This document shows positions 1 to 44,981 of a stretch of 44,981 nucleotides of DNA, one piece after another. A model generated the notes under the pieces. The model was not told the DNA's origin, did no database searches, and was given only the letters and a program-made list of their open reading frames with translations. Origin of the DNA: a virus. Within the stretch, counting starts at the first letter, position 1. Each line of letters begins with the position of its first letter. Location: IMG/VR virus record IMGVR_UViG_3300037293_000319, positions 1 through 44,981 of that record. The stretch is one strand, 5' to 3'. The position numbers were made by a program, and so were the translations under genes.

Positions 1-112
1 TAGCATTGGGACAAACGGGATGCAACAGCACGTTACAAGGAAAGCCAGATAACCCCTTATTTTTAAGGCGATATGGTGCAGCATGTTACTAGGCGTTACG
101 GCACATTGGCCG

Positions 113-127
113 CCTGTCTCTCCGCCA
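113..127 (+). repeat. left copy of 15-bp att-like core
   Basis: CCTGTCTCTCCGCCA occurs here and again at 44856-44870. The sequence looks like the last bases of a bacterial tRNA-Ser including CCA, a classic target of tyrosine integrases. The bases to the left do not form a tRNA, so this is not an intact attL carrying its tRNA gene. Bases 1-185 hold nothing else I can support. Confidence 0.5.
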
Positions 128-185
128 TTATTGCACACATCCCCAGATTGAAAAGAGATACCAATCAAAGGGTTAGTCCCGGCCA

Positions 186-320
186 TCAGGCGCGGGGCTT
201 TCGTTTTTGTCCTGTTTTTGCACGGGATTTGCTCGGAATCATGTCAGCGGGCAGCGCGGGCAGGTCTGGATCGTCTGGGCCGGTGGCGAGTGAGATGAAG
301 GTCTTGTGTGTGTCAGTCAT
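186..320 (-). CDS. hypothetical small protein, 44 aa
   Basis: A short basic-tailed protein with no recognised domain. I chose the internal ATG at 320 rather than an upstream in-frame start because it nearly abuts the stop of the preceding gene (313-504) and has a purine-rich AAGAAG stretch ahead of it. The C-terminus (KSRAKTGQKRKPRA) is strongly basic. It is the last gene of a leftward cluster of three small genes starting at 686. Function unknown; it could be chance coding, but the overlaps with its neighbours favour a real gene. Confidence 0.45.
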   Translation of the reverse strand: MTDTHKTFISLATGPDDPDLPALPADMIPSKSRAKTGQKRKPRA

Positions 321-504
321 GATCGGCTTCTTCTTGGTAAACAGTCCGAGTGTCCCAAAACGTGACACTGCCGCCATCGACGTGGAGCTCGACGAACTCC
401 AAGGGGATGCCGAGTTTTACTGCGATCACACCACGCATGACCTCGGGCGATGCGAAGCCACCGCGCTGCGGGCCGTAGGGGTGTGTGAGGGTTTGCTGTG
501 TCAT
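313..504 (-). CDS. hypothetical small protein, 63 aa
   Basis: The start at 504 overlaps the stop of the upstream membrane protein (501-686) in an ATGA arrangement, and its own end overlaps the next gene by a few bases, so the three are probably translationally coupled. A longer frame reaching 738 exists but would run through the upstream gene and its leader. No signal peptide, membrane segment or known motif is visible. The central part (GVIAVKLGIPLEFVELHVDG) looks like an ordinary soluble fold. Function unknown. Confidence 0.55.
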   Translation of the reverse strand: MTQQTLTHPYGPQRGGFASPEVMRGVIAVKLGIPLEFVELHVDGGSVTFWDTRTVYQEEADHD

Positions 505-686
505 TGCGCACCGCCAAAAATAAGGCCGATGATGTAGGCTGTCCAGAATCCAGCAGTAAAGCCAACGTAGAGCGTTACCCGAAGGGCGCCCTTCCATTTC
601 TTTTGCTTTGGCGGAGTGAGCCAGCAGTCGACATAGAAGATGCCGAACATCATGATCAGCACCAGGAGTGGGATATAAAATGGCAT
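501..686 (-). CDS. small two-helix membrane protein, 61 aa
   Basis: The protein has two hydrophobic segments, at about residues 3-20 and 38-58, separated by a Lys-rich loop (PPKQKKWKG), so it should be an inner-membrane protein. The start has a strong leader, GAACAGGGGACGAACC before ATG, which closely resembles the leaders of the genes starting at 8915 and 15049. A promoter-like pair lies at 720-748. It heads a leftward run of three overlapping small genes. Function unknown; a superinfection-exclusion or holin-like role is possible but unsupported. Confidence 0.6.
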   Translation of the reverse strand: MPFYIPLLVLIMMFGIFYVDCWLTPPKQKKWKGALRVTLYVGFTAGFWTAYIIGLIFGGAQ

Positions 687-719
687 GGTTCGTCCCCTGT
701 TCTCGTTTCCTTCCCATTT

Positions 720-748
720 CAGTTAGGAAAAACGCCAAGCCGATCCAA
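720..748 (-). promoter_or_regulatory. candidate promoter, leftward, for the gene starting at 686
   Basis: On the minus strand TTGGAT is followed after exactly 17 bp by TAACTG, preceded by CC. This matches the architecture found upstream of several other operons in this genome (8943-8971, 15077-15105, 28866-28894, 39175-39203). It lies just past the terminator at 745-777 and partly overlaps its T-tract. Confidence 0.45.
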
Positions 749-777
749 ACAAAAGCCCCGCCAAAATGGCGGGGCTT
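745..777 (-). terminator. Rho-independent terminator, leftward
   Basis: A perfect 10-bp stem (AAGCCCCGCC / GGCGGGGCTT, 753-762 and 768-777) with a five-base loop, followed on the minus strand by a T-rich tract. It would end transcription of the genes at 1358-853. Confidence 0.75.
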
Positions 778-852
778 GGGGATCTTCTCGCATATCCAGG
801 CACTATTTCTTGGGGCCTTGCCTGCGCAGAATCTCCCCGATCCGGCGAAATC

Positions 853-1020
853 CTACCGGACCCTGAACAACCACGGCGGATCCCTCTGTCGGCTCAATAG
901 GAGCGACATGGTGGCCCAACAGGCTATTTCTCCCGCGCTCCACGACTCCGGCCGCACCAGACCCGCCACGATCATCAACACCACCGCGCCCTGGGCCGTC
1001 CACTCCACCAAGTTTTTCAT
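853..1020 (-). CDS. small single-pass membrane protein, 55 aa
   Basis: The protein begins MKNLVEWTAQGAVVLMIVAG and has one hydrophobic segment at about residues 8-22, with a second weaker one around 38-50. The ATG at 1020 overlaps the stop of the upstream gene (1017-1358) and is preceded by AGAGGGATC, a good ribosome-binding site, so I prefer it to upstream in-frame starts. A strong terminator follows the stop. Function unknown. Confidence 0.55.
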   Translation of the reverse strand: MKNLVEWTAQGAVVLMIVAGLVRPESWSAGEIACWATMSLLLSRQRDPPWLFRVR

Positions 1021-1358
1021 ACATTGATCCCTCTTTTGCGCAGCAAACAACGTTCCAGCTCACCGCGAAGGGCGGTCAGCTCCGCCCGCTGCTCGGGCGG
1101 CATCTGTTCGAAAAATGAGACGATGCGCGGGTCTGCGATGTGGAACGTTTCGGCCACCCAGAACACGACATTGTAGGTTTCCACCAGGACAGGGAATCGC
1201 CCGACCATGGCCAAGCGCTCGTGGCCAGAGGCTTCGTTGTAGAACGTCAGCACTAGGTCGTGCATCACGGCCACGCCCCAAACGGGCATGCCGGTGTCAC
1301 CGGTCATCCACCGCACCCACGCCCGGTGTGCCGCGTCGTCTTCGTTTTCGTCGTCCAT
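1017..1358 (-). CDS. hypothetical protein, 113 aa
   Basis: An acidic-start soluble protein (MDDENEDD...) with no recognised domain. The C-terminal half (RIVSFFEQMPPEQRAELTALRGELERCLLRKRG) should form helices, perhaps a coiled coil. The start has GGGGGCAGG ahead of it, and that ribosome-binding site forms one arm of a 7-bp inverted repeat with upstream bases (1363-1397), so initiation could be controlled by RNA structure. It is translationally coupled to the 55-aa membrane protein downstream. Confidence 0.6.
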   Translation of the reverse strand: MDDENEDDAAHRAWVRWMTGDTGMPVWGVAVMHDLVLTFYNEASGHERLAMVGRFPVLVETYNVVFWVAETFHIADPRIVSFFEQMPPEQRAELTALRGELERCLLRKRGINV

Positions 1359-1397
1359 CCTGCCCCCGCGTTGCTTGCGACAAAAGCGGTGCGGGGG
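1359..1397 (-). promoter_or_regulatory. possible Shine-Dalgarno-sequestering hairpin
   Basis: CCCCCGC (1363-1369) and GCGGGGG (1391-1397) are complementary. On the minus-strand transcript the downstream arm contains the G-rich ribosome-binding site of the gene starting at 1358. The loop is about 21 nt, so this is a suggestion only. Confidence 0.3.
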
Positions 1398-1748
1398 TGG
1401 ATGTGAATCCTATTTATTTGCGAAATGCCAAAAACTAACGATCGCCAACCGGTTGCTTGAGATAGGTATGCGTTTTTTGCATACCTACTGGTGTGCAAAA
1501 ATACAACAGCAGATCGGGCTGGACCTTGATATTTTCCCAATTTATGCCCTGATTGGCGCGAAAATACGCTATTTGAGCATAAAAGAAGGATGTTTTTCTA
1601 TTGAAATGCGCCGAAAGCAGAAAATAGGCAAAAATACAACATTATGTGTTATAAATAAGACACGGCGTTTTTGTAATAACTGGTAATAGGCAAAATACAA
1701 AAAAGTCGACGAAATGAATAGTGGTGAAATGCCAAAAATATCGGGTGG
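1398..1748. other. AT-rich non-coding stretch with repeats
   Basis: A gene-free stretch between the endonuclease gene and the small leftward cluster, far more AT-rich than its surroundings. It is framed by a 13-bp exact direct repeat, GAAATGCCAAAAA, at 1422-1434 and 1726-1738. Inside are GCAAAAATACAACA at 1495-1508 and 1628-1641, a related AATAGGCAAAATACAA at 1685-1700, a diverged copy near 1558, and an inverted repeat at 1463-1487. It could be a regulatory or replication-related region, a target for the phage's H-NS-like protein, or foreign DNA. Confidence 0.5.
1463..1487. repeat. 9-bp inverted repeat with T-rich loop
   Basis: TAGGTATGC (1463-1471) and GCATACCTA (1479-1487) are perfect inverted copies separated by seven bases. 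It could be an operator or a weak bidirectional terminator; no T-tract follows either arm. Confidence 0.5.
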
Positions 1749-2828
1749 CTATGGCTGGACGAGTCGTTCCATGAAGCTGTCTAAAAATACGTCCGTCACG
1801 CCGCCGATTTTGCGCCGCTCGCACAGTGAGAACAATTCTTCCACGGATTCATAGGATATGAAACGCGCGTCCAGGTCTCGAAACTGCGCCAGGTTGGCCT
1901 CACGCACCGCCAGCGGCCGCAGGCTTTCCTCGGCCGCGATCACCCACCGGATGCCGCCGAACATGGGCAGTTTGTCTTTGAACCCGTTCATGCGTGTCAA
2001 TCCACTGGTTATACCTGTTGAGTGCTCAACCTCGATAACCGCCGGCATCGACATACCGCCCCGGAACCAGATCGTGTCGATCAACCGGCCTGCATGGGCT
2101 CCTGCGGGGAAAGCGGTCAGCATTTGGACGTCGCTAAGCTTCTGGACTGTGCCAGGCTGTTCGATGAGGCGTTTACCGTCGTAGATGACGCCGTGGTCGT
2201 TCTGCGCGATCCAAGTGTCTAGGCCAAGCTGCCGACCGATTTTCAGCAAAGCCACTTGGATTTGGGCGTGGCGCCGGGCCACGTCGATGTCCATGTTCTC
2301 TTTTTGAACGCCGGTTGGCAGGTCCAGGCCTTCGTATACGACGTCTTTGGGTATCAACGACTCGGAGATGACCATATCGACTTTGGCGATGTGGATTTCG
2401 CCGCGCGGATGGGCCTCAGCCAATTGAATTATGTGCTTGTGCCCAGGTTTGATGACGGGCTTGCCGTTTTTCTGCTCGACCCTTCCAGGATAACAGATCC
2501 AGTAATTCGGCGTGTTGGCTATAAGCGTTTCAAGCGCGGATCGGGTGTTGTAGGACCCGCCAAAGAGTCGGTCGAAGTTGATGGGCGTCCGCTCCGTTAT
2601 CGCGGACGCCAGCCTGTTCAGCATATTTGTGGAAATGGTCTCGACTTTGGCAGCATCCAGCTTCTGGCTTTGCTCGGGATCGTAGCGCTTTATTTTGATG
2701 GGCCCGCTCGGCATCTCGATGTCATGGATGCGAACACGTGTTGTCGTGCTGTCATTTGCGTAGTTGTAGTCTACGTTTCTATTCAGCTGCGATATCGCGT
2801 GAACAAGATTTTGCGCGGTAACGGGCAT
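1749..2828 (-). CDS. restriction endonuclease (PD-(D/E)XK-like) partner of the adjacent C5 methylase
   Basis: A 359-aa protein encoded directly downstream of, and overlapping by 50 bp, a C5 DNA methylase; this gene order is typical of a type II restriction-modification unit. A likely nuclease core is LIDTIWFRGG...PAVIEVEHS, with Asp251 and the E-V-E pair at 266-268 standing for the D...ExK motif. The segment before it (HAQIQVALLKIGRQLGLDTWIAQND, about 187-211) resembles the conserved helix-strand stretch of endonucleases that use an E-V-E core. The ATG at 2828 is preceded by AAGGACA, better than the upstream in-frame Met. The enzyme would cut unmodified DNA. The recognition site is not predictable from sequence alone, and the family assignment is by pattern only. 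Confidence 0.65.
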   Translation of the reverse strand: MPVTAQNLVHAISQLNRNVDYNYANDSTTTRVRIHDIEMPSGPIKIKRYDPEQSQKLDAAKVETISTNMLNRLASAITERTPINFDRLFGGSYNTRSALETLIANTPNYWICYPGRVEQKNGKPVIKPGHKHIIQLAEAHPRGEIHIAKVDMVISESLIPKDVVYEGLDLPTGVQKENMDIDVARRHAQIQVALLKIGRQLGLDTWIAQNDHGVIYDGKRLIEQPGTVQKLSDVQMLTAFPAGAHAGRLIDTIWFRGGMSMPAVIEVEHSTGITSGLTRMNGFKDKLPMFGGIRWVIAAEESLRPLAVREANLAQFRDLDARFISYESVEELFSLCERRKIGGVTDVFLDSFMERLVQP

Positions 2829-3894
2829 TGATATGTCCTTGAACTGTCGCTGCGATTCCTTTCGCAGCAAGGTATGGAACCCCATTACCTACAGTTTTGA
2901 ACATAGAACTCAACGTCATAGACGCGGGCAACTCGAACTCGCGTGGCGCCGACTGGATGGCCAGGGCTTCGGCCACCGAAATCCTGCGGGCTTCGAACGG
3001 GTGCACATGGACCTCGTTGTTGCCGTAGGCCGCCGTGGGTGAATAGCGATGGCGGTGCAGGCGCTTGTATGACTTCTTTGAATCGTCGCCTTCTGGCAAA
3101 GAGATGAAGCGCTTCAAGCCTGCGCGCGGCGTGAAACAGTGCTGTGCGTTCGGATGGGACTTCACCTGGTTGCGATCGAACCAGTGTTGGACTGTCAGTT
3201 CCAGCGGCACAGCGTTGGGAGCCGCACGGTGCCCACCCTGCTCAAACGGATCCATTCCAGGCCACGCGTGCGCAAACGCTTCACGGCCTGGATGGATGAT
3301 TCCCTGCCAGTCCAGCACGCCCTTCGTGAAAGCCGTTTTATGGAACCCCATGAGGATAATGCGGTCGCGGTCCTGCGGCGCCCCAAACTCGATCGCGTTG
3401 ATGAGGCGCTCGTGGAGATGATAGCCAGACGCCACCAGGTCGGTCTTCAGTTCCTCGTAAAAGGCGCGGTGCTTCTTCGTTCGCCACAGACCCTTCACGT
3501 TTTCGAACACGAAAAAATCCGGCCGCGTGGCGCATACCAGATCGATGTAAACGCGTGAGAGGTTTCCGTTTTTGCCTTCCTGTCCCCGGTTTTTGCCACC
3601 GATCGAGAAGTCGGGGCATGGCGGGCCTCCGATGAATCCGGTTACGGTTCCCAAAGCGCGCGCCTGGTTGACCATGATCTTCACGTCTTTGCCGGCCAGC
3701 GCGTCGATGGATTGGTTTGAATACCCGTGCCGGGGTAGTGCGATGCCCATGACTTTGCGGCTGTGCTTGTAGCCGTCCAGGAAGGGATCAAAATACTCGT
3801 TCACGTAAAGCGTGTCGAAACCTTGGTGTTCGAATCCAAGGTCCAGCAAGCCACAGCCTGCGAAAAATGAGAAAATGCCGACGCTCTGGTTCAT
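2779..3894 (-). CDS. DNA (cytosine-5-)-methyltransferase of a restriction-modification unit
   Basis: A 371-aa C5 methylase with motifs in canonical order: I (FAGCGLLDLGFE, 11-22), IV with the catalytic cysteine (GGPPCPDFS, Cys93), VI (FENVKGL, Glu131), VIII (QDRDRIIL, 174-181), IX (RRISVAEALAIQS) and X (GNGVPYLAA) near the C-terminus. It transfers a methyl group from S-adenosylmethionine to C5 of cytosine in its target. The start at 3894 follows AGGG at a loose spacing; the next upstream Met has none. The downstream endonuclease gene begins inside its 3' end. It differs from the second C5 methylase at 9740, which is of the stand-alone phage type. Confidence 0.93.
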   Translation of the reverse strand: MNQSVGIFSFFAGCGLLDLGFEHQGFDTLYVNEYFDPFLDGYKHSRKVMGIALPRHGYSNQSIDALAGKDVKIMVNQARALGTVTGFIGGPPCPDFSIGGKNRGQEGKNGNLSRVYIDLVCATRPDFFVFENVKGLWRTKKHRAFYEELKTDLVASGYHLHERLINAIEFGAPQDRDRIILMGFHKTAFTKGVLDWQGIIHPGREAFAHAWPGMDPFEQGGHRAAPNAVPLELTVQHWFDRNQVKSHPNAQHCFTPRAGLKRFISLPEGDDSKKSYKRLHRHRYSPTAAYGNNEVHVHPFEARRISVAEALAIQSAPREFELPASMTLSSMFKTVGNGVPYLAAKGIAATVQGHINARYRAKSCSRDIAAE

Positions 3895-3944
3895 ACTTCG
3901 GACCCTATGCAATGTGAGGATTCCGCGCAACGACGAAAACGGAC

Positions 3945-3975
3945 GCAGCGCGGGGCTATGATGACCCCGCGCTGC
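3945..3975 (-). terminator. terminator-like hairpin
   Basis: An 11-bp perfect stem, GCAGCGCGGGG / CCCCGCGCTGC, with a nine-base loop, between the N6-methylase gene (ending at 3998) and the restriction-modification operon. On the minus strand it is followed by GTCCGTTTTCG, a modest T-tract. Confidence 0.6.
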
Positions 3976-3997
3976 TTTCGGTTTCGTGAATGTAGAC

Positions 3998-4735
3998 CTA
4001 TTCTGCCGCCATCAACATCGGCGCCGCCAGACCATTACCAAGACGCAAAAGCGCATCCAAATCCCGGCGTGGCTTGAAGAACTGAAAATAAGCCGGGGTG
4101 TAAGCAACGCGCCTGTTTTCCAGCGTTAGGCTGTCGCCCAAGACGACGCGGGCCGGTATGTCATACGCCGCGAGTTGAACATAGCACATGCGCCAGGCGG
4201 CAGCGTCCTTTTCTGTGGCTTCAACGAACAGCTTGAAGCGTGGATCGAACCCGGCGTCGCGCACGCGCTGCGCGAGGGCGATAAGCAAGCCGCCGGAGCC
4301 TGCGGCGGGGTCCATGCTTCTCATAAACCCGTTGCGCTCAACGTGGCCACGGATGGTGGCTTCGTCCGGCAAAGTGATCTGGGCAAGCAGCGTGGAGACG
4401 CAGGTCGGCGTGAAAAACTGCCCCATACCAGAGTAGAGCGTCCCAAGCCGTGCTGCCATGTCGCCAAGGCGGTCGCCGCCGTCGGACGCCATCGCTTCCA
4501 TGAAGTCTTTTGCCAAGTTTAGGGCCTGCTCACGCTTGACACCGCACCGCTCGAACGCCCGGATGGCCTCGTCGAACTCACGCGCGAGCTCATCGGTCTG
4601 GTATTCCTGGACGGCAGCAAGGGTGACGCAGCACAGAACCTCTATGACAGCGCGGAAGGCCTCGTGAGGGCGCATCGCCGTGCCCTCGAACTCGCGCGCG
4701 AAGGTGTCGGCGGCTTTGAATGCGGCGGCGCTCAT
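3998..4735 (-). CDS. N6-adenine DNA methylase-like protein (HsdM type), catalytic motif not visible
   Basis: A 245-aa protein with HsdM-like landmarks: GQFFTP (105-110), the S-adenosylmethionine motif DPAAGSGG (142-149) and a motif II/III-like EATEKDAAAWRMCYVQLAAY. The expected (N/D)PP(Y/F) catalytic motif after GDSL (200-203) is not there; the sequence reads ENRRVAYTPAYFQFF. As I recall, similar short phage and plasmid relatives with GD-L...YTP are common, so this may be a distinct subfamily rather than a damaged gene. It overlaps its 116-aa neighbour by ATGA. It may methylate adenine, or bind S-adenosylmethionine for another purpose. Confidence 0.8.
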   Translation of the reverse strand: MSAAAFKAADTFAREFEGTAMRPHEAFRAVIEVLCCVTLAAVQEYQTDELAREFDEAIRAFERCGVKREQALNLAKDFMEAMASDGGDRLGDMAARLGTLYSGMGQFFTPTCVSTLLAQITLPDEATIRGHVERNGFMRSMDPAAGSGGLLIALAQRVRDAGFDPRFKLFVEATEKDAAAWRMCYVQLAAYDIPARVVLGDSLTLENRRVAYTPAYFQFFKPRRDLDALLRLGNGLAAPMLMAAE

Positions 4736-5082
4736 GCTGCCACCTCGCCAAGCAGGTTACGAAGGATCCAGGCGGACGTATCTGCCCCGTCATACATAGG
4801 ACCGAACACACCATATTTCTCAAAGTCCACGCCGTGTTGGCGCTGACCGTGCAAGGTCGCCATTTCTTCGCAGTAAATGTCAAAATCAGGCGGAGCGGCT
4901 TTCTGTATTTCAGAGATGCGCTTTGGGTCCAGGGCGGCAGCCCGGCCGTCCGATAGCCGCACGATGAGGAGTGTGGACGGCAAGCCATACCACGCGGCAT
5001 CGAACTCGATGAAGTAGCGCTTTCCGTGCCCCAAGACCTCTGTCTCTGGTATTGCCTGCGGCTTTTCTTTGCTGGCGCTCAT
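4732..5082 (-). CDS. hypothetical protein, 116 aa
   Basis: A soluble, slightly acidic protein without a recognised domain. The ATG at 5082 overlaps the stop of the 78-aa gene upstream, and its stop overlaps the start of the N6-methylase-like gene, so all three are likely translated together. The sequence holds FIEFDAAWYGLPSTLLIVRLSDGRAAALDP near the N-terminus, which looks like a small beta-rich module. A role tied to the methylase-like protein is only an inference from position. Confidence 0.65.
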   Translation of the reverse strand: MSASKEKPQAIPETEVLGHGKRYFIEFDAAWYGLPSTLLIVRLSDGRAAALDPKRISEIQKAAPPDFDIYCEEMATLHGQRQHGVDFEKYGVFGPMYDGADTSAWILRNLLGEVAA

Positions 5083-5315
5083 GCTGCCACCTTCACAGCC
5101 TTGCGCGCCTTCTGCTCGGCGCGGATCATACGCAGGATGGATTTGCAGTTGGCGATAAGGGATTTTTGCTCCTTTGCGATCGGCGGATACTCTGCGCATT
5201 TTACCAAGAGGTCTTCCGAGCGTGCGATGTGGAATTCCTGGCTGGCTGCGAGCGAAACCAAGCGTTCGTTTGTGAACGTCGGCATTGCTGCGTTCCACTG
5301 GGCTTTGGTTGTCAT
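5079..5315 (-). CDS. hypothetical small protein, 78 aa
   Basis: A basic helical protein with no recognised domain; the C-terminal half (KSLIANCKSILRMIRAEQKARKAVKVAA) is strongly helical and positively charged. The ATG at 5315 has GAAGGGAA upstream. It is the first of three ATGA-overlapping genes ending with the N6-methylase-like gene. It is separated by only 36 bp from the coiled-coil protein upstream, so it probably belongs to the transcript driven from the promoter region at 6090-6160. Confidence 0.6.
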   Translation of the reverse strand: MTTKAQWNAAMPTFTNERLVSLAASQEFHIARSEDLLVKCAEYPPIAKEQKSLIANCKSILRMIRAEQKARKAVKVAA

Positions 5316-5351
5316 GGCTGCGTTCCCTTCTCGATTGAGTTTGTTTGGATT

Positions 5352-6041
5352 TCAGGCGGCGACGAATTCGATGCGGACGCTCAAATCTGCAAGGTCGCGG
5401 TCTTTGCGATTGAAGTTTGCGTTAGCGGCGAGCCGCGCGGCTTCGCATTCAACTCCAGCTTCGCGAAGTGCGCGGAAGATCCCGCGCAGTTTGCTCTGCG
5501 ATTCTTCGAACAAGGGCTTCGCGAATGACTTCGGAATCCAATTCCGCCTCATCTCGCCGCGCAGTTTTTCGATCACGTCGCGGGTGGCGATGTGTGCGAC
5601 GCGGGCTTCAACGTCAGCGACGGCAGCCTCGGAGGCGGCCTCGGCGGCGGCCTTCTCGGCTTTTGCAGCCTCCAGCTCGGCGCGGGCGGCTGCAAGCTGA
5701 TTGCGAAGCGCATCAGCGCGGGCGCGGGCTTCGTCGGCGACGGTTTTGCCAGCGCGGGCTGCGGCGATTTCACTACGCACAGCTTCAACGCTGGAAGCAA
5801 GGGCGGCGAGGTCTTTCTCGCTCATGTCTGCTTCATCGCGGGCGGCGAGTTCGGCTTCGACGCCGGACGCGTCGACTTTGGCAAGCCATTGCTGCAGACG
5901 TGCGACGGACTTGCCGCCGACCTCCCACTGCTTCGCGACCGAGTTCCATTTTGCGCTCGGGAAAGCGTCGCGGAAAGCGTCTTTCAGCTCGAACGGGAAT
6001 TTTGCGGCGGCGCCTTCGGCGGTTTTGATGAACTGTGCCAT
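5352..6041 (-). CDS. Ala-rich coiled-coil phage protein, 229 aa
   Basis: The N-terminus (about residues 14-50, PFELKDAFRDAFPSAKWNSVAKQWEVGG) looks like the small module found at the front of many phage and plasmid proteins that resembles DUF5710-type sequences. Residues about 60-160 form a long Ala/Glu/Lys-rich coiled coil. The C-terminal part carries WIPKSFAKPLFEESQSKLRGIFRALREAGVECEAA. The start at 6041 has a near-perfect AAGGAGAAG ribosome-binding site. Upstream lies a promoter region homologous to the one at 42240-42330. Function unknown; it resembles KfrA-like DNA-binding coiled coils only in general shape. Confidence 0.7.
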   Translation of the reverse strand: MAQFIKTAEGAAAKFPFELKDAFRDAFPSAKWNSVAKQWEVGGKSVARLQQWLAKVDASGVEAELAARDEADMSEKDLAALASSVEAVRSEIAAARAGKTVADEARARADALRNQLAAARAELEAAKAEKAAAEAASEAAVADVEARVAHIATRDVIEKLRGEMRRNWIPKSFAKPLFEESQSKLRGIFRALREAGVECEAARLAANANFNRKDRDLADLSVRIEFVAA

Positions 6042-6089
6042 GGTGTCTTCTCCTTTTGAAGAAAGCGACCGTCGCTTTCTCATACAAAA

Positions 6090-6160
6090 GATATAGGTTT
6101 GCCAACCTAACAATGCACATGAAACGCCAATAAAAGATCGCCGTTTGTAAAAAGAGTTAG
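6090..6160 (-). promoter_or_regulatory. promoter/operator region P1 of the 6041 operon
   Basis: The minus strand carries TTTTTACAAACGGCG, an ATCTTTTATT stretch, the dyad TAGGTT...AACCTA (6094-6109; plus-strand core AGGTTTGCCAACCT, 6095-6108) and a -10-like TATATC (6090-6095). The whole block is recognisably the same as the region ahead of the gene at 42374. The dyad overlaps the -10 box, as an occluding operator would. Confidence 0.55.
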
Positions 6161-6169
6161 GATTTCCTG

Positions 6170-6198
6170 TTGAAGATTCCCGGCGCACGGGTTACAAA
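6170..6198 (+). promoter_or_regulatory. candidate promoter of the H-NS-like gene
   Basis: TTGAAG (6170-6175), a 17-bp spacer and TACAAA (6193-6198), 22 bp before the start codon. It diverges from P1. Confidence 0.4.
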
Positions 6199-6219
6199 AC
6201 ACCGATACAGGAGGCGCCG

Positions 6220-6678
6220 ATGATCGACTTTGACAGCATGACGATACTCGAGATTGAGGCCCTGATCGCGGACGCGTCGGCGGCCATCGAACACCGCAGG
6301 CTGCGGGCCAAAGCCGAGCTGCGCGCCAGGCTGGCGACCGAGGCCGAGGCCCTGGGCTTTACGCTGGAAGACGTGCTGCGCGAGTTTGCTGAAGGCCGCC
6401 CGGCGGAGAAGGGCGTCAAGGGAACGACTTACGTCAATCCCAACAACCCGGCACAGACCTGGCGCGGGGATGGTAAGAAGCCCGGGTGGTTGAAGGAATA
6501 CGAGCTTGGCGGCGGGCTGATAAGCGACCTGGCGCAACCCCTGACCGAAGAACAACCCCACAAACCCAAGCGCGCGGACGGCGCCCGGTCCCCCAAGCCC
6601 CGGCTTGTGGACCGTAGCTCTGTGGAGGTGTGGATCGACGGCGGCGGGGGTCCGGGGGCGAAGCCCCCGGGTGCTTGA
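6220..6678 (+). CDS. H-NS-family (HvrA-like) DNA-binding protein
   Basis: A 152-aa protein with a helical N-terminal oligomerisation part (about 1-60) and the H-NS C-terminal DNA-binding signature around residues 71-91, including NPAQTWRGDGKKPGWL with the TW.G.G.KP.W core. The tail after residue 100 is an unusual Pro/Gly-rich extension. H-NS proteins bind AT-rich DNA in the minor groove and silence it. A phage copy may silence host genes, protect the prophage, or repress the phage's own AT-rich regions (1398-1748, 17823-18322, 19082-19200). The start follows a strong CAGGAGG. It is monocistronic and convergent with the RecT operon. Confidence 0.88.
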   Translation: MIDFDSMTILEIEALIADASAAIEHRRLRAKAELRARLATEAEALGFTLEDVLREFAEGRPAEKGVKGTTYVNPNNPAQTWRGDGKKPGWLKEYELGGGLISDLAQPLTEEQPHKPKRADGARSPKPRLVDRSSVEVWIDGGGGPGAKPPGA

Positions 6679-6713
6679 TATCGCACTGCAAGTGGATGTT
6701 ATCGCACTGCAAG
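6679..6713. repeat. 14-bp direct repeat pair, 21-bp period
   Basis: TATCGCACTGCAAG occurs at 6679-6692 and 6700-6713, exactly two helical turns apart, across the convergent ends of the H-NS-like gene and the 71-aa gene. The second copy encodes the last residues of the 71-aa protein. It may be a tandem duplication or a paired protein-binding site. Confidence 0.6.
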
Positions 6714-6914
6714 CCGCTTGGAGGTCTCGTTTTCCTCCTGGCGCCGCGCCATGTCGTCGAAGGCCCGCGCGGTGACGCGCCGCAAGACCCCAGCTTCCAG
6801 GGGGTGCGCCGCCTCGATCCGGTCCGCCTCGGCCAAGGCCGCGTCCCTCACCGCCCGCAGCTCCTGCGACGTCTGCCGGGTGTGTGGCGGGCGGTTGGAT
6901 GCGAAGTCGCGCAT
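6699..6914 (-). CDS. hypothetical small protein downstream of RecT, 71 aa
   Basis: A charged helical protein without a recognised domain. The ATG at 6914 overlaps the RecT stop codon (ATGA), which supports translation as the last gene of the recombination operon. A GTG one codon upstream is also possible. Its C-terminal codons fall inside the 14-bp repeat at 6700-6713. Confidence 0.55.
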   Translation of the reverse strand: MRDFASNRPPHTRQTSQELRAVRDAALAEADRIEAAHPLEAGVLRRVTARAFDDMARRQEENETSKRLAVR

Positions 6915-7717
6915 CACAGGTTCTCCGCCAACGCGTCCAAGGCAGCCGCCCCGCCGCGTGGTGCGGGTGTCACATCGCGCATCGGCGCCCGATCATGGTC
7001 CCATTCCCCGTCGTCGCTGTCGTCCGATGGGATCGCCAACGGCCACAGTTTGGAAGCGCGGTGGACGACGGTCTTGTATGCCATCGCTTCAAAATGTTGC
7101 TTCCAGACGTTGGCTCCCGCGCCGCCCCGCTTGAACGCATCCGAGAATTTGTCCCGGTGTGCTTCTACGTCCGTGTGGGACATAAGCGTCGGGACTGCCG
7201 TGCCGTTTGCGTAGTGCGTGACGCAGTAATAAGCGATCGGTGCCCCTCGGTCACCCAGTGCTGGCCATACCTTCAACTCTGCGTGCGTGCCTTCGCAGAA
7301 CTCGTAGCGATCTTTTTCACAGATGGTGCCCACGGCAACCGCTGCGATCTTGGGGTGCTGCTGCGCCAGGTGGATCTTGCCTTTGTATTGGACTTGGAGG
7401 ACCGCTTGGTCACCACGGGGGACGATGGACGCGTGACCCATCGCGGGGTTCAGTTCCAACCCCAAAGACGCTGCGTTCATGACGGCGACTATGATGCTGT
7501 CGCGGCTGCATTTGTCGACAAGGTATTTGTTGGCGTTCAGCGCGGCCAGGGCCGTGCGCGTGAAGCGTTCGGGGGACATGCCGGTGCCGTCCAGCGCGGC
7601 CTTGATCTTGTCGGCGTATGGACCCTCGAGGGTCTTTGCGAGCGACTGTATGGGTGTCAGTTGACGCGCTGGGGCGACGGCCGTGGCGGCGTCGGGGGTT
7701 GTGGTGAGGTCGTTCAT
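6914..7717 (-). CDS. recT: RecT-family single-strand annealing protein
   Basis: A 267-aa RecT-family recombinase. Typical signatures are LTPIQSLAKTLEGPYADKIKAAL near the N-terminus, FTRTALAALNANKYLVDKCSRDSIIVAVMNAASLGLELNP (about 52-91), the strand YKGKIHLAQQHPKI, and the C-terminal GGAGANVWKQHFEAMAYKTVVHRASKLWPL. It anneals complementary single strands exposed by its partner exonuclease (7935-8915), giving the phage a RecA-independent recombination system. The start at 7717 overlaps the stop of the 74-aa gene upstream. Confidence 0.93.
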   Translation of the reverse strand: MNDLTTTPDAATAVAPARQLTPIQSLAKTLEGPYADKIKAALDGTGMSPERFTRTALAALNANKYLVDKCSRDSIIVAVMNAASLGLELNPAMGHASIVPRGDQAVLQVQYKGKIHLAQQHPKIAAVAVGTICEKDRYEFCEGTHAELKVWPALGDRGAPIAYYCVTHYANGTAVPTLMSHTDVEAHRDKFSDAFKRGGAGANVWKQHFEAMAYKTVVHRASKLWPLAIPSDDSDDGEWDHDRAPMRDVTPAPRGGAAALDALAENL

Positions 7718-7938
7718 TGCTGGATTCCTTTCAGCGTTGCCATGGTGTGAACCAGGGCGATGTCCGCGCTGGCGATGTCGACGGCGGTGTCGATCGATGG
7801 GGCGTCTTCGTAGGCAAGGCGGGCCAGGGTGGCGTCGATGGACGCCACCAGGAGCTTCTTTTGGTCTGCGTCTGGCAGGCCCTCGGCGACGCCCAAGGCG
7901 TCGCGCAGGGGCATGGGATGGTCTGGCACGTTGCTCAT
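7714..7938 (-). CDS. hypothetical protein between exonuclease and RecT, 74 aa
   Basis: A small acidic helical protein (MSNVPDHPMPLRDALGVAEGLPDADQKKLLVASID...). The ATG at 7938 overlaps the exonuclease stop, and its own stop overlaps the RecT start. It is therefore embedded in the recombination operon and expressed with it. No domain recognised; a helper or inhibitor role in recombination is possible but unproven. Confidence 0.65.
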   Translation of the reverse strand: MSNVPDHPMPLRDALGVAEGLPDADQKKLLVASIDATLARLAYEDAPSIDTAVDIASADIALVHTMATLKGIQQ

Positions 7939-8915
7939 GCTGCTTGCTCCATCGCGGCCGCGGCCGCGGTGAGGCGCAGCGAACGGCGGCCGTTTTTGTC
8001 GGCTTTCCAAGACACCTTCGATTGGTCTGGCAAGATGGCGAGCTCACACTCACGCATGACGTCCATCACCTCTGCCTTTGCAGTCTCTTCAACCGAAGCT
8101 GCAGCTTTTTTTTCTTCGGCGGCATCGGTTGCCCGTGCGATTGCGTCCATCAGCTGACCGTGATTGGCAGGATCGATCGAGGCGCGCGGGTCGGGCCGTG
8201 CGTAGAGACGCTTTATGGTCTCGGCGTCGCGCTCGTAGTCTGCGCCTGGCTGGCGGCCTTCGGAAACGTCTTCCCAAAACTGTTGGATCCTGGCTTCGAT
8301 TTTGCGACCGATGGATTCGTTGCGCATACGCACGATCATTCGCAGATCGTTGCCGGCGATCAGCACCAATATGACGCCCCACGCCGCGCCAGATTGGAGC
8401 ATCTGGTGCTGCAACTGGAGCTCGATGTGAGCGGGTGCTTGTATGTCATCCGCGTTGTCGGCGTTCCATTTGCGGTCCACGTAGCCCGCTTTGAATGTGC
8501 CGTGGAACACCCTGAAATCGACGCATTTGATTTCGAGCGGTATGCGCCCATCCATCGAACCTGGCGCGTTCATCCACTCCGTAACCTGCCAGTCGTATGA
8601 AGAGCCCGTTTTGAGTTTGGGGTTTTCGAGGTAGTCTTTGAAGGGCTTGGCTTTAAAACCAAACTTTTCCTGCGCCCAAGCGGCTATAGCGGGCTCCAAA
8701 AACTGGCCGCCGATGGTGCGGTCGTTAGGCGTGAAACTGTCTTCGATCTGTCCGGTTTTCAGCGCGAACAGTTCAAGCGGCGTCATGTATGGTGAGAGCC
8801 CAAACAGGGCGCCAACCTCGCTTGAGTTGATGTTGCGGGCCCGTGTTGCGAGCCATTTTTCGCGATTGCGTTCCAGCGCCAATCCGCGCCGTGTCTTGAC
8901 TGTTTTCCGTGCCAT
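7935..8915 (-). CDS. YqaJ-type (lambda exonuclease family) recombination exonuclease
   Basis: A 326-aa nuclease of the PD-(D/E)XK superfamily. Landmarks are SSEVGALFGLSPYMTPLELF (31-50), the helix GQFLEPAIAAW with Glu74, and the catalytic core SMDGRIPLEIKC with Asp122, Glu128 and Lys130. It should resect double-stranded ends 5' to 3' and load the RecT partner encoded two genes downstream. The C-terminal about 80 residues are a charged helical extension. The ATG at 8915 follows AACAGGAGACGAAC. A promoter-like pair with 17-bp spacing lies 28 bp upstream. Confidence 0.9.
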   Translation of the reverse strand: MARKTVKTRRGLALERNREKWLATRARNINSSEVGALFGLSPYMTPLELFALKTGQIEDSFTPNDRTIGGQFLEPAIAAWAQEKFGFKAKPFKDYLENPKLKTGSSYDWQVTEWMNAPGSMDGRIPLEIKCVDFRVFHGTFKAGYVDRKWNADNADDIQAPAHIELQLQHQMLQSGAAWGVILVLIAGNDLRMIVRMRNESIGRKIEARIQQFWEDVSEGRQPGADYERDAETIKRLYARPDPRASIDPANHGQLMDAIARATDAAEEKKAAASVEETAKAEVMDVMRECELAILPDQSKVSWKADKNGRRSLRLTAAAAAMEQAA

Positions 8916-8942
8916 GTTCGTCTCCTGTTGTCTGCTACAAAA

Positions 8943-8971
8943 CAGATAGGTCCCGGTGCATAACGTCGCAA
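8943..8971 (-). promoter_or_regulatory. candidate promoter of the exonuclease-RecT operon
   Basis: On the minus strand TTGCGA (8971-8966), 17-bp spacer, TATCTG (8948-8943) inside GGACCTATCT. The distance from the -10 motif to ATG (28 nt) equals that of the promoter at 15077-15105, and both leaders end in a nearly identical ACAGGAG(A/G)CGAAC. Confidence 0.6.
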
Positions 8972-9162
8972 ACAAACGGCGTTACAAAACACAAGTTGAC
9001 CGATTTTCTTCAGAGGGAAATTTTCGGCGCGTTTTTTCTTGCGGGCTTTCGGGTTCGCGGTAGTGCGCCGTTATGGCTGCAACATTGCCCCTCCCGCGCG
9101 TAGCGGGCTGTGTCTGCGGGCCCCATCTGATCCAGCAGGAGCCGCTTGGGAGGGAACGATCG

Positions 9163-9657
9163 ATGCGCTGGGTGAGGATTTACGATGCGCTGATGGAGCG
9201 CGCGCAGCACAGACGTCCACACGCGTCTGGACTGGAAAGACACCACATTTTGCCACTGTGTTTGGGCGGCGGTCGGGAAGCCGATAACGAAGTCTGGCTC
9301 ACGCCGCGGGAACACATCGCCGCGCACGCGCTGTTGGTGAGGATGGTGCCGGATTGCCGCCCGGCTATGCTCGCTTCCTTGGTTTCGACCATCAACGCAC
9401 GGCGCAGAAACAGCGCAGCCGCTGAACGGGCCCGCGGCGTCTACGCGGGCCTGATCGGCGAGCAAACAGCCCTCCACGCGGGCACCCGGCATCATGGTCA
9501 CCGGTCGGATGTTTACCGCCTGGCACACGACGACGGCCGGTCTTTGGATGGCACAAGGATGGAGCTCATAGCCGCGTCTGGCGTGCCGTTTCGACAACTC
9601 TATGACCTGGTAAATGGGCGCAGGCCGCAGGCGCATGGGTGGCGCATAAGCGACTGA
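9163..9657 (+). CDS. HNH endonuclease with C-terminal DNA-recognition-like repeat
   Basis: A 164-aa protein. The HNH/His-Me finger core is GLERHHILPLCLGGGREADNEVWLTPREHIAAHALL (about 23-57), with the His-His pair, a central Asn and the distal His. The C-terminus (SGVPFRQLYDLVNGRRPQAHGWRISD) resembles the NUMOD-type helix-turn-helix found in homing endonucleases. It may be a free-standing homing endonuclease, or a packaging-assisting HNH. The start at 9163 follows GGGAGGGAAC. It stands just upstream of the phage C5 methylase. Confidence 0.8.
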   Translation: MRWVRIYDALMERAQHRRPHASGLERHHILPLCLGGGREADNEVWLTPREHIAAHALLVRMVPDCRPAMLASLVSTINARRRNSAAAERARGVYAGLIGEQTALHAGTRHHGHRSDVYRLAHDDGRSLDGTRMELIAASGVPFRQLYDLVNGRRPQAHGWRISD

Positions 9658-9739
9658 AAATGATCCAGATTCTTTTTGGAAACGACGTGTTTTTTACCCA
9701 ACTCAACCCTGAACGAAACCGAAACATCGGACGGGGACT

Positions 9740-10876
9740 ATGGGACATGCTTATTACAACGAATGGGACGCAGGTGCCGCAGAATGGCTGCGAGAGCTCA
9801 TCAAGGCGGGGCACATCGCGCCTGGCGAGGTCGATCAGCGATCCATCGCAGATGTCGATGCTGCCGATCTTCGATGCTTTACGCAATGCCACTTCTTCGC
9901 AGGCATCGGCGGATGGAGCCACGCCCTGCGCCTCGCAGGATGGCCAGACGACAAGCCGGTTTGGACCGGAAGCCCTCCATGCCAGCCCTTCAGTGCAGCA
10001 GGAAAACGCCTCGGAAAAGACGACGAACGACACCTCGCTCCGGTCTGGCTCGATCTCGTCTTACAGTGCCGCCCTCGAATCCTCTTTGGTGAACAGGTTG
10101 CAGATGCGATCCGAGTCGGTTGGCTCGACGATTTACAAGACCGGCTCGAAGCCGGCGGCTACGCCTGCGGGTCGGCCGTTCTTACAGCTGCAAGCTTCGG
10201 CGCCCCGCACATCCGGAAAAGGCTGTATTTTGGAGGGGTCCGGGTGGGTGACACCAACAACGCGGGACTGGAAGGACAGCGGGGCGGACATCAGGCCGAG
10301 AGCGGATGGGAAGCAGCGGTTCGACCAGTTGCCACGGCAAGCCAACCTTGCGGTATGGCCAACGCCGACCGCATCGAAAACATCGCCACAGACTCGAGAG
10401 GATTTTACACCGAATCTTGCTGCTCGGGCGATGCTGACCGGGTGGCCGACGCCACAGGCATCGGACGGTACGGGCGGCGGGCAGGCGAAGAGGGCGCTGA
10501 ACCCGGCGCGCAGCAACGACCTGATGGATTTTGCAATGCTCGGAGGCTGGCCGACAGCACGAGCGACCGACGGGGACAAAAACGTTCGGACACTGGAGGG
10601 TGCGGTGTCGGAAATCGATCGCAAGGGCAGTCCGCAAGATATGGCGCAGGCGGCGGCGATTGCGGGACCAGCGCGGCTAACGGCTTCTGGGGAAATCCTG
10701 ACTGGCTACACTGCCGGGATGGAAAGTGGCGGCCAGTTGAATCCGGCACACAGCCGCTGGCTCATGGGGTTTCCGGCAGAGTGGGACTTCTGCGGGGCTA
10801 TGGCAATGCAATCGTCCCGCAAGTTGCGCAAGCGTTCATTGAAAGCTTTAGAGACGCTGCGGGTCAACTGAACTGA
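9740..10876 (+). CDS. phage-type DNA (cytosine-5-)-methyltransferase
   Basis: A 378-aa C5 methylase. It carries motif I (FFAGIGGWSHALRLAGW, 52-68), motif IV with the catalytic cysteine (TGSPPCQPFSAAGK, Cys81), a motif VI variant EQV (118-120) instead of ENV, motif VIII (GAPHIRKRLYF, 154-164), and a terminal motif X (RGYGNAIVPQVAQAFI). The middle (about 165-345) is a Gly/Arg/Asp-rich target-recognition region made of VADAT/LADSTS/MANAD-like units. It could shield phage DNA from restriction, possibly including that by the resident unit at 1749-3894. A second frame (+1) over most of the recognition region also reads like protein; see the separate entry. Confidence 0.9.
   Translation: MGHAYYNEWDAGAAEWLRELIKAGHIAPGEVDQRSIADVDAADLRCFTQCHFFAGIGGWSHALRLAGWPDDKPVWTGSPPCQPFSAAGKRLGKDDERHLAPVWLDLVLQCRPRILFGEQVADAIRVGWLDDLQDRLEAGGYACGSAVLTAASFGAPHIRKRLYFGGVRVGDTNNAGLEGQRGGHQAESGWEAAVRPVATASQPCGMANADRIENIATDSRGFYTESCCSGDADRVADATGIGRYGRRAGEEGAEPGAQQRPDGFCNARRLADSTSDRRGQKRSDTGGCGVGNRSQGQSARYGAGGGDCGTSAANGFWGNPDWLHCRDGKWRPVESGTQPLAHGVSGRVGLLRGYGNAIVPQVAQAFIESFRDAAGQLN
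10233..10871 (+). other. alternative +1 reading frame with protein-like content over the methylase
   Basis: The frame one base downstream of the methylase is open from 9639 to 10871. From about 10233 it reads GWVTPTTRDWKDSG, WPTPTASKTSPQTRED, GWPTPQASDG, GWPTARATDG and QLNPAHSRWLMGFPAEWD. The repeated (G)W(P)TP units and the HSRWLMGFP ending are what I recall from C-terminal parts of other phage C5 methylases. Both frames are therefore recognisable, which suggests dual coding, frameshifting, or alternative descent from relatives using either frame. The N-terminal part of this frame (before about 10230) does not look like a real protein. Confidence 0.4.
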
Positions 10877-10890
10877 GATTGGCGGCAGAT

Positions 10891-10901
10891 GGGACGCATA
10901 T
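10891..10901 (+). repeat. GGGACGCATAT element, copy 1
   Basis: Directly ahead of the helicase start codon (first base of motif 18 nt before ATG), followed by CCGGGGC. GGA and TCC can pair around CGCATA. Confidence 0.85.
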
Positions 10902-10908
10902 CCGGGGC

Positions 10909-12384
10909 ATGATACAGCTCCGGCCATACCAGTCCCGCGGCATCGCCGACATCCGCGCAGCGTTCCGCACGGCGCGCCGAGTCCTTGGTGTTTTCCCGAC
11001 CGGTGCGGGCAAAACCACTATCATTGCTTCCATCGTCCAGGACACGCTGGCACGTGGCTCCCGCGTCGTCATCATGGCCCACCGCGAGGAGCTCATCACC
11101 CAGATCCGCGACCGGCTGGCCCTGTTCGGCATAGTCGCCGCGATAATAAAAGCGGGCCACCCAGAGGATCCAAACAATCCCGTCCAGGTGGCGTCGGTCC
11201 AGTCGCTGGCCGGTCGTCTTGACCGGCACAACGCGCCCGATCTGCTCATAGTCGACGAAGCCCACCACACCCTTGCCGCCACGTATCGGTCCATCCTCGA
11301 TGCTTGGTCCAAGTCCCGTGTCCTGGGTCTCACAGCCACCCCCTGGCGCCTGGACGGGCGCGGCCTGGGTGAAGTGTTCGAGTCGATGGTCCAAGGCCCC
11401 ACGGTCGCCGAGCTCATCGAACAAGGCCACCTGGTGCGCGCACGGGTCCTTGGTTCGACGCGGGGCCTGGACCTGTCCGACGTAGCGACGCGGGGCGGGG
11501 ATTTCGACATCGAAGCCTTGGAGAAAGCCATCGCCCGCGCTGGCCTCGACGGCGACGCGGTGCGGACGTTCAAGACTCACTTCCCCACCAGCGGCACGGC
11601 CGTGGCGTTCTGCGTGTCAGTGAAGCACGCGGAGCGCGTGGCGGCCGCGTTCAACGATGCAGGTATCCCAGCGGCTGTGCTGACGGGTGCGGACAAGGAG
11701 GCCCATCGCAAGCGCGTCTTGGAGGACCTGGCTGCTGGCAGGATCCGGGTGCTGTGTTCGGTGGACGTCATCAGTGAGGGGTTTGACCTGCCGGCCATCT
11801 CCGCCGTCATCCTTTTGCGACCCACCAAAAGCCTGTCCCTGTTCCTTCAACAAGTCGGCCGGGCCCTGCGGCCGGCGCCTGGCAAACTGTTTGCGTGGGT
11901 ATTCGATCACGCCGGCAACTCGCTGCGACACGGGCACCCGGAGTCGTTCAGGGACTGGACGCTGGACGCCGAGCAACCGGCCAAACGCGCACTCACGCAG
12001 ACCGAGGATGGCATGGCGCTCACAGTGCGCCAATGCCTGTCGTGCTACGCTATCCACGCGACGGCCCCAGTGTGCCCGTTTTGCGGCACAGAGCACCCGG
12101 TTGACGACAGGATCCCCCGTTGGCGGGCGGTGGAGCTACGAGAGCTCGAACGTGCGGAATTGGAAGCGACCGACGAAGCCAAACGTAAGGCCGAGCGCAA
12201 AGCACAGGGTGGGGCGCGGACCGTGGAGCAACTGACGGCGCTATTCATGCGGCAGGGGGCCAACAGGTGGAAGGCCCAGGCGCGGGCGAAGAAAGTGGTT
12301 GAGGCGCGGGAAGCGAAGGAACGGGCGGAACGGGAAACGCCGCTCTTGCCGGGGGCGGCGGAGTGGTTGGAGGGGATGTTGTAG
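10909..12384 (+). CDS. DEAH-box superfamily 2 helicase with zinc ribbon
   Basis: A 491-aa helicase. It has a Q-like RPYQ, Walker A PTGAGKTT (30-37), motif Ia AHREEL, motif II DEAH (116-119), motif III TATP (142-145), motif V SEGFDLP (289-295) and motif VI QVGRALRP (315-322). A four-cysteine ribbon follows (CLSC at 376-379 and CPFC at 389-392), then a charged helical tail. The family includes DNA-unwinding helicases of phage replication and repair modules. I chose the ATG at 10909 because MIQLRPYQ is the usual start of the fold; an in-frame ATG at 10879 would put the GGGACGCATAT element inside the gene. Confidence 0.9.
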   Translation: MIQLRPYQSRGIADIRAAFRTARRVLGVFPTGAGKTTIIASIVQDTLARGSRVVIMAHREELITQIRDRLALFGIVAAIIKAGHPEDPNNPVQVASVQSLAGRLDRHNAPDLLIVDEAHHTLAATYRSILDAWSKSRVLGLTATPWRLDGRGLGEVFESMVQGPTVAELIEQGHLVRARVLGSTRGLDLSDVATRGGDFDIEALEKAIARAGLDGDAVRTFKTHFPTSGTAVAFCVSVKHAERVAAAFNDAGIPAAVLTGADKEAHRKRVLEDLAAGRIRVLCSVDVISEGFDLPAISAVILLRPTKSLSLFLQQVGRALRPAPGKLFAWVFDHAGNSLRHGHPESFRDWTLDAEQPAKRALTQTEDGMALTVRQCLSCYAIHATAPVCPFCGTEHPVDDRIPRWRAVELRELERAELEATDEAKRKAERKAQGGARTVEQLTALFMRQGANRWKAQARAKKVVEAREAKERAERETPLLPGAAEWLEGML

Positions 12385-12440
12385 CCAGGCGTTGGCGTCG
12401 GGCGCGGATCCACCCGTGCGCGGTTTAGCGGTGTATGTAT

Positions 12441-12476
12441 GCCGCAAAAAGAAAAGGCCCGGAGCGAACCCGGGCC
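12441..12476 (-). terminator. Rho-independent terminator, leftward
   Basis: GGCCCGG (12456-12462) and CCGGGCC (12470-12476) form a stem. On the minus strand it is followed by TTTTCTTTTT. It would end a leftward transcript carrying the tRNA-like gene at 12709-12776. Confidence 0.75.
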
Positions 12477-12708
12477 GGAGGTTTCCCTCTCCGCTTCGCG
12501 ACAAAGTCGCCGCCTGGACGGCGGTGGCCCCAACGCTTGCGGTTTTCCTGGCCTTTTTGCTGTTAAGCGAGGCGGCCTGCCTCCTGTGCATCGTCCACAC
12601 GCGCCGAAGCGGTGGGAACGCCGCTTTGGCCATGCCTGACCGGCCGCATTTCACTATGGCTGCGGACCACCAAGCTGCCATCAAGTCCCCTGGCAGCTGG
12701 GGTAGAGT

Positions 12709-12776
12709 GGCGCGCCGGGACTCGAACCCGGTCGTTTCCCCTTGTCGGGGCTGTGATAACCCATACACCACGCGCC
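12709..12776 (-). tRNA. tRNA-like gene with abnormal anticodon loop, isotype undetermined
   Basis: The minus strand has a 3' half typical of a tRNA: T-arm CCGGG-TTCGAGT-CCCGG followed by CGCGCC, which pairs with GGCGCG at the 5' end. A D-arm-like GTG...CAC surrounds a GGG-containing loop. The anticodon arm is abnormal: CCCC-GACAA-GGGG leaves a five-base loop, and a seven-base loop would lack the universal U33. If two bases were lost, the ancestor may have been Val (GAC). No CCA is encoded at the 3' end. It could be a decayed phage tRNA, a structural decoy, or a tRNA that tolerates a short loop. Confidence 0.6.
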
Positions 12777-13128
12777 CTGCCGGTTACGAGTCCGGCGCCG
12801 TTTTCCTGTGGGAACGGCCGGTTTGTGGCTACACCGCGTTAAGGGCCTCTGGTGTGCTGCGTCCCTATGCTTCTACGCGTTCTGCCCCGCAATCGAGGCG
12901 GGCCGACGCCACATCCGGCCCAATAATCATATAGTCCCAGATCTTCGACACTCCAAATCAAAGAGCGATCTTTTTTTTAAAGAAAAGAGCCGCCCTGAAG
13001 GGCAGCCAAACTTGGTGCGTGAACCAGGATGAACAATGCGCCAACACCATTCATCCTGGCCACAAACGAAACCTTTGGATGCTCACCTTTGAACGCTTGA
13101 CCCGCAGGACCTTAATACGGCTCTCTGC

Positions 13129-13139
13129 ATATGCGTCCC
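13129..13139 (-). repeat. GGGACGCATAT element, copy 2 (minus orientation)
   Basis: Exact copy on the minus strand, 23 bp from copy 3 and pointing away from it. Confidence 0.85.
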
Positions 13140-13152
13140 CTAACGCAGTCTG

Positions 13153-13170
13153 TGCGTCCCCAGGGACGCA
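13153..13170. repeat. TGCGTCCC/GGGACGCA inverted repeat
   Basis: TGCGTCCC (13153-13160), CA, GGGACGCA (13163-13170): a perfect 8-bp inverted repeat made from a half copy of the GGGACGCATAT element joined to copy 3. Confidence 0.85.
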
Positions 13171-13173
13171 TAT
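13163..13173 (+). repeat. GGGACGCATAT element, copy 3
   Basis: Exact copy 42 bp upstream of the start of the 40-aa gene at 13205; GGA and TCC flank the CGCATA loop. Confidence 0.85.
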
Positions 13174-13204
13174 CCAACCCGACCCACCCGTCGGAGACAA
13201 ACCC

Positions 13205-13327
13205 ATGCTTTATTTCATCGTCGATACCTGGCTTGGCATCCAATACCAAGTCGATTCCGAGACAGCCTGCCGGATCCTGGAATCCGCTTACACGACAATG
13301 ACGTGTATCGTGCGGCGGGACGTCTAA
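13205..13327 (+). CDS. hypothetical small protein, 40 aa
   Basis: A 40-residue protein (MLYFIVDTWLGIQYQVDSETACRILES...) with GGAGACAAACCC before its ATG and a stop overlapping the start of the VRR-NUC gene (TAATG). The longer in-frame extension to 13019 runs through the repeat elements and is unlikely. No domain recognised. Its coupling to the nuclease suggests co-expression in the DNA-metabolism module. Confidence 0.6.
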   Translation: MLYFIVDTWLGIQYQVDSETACRILESAYTTMTCIVRRDV

Positions 13328-13692
13328 TGGGACAGCGCGAGACCGACATCCAGAATCGGGCTATGGCCGCGATCCAGCACGAGCACGGGAATCACGTGAC
13401 GATGTTCCGTGTGAATTCCGGGCAGGCCCGATCGGTCCATAGCGACACCAGGATAAAGCTGGCACCAAAAGGCACCGCCGACGTCGTGCTGTGCGCGTAT
13501 GGGGCCTATGCGGAGTTGGAAGCCAAGACGCCCACGGGCGTCCAGTCCGAACAGCAGCAGCAACGCCAAGCGGCTGTTGAGCGCGCCGGCGGCATCTACA
13601 TACTGTTTCGGTCGCCACAGGAAGCCGTCGACCTACTCACAGCAGCGCTTCAGCGTCGAGGTCTTCATCAAGCAGAGCCTCGCGAGCTTTAA
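13327..13692 (+). CDS. VRR-NUC domain nuclease
   Basis: A 121-aa single-domain VRR-NUC protein. The fold is recognisable from FRVNSGQA (27-34), KGTADVVL with Asp52, AELEAKTPTG with Glu65-x-Lys67, then QQQQRQAAVERAGGIYILFRSPQEAVDLL. Such phage proteins act as small structure-specific endonucleases, for example on branched DNA. The start at 13327 overlaps the preceding stop. The 3' end overlaps the convergent sigma-like gene by 56 bp, so transcription of one may interfere with the other. Confidence 0.88.
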   Translation: MGQRETDIQNRAMAAIQHEHGNHVTMFRVNSGQARSVHSDTRIKLAPKGTADVVLCAYGAYAELEAKTPTGVQSEQQQQRQAAVERAGGIYILFRSPQEAVDLLTAALQRRGLHQAEPREL

Positions 13693-14404
13693 ATATCGCT
13701 GTGGCCAGGCGTTGACGCACGCGTTCCGACGACACGCCACCGATCCGCTTGCCGATTTTTTCCTGGGTCATGCCTTCCACGATATACGAGCTCAACACCT
13801 GCCATTCCAGGTCTGTCAACGCCGCTCGCACAATGCTCATAGCATACTCGCGATCGGATGCGGCCAGGTCCTCGGTCGGGTCCGGGGTGTGTTCAGGCTC
13901 GTAGACCTCCGACGCCTCGTTGTCGTCGCCTGCGGCCACGCGCACGGTGTTTCGGCTTGCGTGGAACTGTTCGTATTCCTTGACAGACACACCTAATTCG
14001 CCACATGCCGTTTCCACAGCGTCGCGATCATTCACACCACTCGCCACCAATTCCCGGACCATTGGCCCCACTTTCCACTGAACCAGACGCAGTGGGCGCG
14101 ATCTTGGGACACGCACAGGGCGCAGCATCATGTCCGACAGCAACCGGATCTCTTCGCGTATCCAGTTCGAAGCCGCGGCGGCAAAAGCGCCGCGCGCTGG
14201 GTCGAACGTAGGCAGTGCGCGCAGTATTCCGACCCGGCAAGCCTGCTCTATGTCGTCGCGATCGAGGCCTTGGGGTCCGAATTTATTTCGCACGGCAACG
14301 ATATAGCCTTGCATCGAAGCCATCAGCTCCGCCAAAGCATGCCGATCGCCGGCCTTCGCCGCCATAGCCAAGCGCGTCTGTTTTTGTGCCAGGGTTTCAC
14401 TCAT
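13637..14404 (-). CDS. phage-encoded sigma-70-family factor
   Basis: A 255-aa protein with two sigma regions. Region 2 (about 20-100) includes ALAELMASMQGYIVAVRNKF, GLDRDDIEQACRVGILRALPTFDPARG and FAAAASNWIREEIRLL. Region 4 (about 192-245) contains LTDLEWQVLSSYIVEGMTQEKIGKRIGGVSSERVRQRLATAI with the HTH at 212-238. The layout is like sigma-32/RpoH-type factors, with a poorly conserved region between. It would bind host core RNA polymerase and direct it to phage promoters. The weak -10 boxes shared by several promoters here may be its targets. The start at 14404 overlaps the end of the 87-aa gene. Confidence 0.87.
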   Translation of the reverse strand: MSETLAQKQTRLAMAAKAGDRHALAELMASMQGYIVAVRNKFGPQGLDRDDIEQACRVGILRALPTFDPARGAFAAAASNWIREEIRLLSDMMLRPVRVPRSRPLRLVQWKVGPMVRELVASGVNDRDAVETACGELGVSVKEYEQFHASRNTVRVAAGDDNEASEVYEPEHTPDPTEDLAASDREYAMSIVRAALTDLEWQVLSSYIVEGMTQEKIGKRIGGVSSERVRQRLATAIFKAREALLDEDLDAEALL

Positions 14405-14660
14405 CGTCGCGCTCCCATTTGAGGCGCTTCTTTTTGACACCTTCTTTGATGGGCTTGACGGTCACGACATGCCCAATGTTTTCGATCCATTCGAGAACGA
14501 GTTCCGCGTTCATCGAGCCGACACGGACGCTCACAGCGCCCGGCAGGATGGCCCGCTCTGTGCGCGGATCGAGGCGATAGACAAACTCCTGTGCTGTCAG
14601 GCCGCAGCGCTCCAAAAGCCGCTCTTGTCCGTGGACACTCCAACACACCCCACCCAGCAT
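14397..14660 (-). CDS. hypothetical protein, 87 aa
   Basis: A small mixed-charge protein without a recognised domain (MLGGVCWSVHGQERLLERCGLTAQEFVYRLD...). The middle (ILPGAVSVRVGSMNAELVLEWIENIGHVVTVKPIK) looks beta-rich and the C-terminus is very basic (KKKRLKWERDDE). The ATG at 14660 shares a base with the stop of the HNH gene upstream, and its end overlaps the sigma-like gene start, so the three are coupled. Confidence 0.6.
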   Translation of the reverse strand: MLGGVCWSVHGQERLLERCGLTAQEFVYRLDPRTERAILPGAVSVRVGSMNAELVLEWIENIGHVVTVKPIKEGVKKKRLKWERDDE

Positions 14661-15049
14661 CACATCACACCCCCGGCGCGACGGGCGCGCATGTAGTCGC
14701 GGCCGCGTTCCTGGTAGCAGGAGCGGCACGTGCTCTTGACGCCGTCGGGCACGTCGCCACGGGGCGGAAAAAGCGCCAACGGCTTCACCGCATCACAGCA
14801 CCCGCAGCGCTTCGTCAGGCCATCCGGCAGGTAGTTGGAGTGCAGCCGGCGATGATCGGCCATCGAAACCAGGCGGAGGTTTTCCAGGCGGTTATCTGCC
14901 GGGTTCTCGTTGACATGATGGACGTGGAACCCATCTGGGATGGGCCCATGCTCACTCTCCCAGACGATTCTGTGCTCATAAAGGCCAGCAGCCCGGCCGG
15001 CCACCGTCGTGGCGCGCAGGTATCCCGCACTGTGTCGTCCAAATCCCAT
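14660..15049 (-). CDS. HNH endonuclease (HNH_3-like)
   Basis: A 129-aa HNH protein. The core is LYEHRIVWESEHGPIPDGFHVHHVNENPADNRLENLRLVSMADHRRLH, with the HH pair, the N...NRLENL segment and the final His. It is followed by a cysteine pair set (CGCC and CRSC) that likely binds zinc. Such enzymes are often mobile homing nucleases but also nick DNA during phage packaging. The ATG at 15049 follows GAACAGGAGGCGAAC and a candidate promoter at 15077-15105. Confidence 0.82.
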   Translation of the reverse strand: MGFGRHSAGYLRATTVAGRAAGLYEHRIVWESEHGPIPDGFHVHHVNENPADNRLENLRLVSMADHRRLHSNYLPDGLTKRCGCCDAVKPLALFPPRGDVPDGVKSTCRSCYQERGRDYMRARRAGGVM

Positions 15050-15076
15050 GTTCGCCTCCTGTTCTCTCTTGAACAG

Positions 15077-15105
15077 GAGTTAGGTCCACGCAAGCGGGAT
15101 CGCAA
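15077..15105 (-). promoter_or_regulatory. candidate promoter of the HNH-sigma operon
   Basis: Minus strand TTGCGA (15105-15100), 17-bp spacer, TAACTC (15082-15077) inside GGACCTAACT, 28 nt before ATG. It matches the promoter at 8943-8971 in boxes, spacing and leader. Confidence 0.6.
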
Positions 15106-15113
15106 AAAATAGA

Positions 15114-15437
15114 TCAGAATCTGATGCTTGCGACGGGTTCTTTTCCATTTGCCATGTCTTGAAGTCGCCCAATCATCGTCAATTTCGCATGTGCAGATGG
15201 CGGCCACTCAAACACAAAGAAGTCGTCGCCCGGCTCAAACGGATTGGCTTTGAAATCAACCGACATGGCGCCGTCGCTTTTGCGCAGGCACAGGAACACC
15301 CCTTCGTCGTCTTGCCGGATCGGAGAGTGCTTCACGCAGTCTTCTGCTTTCCCGCTGCGGTCATTCGTGTGTGGCATGCGGTTGTAGAGCAGTGCAAGGC
15401 GAACAAGTTCAAGTCCGTAGGCTATCTGTGGTGTCAA
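15114..15437 (-). CDS. hypothetical protein, 107 aa
   Basis: A soluble protein with no recognised domain. Its start overlaps the stop of the gene upstream (15434-15739), and the two proteins are similar in size and style, ending in SAHAKLTMIGRLQDMANG here and SAHERLELTKRINAELEAMN there. That shared SAHxxL ending and the DDFFVFEWPP / DYIWPT segments before it hint at an old duplication. Function unknown. Confidence 0.65.
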   Translation of the reverse strand: MTPQIAYGLELVRLALLYNRMPHTNDRSGKAEDCVKHSPIRQDDEGVFLCLRKSDGAMSVDFKANPFEPGDDFFVFEWPPSAHAKLTMIGRLQDMANGKEPVASIRF

Positions 15438-15739
15438 TTCATGGCCTCCAATTCGGCGTTTATGCGTTTTGTCAGTTCAAGGCGCTCGTGCGCGCTGGTG
15501 GGCCATATGTAGTCCGTTGGCAAGATATGGGTGCTGTGGAACCCGTCGTCTACAATGTCTTCGTAGCACCACACGCCGGAATCACGGATTCGCACCAGGA
15601 ATGGATGATCTTTCATGTGCTGCGCGTCTTTGATGGTCGTGTAGTCTGTTCCTGGCTCTGGCTCCCCGAAAACCAGAACATCTTCCTCGACCATGGCACG
15701 TAGGATCTTCAACGCCGCCCGCTTTTGTCTTTCAAACAC
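15434..15739 (-). CDS. hypothetical protein, 101 aa (GTG start)
   Basis: The frame starts with GTG at 15739, preceded by GAGGTGAGATGT, a good ribosome-binding site. The protein has a basic helical start (FERQKRAALKILRAMVEEDVLVFGEPEPG), a beta-rich middle, and ends WPTSAHERLELTKRINAELEAMN. It resembles its downstream neighbour in the last third. No domain recognised. It is probably expressed with the 107-aa gene from an upstream promoter I could not place. Confidence 0.6.
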   Translation of the reverse strand: MFERQKRAALKILRAMVEEDVLVFGEPEPGTDYTTIKDAQHMKDHPFLVRIRDSGVWCYEDIVDDGFHSTHILPTDYIWPTSAHERLELTKRINAELEAMN

Positions 15740-15795
15740 ATCTCACCTCATGCTGTTTGTTTGATCTTTCCTATGCAACCGCAGGTATTTCAAGA

Positions 15796-15822
15796 GAAAA
15801 AAGCCCCCGCCGAAGCGGGGGC
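15796..15822 (-). terminator. Rho-independent terminator, leftward
   Basis: GCCCCCGC-CGAA-GCGGGGGC (15803-15822) followed on the minus strand by TTTTTTCTC. It ends the helicase-primase transcript. Confidence 0.85.
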
Positions 15823-15861
15823 AGTGGGGCGAACGGGGTCAGCGCCGCCCATGGTGCGCGT

Positions 15862-17448
15862 TCAACGCACAACGCGCATCGGGGGTGGGGATTTCAGGGC
15901 GTCCATAGCCGATGTGATTCCGGCGGCATACAGGCGGCCAACTTCGGACAACTGGGCACCACGGCGCACGGTCTGGCGACGCAGGCGGGTCAGGTCGCCG
16001 TCTTTGTCGACGCCGCGGCCCTTCACGCGTAGGCCCAGGGCCGTGTCTGTCATTTCTTTGGTGCCGTTCACCTGGCAAAAGTTGCGGTATGCGCGGTTGA
16101 GGTCGGCGCTGCTGATGCTGTGCTCCTGGCCAAACTCGAGGCAGAGGTCCATGAAGTCCGCGAACGGGTCGAACTCGCCCTTTTTGGCATCGCGGGCGGC
16201 GTAGAGGCGATCAGGCACTTTGAGGCCGTCTTTGTCAGAGAGGTCGCCAGCGTTGTATGCGACGGCGCCGCGCACAGCCCAGGCCAGGATGCCGGTCAGT
16301 TCGGTCAGCAGCTTCGACTTCATCTTGGGGTCCTTGATGATGCCGCCCTCTGGGCACTCACGGGCTTCCCAGAATTTGGCTTTGAAAGGGACCATCACGA
16401 TGCGGCGCCACACTCCATCGTCCTGGCCAGTCACCAGTGGCATGTAGTTGCTGCTGTAAATCAGGCAGCACTGCGAAACGAAATTGAAATACTCGCGGCG
16501 CAGGAAGCGGGCGGAGATGGTGTCGTCGCCTGTCAAGCGCTTGAACTCACGATCTGCCAAAACATCGTTTTTCTTGAACTCCGACCCGATGCCCAATCGG
16601 GCGCCGGCGAGTGCTGCGACGTCGTTGTTGATGCCAGATTTGTTCTTCTCTTCGACGATCAGGGACCGGTCAACACCAGTGCTGTATTCACCGAACAGCG
16701 CACCCAAAATAGCCTGAAACAGCGACTTTCCGTTGGATCCGTTTCCGTCTGCGTTGCTCTCATCTCCGGTCAAAATGAACGCTTTTTGCGCATCCTGGTG
16801 GCCAAACATAGCGTAGCCGGTCATGCGCTGGACAAACCCGATCAACTCGGCGTCGCCCTGGAATACATCATCCAAAAAGCGTTCCCACGTCGGTGCCTTG
16901 GCTTTCGGATCATAGGCCACGGGCGACATACGCGTCAGCATATCGTCCGGGCTGTGCGCGCGCAGATCGCCAGTGCGCAGGTCCACGGTGCCGTTTGGAG
17001 CGTTCCAAAGGTGTGGGACGACATCAAAGCCATCTATGTTGACAGACAGTGACGGGGCGGCTGCGTCAAGCATGCCGCGCAGTGAGCCGGCACGGCCGGA
17101 CTTCTCGGCCCAGCCGATGCGACGTGCCACGTCTTTGTCGTCGTTCAAATGCTTACACTCGAAAAACACGCCGCGCGCAACCTCTCCTGCGATCCCCATA
17201 GCACGTGTGTCACCACCAGCTATGTCCCAGCGCTTTCCGTCGTAGACAGCCCATCCAGCGGCTGCGGTGTGGGCCATGCGCGATCCATATTTTATCATCA
17301 TTCGGTCGGCGTTTCCGATGTCCGTCTGTGCGAACGTGGCGCCTGTGGCCGTCAGGATGGCGTAGTCCTTTTCACCAGCCATCTGGAGGCGCCACTGTTC
17401 CAGTGCGCGCATTGCCCGGCGGTATTGCTTGCTGTTCGTGTGCTTCAT
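15862..17448 (-). CDS. D5-type phage/plasmid helicase-primase (P4 family)
   Basis: A 528-aa protein of the D5/P4 helicase family. The D5_N-like region runs about 60-210 (including WNAPNGTVDLRTGDLRAHSPDDMLTRMSPVAYDP and TWERFLDDVFQGD). The superfamily 3 helicase follows, with Walker A GNGSNGKS (235-242) and RLGIGSEF around 280-290 as Walker B candidate. The C-terminal part is pox-D5-like. It is shorter than P4 alpha and lacks an evident archaeo-eukaryotic primase domain, so it may act as helicase only. It would unwind phage DNA at the origin; the nearby iterons at 17918-18113 are a candidate origin. The ATG at 17448 follows GGGGTCAGGTCA. Confidence 0.88.
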   Translation of the reverse strand: MKHTNSKQYRRAMRALEQWRLQMAGEKDYAILTATGATFAQTDIGNADRMMIKYGSRMAHTAAAGWAVYDGKRWDIAGGDTRAMGIAGEVARGVFFECKHLNDDKDVARRIGWAEKSGRAGSLRGMLDAAAPSLSVNIDGFDVVPHLWNAPNGTVDLRTGDLRAHSPDDMLTRMSPVAYDPKAKAPTWERFLDDVFQGDAELIGFVQRMTGYAMFGHQDAQKAFILTGDESNADGNGSNGKSLFQAILGALFGEYSTGVDRSLIVEEKNKSGINNDVAALAGARLGIGSEFKKNDVLADREFKRLTGDDTISARFLRREYFNFVSQCCLIYSSNYMPLVTGQDDGVWRRIVMVPFKAKFWEARECPEGGIIKDPKMKSKLLTELTGILAWAVRGAVAYNAGDLSDKDGLKVPDRLYAARDAKKGEFDPFADFMDLCLEFGQEHSISSADLNRAYRNFCQVNGTKEMTDTALGLRVKGRGVDKDGDLTRLRRQTVRRGAQLSEVGRLYAAGITSAMDALKSPPPMRVVR

Positions 17449-17522
17449 TGACCTGACCCCGTTGTGCGCTCGTTGGCGCGATTGTTGAGATAGGGACCGG
17501 TTTGGCCGGACCCCAAATGGAT

Positions 17523-17822
17523 TCACTTTGCCGTTGCTACGACGATGGCACCGGTGGGACCGGACCAGGCTATGGTGCCGGTGCACTCGACCTCGATCGG
17601 TGCTGGCAACGATGCCGGCATGGGGTCGGTGAGAACGAGACGCTCGCCGCGCACGCGCAAGATGGTCACGTCGTGGCCCATATATGCGTCCGCGATGGCT
17701 TTCCTGGCGGCTGCGGAACGCTCGGCCTTGCCCGTGAATGGGATGCCGTTGGTGGCGGCCTCGGCCAAAAGACCGGCAGAAACGCCTACGAAACGGGGTT
17801 TTTTGATGGTGATGGAAGGCAT
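17523..17822 (-). CDS. hypothetical protein, 99 aa
   Basis: A small Ala/Val-rich, beta-leaning protein with no recognised domain. It starts at 17822 after AGAGAGGAC and is the first gene of the leftward helicase-primase transcript. A near-copy of the GGGACGCATAT element (CGGACGCATAT, minus strand, 17683-17693) lies inside it, encoding Asp-Ala-Tyr. Function unknown; its position suggests an early protein, perhaps a regulator or replication accessory. Confidence 0.65.
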   Translation of the reverse strand: MPSITIKKPRFVGVSAGLLAEAATNGIPFTGKAERSAAARKAIADAYMGHDVTILRVRGERLVLTDPMPASLPAPIEVECTGTIAWSGPTGAIVVATAK

Positions 17823-17855
17823 TGGGTAGTCCTCTCTGTCGTCTTCTTCAAAAGA

Positions 17856-17884
17856 GAGATGGGGCGCAGAGGGCTAACGCGCAA
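17856..17884 (-). promoter_or_regulatory. candidate promoter of the helicase-primase transcript
   Basis: Minus strand TTGCGC (17884-17879), 17-bp spacer, CATCTC (17861-17856). The block ATGTTGCGCG(G)TTAG around the -35 is shared with the promoter ahead of the gene at 42374. Confidence 0.45.
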
Positions 17885-17917
17885 CATAAAACGTCGTTTT
17901 ATTTTGTCGTTTTGTGT

Positions 17918-18113
17918 CTGCGATAGTCTGTGACAGTTAGGGCAAACTATCGCAAGCCGTTTTTTGCTTTGCATACAGTGCCTTATGAAGCGTTGCACAC
18001 CATGTCTGCGACAGTTTGCCCGATTTCTCGGATGTAGCCACTATAGAGCGTGAAAAGGTGGTTTTTAGAGTTGCTATAGTAGCGGAATAGAATATGACCT
18101 AAACTATCACAAG
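17918..18113. repeat. five iterons, consensus AAACTRTCRCARG
   Basis: Copies at 17918-17927 (minus), 17928-17938 (minus), 17943-17956 (plus), 18006-18018 (minus) and 18101-18113 (plus). The first two are directly adjacent and the third is inverted. Short iterons beside a D5-type helicase gene suggest an initiator-bound origin, or multiple operators for a regulator. Confidence 0.65.
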
Positions 18114-18322
18114 ACCCCTAAAAAGTGCTGTTTTTCTCTTTTGTTTCAATATGTTATAGTTGCAAAAATGGTGGTGTTTTGGAGGTGTCGACAAGGTGCC
18201 TGTATGCCTATTTTATACAGGAAAACCAAACACTTTTCACAAACGCCGTTATATTGTTTGGCGTTACGCATCCGGGAACTACCTTGTGCATAGACAGAAA
18301 GACCGGCCAAAGGAGCCACGCT

Positions 18323-18490
18323 ATGCTTGATCTCACCACACTCATCGCACTGCTCGGGCTGACCGTAGGCCTTGGCATCGCCATTTCGCTGAGCATCGCC
18401 GCCATCGTGCGGCGTCGCATGGAAGAGGCCAGCTACCAGGACGCACTGCGTGCCAACCGGCACGGCGGCTCGCGTTATGGGGTCATGTGA
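18323..18490 (+). CDS. small single-pass membrane protein, 55 aa
   Basis: MLDLTTLIALLGLTVGLGIAISLSIAAIVRRRM...: one N-terminal transmembrane helix (about 4-29) followed by a basic cytoplasmic tail. The ATG follows AAAGGAGCCACGCT, which I prefer to a distant upstream in-frame start. The stop overlaps the next start (TGATG). It is the first gene of the rightward transcript leading to the terminase genes. Function unknown. Confidence 0.65.
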   Translation: MLDLTTLIALLGLTVGLGIAISLSIAAIVRRRMEEASYQDALRANRHGGSRYGVM

Positions 18491-18756
18491 TGAGCGACAC
18501 AGTCCAACTCGGCACACTCGCGGCTGGCAGCATGGCCGCAGCCCTGGCCCTGGTTGGCTTTCTGCACGAGAACGCCAAGGCGCAGTATGACGCTGCCAGC
18601 CGCGCCCTGTCTGGCCAGGTCTATGAGACCTGTGCGTTGCCGAACCCGCCATCCGCTGCGGCCCTGTCCGATGAGACAGCATTGGAGGCCTACATGTTGG
18701 CTGTTCAGGCTGCCGCTGCCAAGTGCCAGGCCGACATAGCCGCCGACAATCCGTGA
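18490..18756 (+). CDS. small membrane-anchored protein, 88 aa
   Basis: An N-terminal hydrophobic segment (about residues 7-24, LGTLAAGSMAAALALVGFL) is followed by an Ala-rich soluble domain with two cysteines (CALPNPP and AAAKCQAD). The start at 18490 shares a base with the previous stop. It could be a periplasmic or envelope-facing protein made early in the rightward operon. No family recognised. Confidence 0.6.
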   Translation: MSDTVQLGTLAAGSMAAALALVGFLHENAKAQYDAASRALSGQVYETCALPNPPSAAALSDETALEAYMLAVQAAAAKCQADIAADNP

Positions 18757-18757
18757 T

Positions 18758-18768
18758 GGGACGCATAT
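18758..18768 (+). repeat. GGGACGCATAT element, copy 4
   Basis: Follows the stop of the 88-aa gene by two bases and begins 18 nt before the next ATG, the same distance as copy 1. No pairing arms here. Confidence 0.85.
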
Positions 18769-18775
18769 ACAAGCC

Positions 18776-19081
18776 ATGATCAACCGCATACGCGCCCTCT
18801 TTGCTAGGCCCACACCAGACCCAGCACCCGACATGGGTATGCTGGGCGAGGTGCCCTATGTGCCCACGCCAGAGCGCGAAGCCACACTCAAAGCGCACGC
18901 GTTCGATGCAGGCTATTGGGTATGGAAGAACAGGGCGGATGGTGAAGGCCCCGTCGATGTGTTCCCGCCTGCCATACTGACCGCGCTGGCTCGCACCGCA
19001 TACGAGCGCGCGATCATCCAGGAGGCCTACGTCAATGGCCTGGTGACTGGTGTCGCACAGGAGAAGAGCACAAGCCATTGA
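18776..19081 (+). CDS. hypothetical protein, 101 aa
   Basis: A soluble protein with no recognised domain; the centre (LKAHAFDAGYWVWKNRADGEGPVDVFPPAILTALARTAYERAIIQEAYVNGL) should be helical. There is no clear Shine-Dalgarno sequence: the GGGACGCATAT element and ACAAGCC fill the space between the previous stop and this ATG, so the element may affect its translation. It precedes the AT-rich gap before the terminase genes. Confidence 0.65.
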   Translation: MINRIRALFARPTPDPAPDMGMLGEVPYVPTPEREATLKAHAFDAGYWVWKNRADGEGPVDVFPPAILTALARTAYERAIIQEAYVNGLVTGVAQEKSTSH

Positions 19082-19356
19082 TTTGCTTGGTATATGCCTG
19101 AATGTATTTAAATAGTTAATTAATACTAATTACCGAGCCCAATTATACGACCAAATAAATAATCCTAAATAATCCAATGAATACAGTAGTTTATAACCAC
19201 AATATCTTGGGCCGGGGGCCCCTGCCCCCTACCACCTATTGTGGGTATGCGGACAGCTCCAACGGTGTCTGTGATCAAAATTTTTGAAAACTCCTTAACA
19301 ACACCAGGTGCTGGGCCAGTCGCGGCCAAAGCGCAGAGGCAGAGGAACGCACGGAC
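19082..19356. other. AT-rich gap before terminase; candidate cos region
   Basis: About 100 bp of very AT-rich DNA (19100-19200) is followed by a GC block containing the palindrome GGGGCCCC (19215-19222) and CTGCCCCC, then the small terminase start. In lambda the cos site lies in this position, with bendable DNA next to it. No nicking site can be proven from sequence. Confidence 0.4.
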
Positions 19357-19962
19357 GTGACCGCAACACAAAACCCAACAAATCCTGCCGCTTGCTCGCT
19401 TGCAGAGGCGGAGCGCTGGCTGGGCGTGTCTCGCCAAACCCTCGCAAAATGGATCGACCGAGGTGCGCCAGTTGTTAAGCGGGCCCAGGGAAAAGGCCAG
19501 TCCACGCTCGTGTCCGTGTCCGATCTGTGGAAGTGGAAGATGGAGCAAGAGGTCGAGGTTGCTGTCGCCAAAGCGCGCGCTGAGGTAGATGCACAATTCG
19601 ATCCTACCAACCCCGAACGCATGAGTAAGGAAGAGGCAGACCGTCGGTTCGCGGTCGCCCGTGCCTTGCGCGAAGAAGGGAAGGCCCTGGAAGAGTTTAA
19701 GCAGATCGCTCGCATTGATGACATGGCCGGTGCCGTGGCTCGCAGGCTTTCGAGCGTCCGGCAGATCCTGATGTCGCTCTACCGGGAAGCGCCCGAGCTG
19801 CTGATGCGCAAGACCGGTATCGCCGTCAACGTCTCCACCCCGATCCTCCGCGGCATATTGGACCGCGCACTGAAAGAGATGAACGCGCGCTTGGACTTCG
19901 GCCCGCCAGAGAACAAGGACATCGAGCAAACCGATGCTGACGCTTCCACTCAGTCGACTTGA
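19357..19962 (+). CDS. terminase small subunit (Nu1-like)
   Basis: A 201-aa protein with an N-terminal winged-helix DNA-binding module (CSLAEAERWLGVSRQTLAKWIDRGAPVVKRAQGKGQSTLVSVSDLWKW, about 13-57) as in lambda gpNu1, then a helical charged region. It recognises the packaging site and recruits the large subunit. The start is GTG, preceded by AGAGGAACGC. The 3' end overlaps the large terminase start by 29 bp, as expected for a coupled pair. Confidence 0.85.
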   Translation: MTATQNPTNPAACSLAEAERWLGVSRQTLAKWIDRGAPVVKRAQGKGQSTLVSVSDLWKWKMEQEVEVAVAKARAEVDAQFDPTNPERMSKEEADRRFAVARALREEGKALEEFKQIARIDDMAGAVARRLSSVRQILMSLYREAPELLMRKTGIAVNVSTPILRGILDRALKEMNARLDFGPPENKDIEQTDADASTQST

Positions 19963-22033
19963 TGAGCTTGAACGCGATCCGTTCTCCATCTCCCGCGCAT
20001 CTATCGATGCCGCGCTAGACCGTGCAGTCCATGAGAGTCTGGCCCCCATCCCATGGATGAACGGCCGGGAGTGGATCGAGGAGCACGCCGACCACTCATT
20101 CGAGACGTCCAACCGCCAAGGCAAGTTCGAGATGTTTCCGTTCCAGCGTGACCTTGTCGAGATCGCCACCGACCCCGAATGGTCGGAGATCGTGTTTATG
20201 AAGTCGGCACGTGTGGGCTATACCCAGCTGTCTACATACCTGATGGGCTACTACATCCAACACGACCCCAGCAAAGTCGCCTTCATACTGCCCACTAAAG
20301 ACAACGTCGGGGACTACGCCAAAGACAGCCTCAACCCAATGCTGCGTGACATCGAATGCGTGTCCAAACTGCGCGGCGGCGTCTCAATGGACGACAAGCT
20401 GAACCGGTATTTTTCCAACGGCTCTGTGCTCTACCTGCGATCCGCGTTCTCCTCGGACGAACTGCGTCGGATCACCGCCGGTGTCCTATTCCTTGACGAG
20501 ATCGACGCCGACGGATGGGCGGCCAGCGGTCAGGGCGACAAGGTGGACTTGGCAAAGAAGCGTGCAGAGACCGTGTCCGGCTCGCGTGTCTTTCTTGGAT
20601 CCTCCCCTACCGTCAAAGGCGGAAGTCGCATCGAAGCAGCCTTTCTCTTGGGAACCCAACACCGCCGCTTCGTGCCGTGCCCGATCTGCACGCAGCGCGA
20701 CAATCCCGACCTATGGTCCGAGGCCGGCGAGTGGCCGGTCTTTGGTGAACTTCTGCGCGGAAACGGCGTCGTGTTCAGCGGCCACCAGGTCTTGGAGTGG
20801 GGCGACGGCGAGACGCATGGAATCCACTACAAGACCGACCCGGAAAACCCGACATACGTTTGCCGTCACTGCCAGGGCCACATCGAACACAACCTCAAAG
20901 GCTGGATGGACGAATACGGCGAGTGGCGCGCGACGAACTACAACGAAGACGGCAAGCCCGCTTGGAAGAAAGGTGTCCTTTCGTTCCACATTTCCACCCT
21001 GTATAGCCAATTTGAAAAGGCCAGCTGGGCGCACGCCGTTGCCGCTTGGAAGGACTGCGAGGGAGATCCAGAAAAGCGGCAAGCGTTCGAGAATACATGG
21101 CTCGGGCGCACTTTCGAAGACTGGTCCGCCGCCGGGAAAATGTTGGAACCGCACGAGCTCCAAGCCAGCCACTGCGTCGAATATGGCGCCGAGGTCCCAG
21201 CCTGGGTCCGATTCCTGACTGCCGGCGTTGACATGCAAAGCAAAGATGGCGGACGCTTTGAAGTCAAGATACTTGGATGGGGTGCCGGACAGCGAAAGGC
21301 CGTCGTCGCACATTACATCCTGGATGAGCACCCGTTGGCAGATGAAACGGCATGGGTCGGCCTGCGAGACACACTACTGCGTCAGTATAAAACCATGGAC
21401 GGTAGGCGCCTGATAGTTGCTGGTGCCGCTCTGGACTCCGGATCGAACAACGGCGAATTTACACAGCGCATGTATCAATTCGGCGCAGAGAACGCAGACC
21501 GGTGCTGGTGGGCTATCAAAGGGCACGGAACGAAGGGTCGCGGCGTGCGCGGTGATCAGATCTGGCCAAAGGCGATCTCTCCAAACGGGCGCGTGTATCT
21601 TATCGACGTAGACATCGCAAAGGACCAAACATTCCGGCAGCTCTACGCAGAAGCGGATAGCTCGGGCGGGATCTCCTTTCCCGGGGGTGCGGTGCCTGCT
21701 GGCTCGGTTCCGTTCGACAAAACGTATTTCGAGCGCCTGACGCGCGAGAAGCCGCTGCCTGTGAAAGGGCAGCCTGGAAAAACGTTTTGGTCGTCTCCTA
21801 AAGATCAGGAGCCATGGGACTGCCTTATCTATTGCGTGGCCGCAATGTATGGCCTGCTCCAAGCCTACCCCCGCCGCTACGATCCCCTGGTGGCATCGCC
21901 CCCGCGCCCGATCGTCCGGCCTGGTGCGCCAGCGTCCGCGCCAAAGCCAGGCGCTCCGCCGGCCCCTGCCCCCGCAAAATACGTGCCAAAGCCGCGCCCC
22001 GTCGCAACAACGCCTTCATGGATGCGCCGGTAA
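19934..22033 (+). CDS. terminase large subunit (lambda gpA family)
   Basis: A 699-aa DNA-packaging motor of the gpA family. The N-terminal ATPase has a Walker A-like KSARVGYTQ (90-98), VLFLDEID as Walker B (184-191) and GSSPTVKG as coupling motif. Two zinc-binding pairs (CPIC and CRHC) follow, as in gpA. The nuclease begins around GVDMQSKDGGRFEVKILGWG with the first Asp. It makes staggered cuts at cos and pumps DNA into the prohead. A Pro/Ala-rich tail (about 650-699) ends the protein. Confidence 0.95.
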   Translation: MLTLPLSRLDELERDPFSISRASIDAALDRAVHESLAPIPWMNGREWIEEHADHSFETSNRQGKFEMFPFQRDLVEIATDPEWSEIVFMKSARVGYTQLSTYLMGYYIQHDPSKVAFILPTKDNVGDYAKDSLNPMLRDIECVSKLRGGVSMDDKLNRYFSNGSVLYLRSAFSSDELRRITAGVLFLDEIDADGWAASGQGDKVDLAKKRAETVSGSRVFLGSSPTVKGGSRIEAAFLLGTQHRRFVPCPICTQRDNPDLWSEAGEWPVFGELLRGNGVVFSGHQVLEWGDGETHGIHYKTDPENPTYVCRHCQGHIEHNLKGWMDEYGEWRATNYNEDGKPAWKKGVLSFHISTLYSQFEKASWAHAVAAWKDCEGDPEKRQAFENTWLGRTFEDWSAAGKMLEPHELQASHCVEYGAEVPAWVRFLTAGVDMQSKDGGRFEVKILGWGAGQRKAVVAHYILDEHPLADETAWVGLRDTLLRQYKTMDGRRLIVAGAALDSGSNNGEFTQRMYQFGAENADRCWWAIKGHGTKGRGVRGDQIWPKAISPNGRVYLIDVDIAKDQTFRQLYAEADSSGGISFPGGAVPAGSVPFDKTYFERLTREKPLPVKGQPGKTFWSSPKDQEPWDCLIYCVAAMYGLLQAYPRRYDPLVASPPRPIVRPGAPASAPKPGAPPAPAPAKYVPKPRPVATTPSWMRR

Positions 22034-22042
22034 ACCTGGGCG

Positions 22043-22053
22043 GGGACGCATAT
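22043..22053 (+). repeat. GGGACGCATAT element, copy 5
   Basis: Between the large terminase stop and the gpW start. GGGA and TCCC pair around the CGCATA loop. Confidence 0.88.
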
Positions 22054-22081
22054 CCCGGGCACACGCCCGAGGATCCCCAAC

Positions 22082-22339
22082 ATGGCCCTGCGCTTCTCTT
22101 CCCTTTCCGATGCCCAGCTTGGCGAGATGCTAACTTCTTTGGTTCAGCAGATCGCGTCTGGTGTGGCGTCCGTTTCCATCAACGGCATCACAACCACGTA
22201 TTCCACGCCTGGGAACATCCGAACCGCGATCGACGAGATAGAGGCCGAGTTGGCCGACCGCGCCCTGGCTTCCGCAAAGCTGCCGCGCCGTGCCGCGATG
22301 GTCATGCAATACCCCTCGATGGGCGGCAAAGGATACTGA
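22082..22339 (+). CDS. gpW-like head-tail joining protein
   Basis: An 85-aa protein between large terminase and portal, the exact position of gpW in lambda. The sequence LSDAQLGEMLTSLVQQIASGVASVSINGITTTYSTPGNIRTAIDEIEAELADRA matches the gpW alpha/beta fold pattern. It is added to the DNA-filled head to make the connector ready for tail attachment. A GAGGAT ribosome-binding site lies upstream. Confidence 0.85.
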   Translation: MALRFSSLSDAQLGEMLTSLVQQIASGVASVSINGITTTYSTPGNIRTAIDEIEAELADRALASAKLPRRAAMVMQYPSMGGKGY

Positions 22340-22340
22340 C

Positions 22341-23975
22341 ATGCCAAAGAACAAAAAGCCCGTCGCCCGCACCTCTGTCACGCCCTCCGTCGCACAGACA
22401 GTTAAGCCCCGCGTCCGCGTAACCACGGCCGGCTACACCCGGCACGTCCTGCCAAATCCACCTACTGAGTTCCGGGCTTCTGTCTACGAGGCCGCCGGCG
22501 CTGGACCACGTTCCTCATCCTGGCAACAGGCCGGGTCGTCCGGCCCAATCGGCGTGTTGTCGCGGTCTTTAGATACGCTGCGCAACCGAGTGCGATACCA
22601 AGTCCGCAACGACCCTATGGCGTCGCGTGTGGTTGATTTTCTGGAAGGATCTACGGTTGGAAACGGCCTGCGTCCTATGCTGCGTGCTGGATTCGCCGAT
22701 CCAAAATTCCTCGCGGCGCAAGAGGCCTTCTTTGAACAGTGCGACGCCGACGAAGTGCTTAACTTCGACGGCTTACTGCGCGTCGTGTTCCGCGAAGTCG
22801 TCGCTGGCGGAGAATGCTTCGTCCGTATGCGTGAACGTGACATGGATGCCCCAGAAAACAGGCATTTGGTTGCCCCGCTACAGCTCCAAGCAATACCAGG
22901 TGAAATGGTCCCAACGAACGACCATACCCTCGAAACTGTGTGTGGTATCAAGACCAACGGACTCGGCCGGCGCATAGCATACAAATTCTACAACAAACAC
23001 CCCGGCGAGTTCCTTATGAACAACCCGGCCGCGCCTACACTTTCGTTCGTGCCATCATCGAGTGTCTGTCACGTGTTCCGCAAGGGAGAGCCTGGCCAGA
23101 TTCGCGGGGAGCCGTGGCTGGTGCGCGGCCTGATCGCGCTTCATGACCTCGACGCATACCAAGACGCCGAGCTGGTCCGCAAGAAAATGGCTGCGATGCC
23201 GGTATTTTTCATAGAGACCCCGACGGATCTCAATAAGCAGCCGGGCCCCGCCGGTGTTTCGGATGGAACAGATGGAAATCCAGAGGGAACGCCGCTCGAC
23301 ACCGAAGGCAACGTCTGGATACAGGAAGACCCGATTGCGATCATGCCCGAGTTGAAGCCCGGAGGTGTCGTCCCTGTTGCGCCTGGCTGGAAGGTGAACC
23401 CATCGATACCTGCCGACGTGGGGCCCAACTACGACGTGTTCGTGCGGCGCCAGCTCCAACGCATATGCGCTGGTGTGAACGTGCCCTATGAATTGGTTAC
23501 GGGCGACACACCGGTCGGCGCCAACGAGCGTATGATGAGGATTCGCGTCCAGGCCTACTACCAGCTTGTCCGTCAATGGCGTGCGATGCTTGTGCGTCAG
23601 TTCTGCACCCCAGTCTGGAACCGATTCATCGATGCCCTGGTATCGAACGGATGGCAGCCGACAGACGGCACAGTAGACGACTACCGTCGCGTCGAGTGGA
23701 TCGGCGACCCGGTCCCACAAACGCACCCGACGCAGGACGTCCAAGCGGACATCATGGCCGTGCGTGCTGGTTTTAAAACCCGCGCGCAAGTCATCCGCGA
23801 ACGCGGCGGCGATCCTGACCGCATGCTCGCACAGCGCGCCGCAGAATGCGCCGCATCGGATGAGTTGGGAATCTTCTTCGACTCCGACGCGCGCTTCAAT
23901 CTGTGGGAGAAAATGCCCGCACCCGACGCTGACGGCATCGCCAATGCACCGCCCAACGCATCGGGCGAGAACTGA
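22341..23975 (+). CDS. portal protein (lambda gpB family)
   Basis: A 544-aa lambda-type portal. Recognisable stretches are LSRSLDTLRNRVRYQVRNDPMASRVVDFLEGSTVGNGLRP, DFDGLLRVVFREVVAGGECFVR-like sequence, and RRQLQRICAGVNVPYELVTGD. The start at 22341 follows AAAGGATACTGAC and is two bases after the gpW stop. The ring forms the channel for DNA packaging and the docking site for terminase and tail. The C-terminus (about 500-544) is variable and acidic. Confidence 0.95.
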   Translation: MPKNKKPVARTSVTPSVAQTVKPRVRVTTAGYTRHVLPNPPTEFRASVYEAAGAGPRSSSWQQAGSSGPIGVLSRSLDTLRNRVRYQVRNDPMASRVVDFLEGSTVGNGLRPMLRAGFADPKFLAAQEAFFEQCDADEVLNFDGLLRVVFREVVAGGECFVRMRERDMDAPENRHLVAPLQLQAIPGEMVPTNDHTLETVCGIKTNGLGRRIAYKFYNKHPGEFLMNNPAAPTLSFVPSSSVCHVFRKGEPGQIRGEPWLVRGLIALHDLDAYQDAELVRKKMAAMPVFFIETPTDLNKQPGPAGVSDGTDGNPEGTPLDTEGNVWIQEDPIAIMPELKPGGVVPVAPGWKVNPSIPADVGPNYDVFVRRQLQRICAGVNVPYELVTGDTPVGANERMMRIRVQAYYQLVRQWRAMLVRQFCTPVWNRFIDALVSNGWQPTDGTVDDYRRVEWIGDPVPQTHPTQDVQADIMAVRAGFKTRAQVIRERGGDPDRMLAQRAAECAASDELGIFFDSDARFNLWEKMPAPDADGIANAPPNASGEN

Positions 23976-23994
23976 TCCACGCAAACGCGCGCCG

Positions 23995-24005
23995 GGGACG
24001 CATAT
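23995..24005 (+). repeat. GGGACGCATAT element, copy 6 (best hairpin)
   Basis: Portal-protease junction. The arms GCCGGGGA and TCCCCGGC (23991-24012) are perfectly complementary around the loop CGCATA. Confidence 0.9.
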
Positions 24006-24034
24006 CCCCGGCAACACATCAAGGGACCGCATCC

Positions 24035-25162
24035 ATGCCCAAGGACACCATCAACCTGGAAGAGAACATCGTGCGCTTCCGCACCGAGGCGCCCAAGTCG
24101 CGCCTGGCCCAAGGTTTCGAAGTTAAGGCACTCTCCGAAACGGCTGTCGAACTGTTCCTATACGGCGAGATCGGCTGGGACGTGACCGCCAAAGAGATCA
24201 TCGAGGGGCTTCGTCCGCACAGCGTTGCCGGCAACAAGATCGTTATCTGGGCAAACTCCCCAGGCGGCGACGTTACCGAAGGCTACGCGATCGGCAACTG
24301 GATCAAGGCAAGCCCTGCCGAGGTTGAGGTCCGCGTCGACGGTCTGGCTGCGTCAATGGCTTCCTACATCGCCGCCGTGGCCGACCGCACCGTGATGCCG
24401 CGCAACTCGATGCAAATGATCCACCGCCCCTGGGGTGTTGTCGTCGGCACCGCCGAAGACATGGATCGCCGTTCCGGTGTCCTGGCAAAGATGCAGGAGA
24501 TCATCCTGGCGGCCTACGAAGAGAAGCAGCTGCGCACCCTGGGCTCCGTCCCCGAGGGTGCCGAAAGCCTGCGCGAACTCATGTGGAATGGGGAATACCT
24601 GAGCGCCGACGACTGCTTCGCGCTTGGCCTGTGTGATGAGATCAGCGACGCAATCACACTCTCCGCCTGCATCCGGCCTGATATCGCGGACCGCTTCGCG
24701 GGCAAGGTGGACGCCGCGCTCCTGGTTTCCGAAGACGAAACCGCCGCCCAGGACGAAACCCCGCCCGTCCCCACCGAAGAAGAGCTGGCCGCCCAGGCTG
24801 CCGCCGCCGAAGCAGAGGCCACCGCTGCCGCCGATGCCGCTGCGAAAGCCGAGGCCGACCGCCTGGCCAAAGAAGCTGCCATCGATGCGGCCGCCCAAGC
24901 TAACATCGAAGCAGCACAGGCCGAAGCTGACATCCGCGCCGTGTGCCGTTCTGCCGACGCCGAGGACCGCGCAGCGGAATTCATCTCCGCCAAAGCCAGC
25001 CTGAAAGACGTCCGCAAGGCTCTCTGGAAGGCCGCCGCGGCGCGTGATGCAGAAATCTCGACAGATCCCACCCCGCCAGCCCCGCAAATCGCGCAAGAGG
25101 ACGCATATGCAAAGCGAGCGGCAGATGCCCGCCAAAACTACGCCGCCGCGCTGACGCGGTAA
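24035..25162 (+). CDS. capsid maturation protease (ClpP-fold) with C-terminal scaffold
   Basis: A 375-aa protein. The N-terminal 220 residues are a ClpP/S14-like serine protease: NKIVIWANSPGGDVTEGYAIGNWI (67-90), the nucleophile Ser107 in GLAASMAS, and His130 in MIHRPWG. Residues about 235-335 are an Ala/Glu-rich coiled coil typical of capsid scaffolds, so protease and scaffold are one polypeptide. In lambda the C gene also contains the Nu3 scaffold. The scaffold part may also be made alone from an internal start, but I see no strong internal ribosome-binding site. A near-copy of the GGGACGCATAT element lies near the 3' end (25099-25109). Confidence 0.92.
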   Translation: MPKDTINLEENIVRFRTEAPKSRLAQGFEVKALSETAVELFLYGEIGWDVTAKEIIEGLRPHSVAGNKIVIWANSPGGDVTEGYAIGNWIKASPAEVEVRVDGLAASMASYIAAVADRTVMPRNSMQMIHRPWGVVVGTAEDMDRRSGVLAKMQEIILAAYEEKQLRTLGSVPEGAESLRELMWNGEYLSADDCFALGLCDEISDAITLSACIRPDIADRFAGKVDAALLVSEDETAAQDETPPVPTEEELAAQAAAAEAEATAAADAAAKAEADRLAKEAAIDAAAQANIEAAQAEADIRAVCRSADAEDRAAEFISAKASLKDVRKALWKAAAARDAEISTDPTPPAPQIAQEDAYAKRAADARQNYAAALTR

Positions 25163-25181
25163 CCAACGAAGGAAAACGCCC

Positions 25182-26201
25182 ATGCCCGGCACGATCGTCC
25201 AAACAGACAACGCGTTCAGCACACTGGAACTCACCCTGCGTGCGAACGAAGTGACTCGCTTCCCTGCCGTTCGGACACCGCTGTCCGAGCTGTTCACCGA
25301 GGTCGAGTTCATCTCGGATCGCGCCGCGTCGATCGACGTGGATGAAGCCACGCTTCCGGCGCTTTCCGATGGCACATGGGGCACCGTGCTTCCAGTGACC
25401 GCCGTCAACCGCGACCGCAAAAACTTCGCGCTCCTGGCGCCAAAAGTCGGAAAGACCGTTCCTGTGGGCATGACTGATATCCAGTCGGTGCGCCAGACTG
25501 GGACCATCGAGCGCGAGTCGCTCCAAACGGTCCAGGATCGCAAACTCGGCCAGACCTTCATTGCTTTGGAGGATTATCACGAGCGCGCCCGCCTCGCCGG
25601 CATCCTGTCGCGTGTCATCAACAACGCTGGTGCCACGATCCACAACCTGCGCGACGCCGCGTTCTACGATACCGCAGCCAACCCTGTTGTAGGCCTTGAG
25701 CTGGACGCTGTTTCGCCCGCTCTTGGTGCCCTGCGCCAGAAATTCGCCACGCTGATCCGCTCGGTCGAAAGCCGCCTGCAAATCGGCCAGAACGTCATGT
25801 CCGGCCTCGACATCCAAGCCCAAAGCGACCTTTTCGACCTGCTCCGCCTCCACCCCGAGACCGAAGAGCAGTTCAAGCGCTGGGAAGACCTCTCCCGTCC
25901 GACCGAGTCGGCTATGCTGCCCTTCCGCTTCGCGGGCATCAACTTCTACGACTACCGCCGGGCTGGCCTGGCGTCGGGTCGTGGTGTCGCCATCCCCCGC
26001 GGTGTTCAAGGAATGTTCAAGACCATCTTCACCCCCGGTGACTTCATCTCGGTCCTGAACCAGCCCGCCTTCGCCCGCTACGTCTCAGTCAAGGAGCTCG
26101 ATCACGACAAGGGCTTCGAATACGAAGTTTCGACCAACGCGCTGCATATCTGCAGCCGGCCGGAAGCCATCTTCGAAATCGACGCCGGCGACGGCCTGTA
26201 A
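25182..26201 (+). CDS. major capsid protein (lambda gpE family)
   Basis: A 339-aa HK97-fold capsid protein of the gpE group. It has LELTLRANEVTRFPAVRTPLSELFTE at the N-terminus, VDEATLPALSDGTWGTVLPVTAVNRDRKNFALLAPK, and LNQPAFARYVSVKELDHDKGFEYEVSTNALHICSRPEAIFEI at the C-terminus. It builds the icosahedral head. No decoration protein (gpD) gene lies between protease and capsid genes as it does in lambda. The ATG follows GAAGGAAAACGCCC, and a strong terminator follows the gene. Confidence 0.95.
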   Translation: MPGTIVQTDNAFSTLELTLRANEVTRFPAVRTPLSELFTEVEFISDRAASIDVDEATLPALSDGTWGTVLPVTAVNRDRKNFALLAPKVGKTVPVGMTDIQSVRQTGTIERESLQTVQDRKLGQTFIALEDYHERARLAGILSRVINNAGATIHNLRDAAFYDTAANPVVGLELDAVSPALGALRQKFATLIRSVESRLQIGQNVMSGLDIQAQSDLFDLLRLHPETEEQFKRWEDLSRPTESAMLPFRFAGINFYDYRRAGLASGRGVAIPRGVQGMFKTIFTPGDFISVLNQPAFARYVSVKELDHDKGFEYEVSTNALHICSRPEAIFEIDAGDGL

Positions 26202-26236
26202 GGGCCGCCGCTTTCCGGAAAACCGGAGACCTCACA

Positions 26237-26265
26237 GGGCCGCCTCCGGGCGGCCCTTTCTTTTT
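26237..26265 (+). terminator. Rho-independent terminator after the capsid gene
   Basis: GGGCCGCC (26237-26244) and GGCGGCCC (26249-26256) form a stem followed by TTTCTTTTT. It would lower expression of downstream tail genes relative to capsid. Confidence 0.88.
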
Positions 26266-26275
26266 GGAGCCACGC

Positions 26276-26848
26276 ATGATCGCCGCCTCCCTTCTCGCAG
26301 CCGCCGGAAAGCCCGGCACATACACCGCTCCTGGCGGGGTGAATGTGGCTGTGCGCGTGATAATGAACGATGCCCCCGGCGAGACCCGGCGTGAGGCCGG
26401 TGAGGAGTTTTACAACGAGAACGCGCTGGCGGTCGTTCCTGAATACGTGGAGCCCGAACAGGGCGGTGTGCTGACTGTGTCCGGCACGACTTACCGCGTC
26501 ATGTCAGTCATCGGATCCCGCGTCGCCGGCCTGTTGGACTGCGACGTCATCCGCCTGACCGGGCCGGGTGTGGATGTGTTCAACCTGTCGTCTTCCGTCA
26601 TCGGGCCCCTCTCGGAGACCATCCTACTGGACGGGCGCCCCGTCCGCGCAACCGTGGCGCGCAAAGCCGACACCATCGACGCCGATCAGGACGGCAACGA
26701 GATCATGGTCCAGCGCAACCGCATCGCCATCCGCCACGCCGACCTGGGCGACGCAGAGCGCGGCTCCATCGTCGAATTCGACGGCGACCGGTTCCTGGTT
26801 ACATCCATCCGGCGCACCTCCGCCGGCATCATCAACCTCATTTGTTGA
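26276..26848 (+). CDS. head-tail joining protein, probable tandem gpFII-like domains
   Basis: A 190-aa protein in the position of lambda FII. Two halves look related: residues about 17-97 (GGVNVAVRVIMND...GGVLTVSGTTYRVMSVIGSRVAGLLDCDVIRL) and about 110-190 (LDGRPVRATVARKAD...RGSIVEFDGDRFLVTSIRRTSAGIINLIC). Each has the beta pattern of gpFII-type connectors, so this may be a fused duplicate. It should sit between connector and tail. The ATG at 26276 follows TTTTTGGAGCCACGC, with the terminator T-tract directly before it. Confidence 0.7.
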   Translation: MIAASLLAAAGKPGTYTAPGGVNVAVRVIMNDAPGETRREAGEEFYNENALAVVPEYVEPEQGGVLTVSGTTYRVMSVIGSRVAGLLDCDVIRLTGPGVDVFNLSSSVIGPLSETILLDGRPVRATVARKADTIDADQDGNEIMVQRNRIAIRHADLGDAERGSIVEFDGDRFLVTSIRRTSAGIINLIC

Positions 26849-26858
26849 GTCAAAAAAA

Positions 26859-27482
26859 ATGGCACGTGGGTTCGAGAGAAACGGGAAGAAGGGGGCGGGG
26901 CGCTTCAACTACGCCAATGACTTCAAGCGCGACATCTTGCGCGCAACGAAGAAGGCTGGGCGCGAGGTTGGCAAGCTGATCGTCAAAGACAGGAAAGAAG
27001 CCCTGATCGCCGACGCCAAGAGCCGCGATCAGGGAAAAAACTACACGTGGAAGGGTGCTTCACTCAAACCACGAGATGGACCATCCCGCCGTCGACTCAG
27101 TGCTGTGCGCTCAATCGTCGGTCGAGACGGCACACTGATCGCGCTGGATCACGCGCCCATGGCTGTGCTGCAAGAAACCGGCGGCGTCATAAAGTCCAAA
27201 GGGAAAAAGCTCCGAATTGGCAGGGAACAAACGCCCGGCAGGAATACGTTCGTCACCAAAGGCGGCCTGGTGATGGAGGTCGGAACCTACATAAAACGTT
27301 TGAGAAACAAAGACGGCACGTTCAAGCAGAACTATCCGAAGACCCCACCCGCGCGCATCATCGCCATTTTGCTCGACGAGGTTGTTATCCGACGCCTGCC
27401 TGAAAACGCCCGCCTGGAAACAATCGCAAACAGGCGCCTACCCCTCTACCTCGATCTCATCGAAAAATACCTCGTGGAGTGA
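26859..27482 (+). CDS. minor tail protein, lambda gpZ-like position
   Basis: A 207-aa basic protein. The N-terminus is Lys/Arg-rich (MARGFERNGKKGAGRFNYANDFKRDI), followed by a helix and the motif MAVLQETGGVIKSKGKKLRIG seen in tail-completion proteins. It sits between the head-tail connector and a gpU-like terminator, as Z does in lambda, and has a similar length. No Shine-Dalgarno sequence precedes ATG 26859; it lies 11 bases after the previous stop, so translation is probably by reinitiation. Confidence 0.75.
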   Translation: MARGFERNGKKGAGRFNYANDFKRDILRATKKAGREVGKLIVKDRKEALIADAKSRDQGKNYTWKGASLKPRDGPSRRRLSAVRSIVGRDGTLIALDHAPMAVLQETGGVIKSKGKKLRIGREQTPGRNTFVTKGGLVMEVGTYIKRLRNKDGTFKQNYPKTPPARIIAILLDEVVIRRLPENARLETIANRRLPLYLDLIEKYLVE

Positions 27483-27487
27483 AACAC

Positions 27488-27925
27488 ATGCCTGACCGCG
27501 CCGAAGAGATCATGACCGCCCTGGTGGCTATCGCAGAGACCCTGGGCCTCCGCCTGGAGGTCGACAGGGCTTACCCTGTCATGACGGACCCCACGGGGGA
27601 CGGCCCGGCCGATATGCCGATGGTCGTCGTCCGCACCGGTGACGAAGAAATGGACAGCCCCGAGGCCAAGGCCTGGGGGCGTCGATGGATCATGCGTCCA
27701 TCGCTGGTTGTTTTCCTCCAAAACAAAGACAACCCAAACGCCCTGCGCAGCCAAGCCCAGGCGCTGTGGCTGCAAATCTTTGCGGCTGTGAATGCATCGC
27801 CCATCCCGGGCTTGATCACTCGCTCAACCCCGCCCGTTTTCTCTAAAGACTTGCAGCCCATGCCGGGCCGGCCGGATGTGCTCATGCTCATTGTTCGGTT
27901 CGAGTTGAAGTTCGAGCGTCACTGA
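27488..27925 (+). CDS. tail terminator protein (gpU-like)
   Basis: A 145-aa protein in the place of lambda gpU. It has a helical start (RAEEIMTALVAIAETLGLRLEVDRAYPVM), a strand-rich middle (PMVVVRTGDEE, RPSLVVFLQNKDN) and a C-terminal LMLIVRFELKFERH strand, consistent with the ring-forming terminator fold. It caps the tail tube and joins it to the head. The start at 27488 follows GGAGTGAAACAC, five bases after the gpZ-like stop. Confidence 0.75.
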   Translation: MPDRAEEIMTALVAIAETLGLRLEVDRAYPVMTDPTGDGPADMPMVVVRTGDEEMDSPEAKAWGRRWIMRPSLVVFLQNKDNPNALRSQAQALWLQIFAAVNASPIPGLITRSTPPVFSKDLQPMPGRPDVLMLIVRFELKFERH

Positions 27926-27943
27926 CCACGCAAAACCCCATCG

Positions 27944-27954
27944 GGGACGCATAT
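27944..27954 (+). repeat. GGGACGCATAT element, copy 7
   Basis: Ahead of the tail tube gene. CGGGGA and TCCCCG pair around the CGCATA loop. Confidence 0.9.
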
Positions 27955-27993
27955 CCCCGGCAAGGAACACAACTCAAACGATGAGGCGCCAAC

Positions 27994-28749
27994 ATGGCCA
28001 GCTACCTTCCCAACGGCGACAACTGCACGGTGCTTTACGCCGACGTATTTATGCGGGACCGTCGCGTCCCAGGCTCGCGATTCCGCCACATGGGAATCGT
28101 GGACAAAGCCGCGATCACGCTTGAAGTCGAACGCAGCGACAAGACCTGGAAGGGCGAAGTCGTCAAACAAAAAACCACGTCGAAATCGGCCAGCCTTGCT
28201 CTGACCATGGGCGAGACGACCTGGACGATGTTCAAAGCGGCCCTCATGGCCACAGAGGCCGACCTCCTGCAAGATGCAGGCGCCGTCTCTGTCACCGTGA
28301 CGGCCATCGAGTCTGGCGAAATGATCGAGCTTGGCGCATTCGGCGTCACCGGCCTCGAACTGGCCAACGGCGTGACCGAGTTGGTTGATGGTGTGGACTA
28401 CAAGCCCTACGACACATCCACAAACTTCGTCGTCATGCTGACCGCGCAGTCCTCGGTGACCGCCACCGGCACCGCGCCTGCTCTCAGCGCCGGTGACCGC
28501 AAGGCCTTGGCAATCATGGGCACCGACACTGGCCTGGCCGGCGAGTTCCGCTTCGTTGGTGAGAACACCGAGGGCCAGCGCGTCATCGTGGACGGCATCC
28601 TCGCAGACCTTGCTTCCGACGGTGAGATCGTCCTCCACTCGGACAGCACCGACTTCCAGACCTACTCACTCAACGGGAAAGTCATCCGCAACCCGCTGTC
28701 GAACAGCCACCCCTTCGGCCGCGTCCTCCCCGCCGGCCCGATCGTCTAA
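27994..28749 (+). CDS. major tail tube protein (gpV-like)
   Basis: A 251-aa protein with the tube-protein pattern in its first 160 residues (AAITLEVERSDKTWKGEVVKQKTTSKSASLALTMGETTWTMFKAALMA). It ends with a further domain around SVTATGTAPALSAGDRKALAIMGTDTGLAGEFRFVGENTEGQRVIVDGILADLASDGEIVLHSDSTDFQTYSLNGKVI. It polymerises into the tail tube around the tape measure. The ribosome-binding site is GAGGCGCC. A GC-rich hairpin follows the gene. Confidence 0.85.
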   Translation: MASYLPNGDNCTVLYADVFMRDRRVPGSRFRHMGIVDKAAITLEVERSDKTWKGEVVKQKTTSKSASLALTMGETTWTMFKAALMATEADLLQDAGAVSVTVTAIESGEMIELGAFGVTGLELANGVTELVDGVDYKPYDTSTNFVVMLTAQSSVTATGTAPALSAGDRKALAIMGTDTGLAGEFRFVGENTEGQRVIVDGILADLASDGEIVLHSDSTDFQTYSLNGKVIRNPLSNSHPFGRVLPAGPIV

Positions 28750-28755
28750 GACCCA

Positions 28756-28780
28756 CGGCGGGGCCTTTGGGGCCCCGCCG
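28756..28780 (+). terminator. hairpin after the tail tube gene, weak terminator
   Basis: CGGCGGGGCC (28756-28765) and GGCCCCGCCG (28771-28780) form a perfect 10-bp stem. The sequence after it (CTTCCCCTTGG) is not a strong T-tract. Confidence 0.55.
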
Positions 28781-28865
28781 CTTCCCCTTGGAGCCACGCT
28801 CCAACCGCGCCGCACCGCCGCGCACACAAACCCCCAAAAATACTGAAGAAAAAAAGCCGATCCGT

Positions 28866-28894
28866 TTGGAGATGCGCCCTGTTTTTTCTAACTC
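28866..28894 (+). promoter_or_regulatory. candidate promoter for the tail chaperone and tape measure genes
   Basis: TTGGAG (28866-28871), 17-bp spacer, TAACTC (28889-28894), 32 nt before ATG, in a 177-bp gap after a hairpin. The -10 motif is the same as in the leftward promoter at 15077-15105. Confidence 0.5.
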
Positions 28895-28926
28895 CTGATC
28901 ACCATCAACCAACCAGGGAAAAGCCC

Positions 28927-29334
28927 ATGACAACGCTTGTTCAAATCGCCCCACCGCAGCCACGCATCGTTGAGACCGACAACGCCGGATCGCTCCGCGT
29001 CTTCCCGCTGCGCCTCGGCGACATCGCCGCGCTCCTCTCGCGCCACCCCGCACTCATCGCCGGTTTCAGTGGTGGCGGTGATGCGCAGCTGATCGTGGCC
29101 GCCATCCTCCACAGCGGCCAGGCGGCTGCCGACGACATAGTCGCCGCCGCAACCCGTCGCGCGCCCGACGTCGAAGCCCCTGAACTGACAGCTTTCGACG
29201 AAGCTGAGATCCTCGTGTCCTGCATCGACGCAACACTCCCAAAGTCGCCGGAGCGCCTGGGAAAGTTCCTGGCCGATCTGGGCGATCTCATGTCCCGGCT
29301 CGGCCTCAACGACCTGCCCGAAGCAACCGCGTGA
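28927..29334 (+). CDS. tail assembly chaperone (gpG-like)
   Basis: A 135-aa mostly helical acidic protein between tail tube and tape measure, the position of the G/GT chaperones. It has FPLRLGDIAALLSRHPALIAGFSGGGDAQLIVAAILHSG, typical of tube-associated chaperones. In many siphophages a frameshift near its end makes a G-T fusion; no obvious slippery heptamer is seen here. Instead the next gene starts at a GTGA overlap, so this phage may express the T part by coupling. Confidence 0.7.
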   Translation: MTTLVQIAPPQPRIVETDNAGSLRVFPLRLGDIAALLSRHPALIAGFSGGGDAQLIVAAILHSGQAAADDIVAAATRRAPDVEAPELTAFDEAEILVSCIDATLPKSPERLGKFLADLGDLMSRLGLNDLPEATA

Positions 29335-29561
29335 GCGATTGGGCGACGCTGGTCGAACGCCTCATTGCCACGGGTCACGCTGACCCGTGGGAATACACCC
29401 CAACCCAAGCCATGGCCTACGCAGAGTTGGCTGAACGGCGCACCGCTCGGGCCCACGGGGACGCATATACGATCCAGCGCAATGCTGTCGCGGTTGCCAT
29501 GGGCGCGCTAAAAAAAGAGGACGAACAGAAGTTCCTCGACGCCCTGGACCCAGAGGACTGA
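29331..29561 (+). CDS. second tail assembly chaperone (gpT-like), GTG start
   Basis: A 76-aa protein whose GTG start overlaps the previous stop (GTGA). The sequence (PWEYTPTQAMAYAELAERRTARAHGDAYTIQRNAVAVAMGA) is typical of the small protein preceding the tape measure. An exact GGGACGCATAT copy lies within it at 29458-29468 encoding Gly-Asp-Ala-Tyr, the only exact copy inside a gene. It likely helps the tape measure fold and recruit tube protein. Confidence 0.7.
   Translation: MSDWATLVERLIATGHADPWEYTPTQAMAYAELAERRTARAHGDAYTIQRNAVAVAMGALKKEDEQKFLDALDPED
29458..29468 (+). repeat. GGGACGCATAT element, copy 8 (inside a gene)
   Basis: An exact match within the gpT-like gene, 95 bp before the tape measure start. 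It may be functional or a codon coincidence, since GAC-GCA-TAT encodes Asp-Ala-Tyr. Confidence 0.6.
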
Positions 29562-29562
29562 A

Positions 29563-32484
29563 ATGGCCAAAGAGACTCTCCTTCTCCGCATCCTGGCGTC
29601 CACACGCGACGCCGTGCGCTCGTTCCGCTCTCTGGACGGGGTGCTTACGCGCCTGAACGCCAACGCGGCCCAAGCGCAGGAGGCTGTGGCGGGTGTTGGT
29701 GATGGCGCAGACGAAAGCGCTCGCGCCGCCGAACAGGCCATGCGCAAGTTGGGGCTGCGCTCCGTTGCCCAAGCCAACAAATCGCGCGCTTCCTGGCAAG
29801 CCTCATACGAAGCCATCGAGCGCTCCGCCGAGTCCACATCTACAGACATTGCCCGAGCCAGAGCTGAACTCAACCGCCGCCTGGAACGCCTGGACCGGGA
29901 AATGGCGGTCAATTTCGAGCGCCGCATCGACCGCATGGCGCGCGCCGTGCGCTCGCTGGGCCGCGCCGGCCTTCTGGCCTCTGTTCAACTGGCGCGCATG
30001 ACTGCATCGGTGGCCGCCAGCGGCTTCACCCGCCTGTCCGGCCTCGTAACAACCACGGCCGGCGTCGTGTCCCGCGGCGTCCGCACGATCGTCTCGGGTT
30101 TGACACGGATCTCCCTCGCCGCCACCCGCCTGTTCTCCCGCTCCGTCATTGGCGGCGGTGCGGCCGCTGGCGCGTTCGCCATCCAGGTGGGTCAGGTTTC
30201 GGGCGAATTCGAACGCCTGGCCGTAGCCCTAAAAGCTACCACAGGCAAAGACTACGACCGCGCATCCAAATTCGTCGAGGACTACGCAAAGCAAGTCGTA
30301 TTCTCGCAGGAGCAGATCGGACAGTCGCTGCTGTCCTTGCGCAACTTCGGATTCTCACAGGCCGATGCCGAAACGGCGTTGCCGTCGCTCATTGACCAGG
30401 TTTCAAAACTTGGTGGATCCTATGCCGACCTGGAAGGCATAACGCTTGCCGTCGGACAGGCATGGGCCAAAGGGAAGCTACAGGGCGAAGAGATCCTCCA
30501 ACTCGTGGAACGCGGTGTCCCCGTGTGGGACCTGCTTGCGAAAGTCACCGGGAAATCTGTGGCAGAGATCCAGGACCTGTCCGAAGCCGGAAAGCTTGGG
30601 CAAGACGTCATCCGCGGCCTGCTCGCCGAAATCGGAAAAGGTGCCAAGAGCGCCGCTGCTGGCCAGTTGGACACATACAACGGCTTGATCGCACAGTTGA
30701 CGAAGGCCTGGTCAGCGCTGCTGCGCGAGATCGGCGACTCCGGTGTGTTCGACCGCCTGAAAAACATACTCCGTGACGTGATCGAGTTCCTTGGGCGTCC
30801 TGAAACGCTGGCTATTTTCACACGTTTTGCAGAAGTCGGCGTTCTGGCACTCGAGAAAGTCAGCGAAGGCGTTCAAAACCTCCTGCTCGTCTTTGGCGGC
30901 CGCGCCGCAGACACGCTGGAACGCTGGATCGCGACTGCTTCGGACCTTTTCGCCGAGTTTTTGGGCATCGCCGACCGGAATTTCGATGGGTTCGTCGCCG
31001 CAGTTGAAGCCGGTGTATCCGCATTCGTCGAATTCGCGCGCGCGGCGGCCATTGCGCTGCCGTATGTTTTGAAACTCGTGACCGACGTTATGAGTGGCAT
31101 AACCCGCGCGATCGGTGACATAGATCCAAACACCATTGAAATCGTATTCGCCAACATCGCAGGCGCGATTGGCAAGGTGGCGCAGGGTGTCGCCGACTTT
31201 TTCTATGCTGTTGACCCTGCTGCCATCCGCGCGATCGTTGTGGAGATCGCGTCGTTCATAAACACACTCGCAGGTCTATTCGGTCAAGCGGCCGACGGTG
31301 CATCCGGCGCCGCGCTTGCGCAATCGCTCGCTGACGGGTTCTCCGCCGCTGCTACGGCTGTCCAGGTCCTTGGCCGCGAACTCACGCAGCTGTTCAACGG
31401 TGGTATCACTGGCGGGAACTTTGAATCCGGATTCTTTCAGTCCATACAGCGGTTTGCTGTCGAAGACTTCCCAGCTATCAAATCCGCTGTCATGATTGTT
31501 GTGGACTTTCTGAACAAAATCGGCGCAGAGGGCGCCGTGGCCGCCGTTGGCTTCGGCACATTCCTCGCTGTTTTGCCCGGCATCGTCGACTTCGTCGACA
31601 ACCTGGGCGGTGCTGTGGCATCGATCATCGCGTTTGTGACGTGGATCAAGACGCTTGCCGCATTCACGGCCATCACTGCCTGGCTTTCCAGCGCCGCAGC
31701 CGCACTCGCAGGTTTTGCTGCGACAATAGCCGCTGCCATAGCCGCAGCCCCGCTTGCCCTCATCGCTGCTGTTGTGGTTGGTATTGCCGCCGTCGCCGCA
31801 GCTATCTATATTTGGTGGGACGAGATCGTTGCTGGCTTCAAAGCTACTGCCGGCTTCATCGTCGACATATTCGGCACCCTGTTCAATGGGCTAATCGGCG
31901 GCTTTGCGAATGCCTGGAAAGCAATAAAAGCCGGCGCTGGTTTTTTTGTCGACGTGTTCCGCACCATCGGCAACGGAATCCTGGATGGCTTCACTTTAGT
32001 GTGGGACGGCATAAAATCTGCGTTCAATGCGACCATCGACTTCCTGTCTTCGTTGATACCAGACTGGGTCAAAAACCTCTTTGGCGGTGACGCCACGGTC
32101 ACTGTCAACGGCGATGGCACGGCCAGCACATCTGGCCAATACTGGAACGGAGGCTACACGGGCCCGGGCGGCAAATACGACCCGGCTGGCACCGTCCACC
32201 GCGGCGAATACGTGTTCGACCAACTCGCCACCCGCCGGATCGGCGTGCCCGCGCTTGAAGCCCTGCGCAACGGCATCGTGCCGCGTTCGCTGCTGGACCT
32301 CGCCACACCCACGGTGCCCGCCTCTGCGCCCACCGGCGGCCGCCGCATGGGCTTCGACGTCAACCTCCCCGGCATCGGCTCCGTCGGCGGCGACGGCGAC
32401 CCCAACGAGCTCCGCCGCTTCCAGCGCGCCCTGCGCCATCAAAAAGCCAAAACCACAGCCGCCCGTCCGAGAGGGTCCATCTGA
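29563..32484 (+). CDS. tail tape measure protein
   Basis: A 973-aa protein. The N-terminal 300 residues are coiled-coil-rich; a tape-measure core follows with FERLAVALKATTGKDYDRASKFVEDYAKQVVFSQEQIGQSLLSLRNFGFS and GEEILQLVERGVPVWDLLAKVTGKSVAEIQDLSEAGKLGQDVIRGLL. Long hydrophobic segments lie around residues 660-755 (VAAVGFGTFLAVLPGIVDFV and a poly-Ala/Val/Ile stretch), probably membrane-inserting on infection. The C-terminus has GGYTGPGGKYDPAGTVHRGEYVF, a motif often seen there. Its length sets the tail length. ATG follows AGAGGACTGAA; the stop overlaps the next ATG. Confidence 0.93.
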   Translation: MAKETLLLRILASTRDAVRSFRSLDGVLTRLNANAAQAQEAVAGVGDGADESARAAEQAMRKLGLRSVAQANKSRASWQASYEAIERSAESTSTDIARARAELNRRLERLDREMAVNFERRIDRMARAVRSLGRAGLLASVQLARMTASVAASGFTRLSGLVTTTAGVVSRGVRTIVSGLTRISLAATRLFSRSVIGGGAAAGAFAIQVGQVSGEFERLAVALKATTGKDYDRASKFVEDYAKQVVFSQEQIGQSLLSLRNFGFSQADAETALPSLIDQVSKLGGSYADLEGITLAVGQAWAKGKLQGEEILQLVERGVPVWDLLAKVTGKSVAEIQDLSEAGKLGQDVIRGLLAEIGKGAKSAAAGQLDTYNGLIAQLTKAWSALLREIGDSGVFDRLKNILRDVIEFLGRPETLAIFTRFAEVGVLALEKVSEGVQNLLLVFGGRAADTLERWIATASDLFAEFLGIADRNFDGFVAAVEAGVSAFVEFARAAAIALPYVLKLVTDVMSGITRAIGDIDPNTIEIVFANIAGAIGKVAQGVADFFYAVDPAAIRAIVVEIASFINTLAGLFGQAADGASGAALAQSLADGFSAAATAVQVLGRELTQLFNGGITGGNFESGFFQSIQRFAVEDFPAIKSAVMIVVDFLNKIGAEGAVAAVGFGTFLAVLPGIVDFVDNLGGAVASIIAFVTWIKTLAAFTAITAWLSSAAAALAGFAATIAAAIAAAPLALIAAVVVGIAAVAAAIYIWWDEIVAGFKATAGFIVDIFGTLFNGLIGGFANAWKAIKAGAGFFVDVFRTIGNGILDGFTLVWDGIKSAFNATIDFLSSLIPDWVKNLFGGDATVTVNGDGTASTSGQYWNGGYTGPGGKYDPAGTVHRGEYVFDQLATRRIGVPALEALRNGIVPRSLLDLATPTVPASAPTGGRRMGFDVNLPGIGSVGGDGDPNELRRFQRALRHQKAKTTAARPRGSI

Positions 32485-34364
32485 TGCCTAACTACGATCC
32501 CGAACTCCAAACACATTTCCGCCTCTGGCTCGACGGCGAAGAGGTCCCGTTCCCGGAGGGCTCCGCGCGGTTTGTCCAGGGATCCATCGAGCCCATCTCC
32601 GAAGCGGTTTCATCGCGCCGCACGGTCAACGGCACGCTGCGCGTCCAAGCCGATCCGGCGTTCCGCAAGTTCCGGCTAACGGTGTCCTGCACTGACAGCA
32701 TGCTGCCCGCTCTGTTCGGCATCGACCCAACCCAGGTTGCCGTTATTTGGTCCCCCGTCGTCGTCCGTGAGCGCGGCACAACACCGTCGCGCACGCCGGT
32801 GTCTGGGTCCTTGGTCGCACAAGACGACTGGATCGAATACCGCCCCATCCTGACTGGTTACCTGACAAGCATTCCGACGCTCTCCGAACCAGAGTGGCAG
32901 TCCGACGCCTCGTGGTCGCTCGTGTTCGAAGAGTCCGACGTTCCGGACGTGTATTTCGTCACGCTCGCCGGCGCGCCGCTGGCGACAGTGGCCCCTGGTG
33001 GCTCTCTGTCGTTCAACGTCGGCGTCCTCGCCGCCACCAACACCGGCCTGCCGATCGCATATGCTCGCGTCGGCGGGGCTTTTCCGCCGGGCACGTCGCT
33101 AAACGCGTCGACCGGCATGATCACCGGCACGCCCAGCAGTGCTGGTTTGTATACATTCACCATTCGCGCTACCAGTGGTGGCCAAACTGGCGAACAGACA
33201 TACAACATATTGATTGCTGCTGCGGCCGAGCCGAGCGTTTCATTTGCTGCCGTTGCGCTACAAGACTACGAATCTGGTGTATCGGTCGGTCTGAATCTTG
33301 CGCCGTCCGTCACAGTCGAGAACAGCGCAGGTGTGCCCGTGTTCGCCGTTGTCTCGGGTTCGCTCCCACCTGGCCTGTCACTGTCGACATCTGGTGTCGT
33401 ATTCGGAACGCCGACCGGAACGGGTGCGTTCGCCGCGCAGGTGCGGGCGATCATCGCTACGGGCGAGTTCGACGCTCAGACGATCGCGTTTTATGCGGAG
33501 GGGGCTCCTGTTGTAGTGGAGGAGAAGATGCTCGCCGACGGCGGGACACAGGTGGATTTTGTGCTGGCTGGCAAGAACCTGAGATCCGCCACGTTCCCCG
33601 GCATGGGCATTTTTGAAGTGACGCGTGCGGGCTACCTGGAAGACGGCTGGGTGATCGCTGGCGGCGGTGGTGGTTACAGACACCCGTCTACAAGTCAGGC
33701 ATGCGGCGGCGGATCATGCGGCCAAGTGCGACGTCTGCGCAACCCCGATGGCTCGCGGATCTGGCTGAACGTCGGACTATACACAATTGAAATCGGCGCA
33801 GGTGGGCCTGGAAGTTCGACGGGTTCTCAGTCCTCTGCGTTTGGAATCGTTGCCATTGGCGGCGGTTCTGGTGGTGGGGCAAGCACGCCGCCAGGGTCCG
33901 GCGGCGGCGGTGGCGCCGCCTCGACAAGCACCGCGCAGGCTGGAGGAGGCCCGTTTGGGAACGTTCCTGGAACACTCGAAAACGGGCAACGCGGTGGCGC
34001 AGGCCGTATTTCGACGGGTTCTCCACGTGCTGGCGGTGGAGCAGGTGCAGGAACTGCTGGAAAAGATGGGCTATCGTCTGGCACTCTCTCCTCTGACTAT
34101 TCAAACGGTGATGGCGGCGACGGCATACAGATTTACTGCCGCACCGGCCTGGCCGAATGGGTTGCGGGCGGCGGTGCGGGCGGCGTTGGCTCGGGCATAG
34201 CGACTCGCACGGGCGGCTTGGGCGGCGGCGGAAACGGCGGCGGGGTGTTAGGCACGAACGCAACGTCCGGCGCGGTAAATACCGGTTCCGGCGGCGGCGG
34301 AGCATCGACTGGCAACGCCGGAAACGGCGGGTCGGGTATTGTCATAATTTGCTGGGAGCGCTGA
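32484..34364 (+). CDS. tail tip/fibre protein with putative-Ig repeats and Gly-rich end
   Basis: A 626-aa protein. Residues 1-155 resemble a tail-tip attachment domain. Two He_PIG-like immunoglobulin modules follow: GLPIAYARVGGAFPPGTSLNASTGMITGTPSSAGLYTFTIRA and VPVFAVVSGSLPPGLSLSTSGVVFGTPTGTGAFAAQVRA. From about 390 on it is a glycine-rich sandwich domain (GGGSGGGAS..., GGGGGAAST...) ending GGSGIVIICWER, the usual ending of Gly-rich phage adhesins. It probably binds the host surface. The Gly-rich part is the most likely to vary between strains. Confidence 0.8.
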   Translation: MPNYDPELQTHFRLWLDGEEVPFPEGSARFVQGSIEPISEAVSSRRTVNGTLRVQADPAFRKFRLTVSCTDSMLPALFGIDPTQVAVIWSPVVVRERGTTPSRTPVSGSLVAQDDWIEYRPILTGYLTSIPTLSEPEWQSDASWSLVFEESDVPDVYFVTLAGAPLATVAPGGSLSFNVGVLAATNTGLPIAYARVGGAFPPGTSLNASTGMITGTPSSAGLYTFTIRATSGGQTGEQTYNILIAAAAEPSVSFAAVALQDYESGVSVGLNLAPSVTVENSAGVPVFAVVSGSLPPGLSLSTSGVVFGTPTGTGAFAAQVRAIIATGEFDAQTIAFYAEGAPVVVEEKMLADGGTQVDFVLAGKNLRSATFPGMGIFEVTRAGYLEDGWVIAGGGGGYRHPSTSQACGGGSCGQVRRLRNPDGSRIWLNVGLYTIEIGAGGPGSSTGSQSSAFGIVAIGGGSGGGASTPPGSGGGGGAASTSTAQAGGGPFGNVPGTLENGQRGGAGRISTGSPRAGGGAGAGTAGKDGLSSGTLSSDYSNGDGGDGIQIYCRTGLAEWVAGGGAGGVGSGIATRTGGLGGGGNGGGVLGTNATSGAVNTGSGGGGASTGNAGNGGSGIVIICWER

Positions 34365-34365
34365 C

Positions 34366-34755
34366 ATGGCACATTTCGCAGAAATTCGGGACGGTATGGT
34401 GGCTCGGGTCGTCGTCGTTCCACACGAACAAGAAGCGCGCGGCCAGGACTTTCTGGCCGTGGATCTGGGACTTGTTGGAGTGTGGGTGCAGACATCATAC
34501 ACCGCATCCATCCGCCGCCGTTTCGCCGGTGTCGGAATGACATACGACACTACGCGCGATGTATTTATTGAGCCACATCCCTTCCCTTCGTGGACGCTCG
34601 ATTCCGCCGGCGACTGGCAACCGCCGGTGGCTATGCCAACAGATGTCGGATCTTGGGAATGGAATGAAGAATCCGGTGAATGGGACCTATCTGATCCGGA
34701 GACAGATGCGTTCATCGCGCCTGATCTCGAACAAGAAACGGACCCCACACCATGA
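34366..34755 (+). CDS. fibre-associated phage protein, 129 aa
   Basis: A short protein of a type I know from many marine and alphaproteobacterial phages, with AEIRDGMVARVVVVP at the start, GVWVQTSYTASIRRRFAGVGMTYDTTRDVFIEPHPFPSWTLD in the centre, and a WEWNEESGEWD-like end. Relatives sit beside tail-fibre genes and may be fibre chaperones or tip proteins. It begins one base after the Gly-rich adhesin stop and overlaps the next gene by four bases. Confidence 0.75.
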   Translation: MAHFAEIRDGMVARVVVVPHEQEARGQDFLAVDLGLVGVWVQTSYTASIRRRFAGVGMTYDTTRDVFIEPHPFPSWTLDSAGDWQPPVAMPTDVGSWEWNEESGEWDLSDPETDAFIAPDLEQETDPTP

Positions 34756-36539
34756 TCTACTTCGCTTACGCAACGGCTGGTGACATCTTTAACCCTGCGA
34801 TCCACTCGCGGGAAGACATGGAGGTGTTCACTGCGCAAATGGTTGGCGAAGAGGGAGACGCCGTCGAGTTGAAACTCGAGGTGACGAACACACGCCAGCC
34901 GTTTCCGGGCCGCCGGATCTTCTTCTCGGAAGACGGAGTGCTCCTGTTTTCTGGATTCATCACGTCCATCATCGGACAGGTCGGCCAGACGATCACCGTC
35001 CAGGCCGTAGGCAAGGCTACGAACTGGCAAGCGGCGCAAGACGCGCTGTGCCAGACTCTGAAAGTCGCTCCTCACTACGACGAATTGTCGTTGCCGGTTG
35101 CGTCGCGCAACGACATTTCGGAGGTCCTGTCTGGGCACTCCAAAGTCCTGAACTGGGACCGCCTCACCGGTGCGCCGTCTGCGCTTGACCTGTTCCTCGC
35201 GGACCAAGCCGCTGTGGACGTTGTGCCAGATGAAGGCTCCCTGTCGGTTTCATTTGAAGAGCCCGTCGCCGGCGTCGCGGTGATCTGCGAAGCCAAATGG
35301 ACCCAGATCGTCGTCCAGGGCCATGACCTCGCCGCGCAGTCCGCTGCGAACGCGCCCGGATCAATACACGGTCTGGAAACGCTGACCGCCGAACGCCTGG
35401 TAGAAAACTTCCCACGCACCGGTGAAGAGCTGGTCGGCGACGTCGTTGTCCTGGAGTCCAGCCTGGAAGAGGAAACCAACATAAACGGCGACCCGATCCG
35501 TGAATACCACCAAGTTTCCGTCGTCAAAGAAACCGGCGCATTCGCCATCGACCCGTCCGTCGAAGAAAAAGATAGCGACATCGAACGAGCTTTTACGTCG
35601 AAAATGAAAGCCGTGCTGAACGTCGAGCACACGTTTGAGGTGCGCCGCGTGGAGCGCGCCGCGTTCGACCTCCTGCGGCCGCTTCAAGAAGACGTCCAAA
35701 CCGGCCCTGTCGAAGTGCTGGAAATCCCTATACAGGAACTCAAACCAGGCGAAGCCGATCTGCGCCCCGACTGGCAACCAGCCACTTATTACGACGAGGG
35801 TGCCGTCGTCGAGTTCGACGGGCACACACAATACTGCCGCGCAGCGCATTGGTCGGGCAGCACGTTCAGCCAGATTTTTTGGCGCACAGGCATGCTCGCC
35901 GCGCGCTACGACATACGCCGCCTCCAGTCGTTTTTCATCTCCCCGCGCGGCCGCCTGTTCCACGAATACATGCTCGAACGTGCGAAGGACCGCTTGCGCC
36001 GCAGCGGACGCTGCGTCCGCGTTTCTGGGGATGCACCCATACCAGCGAATGCGAACAGCATCCACACCGGTGCCCGCGTGCGCATCCTCGCTCCCGGACT
36101 CGTTGGCGGCGCGGGCGCGGGCAAAGTCGTCGGCTACACGATGATTTGGTCCGAGGGTCGCCGCGACATGACCGTCGAGATCGCTTGCGCACCGGGCACC
36201 GGAGCCGCAGACACGCTGGACATCCAGCCAGCATCTGGCGCACCCGTCCTGACCGTCGCAAGCGCAGGGATCGAGATCACGATCGAGCACACCGCAGATG
36301 AGCAACTCGAACAGTTTCTAGAACCACGTGAGGCCAAAGAGAAGCTGCCAGAGGGAATCACATACATCGCGCCGCCCGCGTTCTCGACGAAAAAACTGCC
36401 AGCGGATGACCGCACGCCAGGGAACATCGAGCCCACCAAAATTTCTTTCAAAACAGTTGTGCCAAAAGAAGATTTCGATGGCACATGCGACCTATCTGTT
36501 TTGGGAACCTTTGGCCTTCCAGTAGGAATCCAGCAATGA
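34752..36539 (+). CDS. tail tip/baseplate protein, 595 aa
   Basis: A large soluble protein whose N-terminus (FTAQMVGEEGDAVELKLEVTNTRQPFPGRRIFFSEDGVLLFSGFITSIIG) resembles hub or baseplate proteins that carry phage-tail beta modules. It holds a central segment (PDWQPATYYDEGAVVEFDGHTQYCRAAHWSG) like a carbohydrate-binding repeat. It overlaps the previous gene by ATGA and the next by ATGA. Precise role in the tail tip is not clear from sequence. Confidence 0.7.
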   Translation: MIYFAYATAGDIFNPAIHSREDMEVFTAQMVGEEGDAVELKLEVTNTRQPFPGRRIFFSEDGVLLFSGFITSIIGQVGQTITVQAVGKATNWQAAQDALCQTLKVAPHYDELSLPVASRNDISEVLSGHSKVLNWDRLTGAPSALDLFLADQAAVDVVPDEGSLSVSFEEPVAGVAVICEAKWTQIVVQGHDLAAQSAANAPGSIHGLETLTAERLVENFPRTGEELVGDVVVLESSLEEETNINGDPIREYHQVSVVKETGAFAIDPSVEEKDSDIERAFTSKMKAVLNVEHTFEVRRVERAAFDLLRPLQEDVQTGPVEVLEIPIQELKPGEADLRPDWQPATYYDEGAVVEFDGHTQYCRAAHWSGSTFSQIFWRTGMLAARYDIRRLQSFFISPRGRLFHEYMLERAKDRLRRSGRCVRVSGDAPIPANANSIHTGARVRILAPGLVGGAGAGKVVGYTMIWSEGRRDMTVEIACAPGTGAADTLDIQPASGAPVLTVASAGIEITIEHTADEQLEQFLEPREAKEKLPEGITYIAPPAFSTKKLPADDRTPGNIEPTKISFKTVVPKEDFDGTCDLSVLGTFGLPVGIQQ

Positions 36540-39154
36540 CAATCGAACGCCTGATCGCCCCAGAGCGCGCCCTTCCATCCCACACCGTCCAAGAACCCCG
36601 CGTCCTGACGTCGAAAAGCCGCGTCGTCCAGGGTGGTGGATTCAACGGCGGAGACGCCGGGCACAAAAACTACGGCCAGACGATCGCGCACCTGTTCGAA
36701 CGTCGCCAAGAGATCCGCACCAGCCGCTACAAAGACGTTCCGGCCGGCGGCACCGTTCTGCTGAAACCAGACGACACAGGCGCCGTCTCACTGCGCTTCG
36801 CGGGCGGCATATGCCCCGTAACATTCGCGCTGCCACCGTCCGTCCCGGAGGGCCAAGGCTCCACCCGCGCGCGGCAGTGGTCCGTTCGTGTTCGGACGTT
36901 CTACGCCGCAGAAACGCAGTTGAATTGGCCCGCAAACGTCGTTGGTGCGTTCGGCTACGACCTGATCGATCCCGAGACCGAGGGCGGACTGCAGACCCTC
37001 GAGGAGATCGGCGTGCTGCCCGCCCAACCAGGCATGCCCACAACCGGCGACACGTTCGAACTGACGTATGACGAACGCACCGGAGAGTGGATCGTTGACT
37101 GGTTCTCACGCAACCAGATCGTGGAGGATCCATTCACGCCGGCATCTGGCACCACAGACCCAAACGCGCCCGGCGCCACCGACGGCACGACGCCAACTCC
37201 GCCAGGAGACCCAAGCGACCCTACGGACCCAACGACAGAACAGGCCTACACCGACCCAGTAACCGGCGAACCGATGGTTCCTGTCCAACCGCCTGCGCTC
37301 GCAGGCGACATCATCGCGCTGCATGACGGATCGGTGTCTTATTCGACGGACGGCGGCAGCATGTGGCGTCAACTGAACGGCAGCGCGTCGGCGCCGGTGG
37401 CAATCTCGGCGCTTCTGCGCGAAGGTGCTGTTATAGTCGACAGCGCCGGGGTGGCCCGTTTCTCAACCAACCTGCAAGGCTGGACAGATCTGCGCCTGGC
37501 CACGCAAAACTCCATCGACATCCCGCTGACCAACACCGACTTTGAAACCGGCGATCTGACGGGCTGGACGACGTCGTCCGGCACCGAGCCGCGCGTCCTG
37601 GCCACCGCGAAGCCCGCCCAGATGCCCGGCTCGAAACACTATCTCACGCGCAACTGGACCATATTCGGAACCGGTGACAACGCGCTGGATCAGGTCGTCG
37701 AATTGGACGCGAACACCTGGTCAGCTCTTCAAGACGGCGGCTCCCTGCGGCTGTCGTCGGACGTCTATGCGGGCTCCCTGGCGTCGGGCAAAATCCAGAT
37801 CCTGGATGGGGGCGAGCGACTCAATGCTGCGGAATCGTTTAACCTCTACCGCACCAGCGCTGGCTTCCGAGCCGACGAATTCGCCGTGTCGCCCACCCAG
37901 GGCCCGCTGCGCCTGGTGGGCGCGGCCACCGCGATCGCGGGATCGTGGGACATCGCGACCTCGCCGATCGCGGATGGCATACGGCTCGACGGCGCAGCGG
38001 GCGCAAACATTTCGGGCTCCGTCGCGTGGCGCGTCGAGAAAGCCGACGGGTCCCTATACGACGGCGTCGTGTCCATACGCCTCTACGACCTCGACGGCCC
38101 AAACGGCGCGAGCGAGACCCTGCGGGTGGGTGGCCTGGACCGCTACGACGTTGCTGGAGGCGGCGTCACAGCGGCGGTGCAGCTCTCGGGAGACGTCTTA
38201 TTCACCGGTGTGGCCGGCAACGCTGGCAGCGCAGGCACTGGGTCTGGGTCGTTCACCGTTTCCGTGGTTCCCGAGTTCTCGTTCCTCTACACCGGCCGCG
38301 ATCTTGCCGGCCTCGGCATGAAGGGGTTCTCCACCACCGCCGCGGAGTTGGTCTTGGCAGAGACCACCTGGGCGGACGACACGTGGAAGCGCGTCGCCGC
38401 AACTCTGCCAGGTTTGGGCGTTCCGGCCAGCAAGATCCGGGTGCGCCTGGTGGGTGCGGGCAACGGCACGTCTGCGGCCGACGCGTATTTCGACAACGTG
38501 AAACTCGAGGTCTCCCTGGACCGGTCCGAAGCAGCCCGCACCGTAGCACCAGACTACGCGTTTGGCCGTCACGTCATCGCCTCGCAGTTCAGTCTCTATG
38601 CTGTGCGCGCTGGCGTTGCCGCGCTGCTGTCGTCGTGCCCCATCTCGTCGGAGCATATAGCCGCAGACGGCCCGCAGATCATCGTGGCGGCTGGGTCGTC
38701 TGTGCGCGTGTCGTGGAACGACGGGCAGACATGGACAGCATACACCGCACCAGGCCTCGTTCGTCAGTTGTTCGCGGGCCGATCTGCTGCGTTTATATCC
38801 GAAGCCGCACCTACAGGGACTGTTGTTGCTGTCACCGCTGGCGGCGACGTGATGATCATCGACCGCACCGCCGCAGGTCCACGCTTTGAATCTGCAGGAG
38901 CTGGCACACATTTTTCCATCGATGGCCGGCGCGGAACCTTCGTGTCAACGGAATCGACTGGAAACGTCGATGGTGTAAACCAGCCAGCCAGCGTGGGCGC
39001 CGTAGGCCGCCGAACCCTGCCATGTGACAATGGCCGGTGGCTGGGTTACCAGTTCAATGTTCGCGACCTGTTCTACACCGCCGATCCAATGGGGCCCTGG
39101 CTGTTGGCGCCTTCGCTCGCAGAACCGATCCTGGATCTAATTGAAGTGCGATGA
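36536..39154 (+). CDS. large tail tip/fibre protein, 872 aa
   Basis: The last structural gene. The N-terminal 200 residues (ERLIAPERALPSHTVQEPRVLTSKSRVVQGGGFNGGDAGHK) should attach to the baseplate. A Pro/Thr/Asp-rich linker follows at about 200-250, then a galactose-binding-like region (NTDFETGDLTGWTTSSGTEPRVLA) found in many fibres and surface proteins, and a beta-propeller-like end (residues about 660-872, with WTDL/WTAYTAPG-like turns). The Asp-rich turns suggest metal or sugar binding. The ATG at 36536 overlaps the upstream stop. A weak hairpin terminator follows. Confidence 0.7.
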   Translation: MTIERLIAPERALPSHTVQEPRVLTSKSRVVQGGGFNGGDAGHKNYGQTIAHLFERRQEIRTSRYKDVPAGGTVLLKPDDTGAVSLRFAGGICPVTFALPPSVPEGQGSTRARQWSVRVRTFYAAETQLNWPANVVGAFGYDLIDPETEGGLQTLEEIGVLPAQPGMPTTGDTFELTYDERTGEWIVDWFSRNQIVEDPFTPASGTTDPNAPGATDGTTPTPPGDPSDPTDPTTEQAYTDPVTGEPMVPVQPPALAGDIIALHDGSVSYSTDGGSMWRQLNGSASAPVAISALLREGAVIVDSAGVARFSTNLQGWTDLRLATQNSIDIPLTNTDFETGDLTGWTTSSGTEPRVLATAKPAQMPGSKHYLTRNWTIFGTGDNALDQVVELDANTWSALQDGGSLRLSSDVYAGSLASGKIQILDGGERLNAAESFNLYRTSAGFRADEFAVSPTQGPLRLVGAATAIAGSWDIATSPIADGIRLDGAAGANISGSVAWRVEKADGSLYDGVVSIRLYDLDGPNGASETLRVGGLDRYDVAGGGVTAAVQLSGDVLFTGVAGNAGSAGTGSGSFTVSVVPEFSFLYTGRDLAGLGMKGFSTTAAELVLAETTWADDTWKRVAATLPGLGVPASKIRVRLVGAGNGTSAADAYFDNVKLEVSLDRSEAARTVAPDYAFGRHVIASQFSLYAVRAGVAALLSSCPISSEHIAADGPQIIVAAGSSVRVSWNDGQTWTAYTAPGLVRQLFAGRSAAFISEAAPTGTVVAVTAGGDVMIIDRTAAGPRFESAGAGTHFSIDGRRGTFVSTESTGNVDGVNQPASVGAVGRRTLPCDNGRWLGYQFNVRDLFYTADPMGPWLLAPSLAEPILDLIEVR

Positions 39155-39162
39155 AAAAAGAT

Positions 39163-39183
39163 CGGCCCCATATTTTGGGGCCG
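39163..39183 (+). terminator. hairpin after the structural operon
   Basis: CGGCCCC (39163-39169) and GGGGCCG (39177-39183). It has no T-tract on the plus strand but TTTTTTC on the minus strand, so its direction is unclear. Confidence 0.45.
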
Positions 39184-39203
39184 CGTCTATTTGGACCTAA
39201 CTG
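39175..39203 (+). promoter_or_regulatory. candidate promoter for the phosphoesterase and lysis genes
   Basis: TTGGGG (39175-39180), 17-bp spacer, TAACTG (39198-39203) in GGACCTAACT, the same 10-mer as at 15078-15087. It begins inside the preceding hairpin. Confidence 0.5.
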
Positions 39204-39236
39204 TTGGATGACAGGGACTAAATAAAGGAGCCGCAA

Positions 39237-40073
39237 ATGGGGCCCATGAGTTTTGGAAAGTCGGCGCTGGTTTTTGGCGACGCACACGTGCAGGCGGGTG
39301 AGCCAGAAACCTACCTGAAACGGTTCGACGCCATCGGCCGCCTGGCGCTGCGATACCGCCCTGAAACCGTCATCTGCGGTGGTGACCTTTGGGACCTGCC
39401 ATCTCTTGCAGCGCACCTGGGATCCAAAGCTGTCGGTGGGGGTGGCTCCACCCTGCATCACCAGAACAAAAAACTTGGACAGGATCTCCACGCCGGCAAA
39501 GACGCCATCCTCCGCATCGAGCGTCCGATAGACGAATACAACCGTGCCGCCGGGCGCGCGGGCCGAAGCGGCAACAAATACAAGCCGGCCAAGGTTTTTA
39601 TTTTGGGCAACCACGAAAACCGATTGAAGAAGGTCGGCAACCACAGCCCGGAGCTCGCCGACGTCGTGAACGTCAAAGCCATGATCGTGGACTGGCTCGC
39701 CGCCCGTGGCTGGGACGTCTACGACGGGGAAGCCGAGACATACTGGTTAGAAGGCGTGGGATTTCGCCACTATTTTGGCGACAAGAAGGGCAACCCAATC
39801 CCAATCACCACCGCAAAAAGCAATTTGCCCAGATCCTCTGTGTGGTTCCACCAGCACTCGTTTGCCACCGCCGAGCGCCGCTACGACGGCACCATAGATC
39901 GGTTCCTCGCTATGCCCTGCTACAAGCCAGAGCACCGCTTGGGCGACAAAGAGTCCTCCGGCGTAGTGTTCCTGAACGACATGAACCAGGGCGATTTCTC
40001 AATGACTGAAATACCATACAACCGCGCGATGATGCACGCCATCGAATCAAAAGGCCCGGCGATGGCCGCCTAA
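39237..40073 (+). CDS. calcineurin-like metallophosphoesterase
   Basis: A 278-aa protein with the full metallophosphoesterase set: GDAH (14-17), GGDLWD (48-53), GNHE (124-127), FRHYFGD around 176 and WFHQHS around 203. These residues bind two metal ions, as in Mre11/SbcD and phage phosphatases. Substrate unknown; nuclease or nucleotide phosphatase activity is possible. It lies alone between tail and lysis genes with its own AAAGGAG ribosome-binding site and promoter, so it is likely a late accessory gene. Confidence 0.88.
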   Translation: MGPMSFGKSALVFGDAHVQAGEPETYLKRFDAIGRLALRYRPETVICGGDLWDLPSLAAHLGSKAVGGGGSTLHHQNKKLGQDLHAGKDAILRIERPIDEYNRAAGRAGRSGNKYKPAKVFILGNHENRLKKVGNHSPELADVVNVKAMIVDWLAARGWDVYDGEAETYWLEGVGFRHYFGDKKGNPIPITTAKSNLPRSSVWFHQHSFATAERRYDGTIDRFLAMPCYKPEHRLGDKESSGVVFLNDMNQGDFSMTEIPYNRAMMHAIESKGPAMAA

Positions 40074-40083
40074 AATGGCGCCG

Positions 40084-40094
40084 GGGACGCATAT
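40084..40094 (+). repeat. GGGACGCATAT element, copy 9
   Basis: Between the phosphoesterase and endolysin genes, followed by TCTGGGGG. Only imperfect G-U pairing arms are available. Confidence 0.85.
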
Positions 40095-40130
40095 TCTGGG
40101 GGAAAACTATTCCAGACTGGATACCCCAAT

Positions 40131-40910
40131 ATGTCCATCAAAAACGCCCAAACAGCACTCGGCGTGTCGCCAGACGGCGCGATCGGTCCAAAGACCATCG
40201 CGGCGGCCCGCAGTGTCCTCACCCGCGCCGGGGTTGCTTTTACAGCATGGTCCAACGAACGGATCGTCCTTGGCGCCGCGCAGGCCGTCTTGGCGGCCGC
40301 CAGCCACGAGCCGGGTCACGTCGACGGCTACTGGGGCCACAACTCACAGAACGCGTTTGACGCCTGGGAAGACGCACGGGCAGGGCGCCCGGCGCTTGTG
40401 CTGGACCGTGGCGCACCAACGCCCTACGTCGGCGGCACCCAGTGGCCGCGCCAGAAAGACATGGTGGCGTTCTATGGCCCGCCCGGTGGCCCTCGCGCCA
40501 CAACTGGCACGGTTCGCTTTCCTTTCGCACACAAGCTCGCCTGGAACACATCGGACCAGGTGGCGACTTTCAAATGCCACGACCTCACCGCCGCCGCTTT
40601 TCAGTCGGTGTTTGACCAAGCGGCCAAGCACTACGGAGAGGCCGAGTATCGCAGGCTGCGCCTCGACCTATTCGGTGGCTGCTACAACCCGCGAAAAATG
40701 CGCGGCGGTAGTTCTTGGTCCATGCACGCCTGGGGTGTTGCCGTGGATCTCGACCCAGATCGCAACGGACTCAAAATGAGTCGCGACCAGGCCTCGTTTG
40801 CGCGTCCTGAATACGAGCCCTTCTGGCGCATCGTCGAAGGCCAGGGCCTCGTGTCGCTGGGCCGCCTAAAAAACTTTGACTGGATGCATTTTCAAGGGGC
40901 GCGGCTGTGA
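40131..40910 (+). CDS. endolysin, M15-type peptidase
   Basis: A 259-aa protein. The zinc peptidase signature of the VanY/M15 family is SMHAWGVAVDLD with His199 and Asp206, and DWMHFQ with His253. The N-terminal 90 residues contain two short stretches (ALGVSPDGAIGPKTIAA and HEPGHVDGYWGHNSQNAFDAW) like halves of peptidoglycan-binding repeats. It should cleave peptide bonds in murein to release progeny. No signal peptide, so a holin is needed. Start ATG lies after CTGGATACCCCAAT with no strong Shine-Dalgarno. Confidence 0.88.
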   Translation: MSIKNAQTALGVSPDGAIGPKTIAAARSVLTRAGVAFTAWSNERIVLGAAQAVLAAASHEPGHVDGYWGHNSQNAFDAWEDARAGRPALVLDRGAPTPYVGGTQWPRQKDMVAFYGPPGGPRATTGTVRFPFAHKLAWNTSDQVATFKCHDLTAAAFQSVFDQAAKHYGEAEYRRLRLDLFGGCYNPRKMRGGSSWSMHAWGVAVDLDPDRNGLKMSRDQASFARPEYEPFWRIVEGQGLVSLGRLKNFDWMHFQGARL

Positions 40911-41302
40911 GCGAAAAACCATTTATTGAACGCACGTTTGAGTTTTTCACCTCGATGCCCGGCCAGATTTTGATGGCAGGCCTTGTGGGCGGTATTTTGC
41001 GTTGGCTAACGACAGAAAAAACTTGGAAAGGCGGTGTGGCATCGCTGCTCGCTGGACTTGCGTCCGCCTGGTATATCGCGCCGCCTCTCGCAGCATACCT
41101 CGCCGCGGATCTTCCCGTTGGCCCGAAAAACGTGGAACTTGTCGCCGTCTGCGCGTTTTTCGCAGGCGTCGGCGGCATATCGCTCGTTGCCCTCATCGTG
41201 AACATCTCGCGCGGAATCAACACGAACGCCGTCGTAAAAAGCCTCATCAGCTTTGCTGGAGAGATCCTGCGCCTTAAATTCGGCGGAGGGCCCAGGCCAT
41301 GA
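40907..41302 (+). CDS. holin candidate, 131 aa (GTG start)
   Basis: A membrane protein with hydrophobic segments at about 19-32, 43-65 and 80-100 (GQILMAGLVGGILRWL, GGVASLLAGLASAWYIAPPLAAYLAADL, VAVCAFFAGVGGISLVALIV). The GTG start overlaps the endolysin stop (GTGA), which fits a lysis cassette. Class I holins usually have three membrane segments and this matches. An alternative is a regulator or pinholin partner. The C-terminus is basic. Confidence 0.75.
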   Translation: MSEKPFIERTFEFFTSMPGQILMAGLVGGILRWLTTEKTWKGGVASLLAGLASAWYIAPPLAAYLAADLPVGPKNVELVAVCAFFAGVGGISLVALIVNISRGINTNAVVKSLISFAGEILRLKFGGGPRP

Positions 41303-41400
41303 GCGACATCGTCCGCTGCGCACTCAAAAAGGAAGCACGATTTCTTGGCATCGCTTGCGTCCTGGGCGCGCTGTTCATCATCATTGCGGTGATCACATGA
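41299..41400 (+). CDS. tiny single-pass membrane peptide, 33 aa
   Basis: MSDIVRCALKKEARFLGIACVLGALFIIIAVIT: a short basic cytoplasmic part and one transmembrane helix (about 15-33). Its start overlaps the holin-like stop and its stop overlaps the Rz-like start, both ATGA, so it is almost certainly translated. It could be an antiholin or an extra holin component. Confidence 0.7.
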   Translation: MSDIVRCALKKEARFLGIACVLGALFIIIAVIT

Positions 41401-41741
41401 AAAAGATCCTCTCCTTCCTCACCGGTCCCTGGCTTAACATAGGCTTGATCGCCGCCCTGGCCGTCACCGCCGGCGCCGTGTTCTACCAATACAACGCCGG
41501 ACAGCGCGCCATTGCCAAGGTCGAACAACTGACTGCCGATCTGGCCGTCTCCGAAGCCGAGAACGCCGAGGCCCAGGCCCGCCACGCCCGCGATCTCATA
41601 CGTGTCGCGAACGCGTTCGACGAAGAGCGCGCCCGCTTGGAAGCCGTCCAAGACGCCATAAGCGCGATCGACCAAGCACCTGACAGCGACGACGGGCCCG
41701 TGGCCCCAGTCCTGAAAGACACCCTCCGGAGGCTCCCATGA
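41397..41741 (+). CDS. inner-membrane spanin (Rz-like)
   Basis: A 114-aa protein with an N-terminal membrane anchor (about 11-28, WLNIGLIAALAVTAGAVFY) followed by a periplasmic coiled coil rich in Ala/Glu/Arg (residues 30-95). This is the layout of Rz i-spanins. With the lipoprotein encoded by the overlapping next gene it would fuse inner and outer membranes in the last step of lysis. Confidence 0.85.
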   Translation: MKKILSFLTGPWLNIGLIAALAVTAGAVFYQYNAGQRAIAKVEQLTADLAVSEAENAEAQARHARDLIRVANAFDEERARLEAVQDAISAIDQAPDSDDGPVAPVLKDTLRRLP

Positions 41742-41995
41742 TCCGCTTCGCCCTCATCCTGCCGCTGATCCTGGCCGCTTGCGCCAGTGCCCCAGCGCCG
41801 GTCGTCACGCAGCCCGTGACACCACCGGCCGCCCTGTTGACGTGCCGTGCCGCGCCTGCCGTGCCACGCGACGCCGAGACACAGCGCGAAGTCGCACGGT
41901 TCATCGTCCGCCTCTCGGAAGCTGGCGAAGACTGCCGATCCAAGCTGGGCGCCGTGCGTCACTGGGCCGAAGAAGAAGCCCCGCCGGCCCCTTGA
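41738..41995 (+). CDS. outer-membrane lipoprotein spanin (Rz1-like)
   Basis: An 85-aa protein with a lipoprotein signal (MIRFALILPLILAACASAP, lipobox LAAC with Cys15) and a Pro-rich start, then cysteines near residues 36 and 65. It overlaps the Rz-like gene by ATGA, while the classical Rz1 lies inside Rz in another frame; here the two are adjacent. Dimers span the periplasm with the i-spanin. The lysis cassette ends here. Confidence 0.85.
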   Translation: MIRFALILPLILAACASAPAPVVTQPVTPPAALLTCRAAPAVPRDAETQREVARFIVRLSEAGEDCRSKLGAVRHWAEEEAPPAP

Positions 41996-41999
41996 CGCG

Positions 42000-42041
42000 C
42001 CTAACGCCGCCCCCACCTTGGCGTTACCAAACGCCGTTAGG
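42000..42041. repeat. CCTAACG/CGTTAGG inverted repeat with inner hairpin
   Basis: CCTAACG (42000-42006) and CGTTAGG (42035-42041) flank an inner GGCGTT-ACCA-AACGCC hairpin (42020-42035). It lies between the spanin stop and the 55-aa gene, whose AGGAA ribosome-binding site overlaps the right arm. It may be an operator or a translation-controlling structure. Confidence 0.45.
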
Positions 42042-42050
42042 AACGCCCGT

Positions 42051-42218
42051 ATGACCGCCACCCGCATCGAATCCGCTCTCGCATACGTAGCAGCCTGTAT
42101 AGCCGCCCACGGCGACGCATACCTGCCGCTGTTCGAGAGGCTCGAAGCGGAGCTTTTGGCCGTTCGCACCAAGGAATCGGCCCGAGATCGTGCGCTGCGC
42201 TTGGCCCGCGCCGCCTGA
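42051..42218 (+). CDS. hypothetical small protein, 55 aa
   Basis: A helical protein (MTATRIESALAYVAACIAAHGDAYLPLFERLEAELLAVRTKESARDRALRLARAA) with TTAGGAACGCCCGT before its ATG. The C-terminal half is strongly basic, a possible DNA-binding tail. No domain recognised. It is the first of the small genes between lysis and integrase, where lysogeny or establishment functions often lie, but nothing in the sequence proves such a role. Confidence 0.5.
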   Translation: MTATRIESALAYVAACIAAHGDAYLPLFERLEAELLAVRTKESARDRALRLARAA

Positions 42219-42252
42219 CGCAAAGAAATGTTTTCCAGTATTTCCTAATGTT

Positions 42253-42327
42253 TTTTTACAAACGGCGGTGTAAACAATCGTTTTATTTGTGCGTTATGTT
42301 GCGCGGTTAGGTTTGACAACCTATATT
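42253..42327 (+). promoter_or_regulatory. promoter/operator region P2 of the 42374 gene
   Basis: -35 TTGCGC (42299-42304), 17-bp spacer, -10 TATATT (42322-42327). The spacer contains the dyad AGGTTTGACAACCT (42309-42322). Upstream TTTTTACAAACGGCG (42253-42267) is identical to P1 (6090-6160). A regulator binding the dyad would block polymerase at both places. Confidence 0.6.
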
Positions 42328-42373
42328 CTATTTATCGGAAGGCAGGAAGCCACGAACAACCAGGAGAACGAAA

Positions 42374-42685
42374 ATGACCATCATCACCGGAACCGAAAAA
42401 CAGATCGCTTGGGCCTCGCAGATCAAGGCTGAATGCCTCGTTCGCTGGAACACCCTGCGCGAGAATGAGTGCATCGCCGATTTTGGTTTCACCGATGCGT
42501 TGGCATCGCTGATTGCGACCGCAGAGGGCATCACCGATGCGTCGGATTGGATCGACAGCCAGGACAATGCGAGCGTGTTGTTTTGGGGTGTCGGCATCGG
42601 AATAGGCAAGCCAGAAACCCTCCCAACCGACATGCGTTCATACCGGCACCTCATCCGCCTGATGAACATCCGCTCGTTTGCCTGA
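42374..42685 (+). CDS. hypothetical protein, 103 aa
   Basis: A soluble protein with a strong CCAGGAGAACGAAA ribosome-binding site and a well-formed promoter at 42299-42327. The N-terminus (TGTEKQIAWASQIKAECLVRW) resembles the start of small phage/plasmid proteins of unknown function that begin GTEKQIxWA. It contains ALASLIATAEGITDASDWIDSQD in the middle. It shares its promoter/operator design with the coiled-coil gene at 5352-6041, so the two are probably co-regulated. Confidence 0.65.
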   Translation: MTIITGTEKQIAWASQIKAECLVRWNTLRENECIADFGFTDALASLIATAEGITDASDWIDSQDNASVLFWGVGIGIGKPETLPTDMRSYRHLIRLMNIRSFA

Positions 42686-42771
42686 CACAACCAGCCGGGC
42701 CTCGGCCCGGCACCAACCGACAGCCAAAGAACACCCCCATGCTGAAACCTTACAACTGAAGGAGAACCCCA

Positions 42772-42996
42772 ATGGCCAACGCCCCCCTCTCAACCCGCCG
42801 GGCCCACGCCCTCATAGCAGAAATGGCACTCACGTGCCGCAGCGTCTTGACTATAAAGCCCATTTCCGGTGGCGCCATGGTCGAAGTCGGAGCCCGGCCA
42901 GACGTCGGGGATGTTGTTCATTTTGAACACCTTCCCAGCGTCGAAGAACTGCGCGCCCAGGTGCGCGAGATTCAAGAGCGCCGTCGGATATGCTGA
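42772..42996 (+). CDS. hypothetical small protein, 74 aa
   Basis: A 74-aa protein with AAGGAGAACCCC ahead of its ATG. The middle (SVLTIKPISGGAMVEVGARPDVGDVVHFEHLPSVEELRAQVREIQERR) looks like a small beta domain followed by a charged helix. A six-codon peptide ending in TGA (42739-42759) overlaps its leader and might act in translation coupling, but that is speculative. Function unknown. Confidence 0.6.
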   Translation: MANAPLSTRRAHALIAEMALTCRSVLTIKPISGGAMVEVGARPDVGDVVHFEHLPSVEELRAQVREIQERRRIC

Positions 42997-43301
42997 ACAT
43001 ACACGATTTTCTCCGGCTCATCCGCGCGGGCGTTCTCACGTATGCACGCGAGTATGACCAAGGCCCTGGCGTCATATTTGTTGTGCGCGGGGCGCCGTCG
43101 GCTATAAAATTGACCGTTTTGCACATGCCATCTCAACTTTCTGCGGCGCCCAGGCCTGACTGGGTTGCAGACAGATGGAACAATGGGCGTGACCGTCGCA
43201 TAGCAGAGACTCTGGTGAACGCCGCGGAAGATGGCGCGCTAAACGGGCACACAGAGCTCTGGCTTCACGCGCGTCTCAACGACCTCCAGCCGGCCGCTTA
43301 A
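42990..43301 (+). CDS. hypothetical protein, 103 aa
   Basis: A protein beginning MLNIHDFLRLIRAGVLTYAREYDQGPGVIFVVRG, with an overlapping start (seven bases) with the previous gene and only a weak GGAT ribosome-binding site. A basic middle (PRPDWVADRWNNGRDRRIAETLVNAAED) follows. It ends convergently inside the integrase gene's 3' end by 26 bp. No domain recognised. Confidence 0.55.
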   Translation: MLNIHDFLRLIRAGVLTYAREYDQGPGVIFVVRGAPSAIKLTVLHMPSQLSAAPRPDWVADRWNNGRDRRIAETLVNAAEDGALNGHTELWLHARLNDLQPAA

Positions 43302-44682
43302 CTGTGCGTATGCCCAGGTCCGCGAACGGGTCCGGCACGTCGAACACCACACGGCGCACAATTTCCGCGCGCTCTTCGACTGTCATCAAGTCCCCGTAAA
43401 CCTGGCGCCCACGTGCGGCGCCGACGCTGTGGCCCATCATCTCGCCCCTGTCATCGCTTTCCAGCTCCGCCTTCTTCAATCGCTTTTCCCAGCTGTGGCG
43501 CAACCCGCCAAGGGTGTGTTCTGGTGTGGGGAACAGCCCCGCTTCCCGAAAATACTTGTTGGCCGCAGCGCTGAACGCCCTGGTGCCCCCGTAGCGCGGG
43601 AAGAAGCCGTTGGCCGCCCGACGTCGCATTGCGGCGAGCGCCACCCCCATCAACGGCACAGGCCTCACGCTGGCGTTGTTTTTCTGTTCTTTCAGGCCCT
43701 CATCGTGCTCCAACATGGCGTAGGGTATTGGTTCGTCCAGGAAGATCCGATGGGCGGGCAAGTCGTGTATCTCCGCCTGCCGGCACCCGGTTTCCAGCGC
43801 AATCAAAATTATGTCCCGTGCCTCGCTGTTCAAGCCCGCCATCGGGCCCGAAGTCAGCAGCGTAGCCCGGATCCACTCATCCGAAAACTCCGGCTTGCGC
43901 TTTTTCTTTTCGAACCCATCGGATTCAATGCGCACGCGATCGTATGGCCTCACGCCGTCCAAGACGCCGTCGGCCTCCTGGATGGCCCGGATCCACTTGG
44001 CGGTCTCGGCCAGTTCCTTGCGCGCCGACGCTGTGTTCAGTTTGCGGGCCTTGACGTCTTTCAGTAGCAAGTCCCTGTGCGCCACGGCGTCTTTCTGCGT
44101 GAGGTCCAACACAGCCTTGTCTGTGCCGATCGCCGTGCGCAGCCTGGAAAAATACCGCAAGATGGGGCGCTTCCACACATAAAGCTGGCTTGGCCCCTTC
44201 ATGCGGTTCGCGTAGTCTTGGATTTCCTCCACCCTGTCCGCCGCCTGGGACAGCAGCAGAACCGGCCGCTCCACCCCGCCAAGCAACGCCGCCACGGCGG
44301 CACCATCGGCCGCCGAAGGGTCCGTCGCCGCCAAGCTTTCGACTCTGCCAAGCAACTCTTCCAGGCTACCTTCGGCAAGGTCCGCAACGGGTCGGTATGT
44401 GAACCCACGGGCCAGGGCCAGGTCCCGCACGCGGGCGTAGTGCTCCCGCCCTCCTGGTGCCGTTTGCCCAAGCAATCGGGCGTTTAGGCCGGCCAAGACC
44501 TCCTGCTGAACGACCAACGCCGCGCGCATCGCATCCGCGCCGTCCGTCGTCTTCAACGACACGAACAGCTCCTTGCGCGGCTCCACGCCGCGGAACCGAT
44601 CGGGCACCCAGTAGCGCAGGCACCACAGCCCCTTCTTGCCGCGCTGAAATATCTTTGGAACCATCTGCTCTTCGTCTACCAT
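43276..44682 (-). CDS. int: tyrosine site-specific integrase
   Basis: A 468-aa phage integrase. The catalytic domain begins about residue 265. Catalytic residues visible are Arg301 (ETGCRQAEI), Arg395 followed by His396 (LGGLRHSWEK), His418 (MMGHSVGAA) and the nucleophile Tyr429 (RQVYGD). The usual first His of the HxxR box is replaced by Gly, as often seen in related integrases. A long N-terminal region (1-260) carries the arm- and core-binding domains. It inserts the phage at the att site and excises it with a directionality factor that I did not identify. Upstream are an inverted GGGACGCATAT pair and three 11-bp-spaced repeats. The ribosome-binding site is CGGAGGGCAAC. Confidence 0.92.
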   Translation of the reverse strand: MVDEEQMVPKIFQRGKKGLWCLRYWVPDRFRGVEPRKELFVSLKTTDGADAMRAALVVQQEVLAGLNARLLGQTAPGGREHYARVRDLALARGFTYRPVADLAEGSLEELLGRVESLAATDPSAADGAAVAALLGGVERPVLLLSQAADRVEEIQDYANRMKGPSQLYVWKRPILRYFSRLRTAIGTDKAVLDLTQKDAVAHRDLLLKDVKARKLNTASARKELAETAKWIRAIQEADGVLDGVRPYDRVRIESDGFEKKKRKPEFSDEWIRATLLTSGPMAGLNSEARDIILIALETGCRQAEIHDLPAHRIFLDEPIPYAMLEHDEGLKEQKNNASVRPVPLMGVALAAMRRRAANGFFPRYGGTRAFSAAANKYFREAGLFPTPEHTLGGLRHSWEKRLKKAELESDDRGEMMGHSVGAARGRQVYGDLMTVEERAEIVRRVVFDVPDPFADLGIRTVKRPAGGR

Positions 44683-44692
44683 GTTGCCCTCC

Positions 44693-44719
44693 GGGACCCA
44701 TATATGAAATATGCGTCCC
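44693..44719 (-). repeat. GGGACGCATAT element, copy 10, in an inverted pair
   Basis: The exact minus-strand copy (44709-44719) faces a one-mismatch copy on the plus strand, GGGACCCATAT (44693-44703), with a 5-bp gap. It lies in the leader of the integrase gene, directly ahead of its ribosome-binding site. Confidence 0.85.
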
Positions 44720-44734
44720 AGGCAAGAACTTGCA

Positions 44735-44762
44735 CGGTTTATGCCCGGTTTTTGCTCGGTTT
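44735..44762 (+). repeat. three CGGTTT repeats at exact 11-bp spacing
   Basis: CGGTTT at 44735, 44746 and 44757, the first two extended as CGGTTT(A/T)TGCC/T. One helical turn apart, upstream of the integrase gene and about 95 bp from the att-like core, they fit arm-type integrase or excisionase sites. Confidence 0.6.
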
Positions 44763-44855
44763 ACCTTCTGGGACACGCGGCGCGGCTTCAAGATTACCCA
44801 AGTAAATCAAGGCTTTATATGCTAAATCCAACCAGCCGCGCGCAAGGTTTGTAGC

Positions 44856-44870
44856 CCTGTCTCTCCGCCA
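44856..44870 (+). repeat. right copy of 15-bp att-like core
   Basis: CCTGTCTCTCCGCCA, identical to 113-127. The bases before it, GGTTTGTAGC, resemble a degraded tRNA T-arm (GGTTCGAATC). It lies 174 bp upstream of the integrase start, the usual place of attP. After it, up to 44981, I see no gene. Confidence 0.55.
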
Positions 44871-44981
44871 ATACGCATGAATATATGATAGACCGCTGCA
44901 GGCCATGCACACGAGCCAGGCAGGTTCGGGGCGGGGCCTTTAGGCGCGCTGTCGGTGTCACCCTCTGTGCTGCCGCAAACC

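Follow-up and report, generated by a model that had tools for sequence, protein, structure and literature searches.

A phage C5-cytosine methylase gene with a nested +1-frame gene, probably encoding the second subunit of a split enzyme

Results

The methylase locus and its main frame

The window, that is, the whole stretch of 44,981 nucleotides that we analysed (IMG/VR record IMGVR_UViG_3300037293_000319), is a tailed phage genome, as it carries genes for a YqaJ recombinase (7935-8975), a ResIII/DEAD helicase (10879-12384), the terminase gpA (19934-22033) and a lambda-family portal (22290-23975). The helicase gene lies directly 3' of a methylase gene at 9740-10876 (+ strand, as are the features of this locus described below). 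The main-frame product, which we call alpha, is a C5-cytosine DNA methyltransferase of 378 aa that matches the profiles PF00145 (5.6e-17) and phrog_363 (1.6e-76). Its N-terminal half looks like an ordinary C5 methylase, with motif I (FFAGIGGW, 9893-9916), motif IV with the PCQ and the catalytic Cys (GSPPCQPFS, 9968-9994), motif VI (FGEQV, 10085-10099) and the motif VIII region (GAPHIRKRLYF, 10199-10231) in order on a Rossmann-like catalytic domain. Near the end of alpha, sequence and AF2 model both place motif X (RGYGNAIVPQVAQAFI, 10793-10840), just as the first-pass annotation of this DNA had said. Nevertheless, alpha departs from the PF00145 pattern in one respect: the target-recognition domain (TRD) and motif IX do not stand in one chain with motifs I-VIII and X, and motif IX is found in the +1 frame.

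The AF2 model of alpha has a confident catalytic domain and a motif X helix, and Foldseek matched it to M.HaeIII (2.5e-8) and M.HhaI. Residues 173-320 (10256-10699), between motifs VIII and X, are predicted to be disordered (pLDDT about 40), so that alpha, as modelled, is without a folded TRD.

The nested +1-frame gene

The +1 frame over alpha is open from 9606 to a stop codon ending at 10871. We placed the start of the nested protein, beta, at the ATG at 9852, the commonest start site in the relatives, which gives a putative product of 339 aa (9852-10871); ATG 9747 and ATG 9858 are other possible starts, and we saw no clear Shine-Dalgarno sequence before any of these three candidates. Over the catalytic core of alpha, beta would form a helix and a hairpin (SAALESSLVNRL...ASAPRTS, 10065-10214), which is its best-predicted part (pLDDT 76-90 across most of residues 71-120), the AF2 model of beta alone being weak overall (pLDDT 61). 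Downstream there are W(P/V)T(P/A) units at 10245, 10356, 10443 and 10548 (10245-10559), a candidate target-recognition module, and then QLNPAHSRWLMGFPAEWD at 10734-10787, the same succession that had been read from the +1 frame at first pass. Beta thus bears a methylase motif IX (LNPAHSRWLMGFPAEWD) alongside its WPTP repeats; the identity of the motif is strongly suggested by its sequence and by a homologous segment that, in three relatives (L276, L289 and L348), shares the frame of motif X and stands 5' of it. The first-pass annotation had located the two protein-like frames at 10233-10871. They are real there, but this interval is only the second half of the overlap, whose conserved part begins at about 9852.

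Protein searches with each frame, which had been proposed as a check, led to different families. While alpha belongs with phrog_363, the +1 frame matches phrog_1008 and phrog_31772, and tblastn with this frame found 227 phage records, in 120 of which at least 80% of the query was covered. All three PHROGs are labelled 'DNA methyltransferase' and listed as separate families, and the entries, as we saw them, do not state that phrog_363 and phrog_1008/phrog_31772 come from the same gene, read in two frames. The annotation of phage K1ind1 has a gene for each frame, one for a C-specific methylase and one for an 'Mte8-like protein'. No match to beta was found in the PDB, either by sequence or by fold (Foldseek with the weak beta model), a homology search against Pfam gave nothing, and hhalign detected no relation between beta and alpha.

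Stop codons in the relatives

Related loci were gathered by a search with the +1 frame, by a search with the main frame and from bacterial genomes. Both frames were present in 245 of 245 loci, this count covering the best 80 of each search and therefore favouring near relatives, and the frame register was identical in every locus inspected. The overlap is about 280 codons long on average and occurs in hundreds of phage and prophage loci, among them those of the BASEL phages Bas70 and Bas72.

Shuffling the synonymous codons within each of 188 distinct homologous genes predicted 550 +1-frame stops over the overlap, between QCHFF and RGYGN of the main frame, and only 4 were observed; genes without any such stop numbered 184, against 8.8 expected. 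Outside the overlap the +1 stops were near expectation (381 observed and 427 expected before it, 227 and 198 after it), and over the overlap the +2 frame was near chance as well, with 2341 stops observed and 2069 expected. These numbers bear on the simplest alternative, namely that the +1 ORF arises simply from the amino acids and codons that the methylase uses, without being selected itself. A high GC content does lower the frequency of stops, and alternative ORFs are common in the window. However, the shuffles keep the composition, the other frame and the flanks behave as expected by chance, and the substitution rates and start signals given below contradict this explanation too, which is therefore hardly credible.

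Some single loci deserve mention. One internal main-frame stop occurs in L175 (2993-4109), whose +1 frame is intact, and one main-frame stop each in L030 and L032. In Komagataeibacter phage phiKX1 (L003, 1473-3129) an insert with an HNH-type ORF interrupts both frames near their C-terminal ends, and the C-terminal segment of beta resumes after the insert. Dunaliella viridis virus SI2 (L249, 1387-1803) has lost the methylase core by deletion, the remaining ends being open and in register in both frames, with a beta remnant of 104 aa. Phage pangalan (L246, 1977-2861) has a diverged copy adjoining an HNH gene, in which both frames are kept and motif IV reads SPCCQPFS. In L358 (4035-5112) motifs I-VI are in the same frame as the WPTP units and motif IX, and motifs VIII and X are in the other, owing to either a natural indel or an assembly error. 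Finally, contig C5 of the genome to which L195 belongs (G001) has three beta matches in two places, two of them at one place.

Selection on each frame

We compared 58 independent pairs. Before the overlap 67% of the differences fell on third codon positions, vs 38% inside it, where the first codon position, the wobble position of the +1 frame, had a share equal to that of the third. Divergence at fourfold main-frame sites was 0.047 in the TRD region vs 0.171 in the N-zone before the overlap.

In order to separate both frames, we made overlap-aware counts on close pairs, with w_alt = dNN/dNS and w_main = dNN/dSN; SS sites are few, which makes ratios using them weak. Outside the overlap w_alt was 0.79 before and 0.93 after, with a range of 0.79-1.25 across the close-pair estimates. 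Inside, the values were 0.64/0.44 for the catalytic core, 0.31 [0.18-0.46] for the TRD and 0.33 [0.20-0.54] for the tail. Those of w_main were 0.17 for the core, 1.00 [0.74-1.34] for the TRD and 0.53 for the tail. The TRD values mean that from 10233 up to about 10680 the constraint falls on the +1 frame, the main frame being close to neutral, although in more distant pairs this contrast is weaker (w_alt 0.75). Constraint in the main frame alone, the pattern that would speak against dual coding, is thus the reverse of what we see over the recognition domain. The DNA of alpha residues 173-320 mainly serves to code for beta. Further downstream, the conserved tail of alpha (CRDGKWRPVE, 10712-10741) is constrained in both frames according to the substitution rates.

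Therefore, purifying selection acts on both frames over the overlap, as had been conjectured at first pass, and from the stop codons and the substitution rates it is practically beyond doubt that this methylase segment is dual coding.

Start signals of the nested gene

Of the 188 genes, 181 have an alt-frame ATG 11-62 nt 5' of the Q codon (135 expected); its commonest position is -32 (128 vs 61 expected). Inside alpha, an ATG with a Shine-Dalgarno core 5-15 nt upstream was found in 152 of 188 genes vs 42.5 expected, an excess that is partly due to the use of AGG, a codon rare elsewhere, for the R of RSI. In the clade of L348, the beta ATG comes just behind in-frame stops. These sequence signals argue strongly for independent initiation of beta in the relatives, and in the window phage beta may well be initiated and translated in the same way.

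The first-pass annotation had also considered that a frameshift near 10225 yields two methylases of different specificity. In this case programmed ribosomal frameshifting near the junction of motif VIII and the TRD would join the alpha core to the +1 recognition domain. Actually, the frames are in the right register, and the main-frame core followed by the alternative TRD and motif IX comes close to the canonical motif order. However, constraint on the +1 frame extends over the whole core, far upstream of any such site, beta has a Shine-Dalgarno sequence and ATG of its own in most relatives, and the L348-clade starts behind in-frame stops point the same way. Furthermore, no slippery sequence or slippery codons at the junction are shared and no frameshift site is conserved among the relatives, and for a full enzyme to be made in the window, the ribosome would have to shift once more, back to the frame of motif X. 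Frameshifting is thus unlikely as the main route, and we consider this explanation very improbable. Beta is most likely better read as the partner that holds the missing TRD and motif IX than as part of a second methylase.

A second family and the moving motif IX

A scan for LNPxxVEWLMG gave 120 loci (121 ORFs), with WPTP-like units in 105 of the ORFs. The -1 frame was open in 87, and those that we read out code there for a different type of C5 methylase. The beta of this second family is related to that of the window (hhalign probability 99.9%, E 7e-32). When the second family was searched by the methylase frame alone, 75 loci had 24 stops in the alternative frame vs 257 expected. In one group of this family beta starts 4 nt after the start of alpha.

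We classified the motif divisions into three groups. In division A, to which the window and most loci belong, alpha has motifs I-VIII and X and beta the WPTP units and motif IX. In division B (L276 and L289, and L320 on the beta side alone, from a partial ORF), alpha has motifs I-VIII and then a stop, and beta has the WPTP units, IX and X. In division C (the L348 clade), alpha has I-VIII, IX and X, and beta the WPTP units alone. Between ENV and motif IX this clade showed 1 stop vs 89 expected, the flanks being at chance. We had tried the L348/L409 clade as a control of single-frame monomers and rejected it, since its alternative frame is constrained and a shorter nested WPTP ORF ends just 5' of the in-frame motif IX.

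Motif IX stands in alpha or in beta, and in none of 143 sequences in both. It is mainly because motif IX moves between the frames that we take alpha and beta to form one enzyme. A nested protein that is real but has a function of its own, for instance anti-restriction or regulatory, and is no methylase subunit would fit the lack of a match in the PDB and Pfam; nesting alone does not prove cooperation, and overprinted viral genes are often unrelated in function. Nevertheless, such a protein would not explain why motif IX is never in both frames, why the beta of L276 and L289 has motif X as well while their alpha ends after motif VIII, or why a folded TRD is absent from the alpha model, and we regard this possibility as rather improbable.

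Discussion

We conclude that beta is probably a methylase subunit, and that a naturally split C5-cytosine methyltransferase would have its two subunits encoded by one DNA segment. In the proposed scheme, alpha, from the main frame, would contribute motif X and the domain that binds the cofactor and carries out catalysis (motifs I-VIII), and beta, started independently inside alpha, would contribute the WPTP-repeat module and motif IX. The repeats would probably serve in target recognition, a role that we infer from sequence. Both polypeptides may assemble into the active enzyme, which would methylate the phage DNA, most likely against host restriction.

Split C5 methylases have been described before. 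M.EcoHK31I has an alpha polypeptide with motifs I-VIII and X and a small polypeptide with motif IX, and its predicted TRD was placed in alpha (PMC3404938). This two-polypeptide enzyme (YGGCCR) equals the window in its motif split, the likeness being one of motif description; the WPTP module of the window system, in contrast to that TRD, is assigned to beta. M.EcoHK31I was reported as one bacterial enzyme, whereas the arrangement described here recurs in hundreds of phage and prophage loci, where both frames are under selection. The beta gene of M.EcoHK31I is likewise nested in alpha in another frame. M.AquI (CYCGRG) also has two polypeptides, the larger with motifs I-VIII and the smaller with IX-X (PMC3404938), which is the division of L276 and L289. 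The window differs from it in that motif X belongs to alpha and the ORF of beta falls within the gene for alpha; a second subunit with IX and X was found only in L276, L289 and the partial ORF of L320. As regards the nesting, lambda Rz/Rz1 is cited as a phage gene pair of which one lies wholly within the other, its functional partner, in the +1 register (PMC4936722); it shares this arrangement with the methylase, but it codes for lysis proteins and its overlap is much shorter. No prior description of the nested phage methylase arrangement was found in the open literature searched.

A more general proposal has, in our opinion, about an even chance of being right: dual coding would be a property of a very large class of C5 methylases in viruses, with the WPTP beta as a trans-acting target-recognition subunit that is encoded in the +1 frame of the catalytic subunit it serves. 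The gain and loss of repeats, in frame for both proteins, would change the methylation target, and the overlapped part of alpha would be a passive linker.

If the split-enzyme reading is true, this case would rank, in both length and spread, among the foremost examples of dual coding in double-stranded DNA phages, and it would explain why many phage methylases seem to be without a recognition domain and motif IX, as well as why a single gene is listed in the databases as two unrelated 'DNA methyltransferase' families. In practice, optimising the codons of one frame for expression would destroy the other one. Finally, these loci would represent a natural set of split methylases.

Follow-up and report, generated by a model that had tools for sequence, protein, structure and literature searches.

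Why one short sequence should recur at gene junctions along a phage genome is the question raised by the 44,981-nt stretch of DNA analysed here (the window). The sequence, GGGACGCATAT, is present in ten exact copies over both strands, against a mean of 0.02 and a maximum of one in 100 dinucleotide shuffles, and the count, positions and strands given in a preliminary description of this DNA are all accurate. When up to two mismatches are allowed there are 18 matches against 11.2 expected, and the excess past the ten exact copies is thus small; two of the one-mismatch copies, at 25098 (+) and 17682 (-), nonetheless exceed, under the full promoter matrix, the highest score reached in 20 shuffles. 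The preliminary description had also placed nine copies outside genes, mostly 18 to about 50 nt before a start codon. An independent gene call agrees, with nine of the ten intergenic and the copy at 29458 within a small ORF, and the distances to the start codon (Table 1) are 18-50 nt except at 29458 and at 13129 on the minus strand, where no convincing gene lies downstream. An ORF in the same direction follows nine of the ten copies (counting ORF 13205), a predicted RNA follows the tenth, and the minus-strand gene said to follow the copy at 44709 proves to be an integrase gene. A promoter-like element repeated before phage genes and oriented with transcription is what marks a system of the phiEco32/7-11 type. 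Rfam holds no match for the element, and no report of a GGGACGCATAT promoter appeared among the papers returned by literature searches on the subject.

The arrangement of the copies is suggestive of promoters. If the element is read as an extended -10 (GGGACG|CATATC, -18 to -7), with +1 placed seven bases past the -10, a purine occupies the predicted +1 at all 17 sites of three phages (A at 13), compared with 22 of 44 equivalent places after the other CATAT words of the window. In the case of L130, one of the two nearest relatives, a clear -35 (GCGCGA) appears 17 bp upstream, with all six letters at three of five sites, five at one and four at one; the hexamer carries 9.8 bits of information, and none of 5000 random draws was as good. 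The -35 of the window is weak; the same spacing gives a leave-one-out Fisher P of 2.4e-7. It is convincing at five of the ten sites (18758, 23995, 27944, 40084 and 44709, all within the best 2%), falls within the best 12% at 13129, and is not seen by the leave-one-out procedure at 10891, 13163, 22043 and 29458; sites 23995 and 27944 are alike and are perhaps not independent. When the spacer is left free, no hexamer shared by the window sites does better than P = 0.038, and weaker positional signals (P 0.004-0.03) are also present at -49 to -47, -40, -34, -30 and -28 to -24. At 10891 and 18758 the predicted +1 coincides with the A of the ATG, and leaderless mRNAs are therefore predicted; the helicase orthologue in the contig of L130 has CATATT-N6-ATG as well.

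Table 1. Predicted features of the window; distances are counted from the copy's first base to the start codon
Feature	Coordinates	Strand	Distance (nt)	Remarks
Predicted promoter, copy 10891	10874..10909	+	18	+1 = 10909 = A of helicase ATG (leaderless); -35 not recognisable
Predicted promoter, copy 13129	13121..13156	-		+1 = 13121, leftward; overlaps -35 region of divergent promoter 13163
Predicted promoter, copy 13163	13146..13181	+	42	+1 = 13181; ahead of ORF 13205-13327 and also of nuclease-like gene 13327-13692 (PHROG endonuclease, 1.6e-9); -35 not recognisable
Predicted promoter, copy 18758	18741..18776	+	18	+1 = 18776, the A of the ATG of ORF 18776-19081 (leaderless); the terminase genes come next
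Predicted promoter, copy 22043	22026..22061	+	39	Ahead of head-tail adaptor 22082; -35 not recognisable
Predicted promoter, copy 23995	23978..24013	+	40	Ahead of head maturation protease 24035
Predicted promoter, copy 27944	27927..27962	+	50	Ahead of major tail protein 27994
Predicted promoter, copy 29458 (in ORF 29331-29561)	29441..29476	+	105	+1 = 29476, ahead of tape-measure gene 29563; -35 not recognisable
Predicted promoter, copy 40084	40067..40102	+	47	Ahead of endolysin 40131
Predicted promoter, copy 44709	44701..44736	-	37	+1 = 44701, ahead of integrase 43276-44682
Probable eleventh promoter, AGGACGCATAT at 25098, one mismatch	25081..25116	+		Matrix score 28.6 (20 shuffles: 17.0 or less)
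Possible twelfth promoter, CGGACGCATAT at 17682, one mismatch	17674..17709	-		Matrix score 23.4 (20 shuffles: 17.0 or less)
Predicted short non-coding transcript from 13129(-)	12985..13121	-		Long hairpin and terminator-like stem 13007-12988
Sigma-70-family factor, 255 aa	13637..14404	-		Proposed reader of the element

The probable eleventh promoter lies within the end of the protease gene, ahead of the major head protein gene (25182), and its -35 region, which is outside the matrix, ranks as a held-out site in the top 0.0001 of the window. The possible twelfth lies inside ORF 17523-17822 with a -35 tail of 0.02, ahead of the primase gene, after which the sigma gene follows on that strand. The transcript of some 135 nt predicted from 13129 folds with z = -2.77 (3 of 200 shuffles are equally good) and contains no convincing ORF. 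Its terminator-like stem is among four such sites found in the 1.6-kb stretch scanned, where 1.5 are expected.

A candidate reader of the element is encoded in the window itself, namely a sigma-70-family protein with regions 2 and 4 (Pfam Sigma70_r2, 26.3 bits with a cut-off of 24; Sigma70_r4, 33.5 bits with a cut-off of 24.1), such a gene being another mark of a phiEco32/7-11-type system. The protein matches the PHROG_351 sigma factor family (2.4e-24), a general family that is also matched in 13 of 14 control genomes, and membership by itself is therefore not specific. By sequence, its PDB matches include RpoS (1.7e-10), SigA and RpoH, and its predicted fold is best matched by E. coli sigma32 (3e-7), with 23% identity in the Foldseek alignment.

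Relatives were sought with several queries. The terminase retrieved L129, L130 and L131 by sequence alone, as well as one Methylobacterium prophage-like locus (L138); in 385 genomes of the class of that match, only the same genome was returned at E <= 1e-100. A terminase alignment found L134 in viral contigs and no relative in genome contigs, the portal found L139, the terminase of L130 returned only L130 itself, and endolysin and plasmid searches gave no closer relative. The window sigma as query found one phage record at E 1e-3 and none in viral contigs. The L130 and L129 sigmas found 58 and 21 phage records, every one below 60% identity, from which the cultured L149, L150 and L151 were taken, and a sigma alignment returned L129, the contig of L130 and four weak region-2 matches (L144-L147), the latter examined by k-mers only. 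The element lies near an ATG in at least 120 stretches of a sequence collection; of the loci examined, L087 alone, apart from two pieces of the window itself, had two copies, and these matches were dropped as chance on the basis of a rough estimate.

Only two of the relatives found, L129 and L130, have both a sigma gene and an element. L129 (TerL 69% identical; a 7.9-kb record with two sites) has GGGACCCATAT and CGGCCCCATAT, and L130 (TerL 45%) has AAGCGTCATAT five times; both elements differ from GGGACGCATAT and stand at junctions equivalent to, or neighbouring, those of the window, while the sigmas are 29% and 23% identical, respectively, to that of the window. Sigma and element thus co-occur and differ together, in a small sample. 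A profile of the three sigmas matched only these two among nine relatives; the seven without a sigma are more distant, and some are fragments. The check proposed in the preliminary description, whether the element is kept at orthologous junctions, is positive for L129 and L130, but with the upstream half of the element changed; more distant relatives show neither a sigma nor a comparable element. No comparable repeat was found in phiAP1 (L135), phiNP (L136), BZS1 (L137), L131, L134, L138 or L139. The same profile matches, more weakly, the sigmas of the small cyanophages S-CBS3 and KBS-S-2A and of Salisaeta icosahedral phage 1, in which exact k-mers reveal no repeated junction element. Exact k-mer counts gave no comparable repeated junction word in L149-L151, which have the same sigma superfamily, and the words inspected in L149 and L150 were unlike junction elements in behaviour; the rule is thus held to the lineage of the window. 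Within it, to judge from these sequences, the code of the element appears to change from virus to virus in step with the sigma factor.

Because a sigma gene, a repeated element and promoter geometry are found together, and because sigma and element have both diverged in the two nearest relatives, GGGACGCATAT is very probably the conserved core of promoters read by the phage's own sigma factor. The preliminary description's suspicion of a dedicated regulatory system at gene junctions is supported. T7-like polymerase promoters, considered first because the repeats are oriented, were set aside, there being no match to a phage RNA polymerase among the window proteins scanned. Neither of the parallels originally offered, the stoperators of mycobacteriophage L5 or RNA hairpins to which a translational repressor binds, is supported, given the 17-bp spacer to a -35, the +1 purine, the sigma gene and a hairpin that is not a general feature of the window sites and is not usually kept in the relatives. 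An RNA hairpin whose CGCATA loop serves such a repressor, or which an RNase processes, is almost certainly not the explanation. A stem does exist at some sites (GGGACGCATATCCC occurs three times), and is stable at 22043, 23995 and 27944 (-9.0, -17.6 and -11.2 kcal/mol, with 18, 0 and 10 of 200 shuffles folding at least as well); the site after TerL in L129 keeps a GGGA/UCCU hairpin (-5.7 kcal/mol), although 23 of 200 shuffles do as well. The site at 40084 reaches -7.8 kcal/mol, and folding is weak (-1.3 to -4.0) at the other six sites of the window; the other L129 site reaches only -2.3, and in L130 three of five sites have no fold and two are marginal (-3.1 and -2.6). Moreover, the -10 letters persist where the stem is absent, no conserved stem with compensatory changes was found, and at 10891 and 18758 the element would precede the predicted message. 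The constant 'loop' is the constant portion of the motif, and the hairpin looks incidental; of the two kinds of ligand first entertained, DNA rather than RNA is supported.

Binding by a phage repressor that shuts off transcription at numerous junctions, in the manner of stoperators, is extremely unlikely, even though the site is asymmetric, lies mostly in one orientation with transcription and precedes the integrase and helicase too, its sequence varies among relatives as immunity specificities do, and there is a window gene (6220-6678) for at least one further DNA-binding protein, which carries an H-NS C-terminal domain. A repressor site predicts neither a -35 at 17 bp, nor a +1 purine, nor the coincidence of +1 and ATG; no phage-repressor family was found among the scanned window proteins, which covered part of the small ORFs, although the terminase small subunit also matches a family named 'excisionase and transcriptional regulator', and each of the three element-bearing genomes encodes a sigma factor. 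It is very unlikely that the promoters are read by RpoH or another host sigma, alone or together with a phage activator, instead of by the phage sigma. E. coli sigma32 recognises a -10 of CCCCATNT, which the -10 half of the element (CNCATAT) resembles, and L129 has CCCCATAT; the phage sigma is also closest in predicted fold to sigma32. The comparison with sigma32 has its limits, in that its -35, CTTGAA, is not seen and the two proteins share the low identity given above. Against reading by a host sigma, the element differs between relatives that each have their own diverged phage sigma. The conserved block moreover already takes in the -10 together with the adjoining upstream bases, and the alignment shows no distinct host -10. 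A scan of 12380-14000 for host-type promoters found none against 0.7 expected in shuffles and is uninformative.

Promoters read by a phage sigma have precedents. In T4 (gp55) and SPO1 (gp28/gp33-34), as proposed for the window, a phage-encoded sigma steers the RNA polymerase of the host to scattered phage promoters; these are large lytic phages, and T4 late promoters consist of a -10 only and need the sliding clamp. phiEco32 is a podovirus and is not known to have the gene order found in the window. Like the window, it encodes a sigma, gp36, and has one short, highly conserved element (tAATGTAtA) before middle and late genes, with starts 6-8 bp downstream; unlike the window, whose sigma includes region 4 and where a -35 can be detected, it has a single-element promoter, which is attributed to the lack of region 4 homology in gp36 (PMC8948821). 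The same text describes bipartite promoters, GTAAtg-(16)-aCTA, upstream of late genes for SaPh711_gp47 of Salmonella phage 7-11, a sigma only 15% identical to gp36 that reads a dissimilar consensus. The pair formed by the window and L130 resembles the phiEco32/7-11 pair, although 7-11 itself differs from the window in sigma, spacer and sequences. An earlier account (PMC4331800) reports 7-11 to be lytic and the predicted phiEco32 and 7-11 promoters to be similar in layout, with motifs judged alike, unlike the later paper. The phage of the window is probably temperate; sigma genes also occur in the temperate Bacillus phages Wbeta and Fah, whose sporulation-like sigmas are discussed for effects on host sporulation; unlike the window, no repeated phage promoter set is described for them in the available portion of the source (PMC9429907).

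Under the proposed mechanism, early minus-strand genes, the sigma gene among them, would be transcribed by host sigma. The phage sigma would then bind host core RNA polymerase and start transcription at some ten to twelve places, serving the helicase, nuclease-like, adaptor, protease, major head, major tail, tape-measure, endolysin and integrase genes. Messages from 10891 and 18758 would start at the AUG, and the site at 17682, if real, would make the sigma operon self-reinforcing. Most likely, this is a known strategy (a phage sigma with cognate late promoters) written in a new sequence code, on a phage genome that is integrase-bearing and siphophage-like. More tentatively, the Q-type antiterminator of a lambda-like late block might have been replaced by a sigma in this integrase-bearing siphophage lineage, with promoters at nearly every late operon, the integrase and a small RNA, some messages leaderless, and sigma and promoters drifting together so fast that relatives with 45-69% terminase identity differ in code.

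An unexplained repeat would in this way become a readable late regulon. Some small phages already have an annotated sigma gene; one such gene, in a probably temperate phage, would now gain a genome-wide promoter set. Natural sigma/promoter pairs, diverged at equivalent junctions, would make a joint change of specificity in a sigma and all its promoters directly testable, and may offer candidate orthogonal sigma/promoter pairs.

All ten exact copies of the 11-mer element reported in a preliminary description were recovered in place, against an expectation of 0.02 in shuffled sequence, and nine of them do lie outside called genes, the exception being copy 29458, which falls within a small ORF. 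The hairpins attributed to several copies were borne out as stable at 22043, 23995 and 27944, and at these three only.

A candidate for the protein that would read the element, as the extended -10 of a set of promoters, is the product of a minus-strand ORF (see the table), in which matches to Sigma70_r2 and Sigma70_r4 exceed the Pfam cut-offs and which also matches a sigma-factor PHROG. Compared by sequence with known structures, the product matched RpoS, SigA and RpoH. For its predicted model (mean pLDDT 75, pTM 0.40), E. coli sigma32 is the top fold match, with low global TM-scores (about 0.3) of the kind expected if the domains are set at uncertain angles. No phage RNA polymerase was recognised among the window proteins scanned. 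The virus record of 44,981 bases also encodes RecE/RecT-like proteins, a D5-type primase, helicase, terminase, portal, protease, major head, major tail, tape-measure, endolysin, holin-like and spanin-like proteins, and an integrase (PHROG match 6e-19; the Pfam integrase domain falls under its cut-off). The phage is probably a temperate siphophage, termed temperate because of the integrase.

Features of the window, with side observations
Feature	Coordinates	Strand	Remarks
Putative sigma-factor ORF	13637-14404	-	revealed by codon-use gene calling
Predicted structured RNA	12985-13121	-	~135 nt, downstream of leftward element copy; no convincing ORF
H-NS C-terminal domain protein	6220-6678	+	Pfam 7e-8
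DNA methyltransferase-like gene, one of two in this phage	2779-3894	-	PHROG call
DNA methyltransferase-like gene, the other of two	9740-10876	+	short stretches of DNA match methyltransferase genes from Xanthomonas, Edwardsiella and other phages
tRNA-Cys call (ARAGORN)	12707-12777	-	unusual anticodon ACA; possibly tRNA-like or a degenerate tRNA
AT-rich gap between divergent early and late blocks	17900-18180		CTATAG-type words; perhaps an early promoter/operator region
Block around GTGGGTATGCGG	19225-19260		shared with relative L130 (9219-9254), upstream of TerS in both; candidate cos/terminase-binding region

A terminase search of viral contigs returned two relatives, L129 (69% identity, 7.9-kb contig) and L130 (45%, 23-kb contig). 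In L130, AAGCGTCATAT occurs five times, always ahead of a gene: by gene content, before TerS, the adaptor, the protease, a homologue of window gene 28927, and a gene in the major tail protein position, for which tblastn detected no similarity to the major tail protein. In L129, GGGACCCATAT follows TerL and CGGCCCCATAT precedes TerS. Strictly equivalent to window sites are three of the five in L130 (adaptor, protease and major-tail positions) and one of the two in L129 (adaptor); the terminase and tape-measure blocks also have a site in the relatives, but displaced by at least one gene. The six bases upstream of CATAT vary from phage to phage, and at 15 of 17 sites the first base after CATAT is C, A or T and the second is C, the exceptions being 13129(-), with G then C, and 44709(-), with TT.

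When the C of CATAT is set at -12, a purine occupies +1 at all 17 sites (10 in the window, 5 in L130, 2 in L129), an offset picked after leaderless sites had been noticed, yet equal to the textbook one. The base is A at 13 sites, A making up 20% of the window; no other position within -7 to +6 exceeds 13 purines, and of 44 further CATAT words in the window, 22 have a purine at that offset. Upstream, L130 has GCGCGA at -35 to -30, with a 17-bp spacer, matched in full at three sites and in five and four letters at the remaining two, which beats all 5000 random draws. For the window, the strongest hexamers begin at positions -39 to -35 (each with P 0.0004 to 0.0016, out of 35 positions examined), with weaker signals at other upstream positions too, and a free spacer gave a best shared hexamer of only P = 0.038. 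Leave-one-out scoring of -38 to -28 gave a Fisher P of 2.4e-7, carried by five of the ten window sites, two of those five being alike; no -35 was seen at four of the ten. For the one-mismatch site 25098, which was not part of the matrix and lies 84 bases ahead of the major head gene, the -35 ranks within the top 0.0001; 17682(-), also with one mismatch, scores more weakly (0.02), and the mirror match 44693 fails (0.61).

Messages starting from copies 10891 and 18758 would be leaderless, their predicted +1 coinciding with the A of the called gene's ATG. On the contig of L130 (G002), GGGAGGCATAT at 955-965 precedes the helicase orthologue, with the same leaderless spacing (CATATT-N6-ATG). Its upstream half, GGGAGG, shares five of six letters with the window's GGGACG and only two with L130's own AAGCGT; alternatively, GGGAGG could be a ribosome site. 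No convincing gene was found after copy 13129(-), whose predicted promoter overlaps the divergent one at 13163; the structured RNA predicted there would form a long hairpin (z -2.77) and has a terminator-like stem at its end.

That phages can encode sigma factors with late promoters of their own is established (PMC8948821; also PMC4331800). For instance, gp36 of phiEco32 uses a single tAATGTAtA element, and in phage 7-11 a sigma 15% identical to gp36 reads a bipartite one (PMC8948821). Sequence tests group the window system with these, and it would work in the same manner, but it differs in the sigma itself, the element sequence, its predicted leaderless messages, and its integrase-bearing, siphophage-like context, where the integrase lies inside the predicted regulon.

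Both L129 and L130 encode a PHROG_351 sigma (29% and 23% identical to that of the window, respectively), a family that is not phage-specific, as it also matches 13 of 14 cellular control genomes. When the window and 12 other loci were scanned with a profile of these three sigmas, matches came from the window, L129 and L130 and, at much lower strength, from three cultured phages retrieved for having a sigma (L149-L151). The profile found no match in the more distant relatives L131, L134, L135 (phiAP1), L136 (phiNP), L137 (BZS1), L138 (a Methylobacterium prophage-like locus) and L139, of which L134 and L139 are only short contigs, and L131 and L138 were run as part-contigs; a PHROG_351 search of the complete L131, L135 and L139 records was negative. 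In phiNP and BZS1, Q antiterminators are annotated instead. Going by the gene content of a few relatives, the sigma may have taken the place of Q in this lineage.
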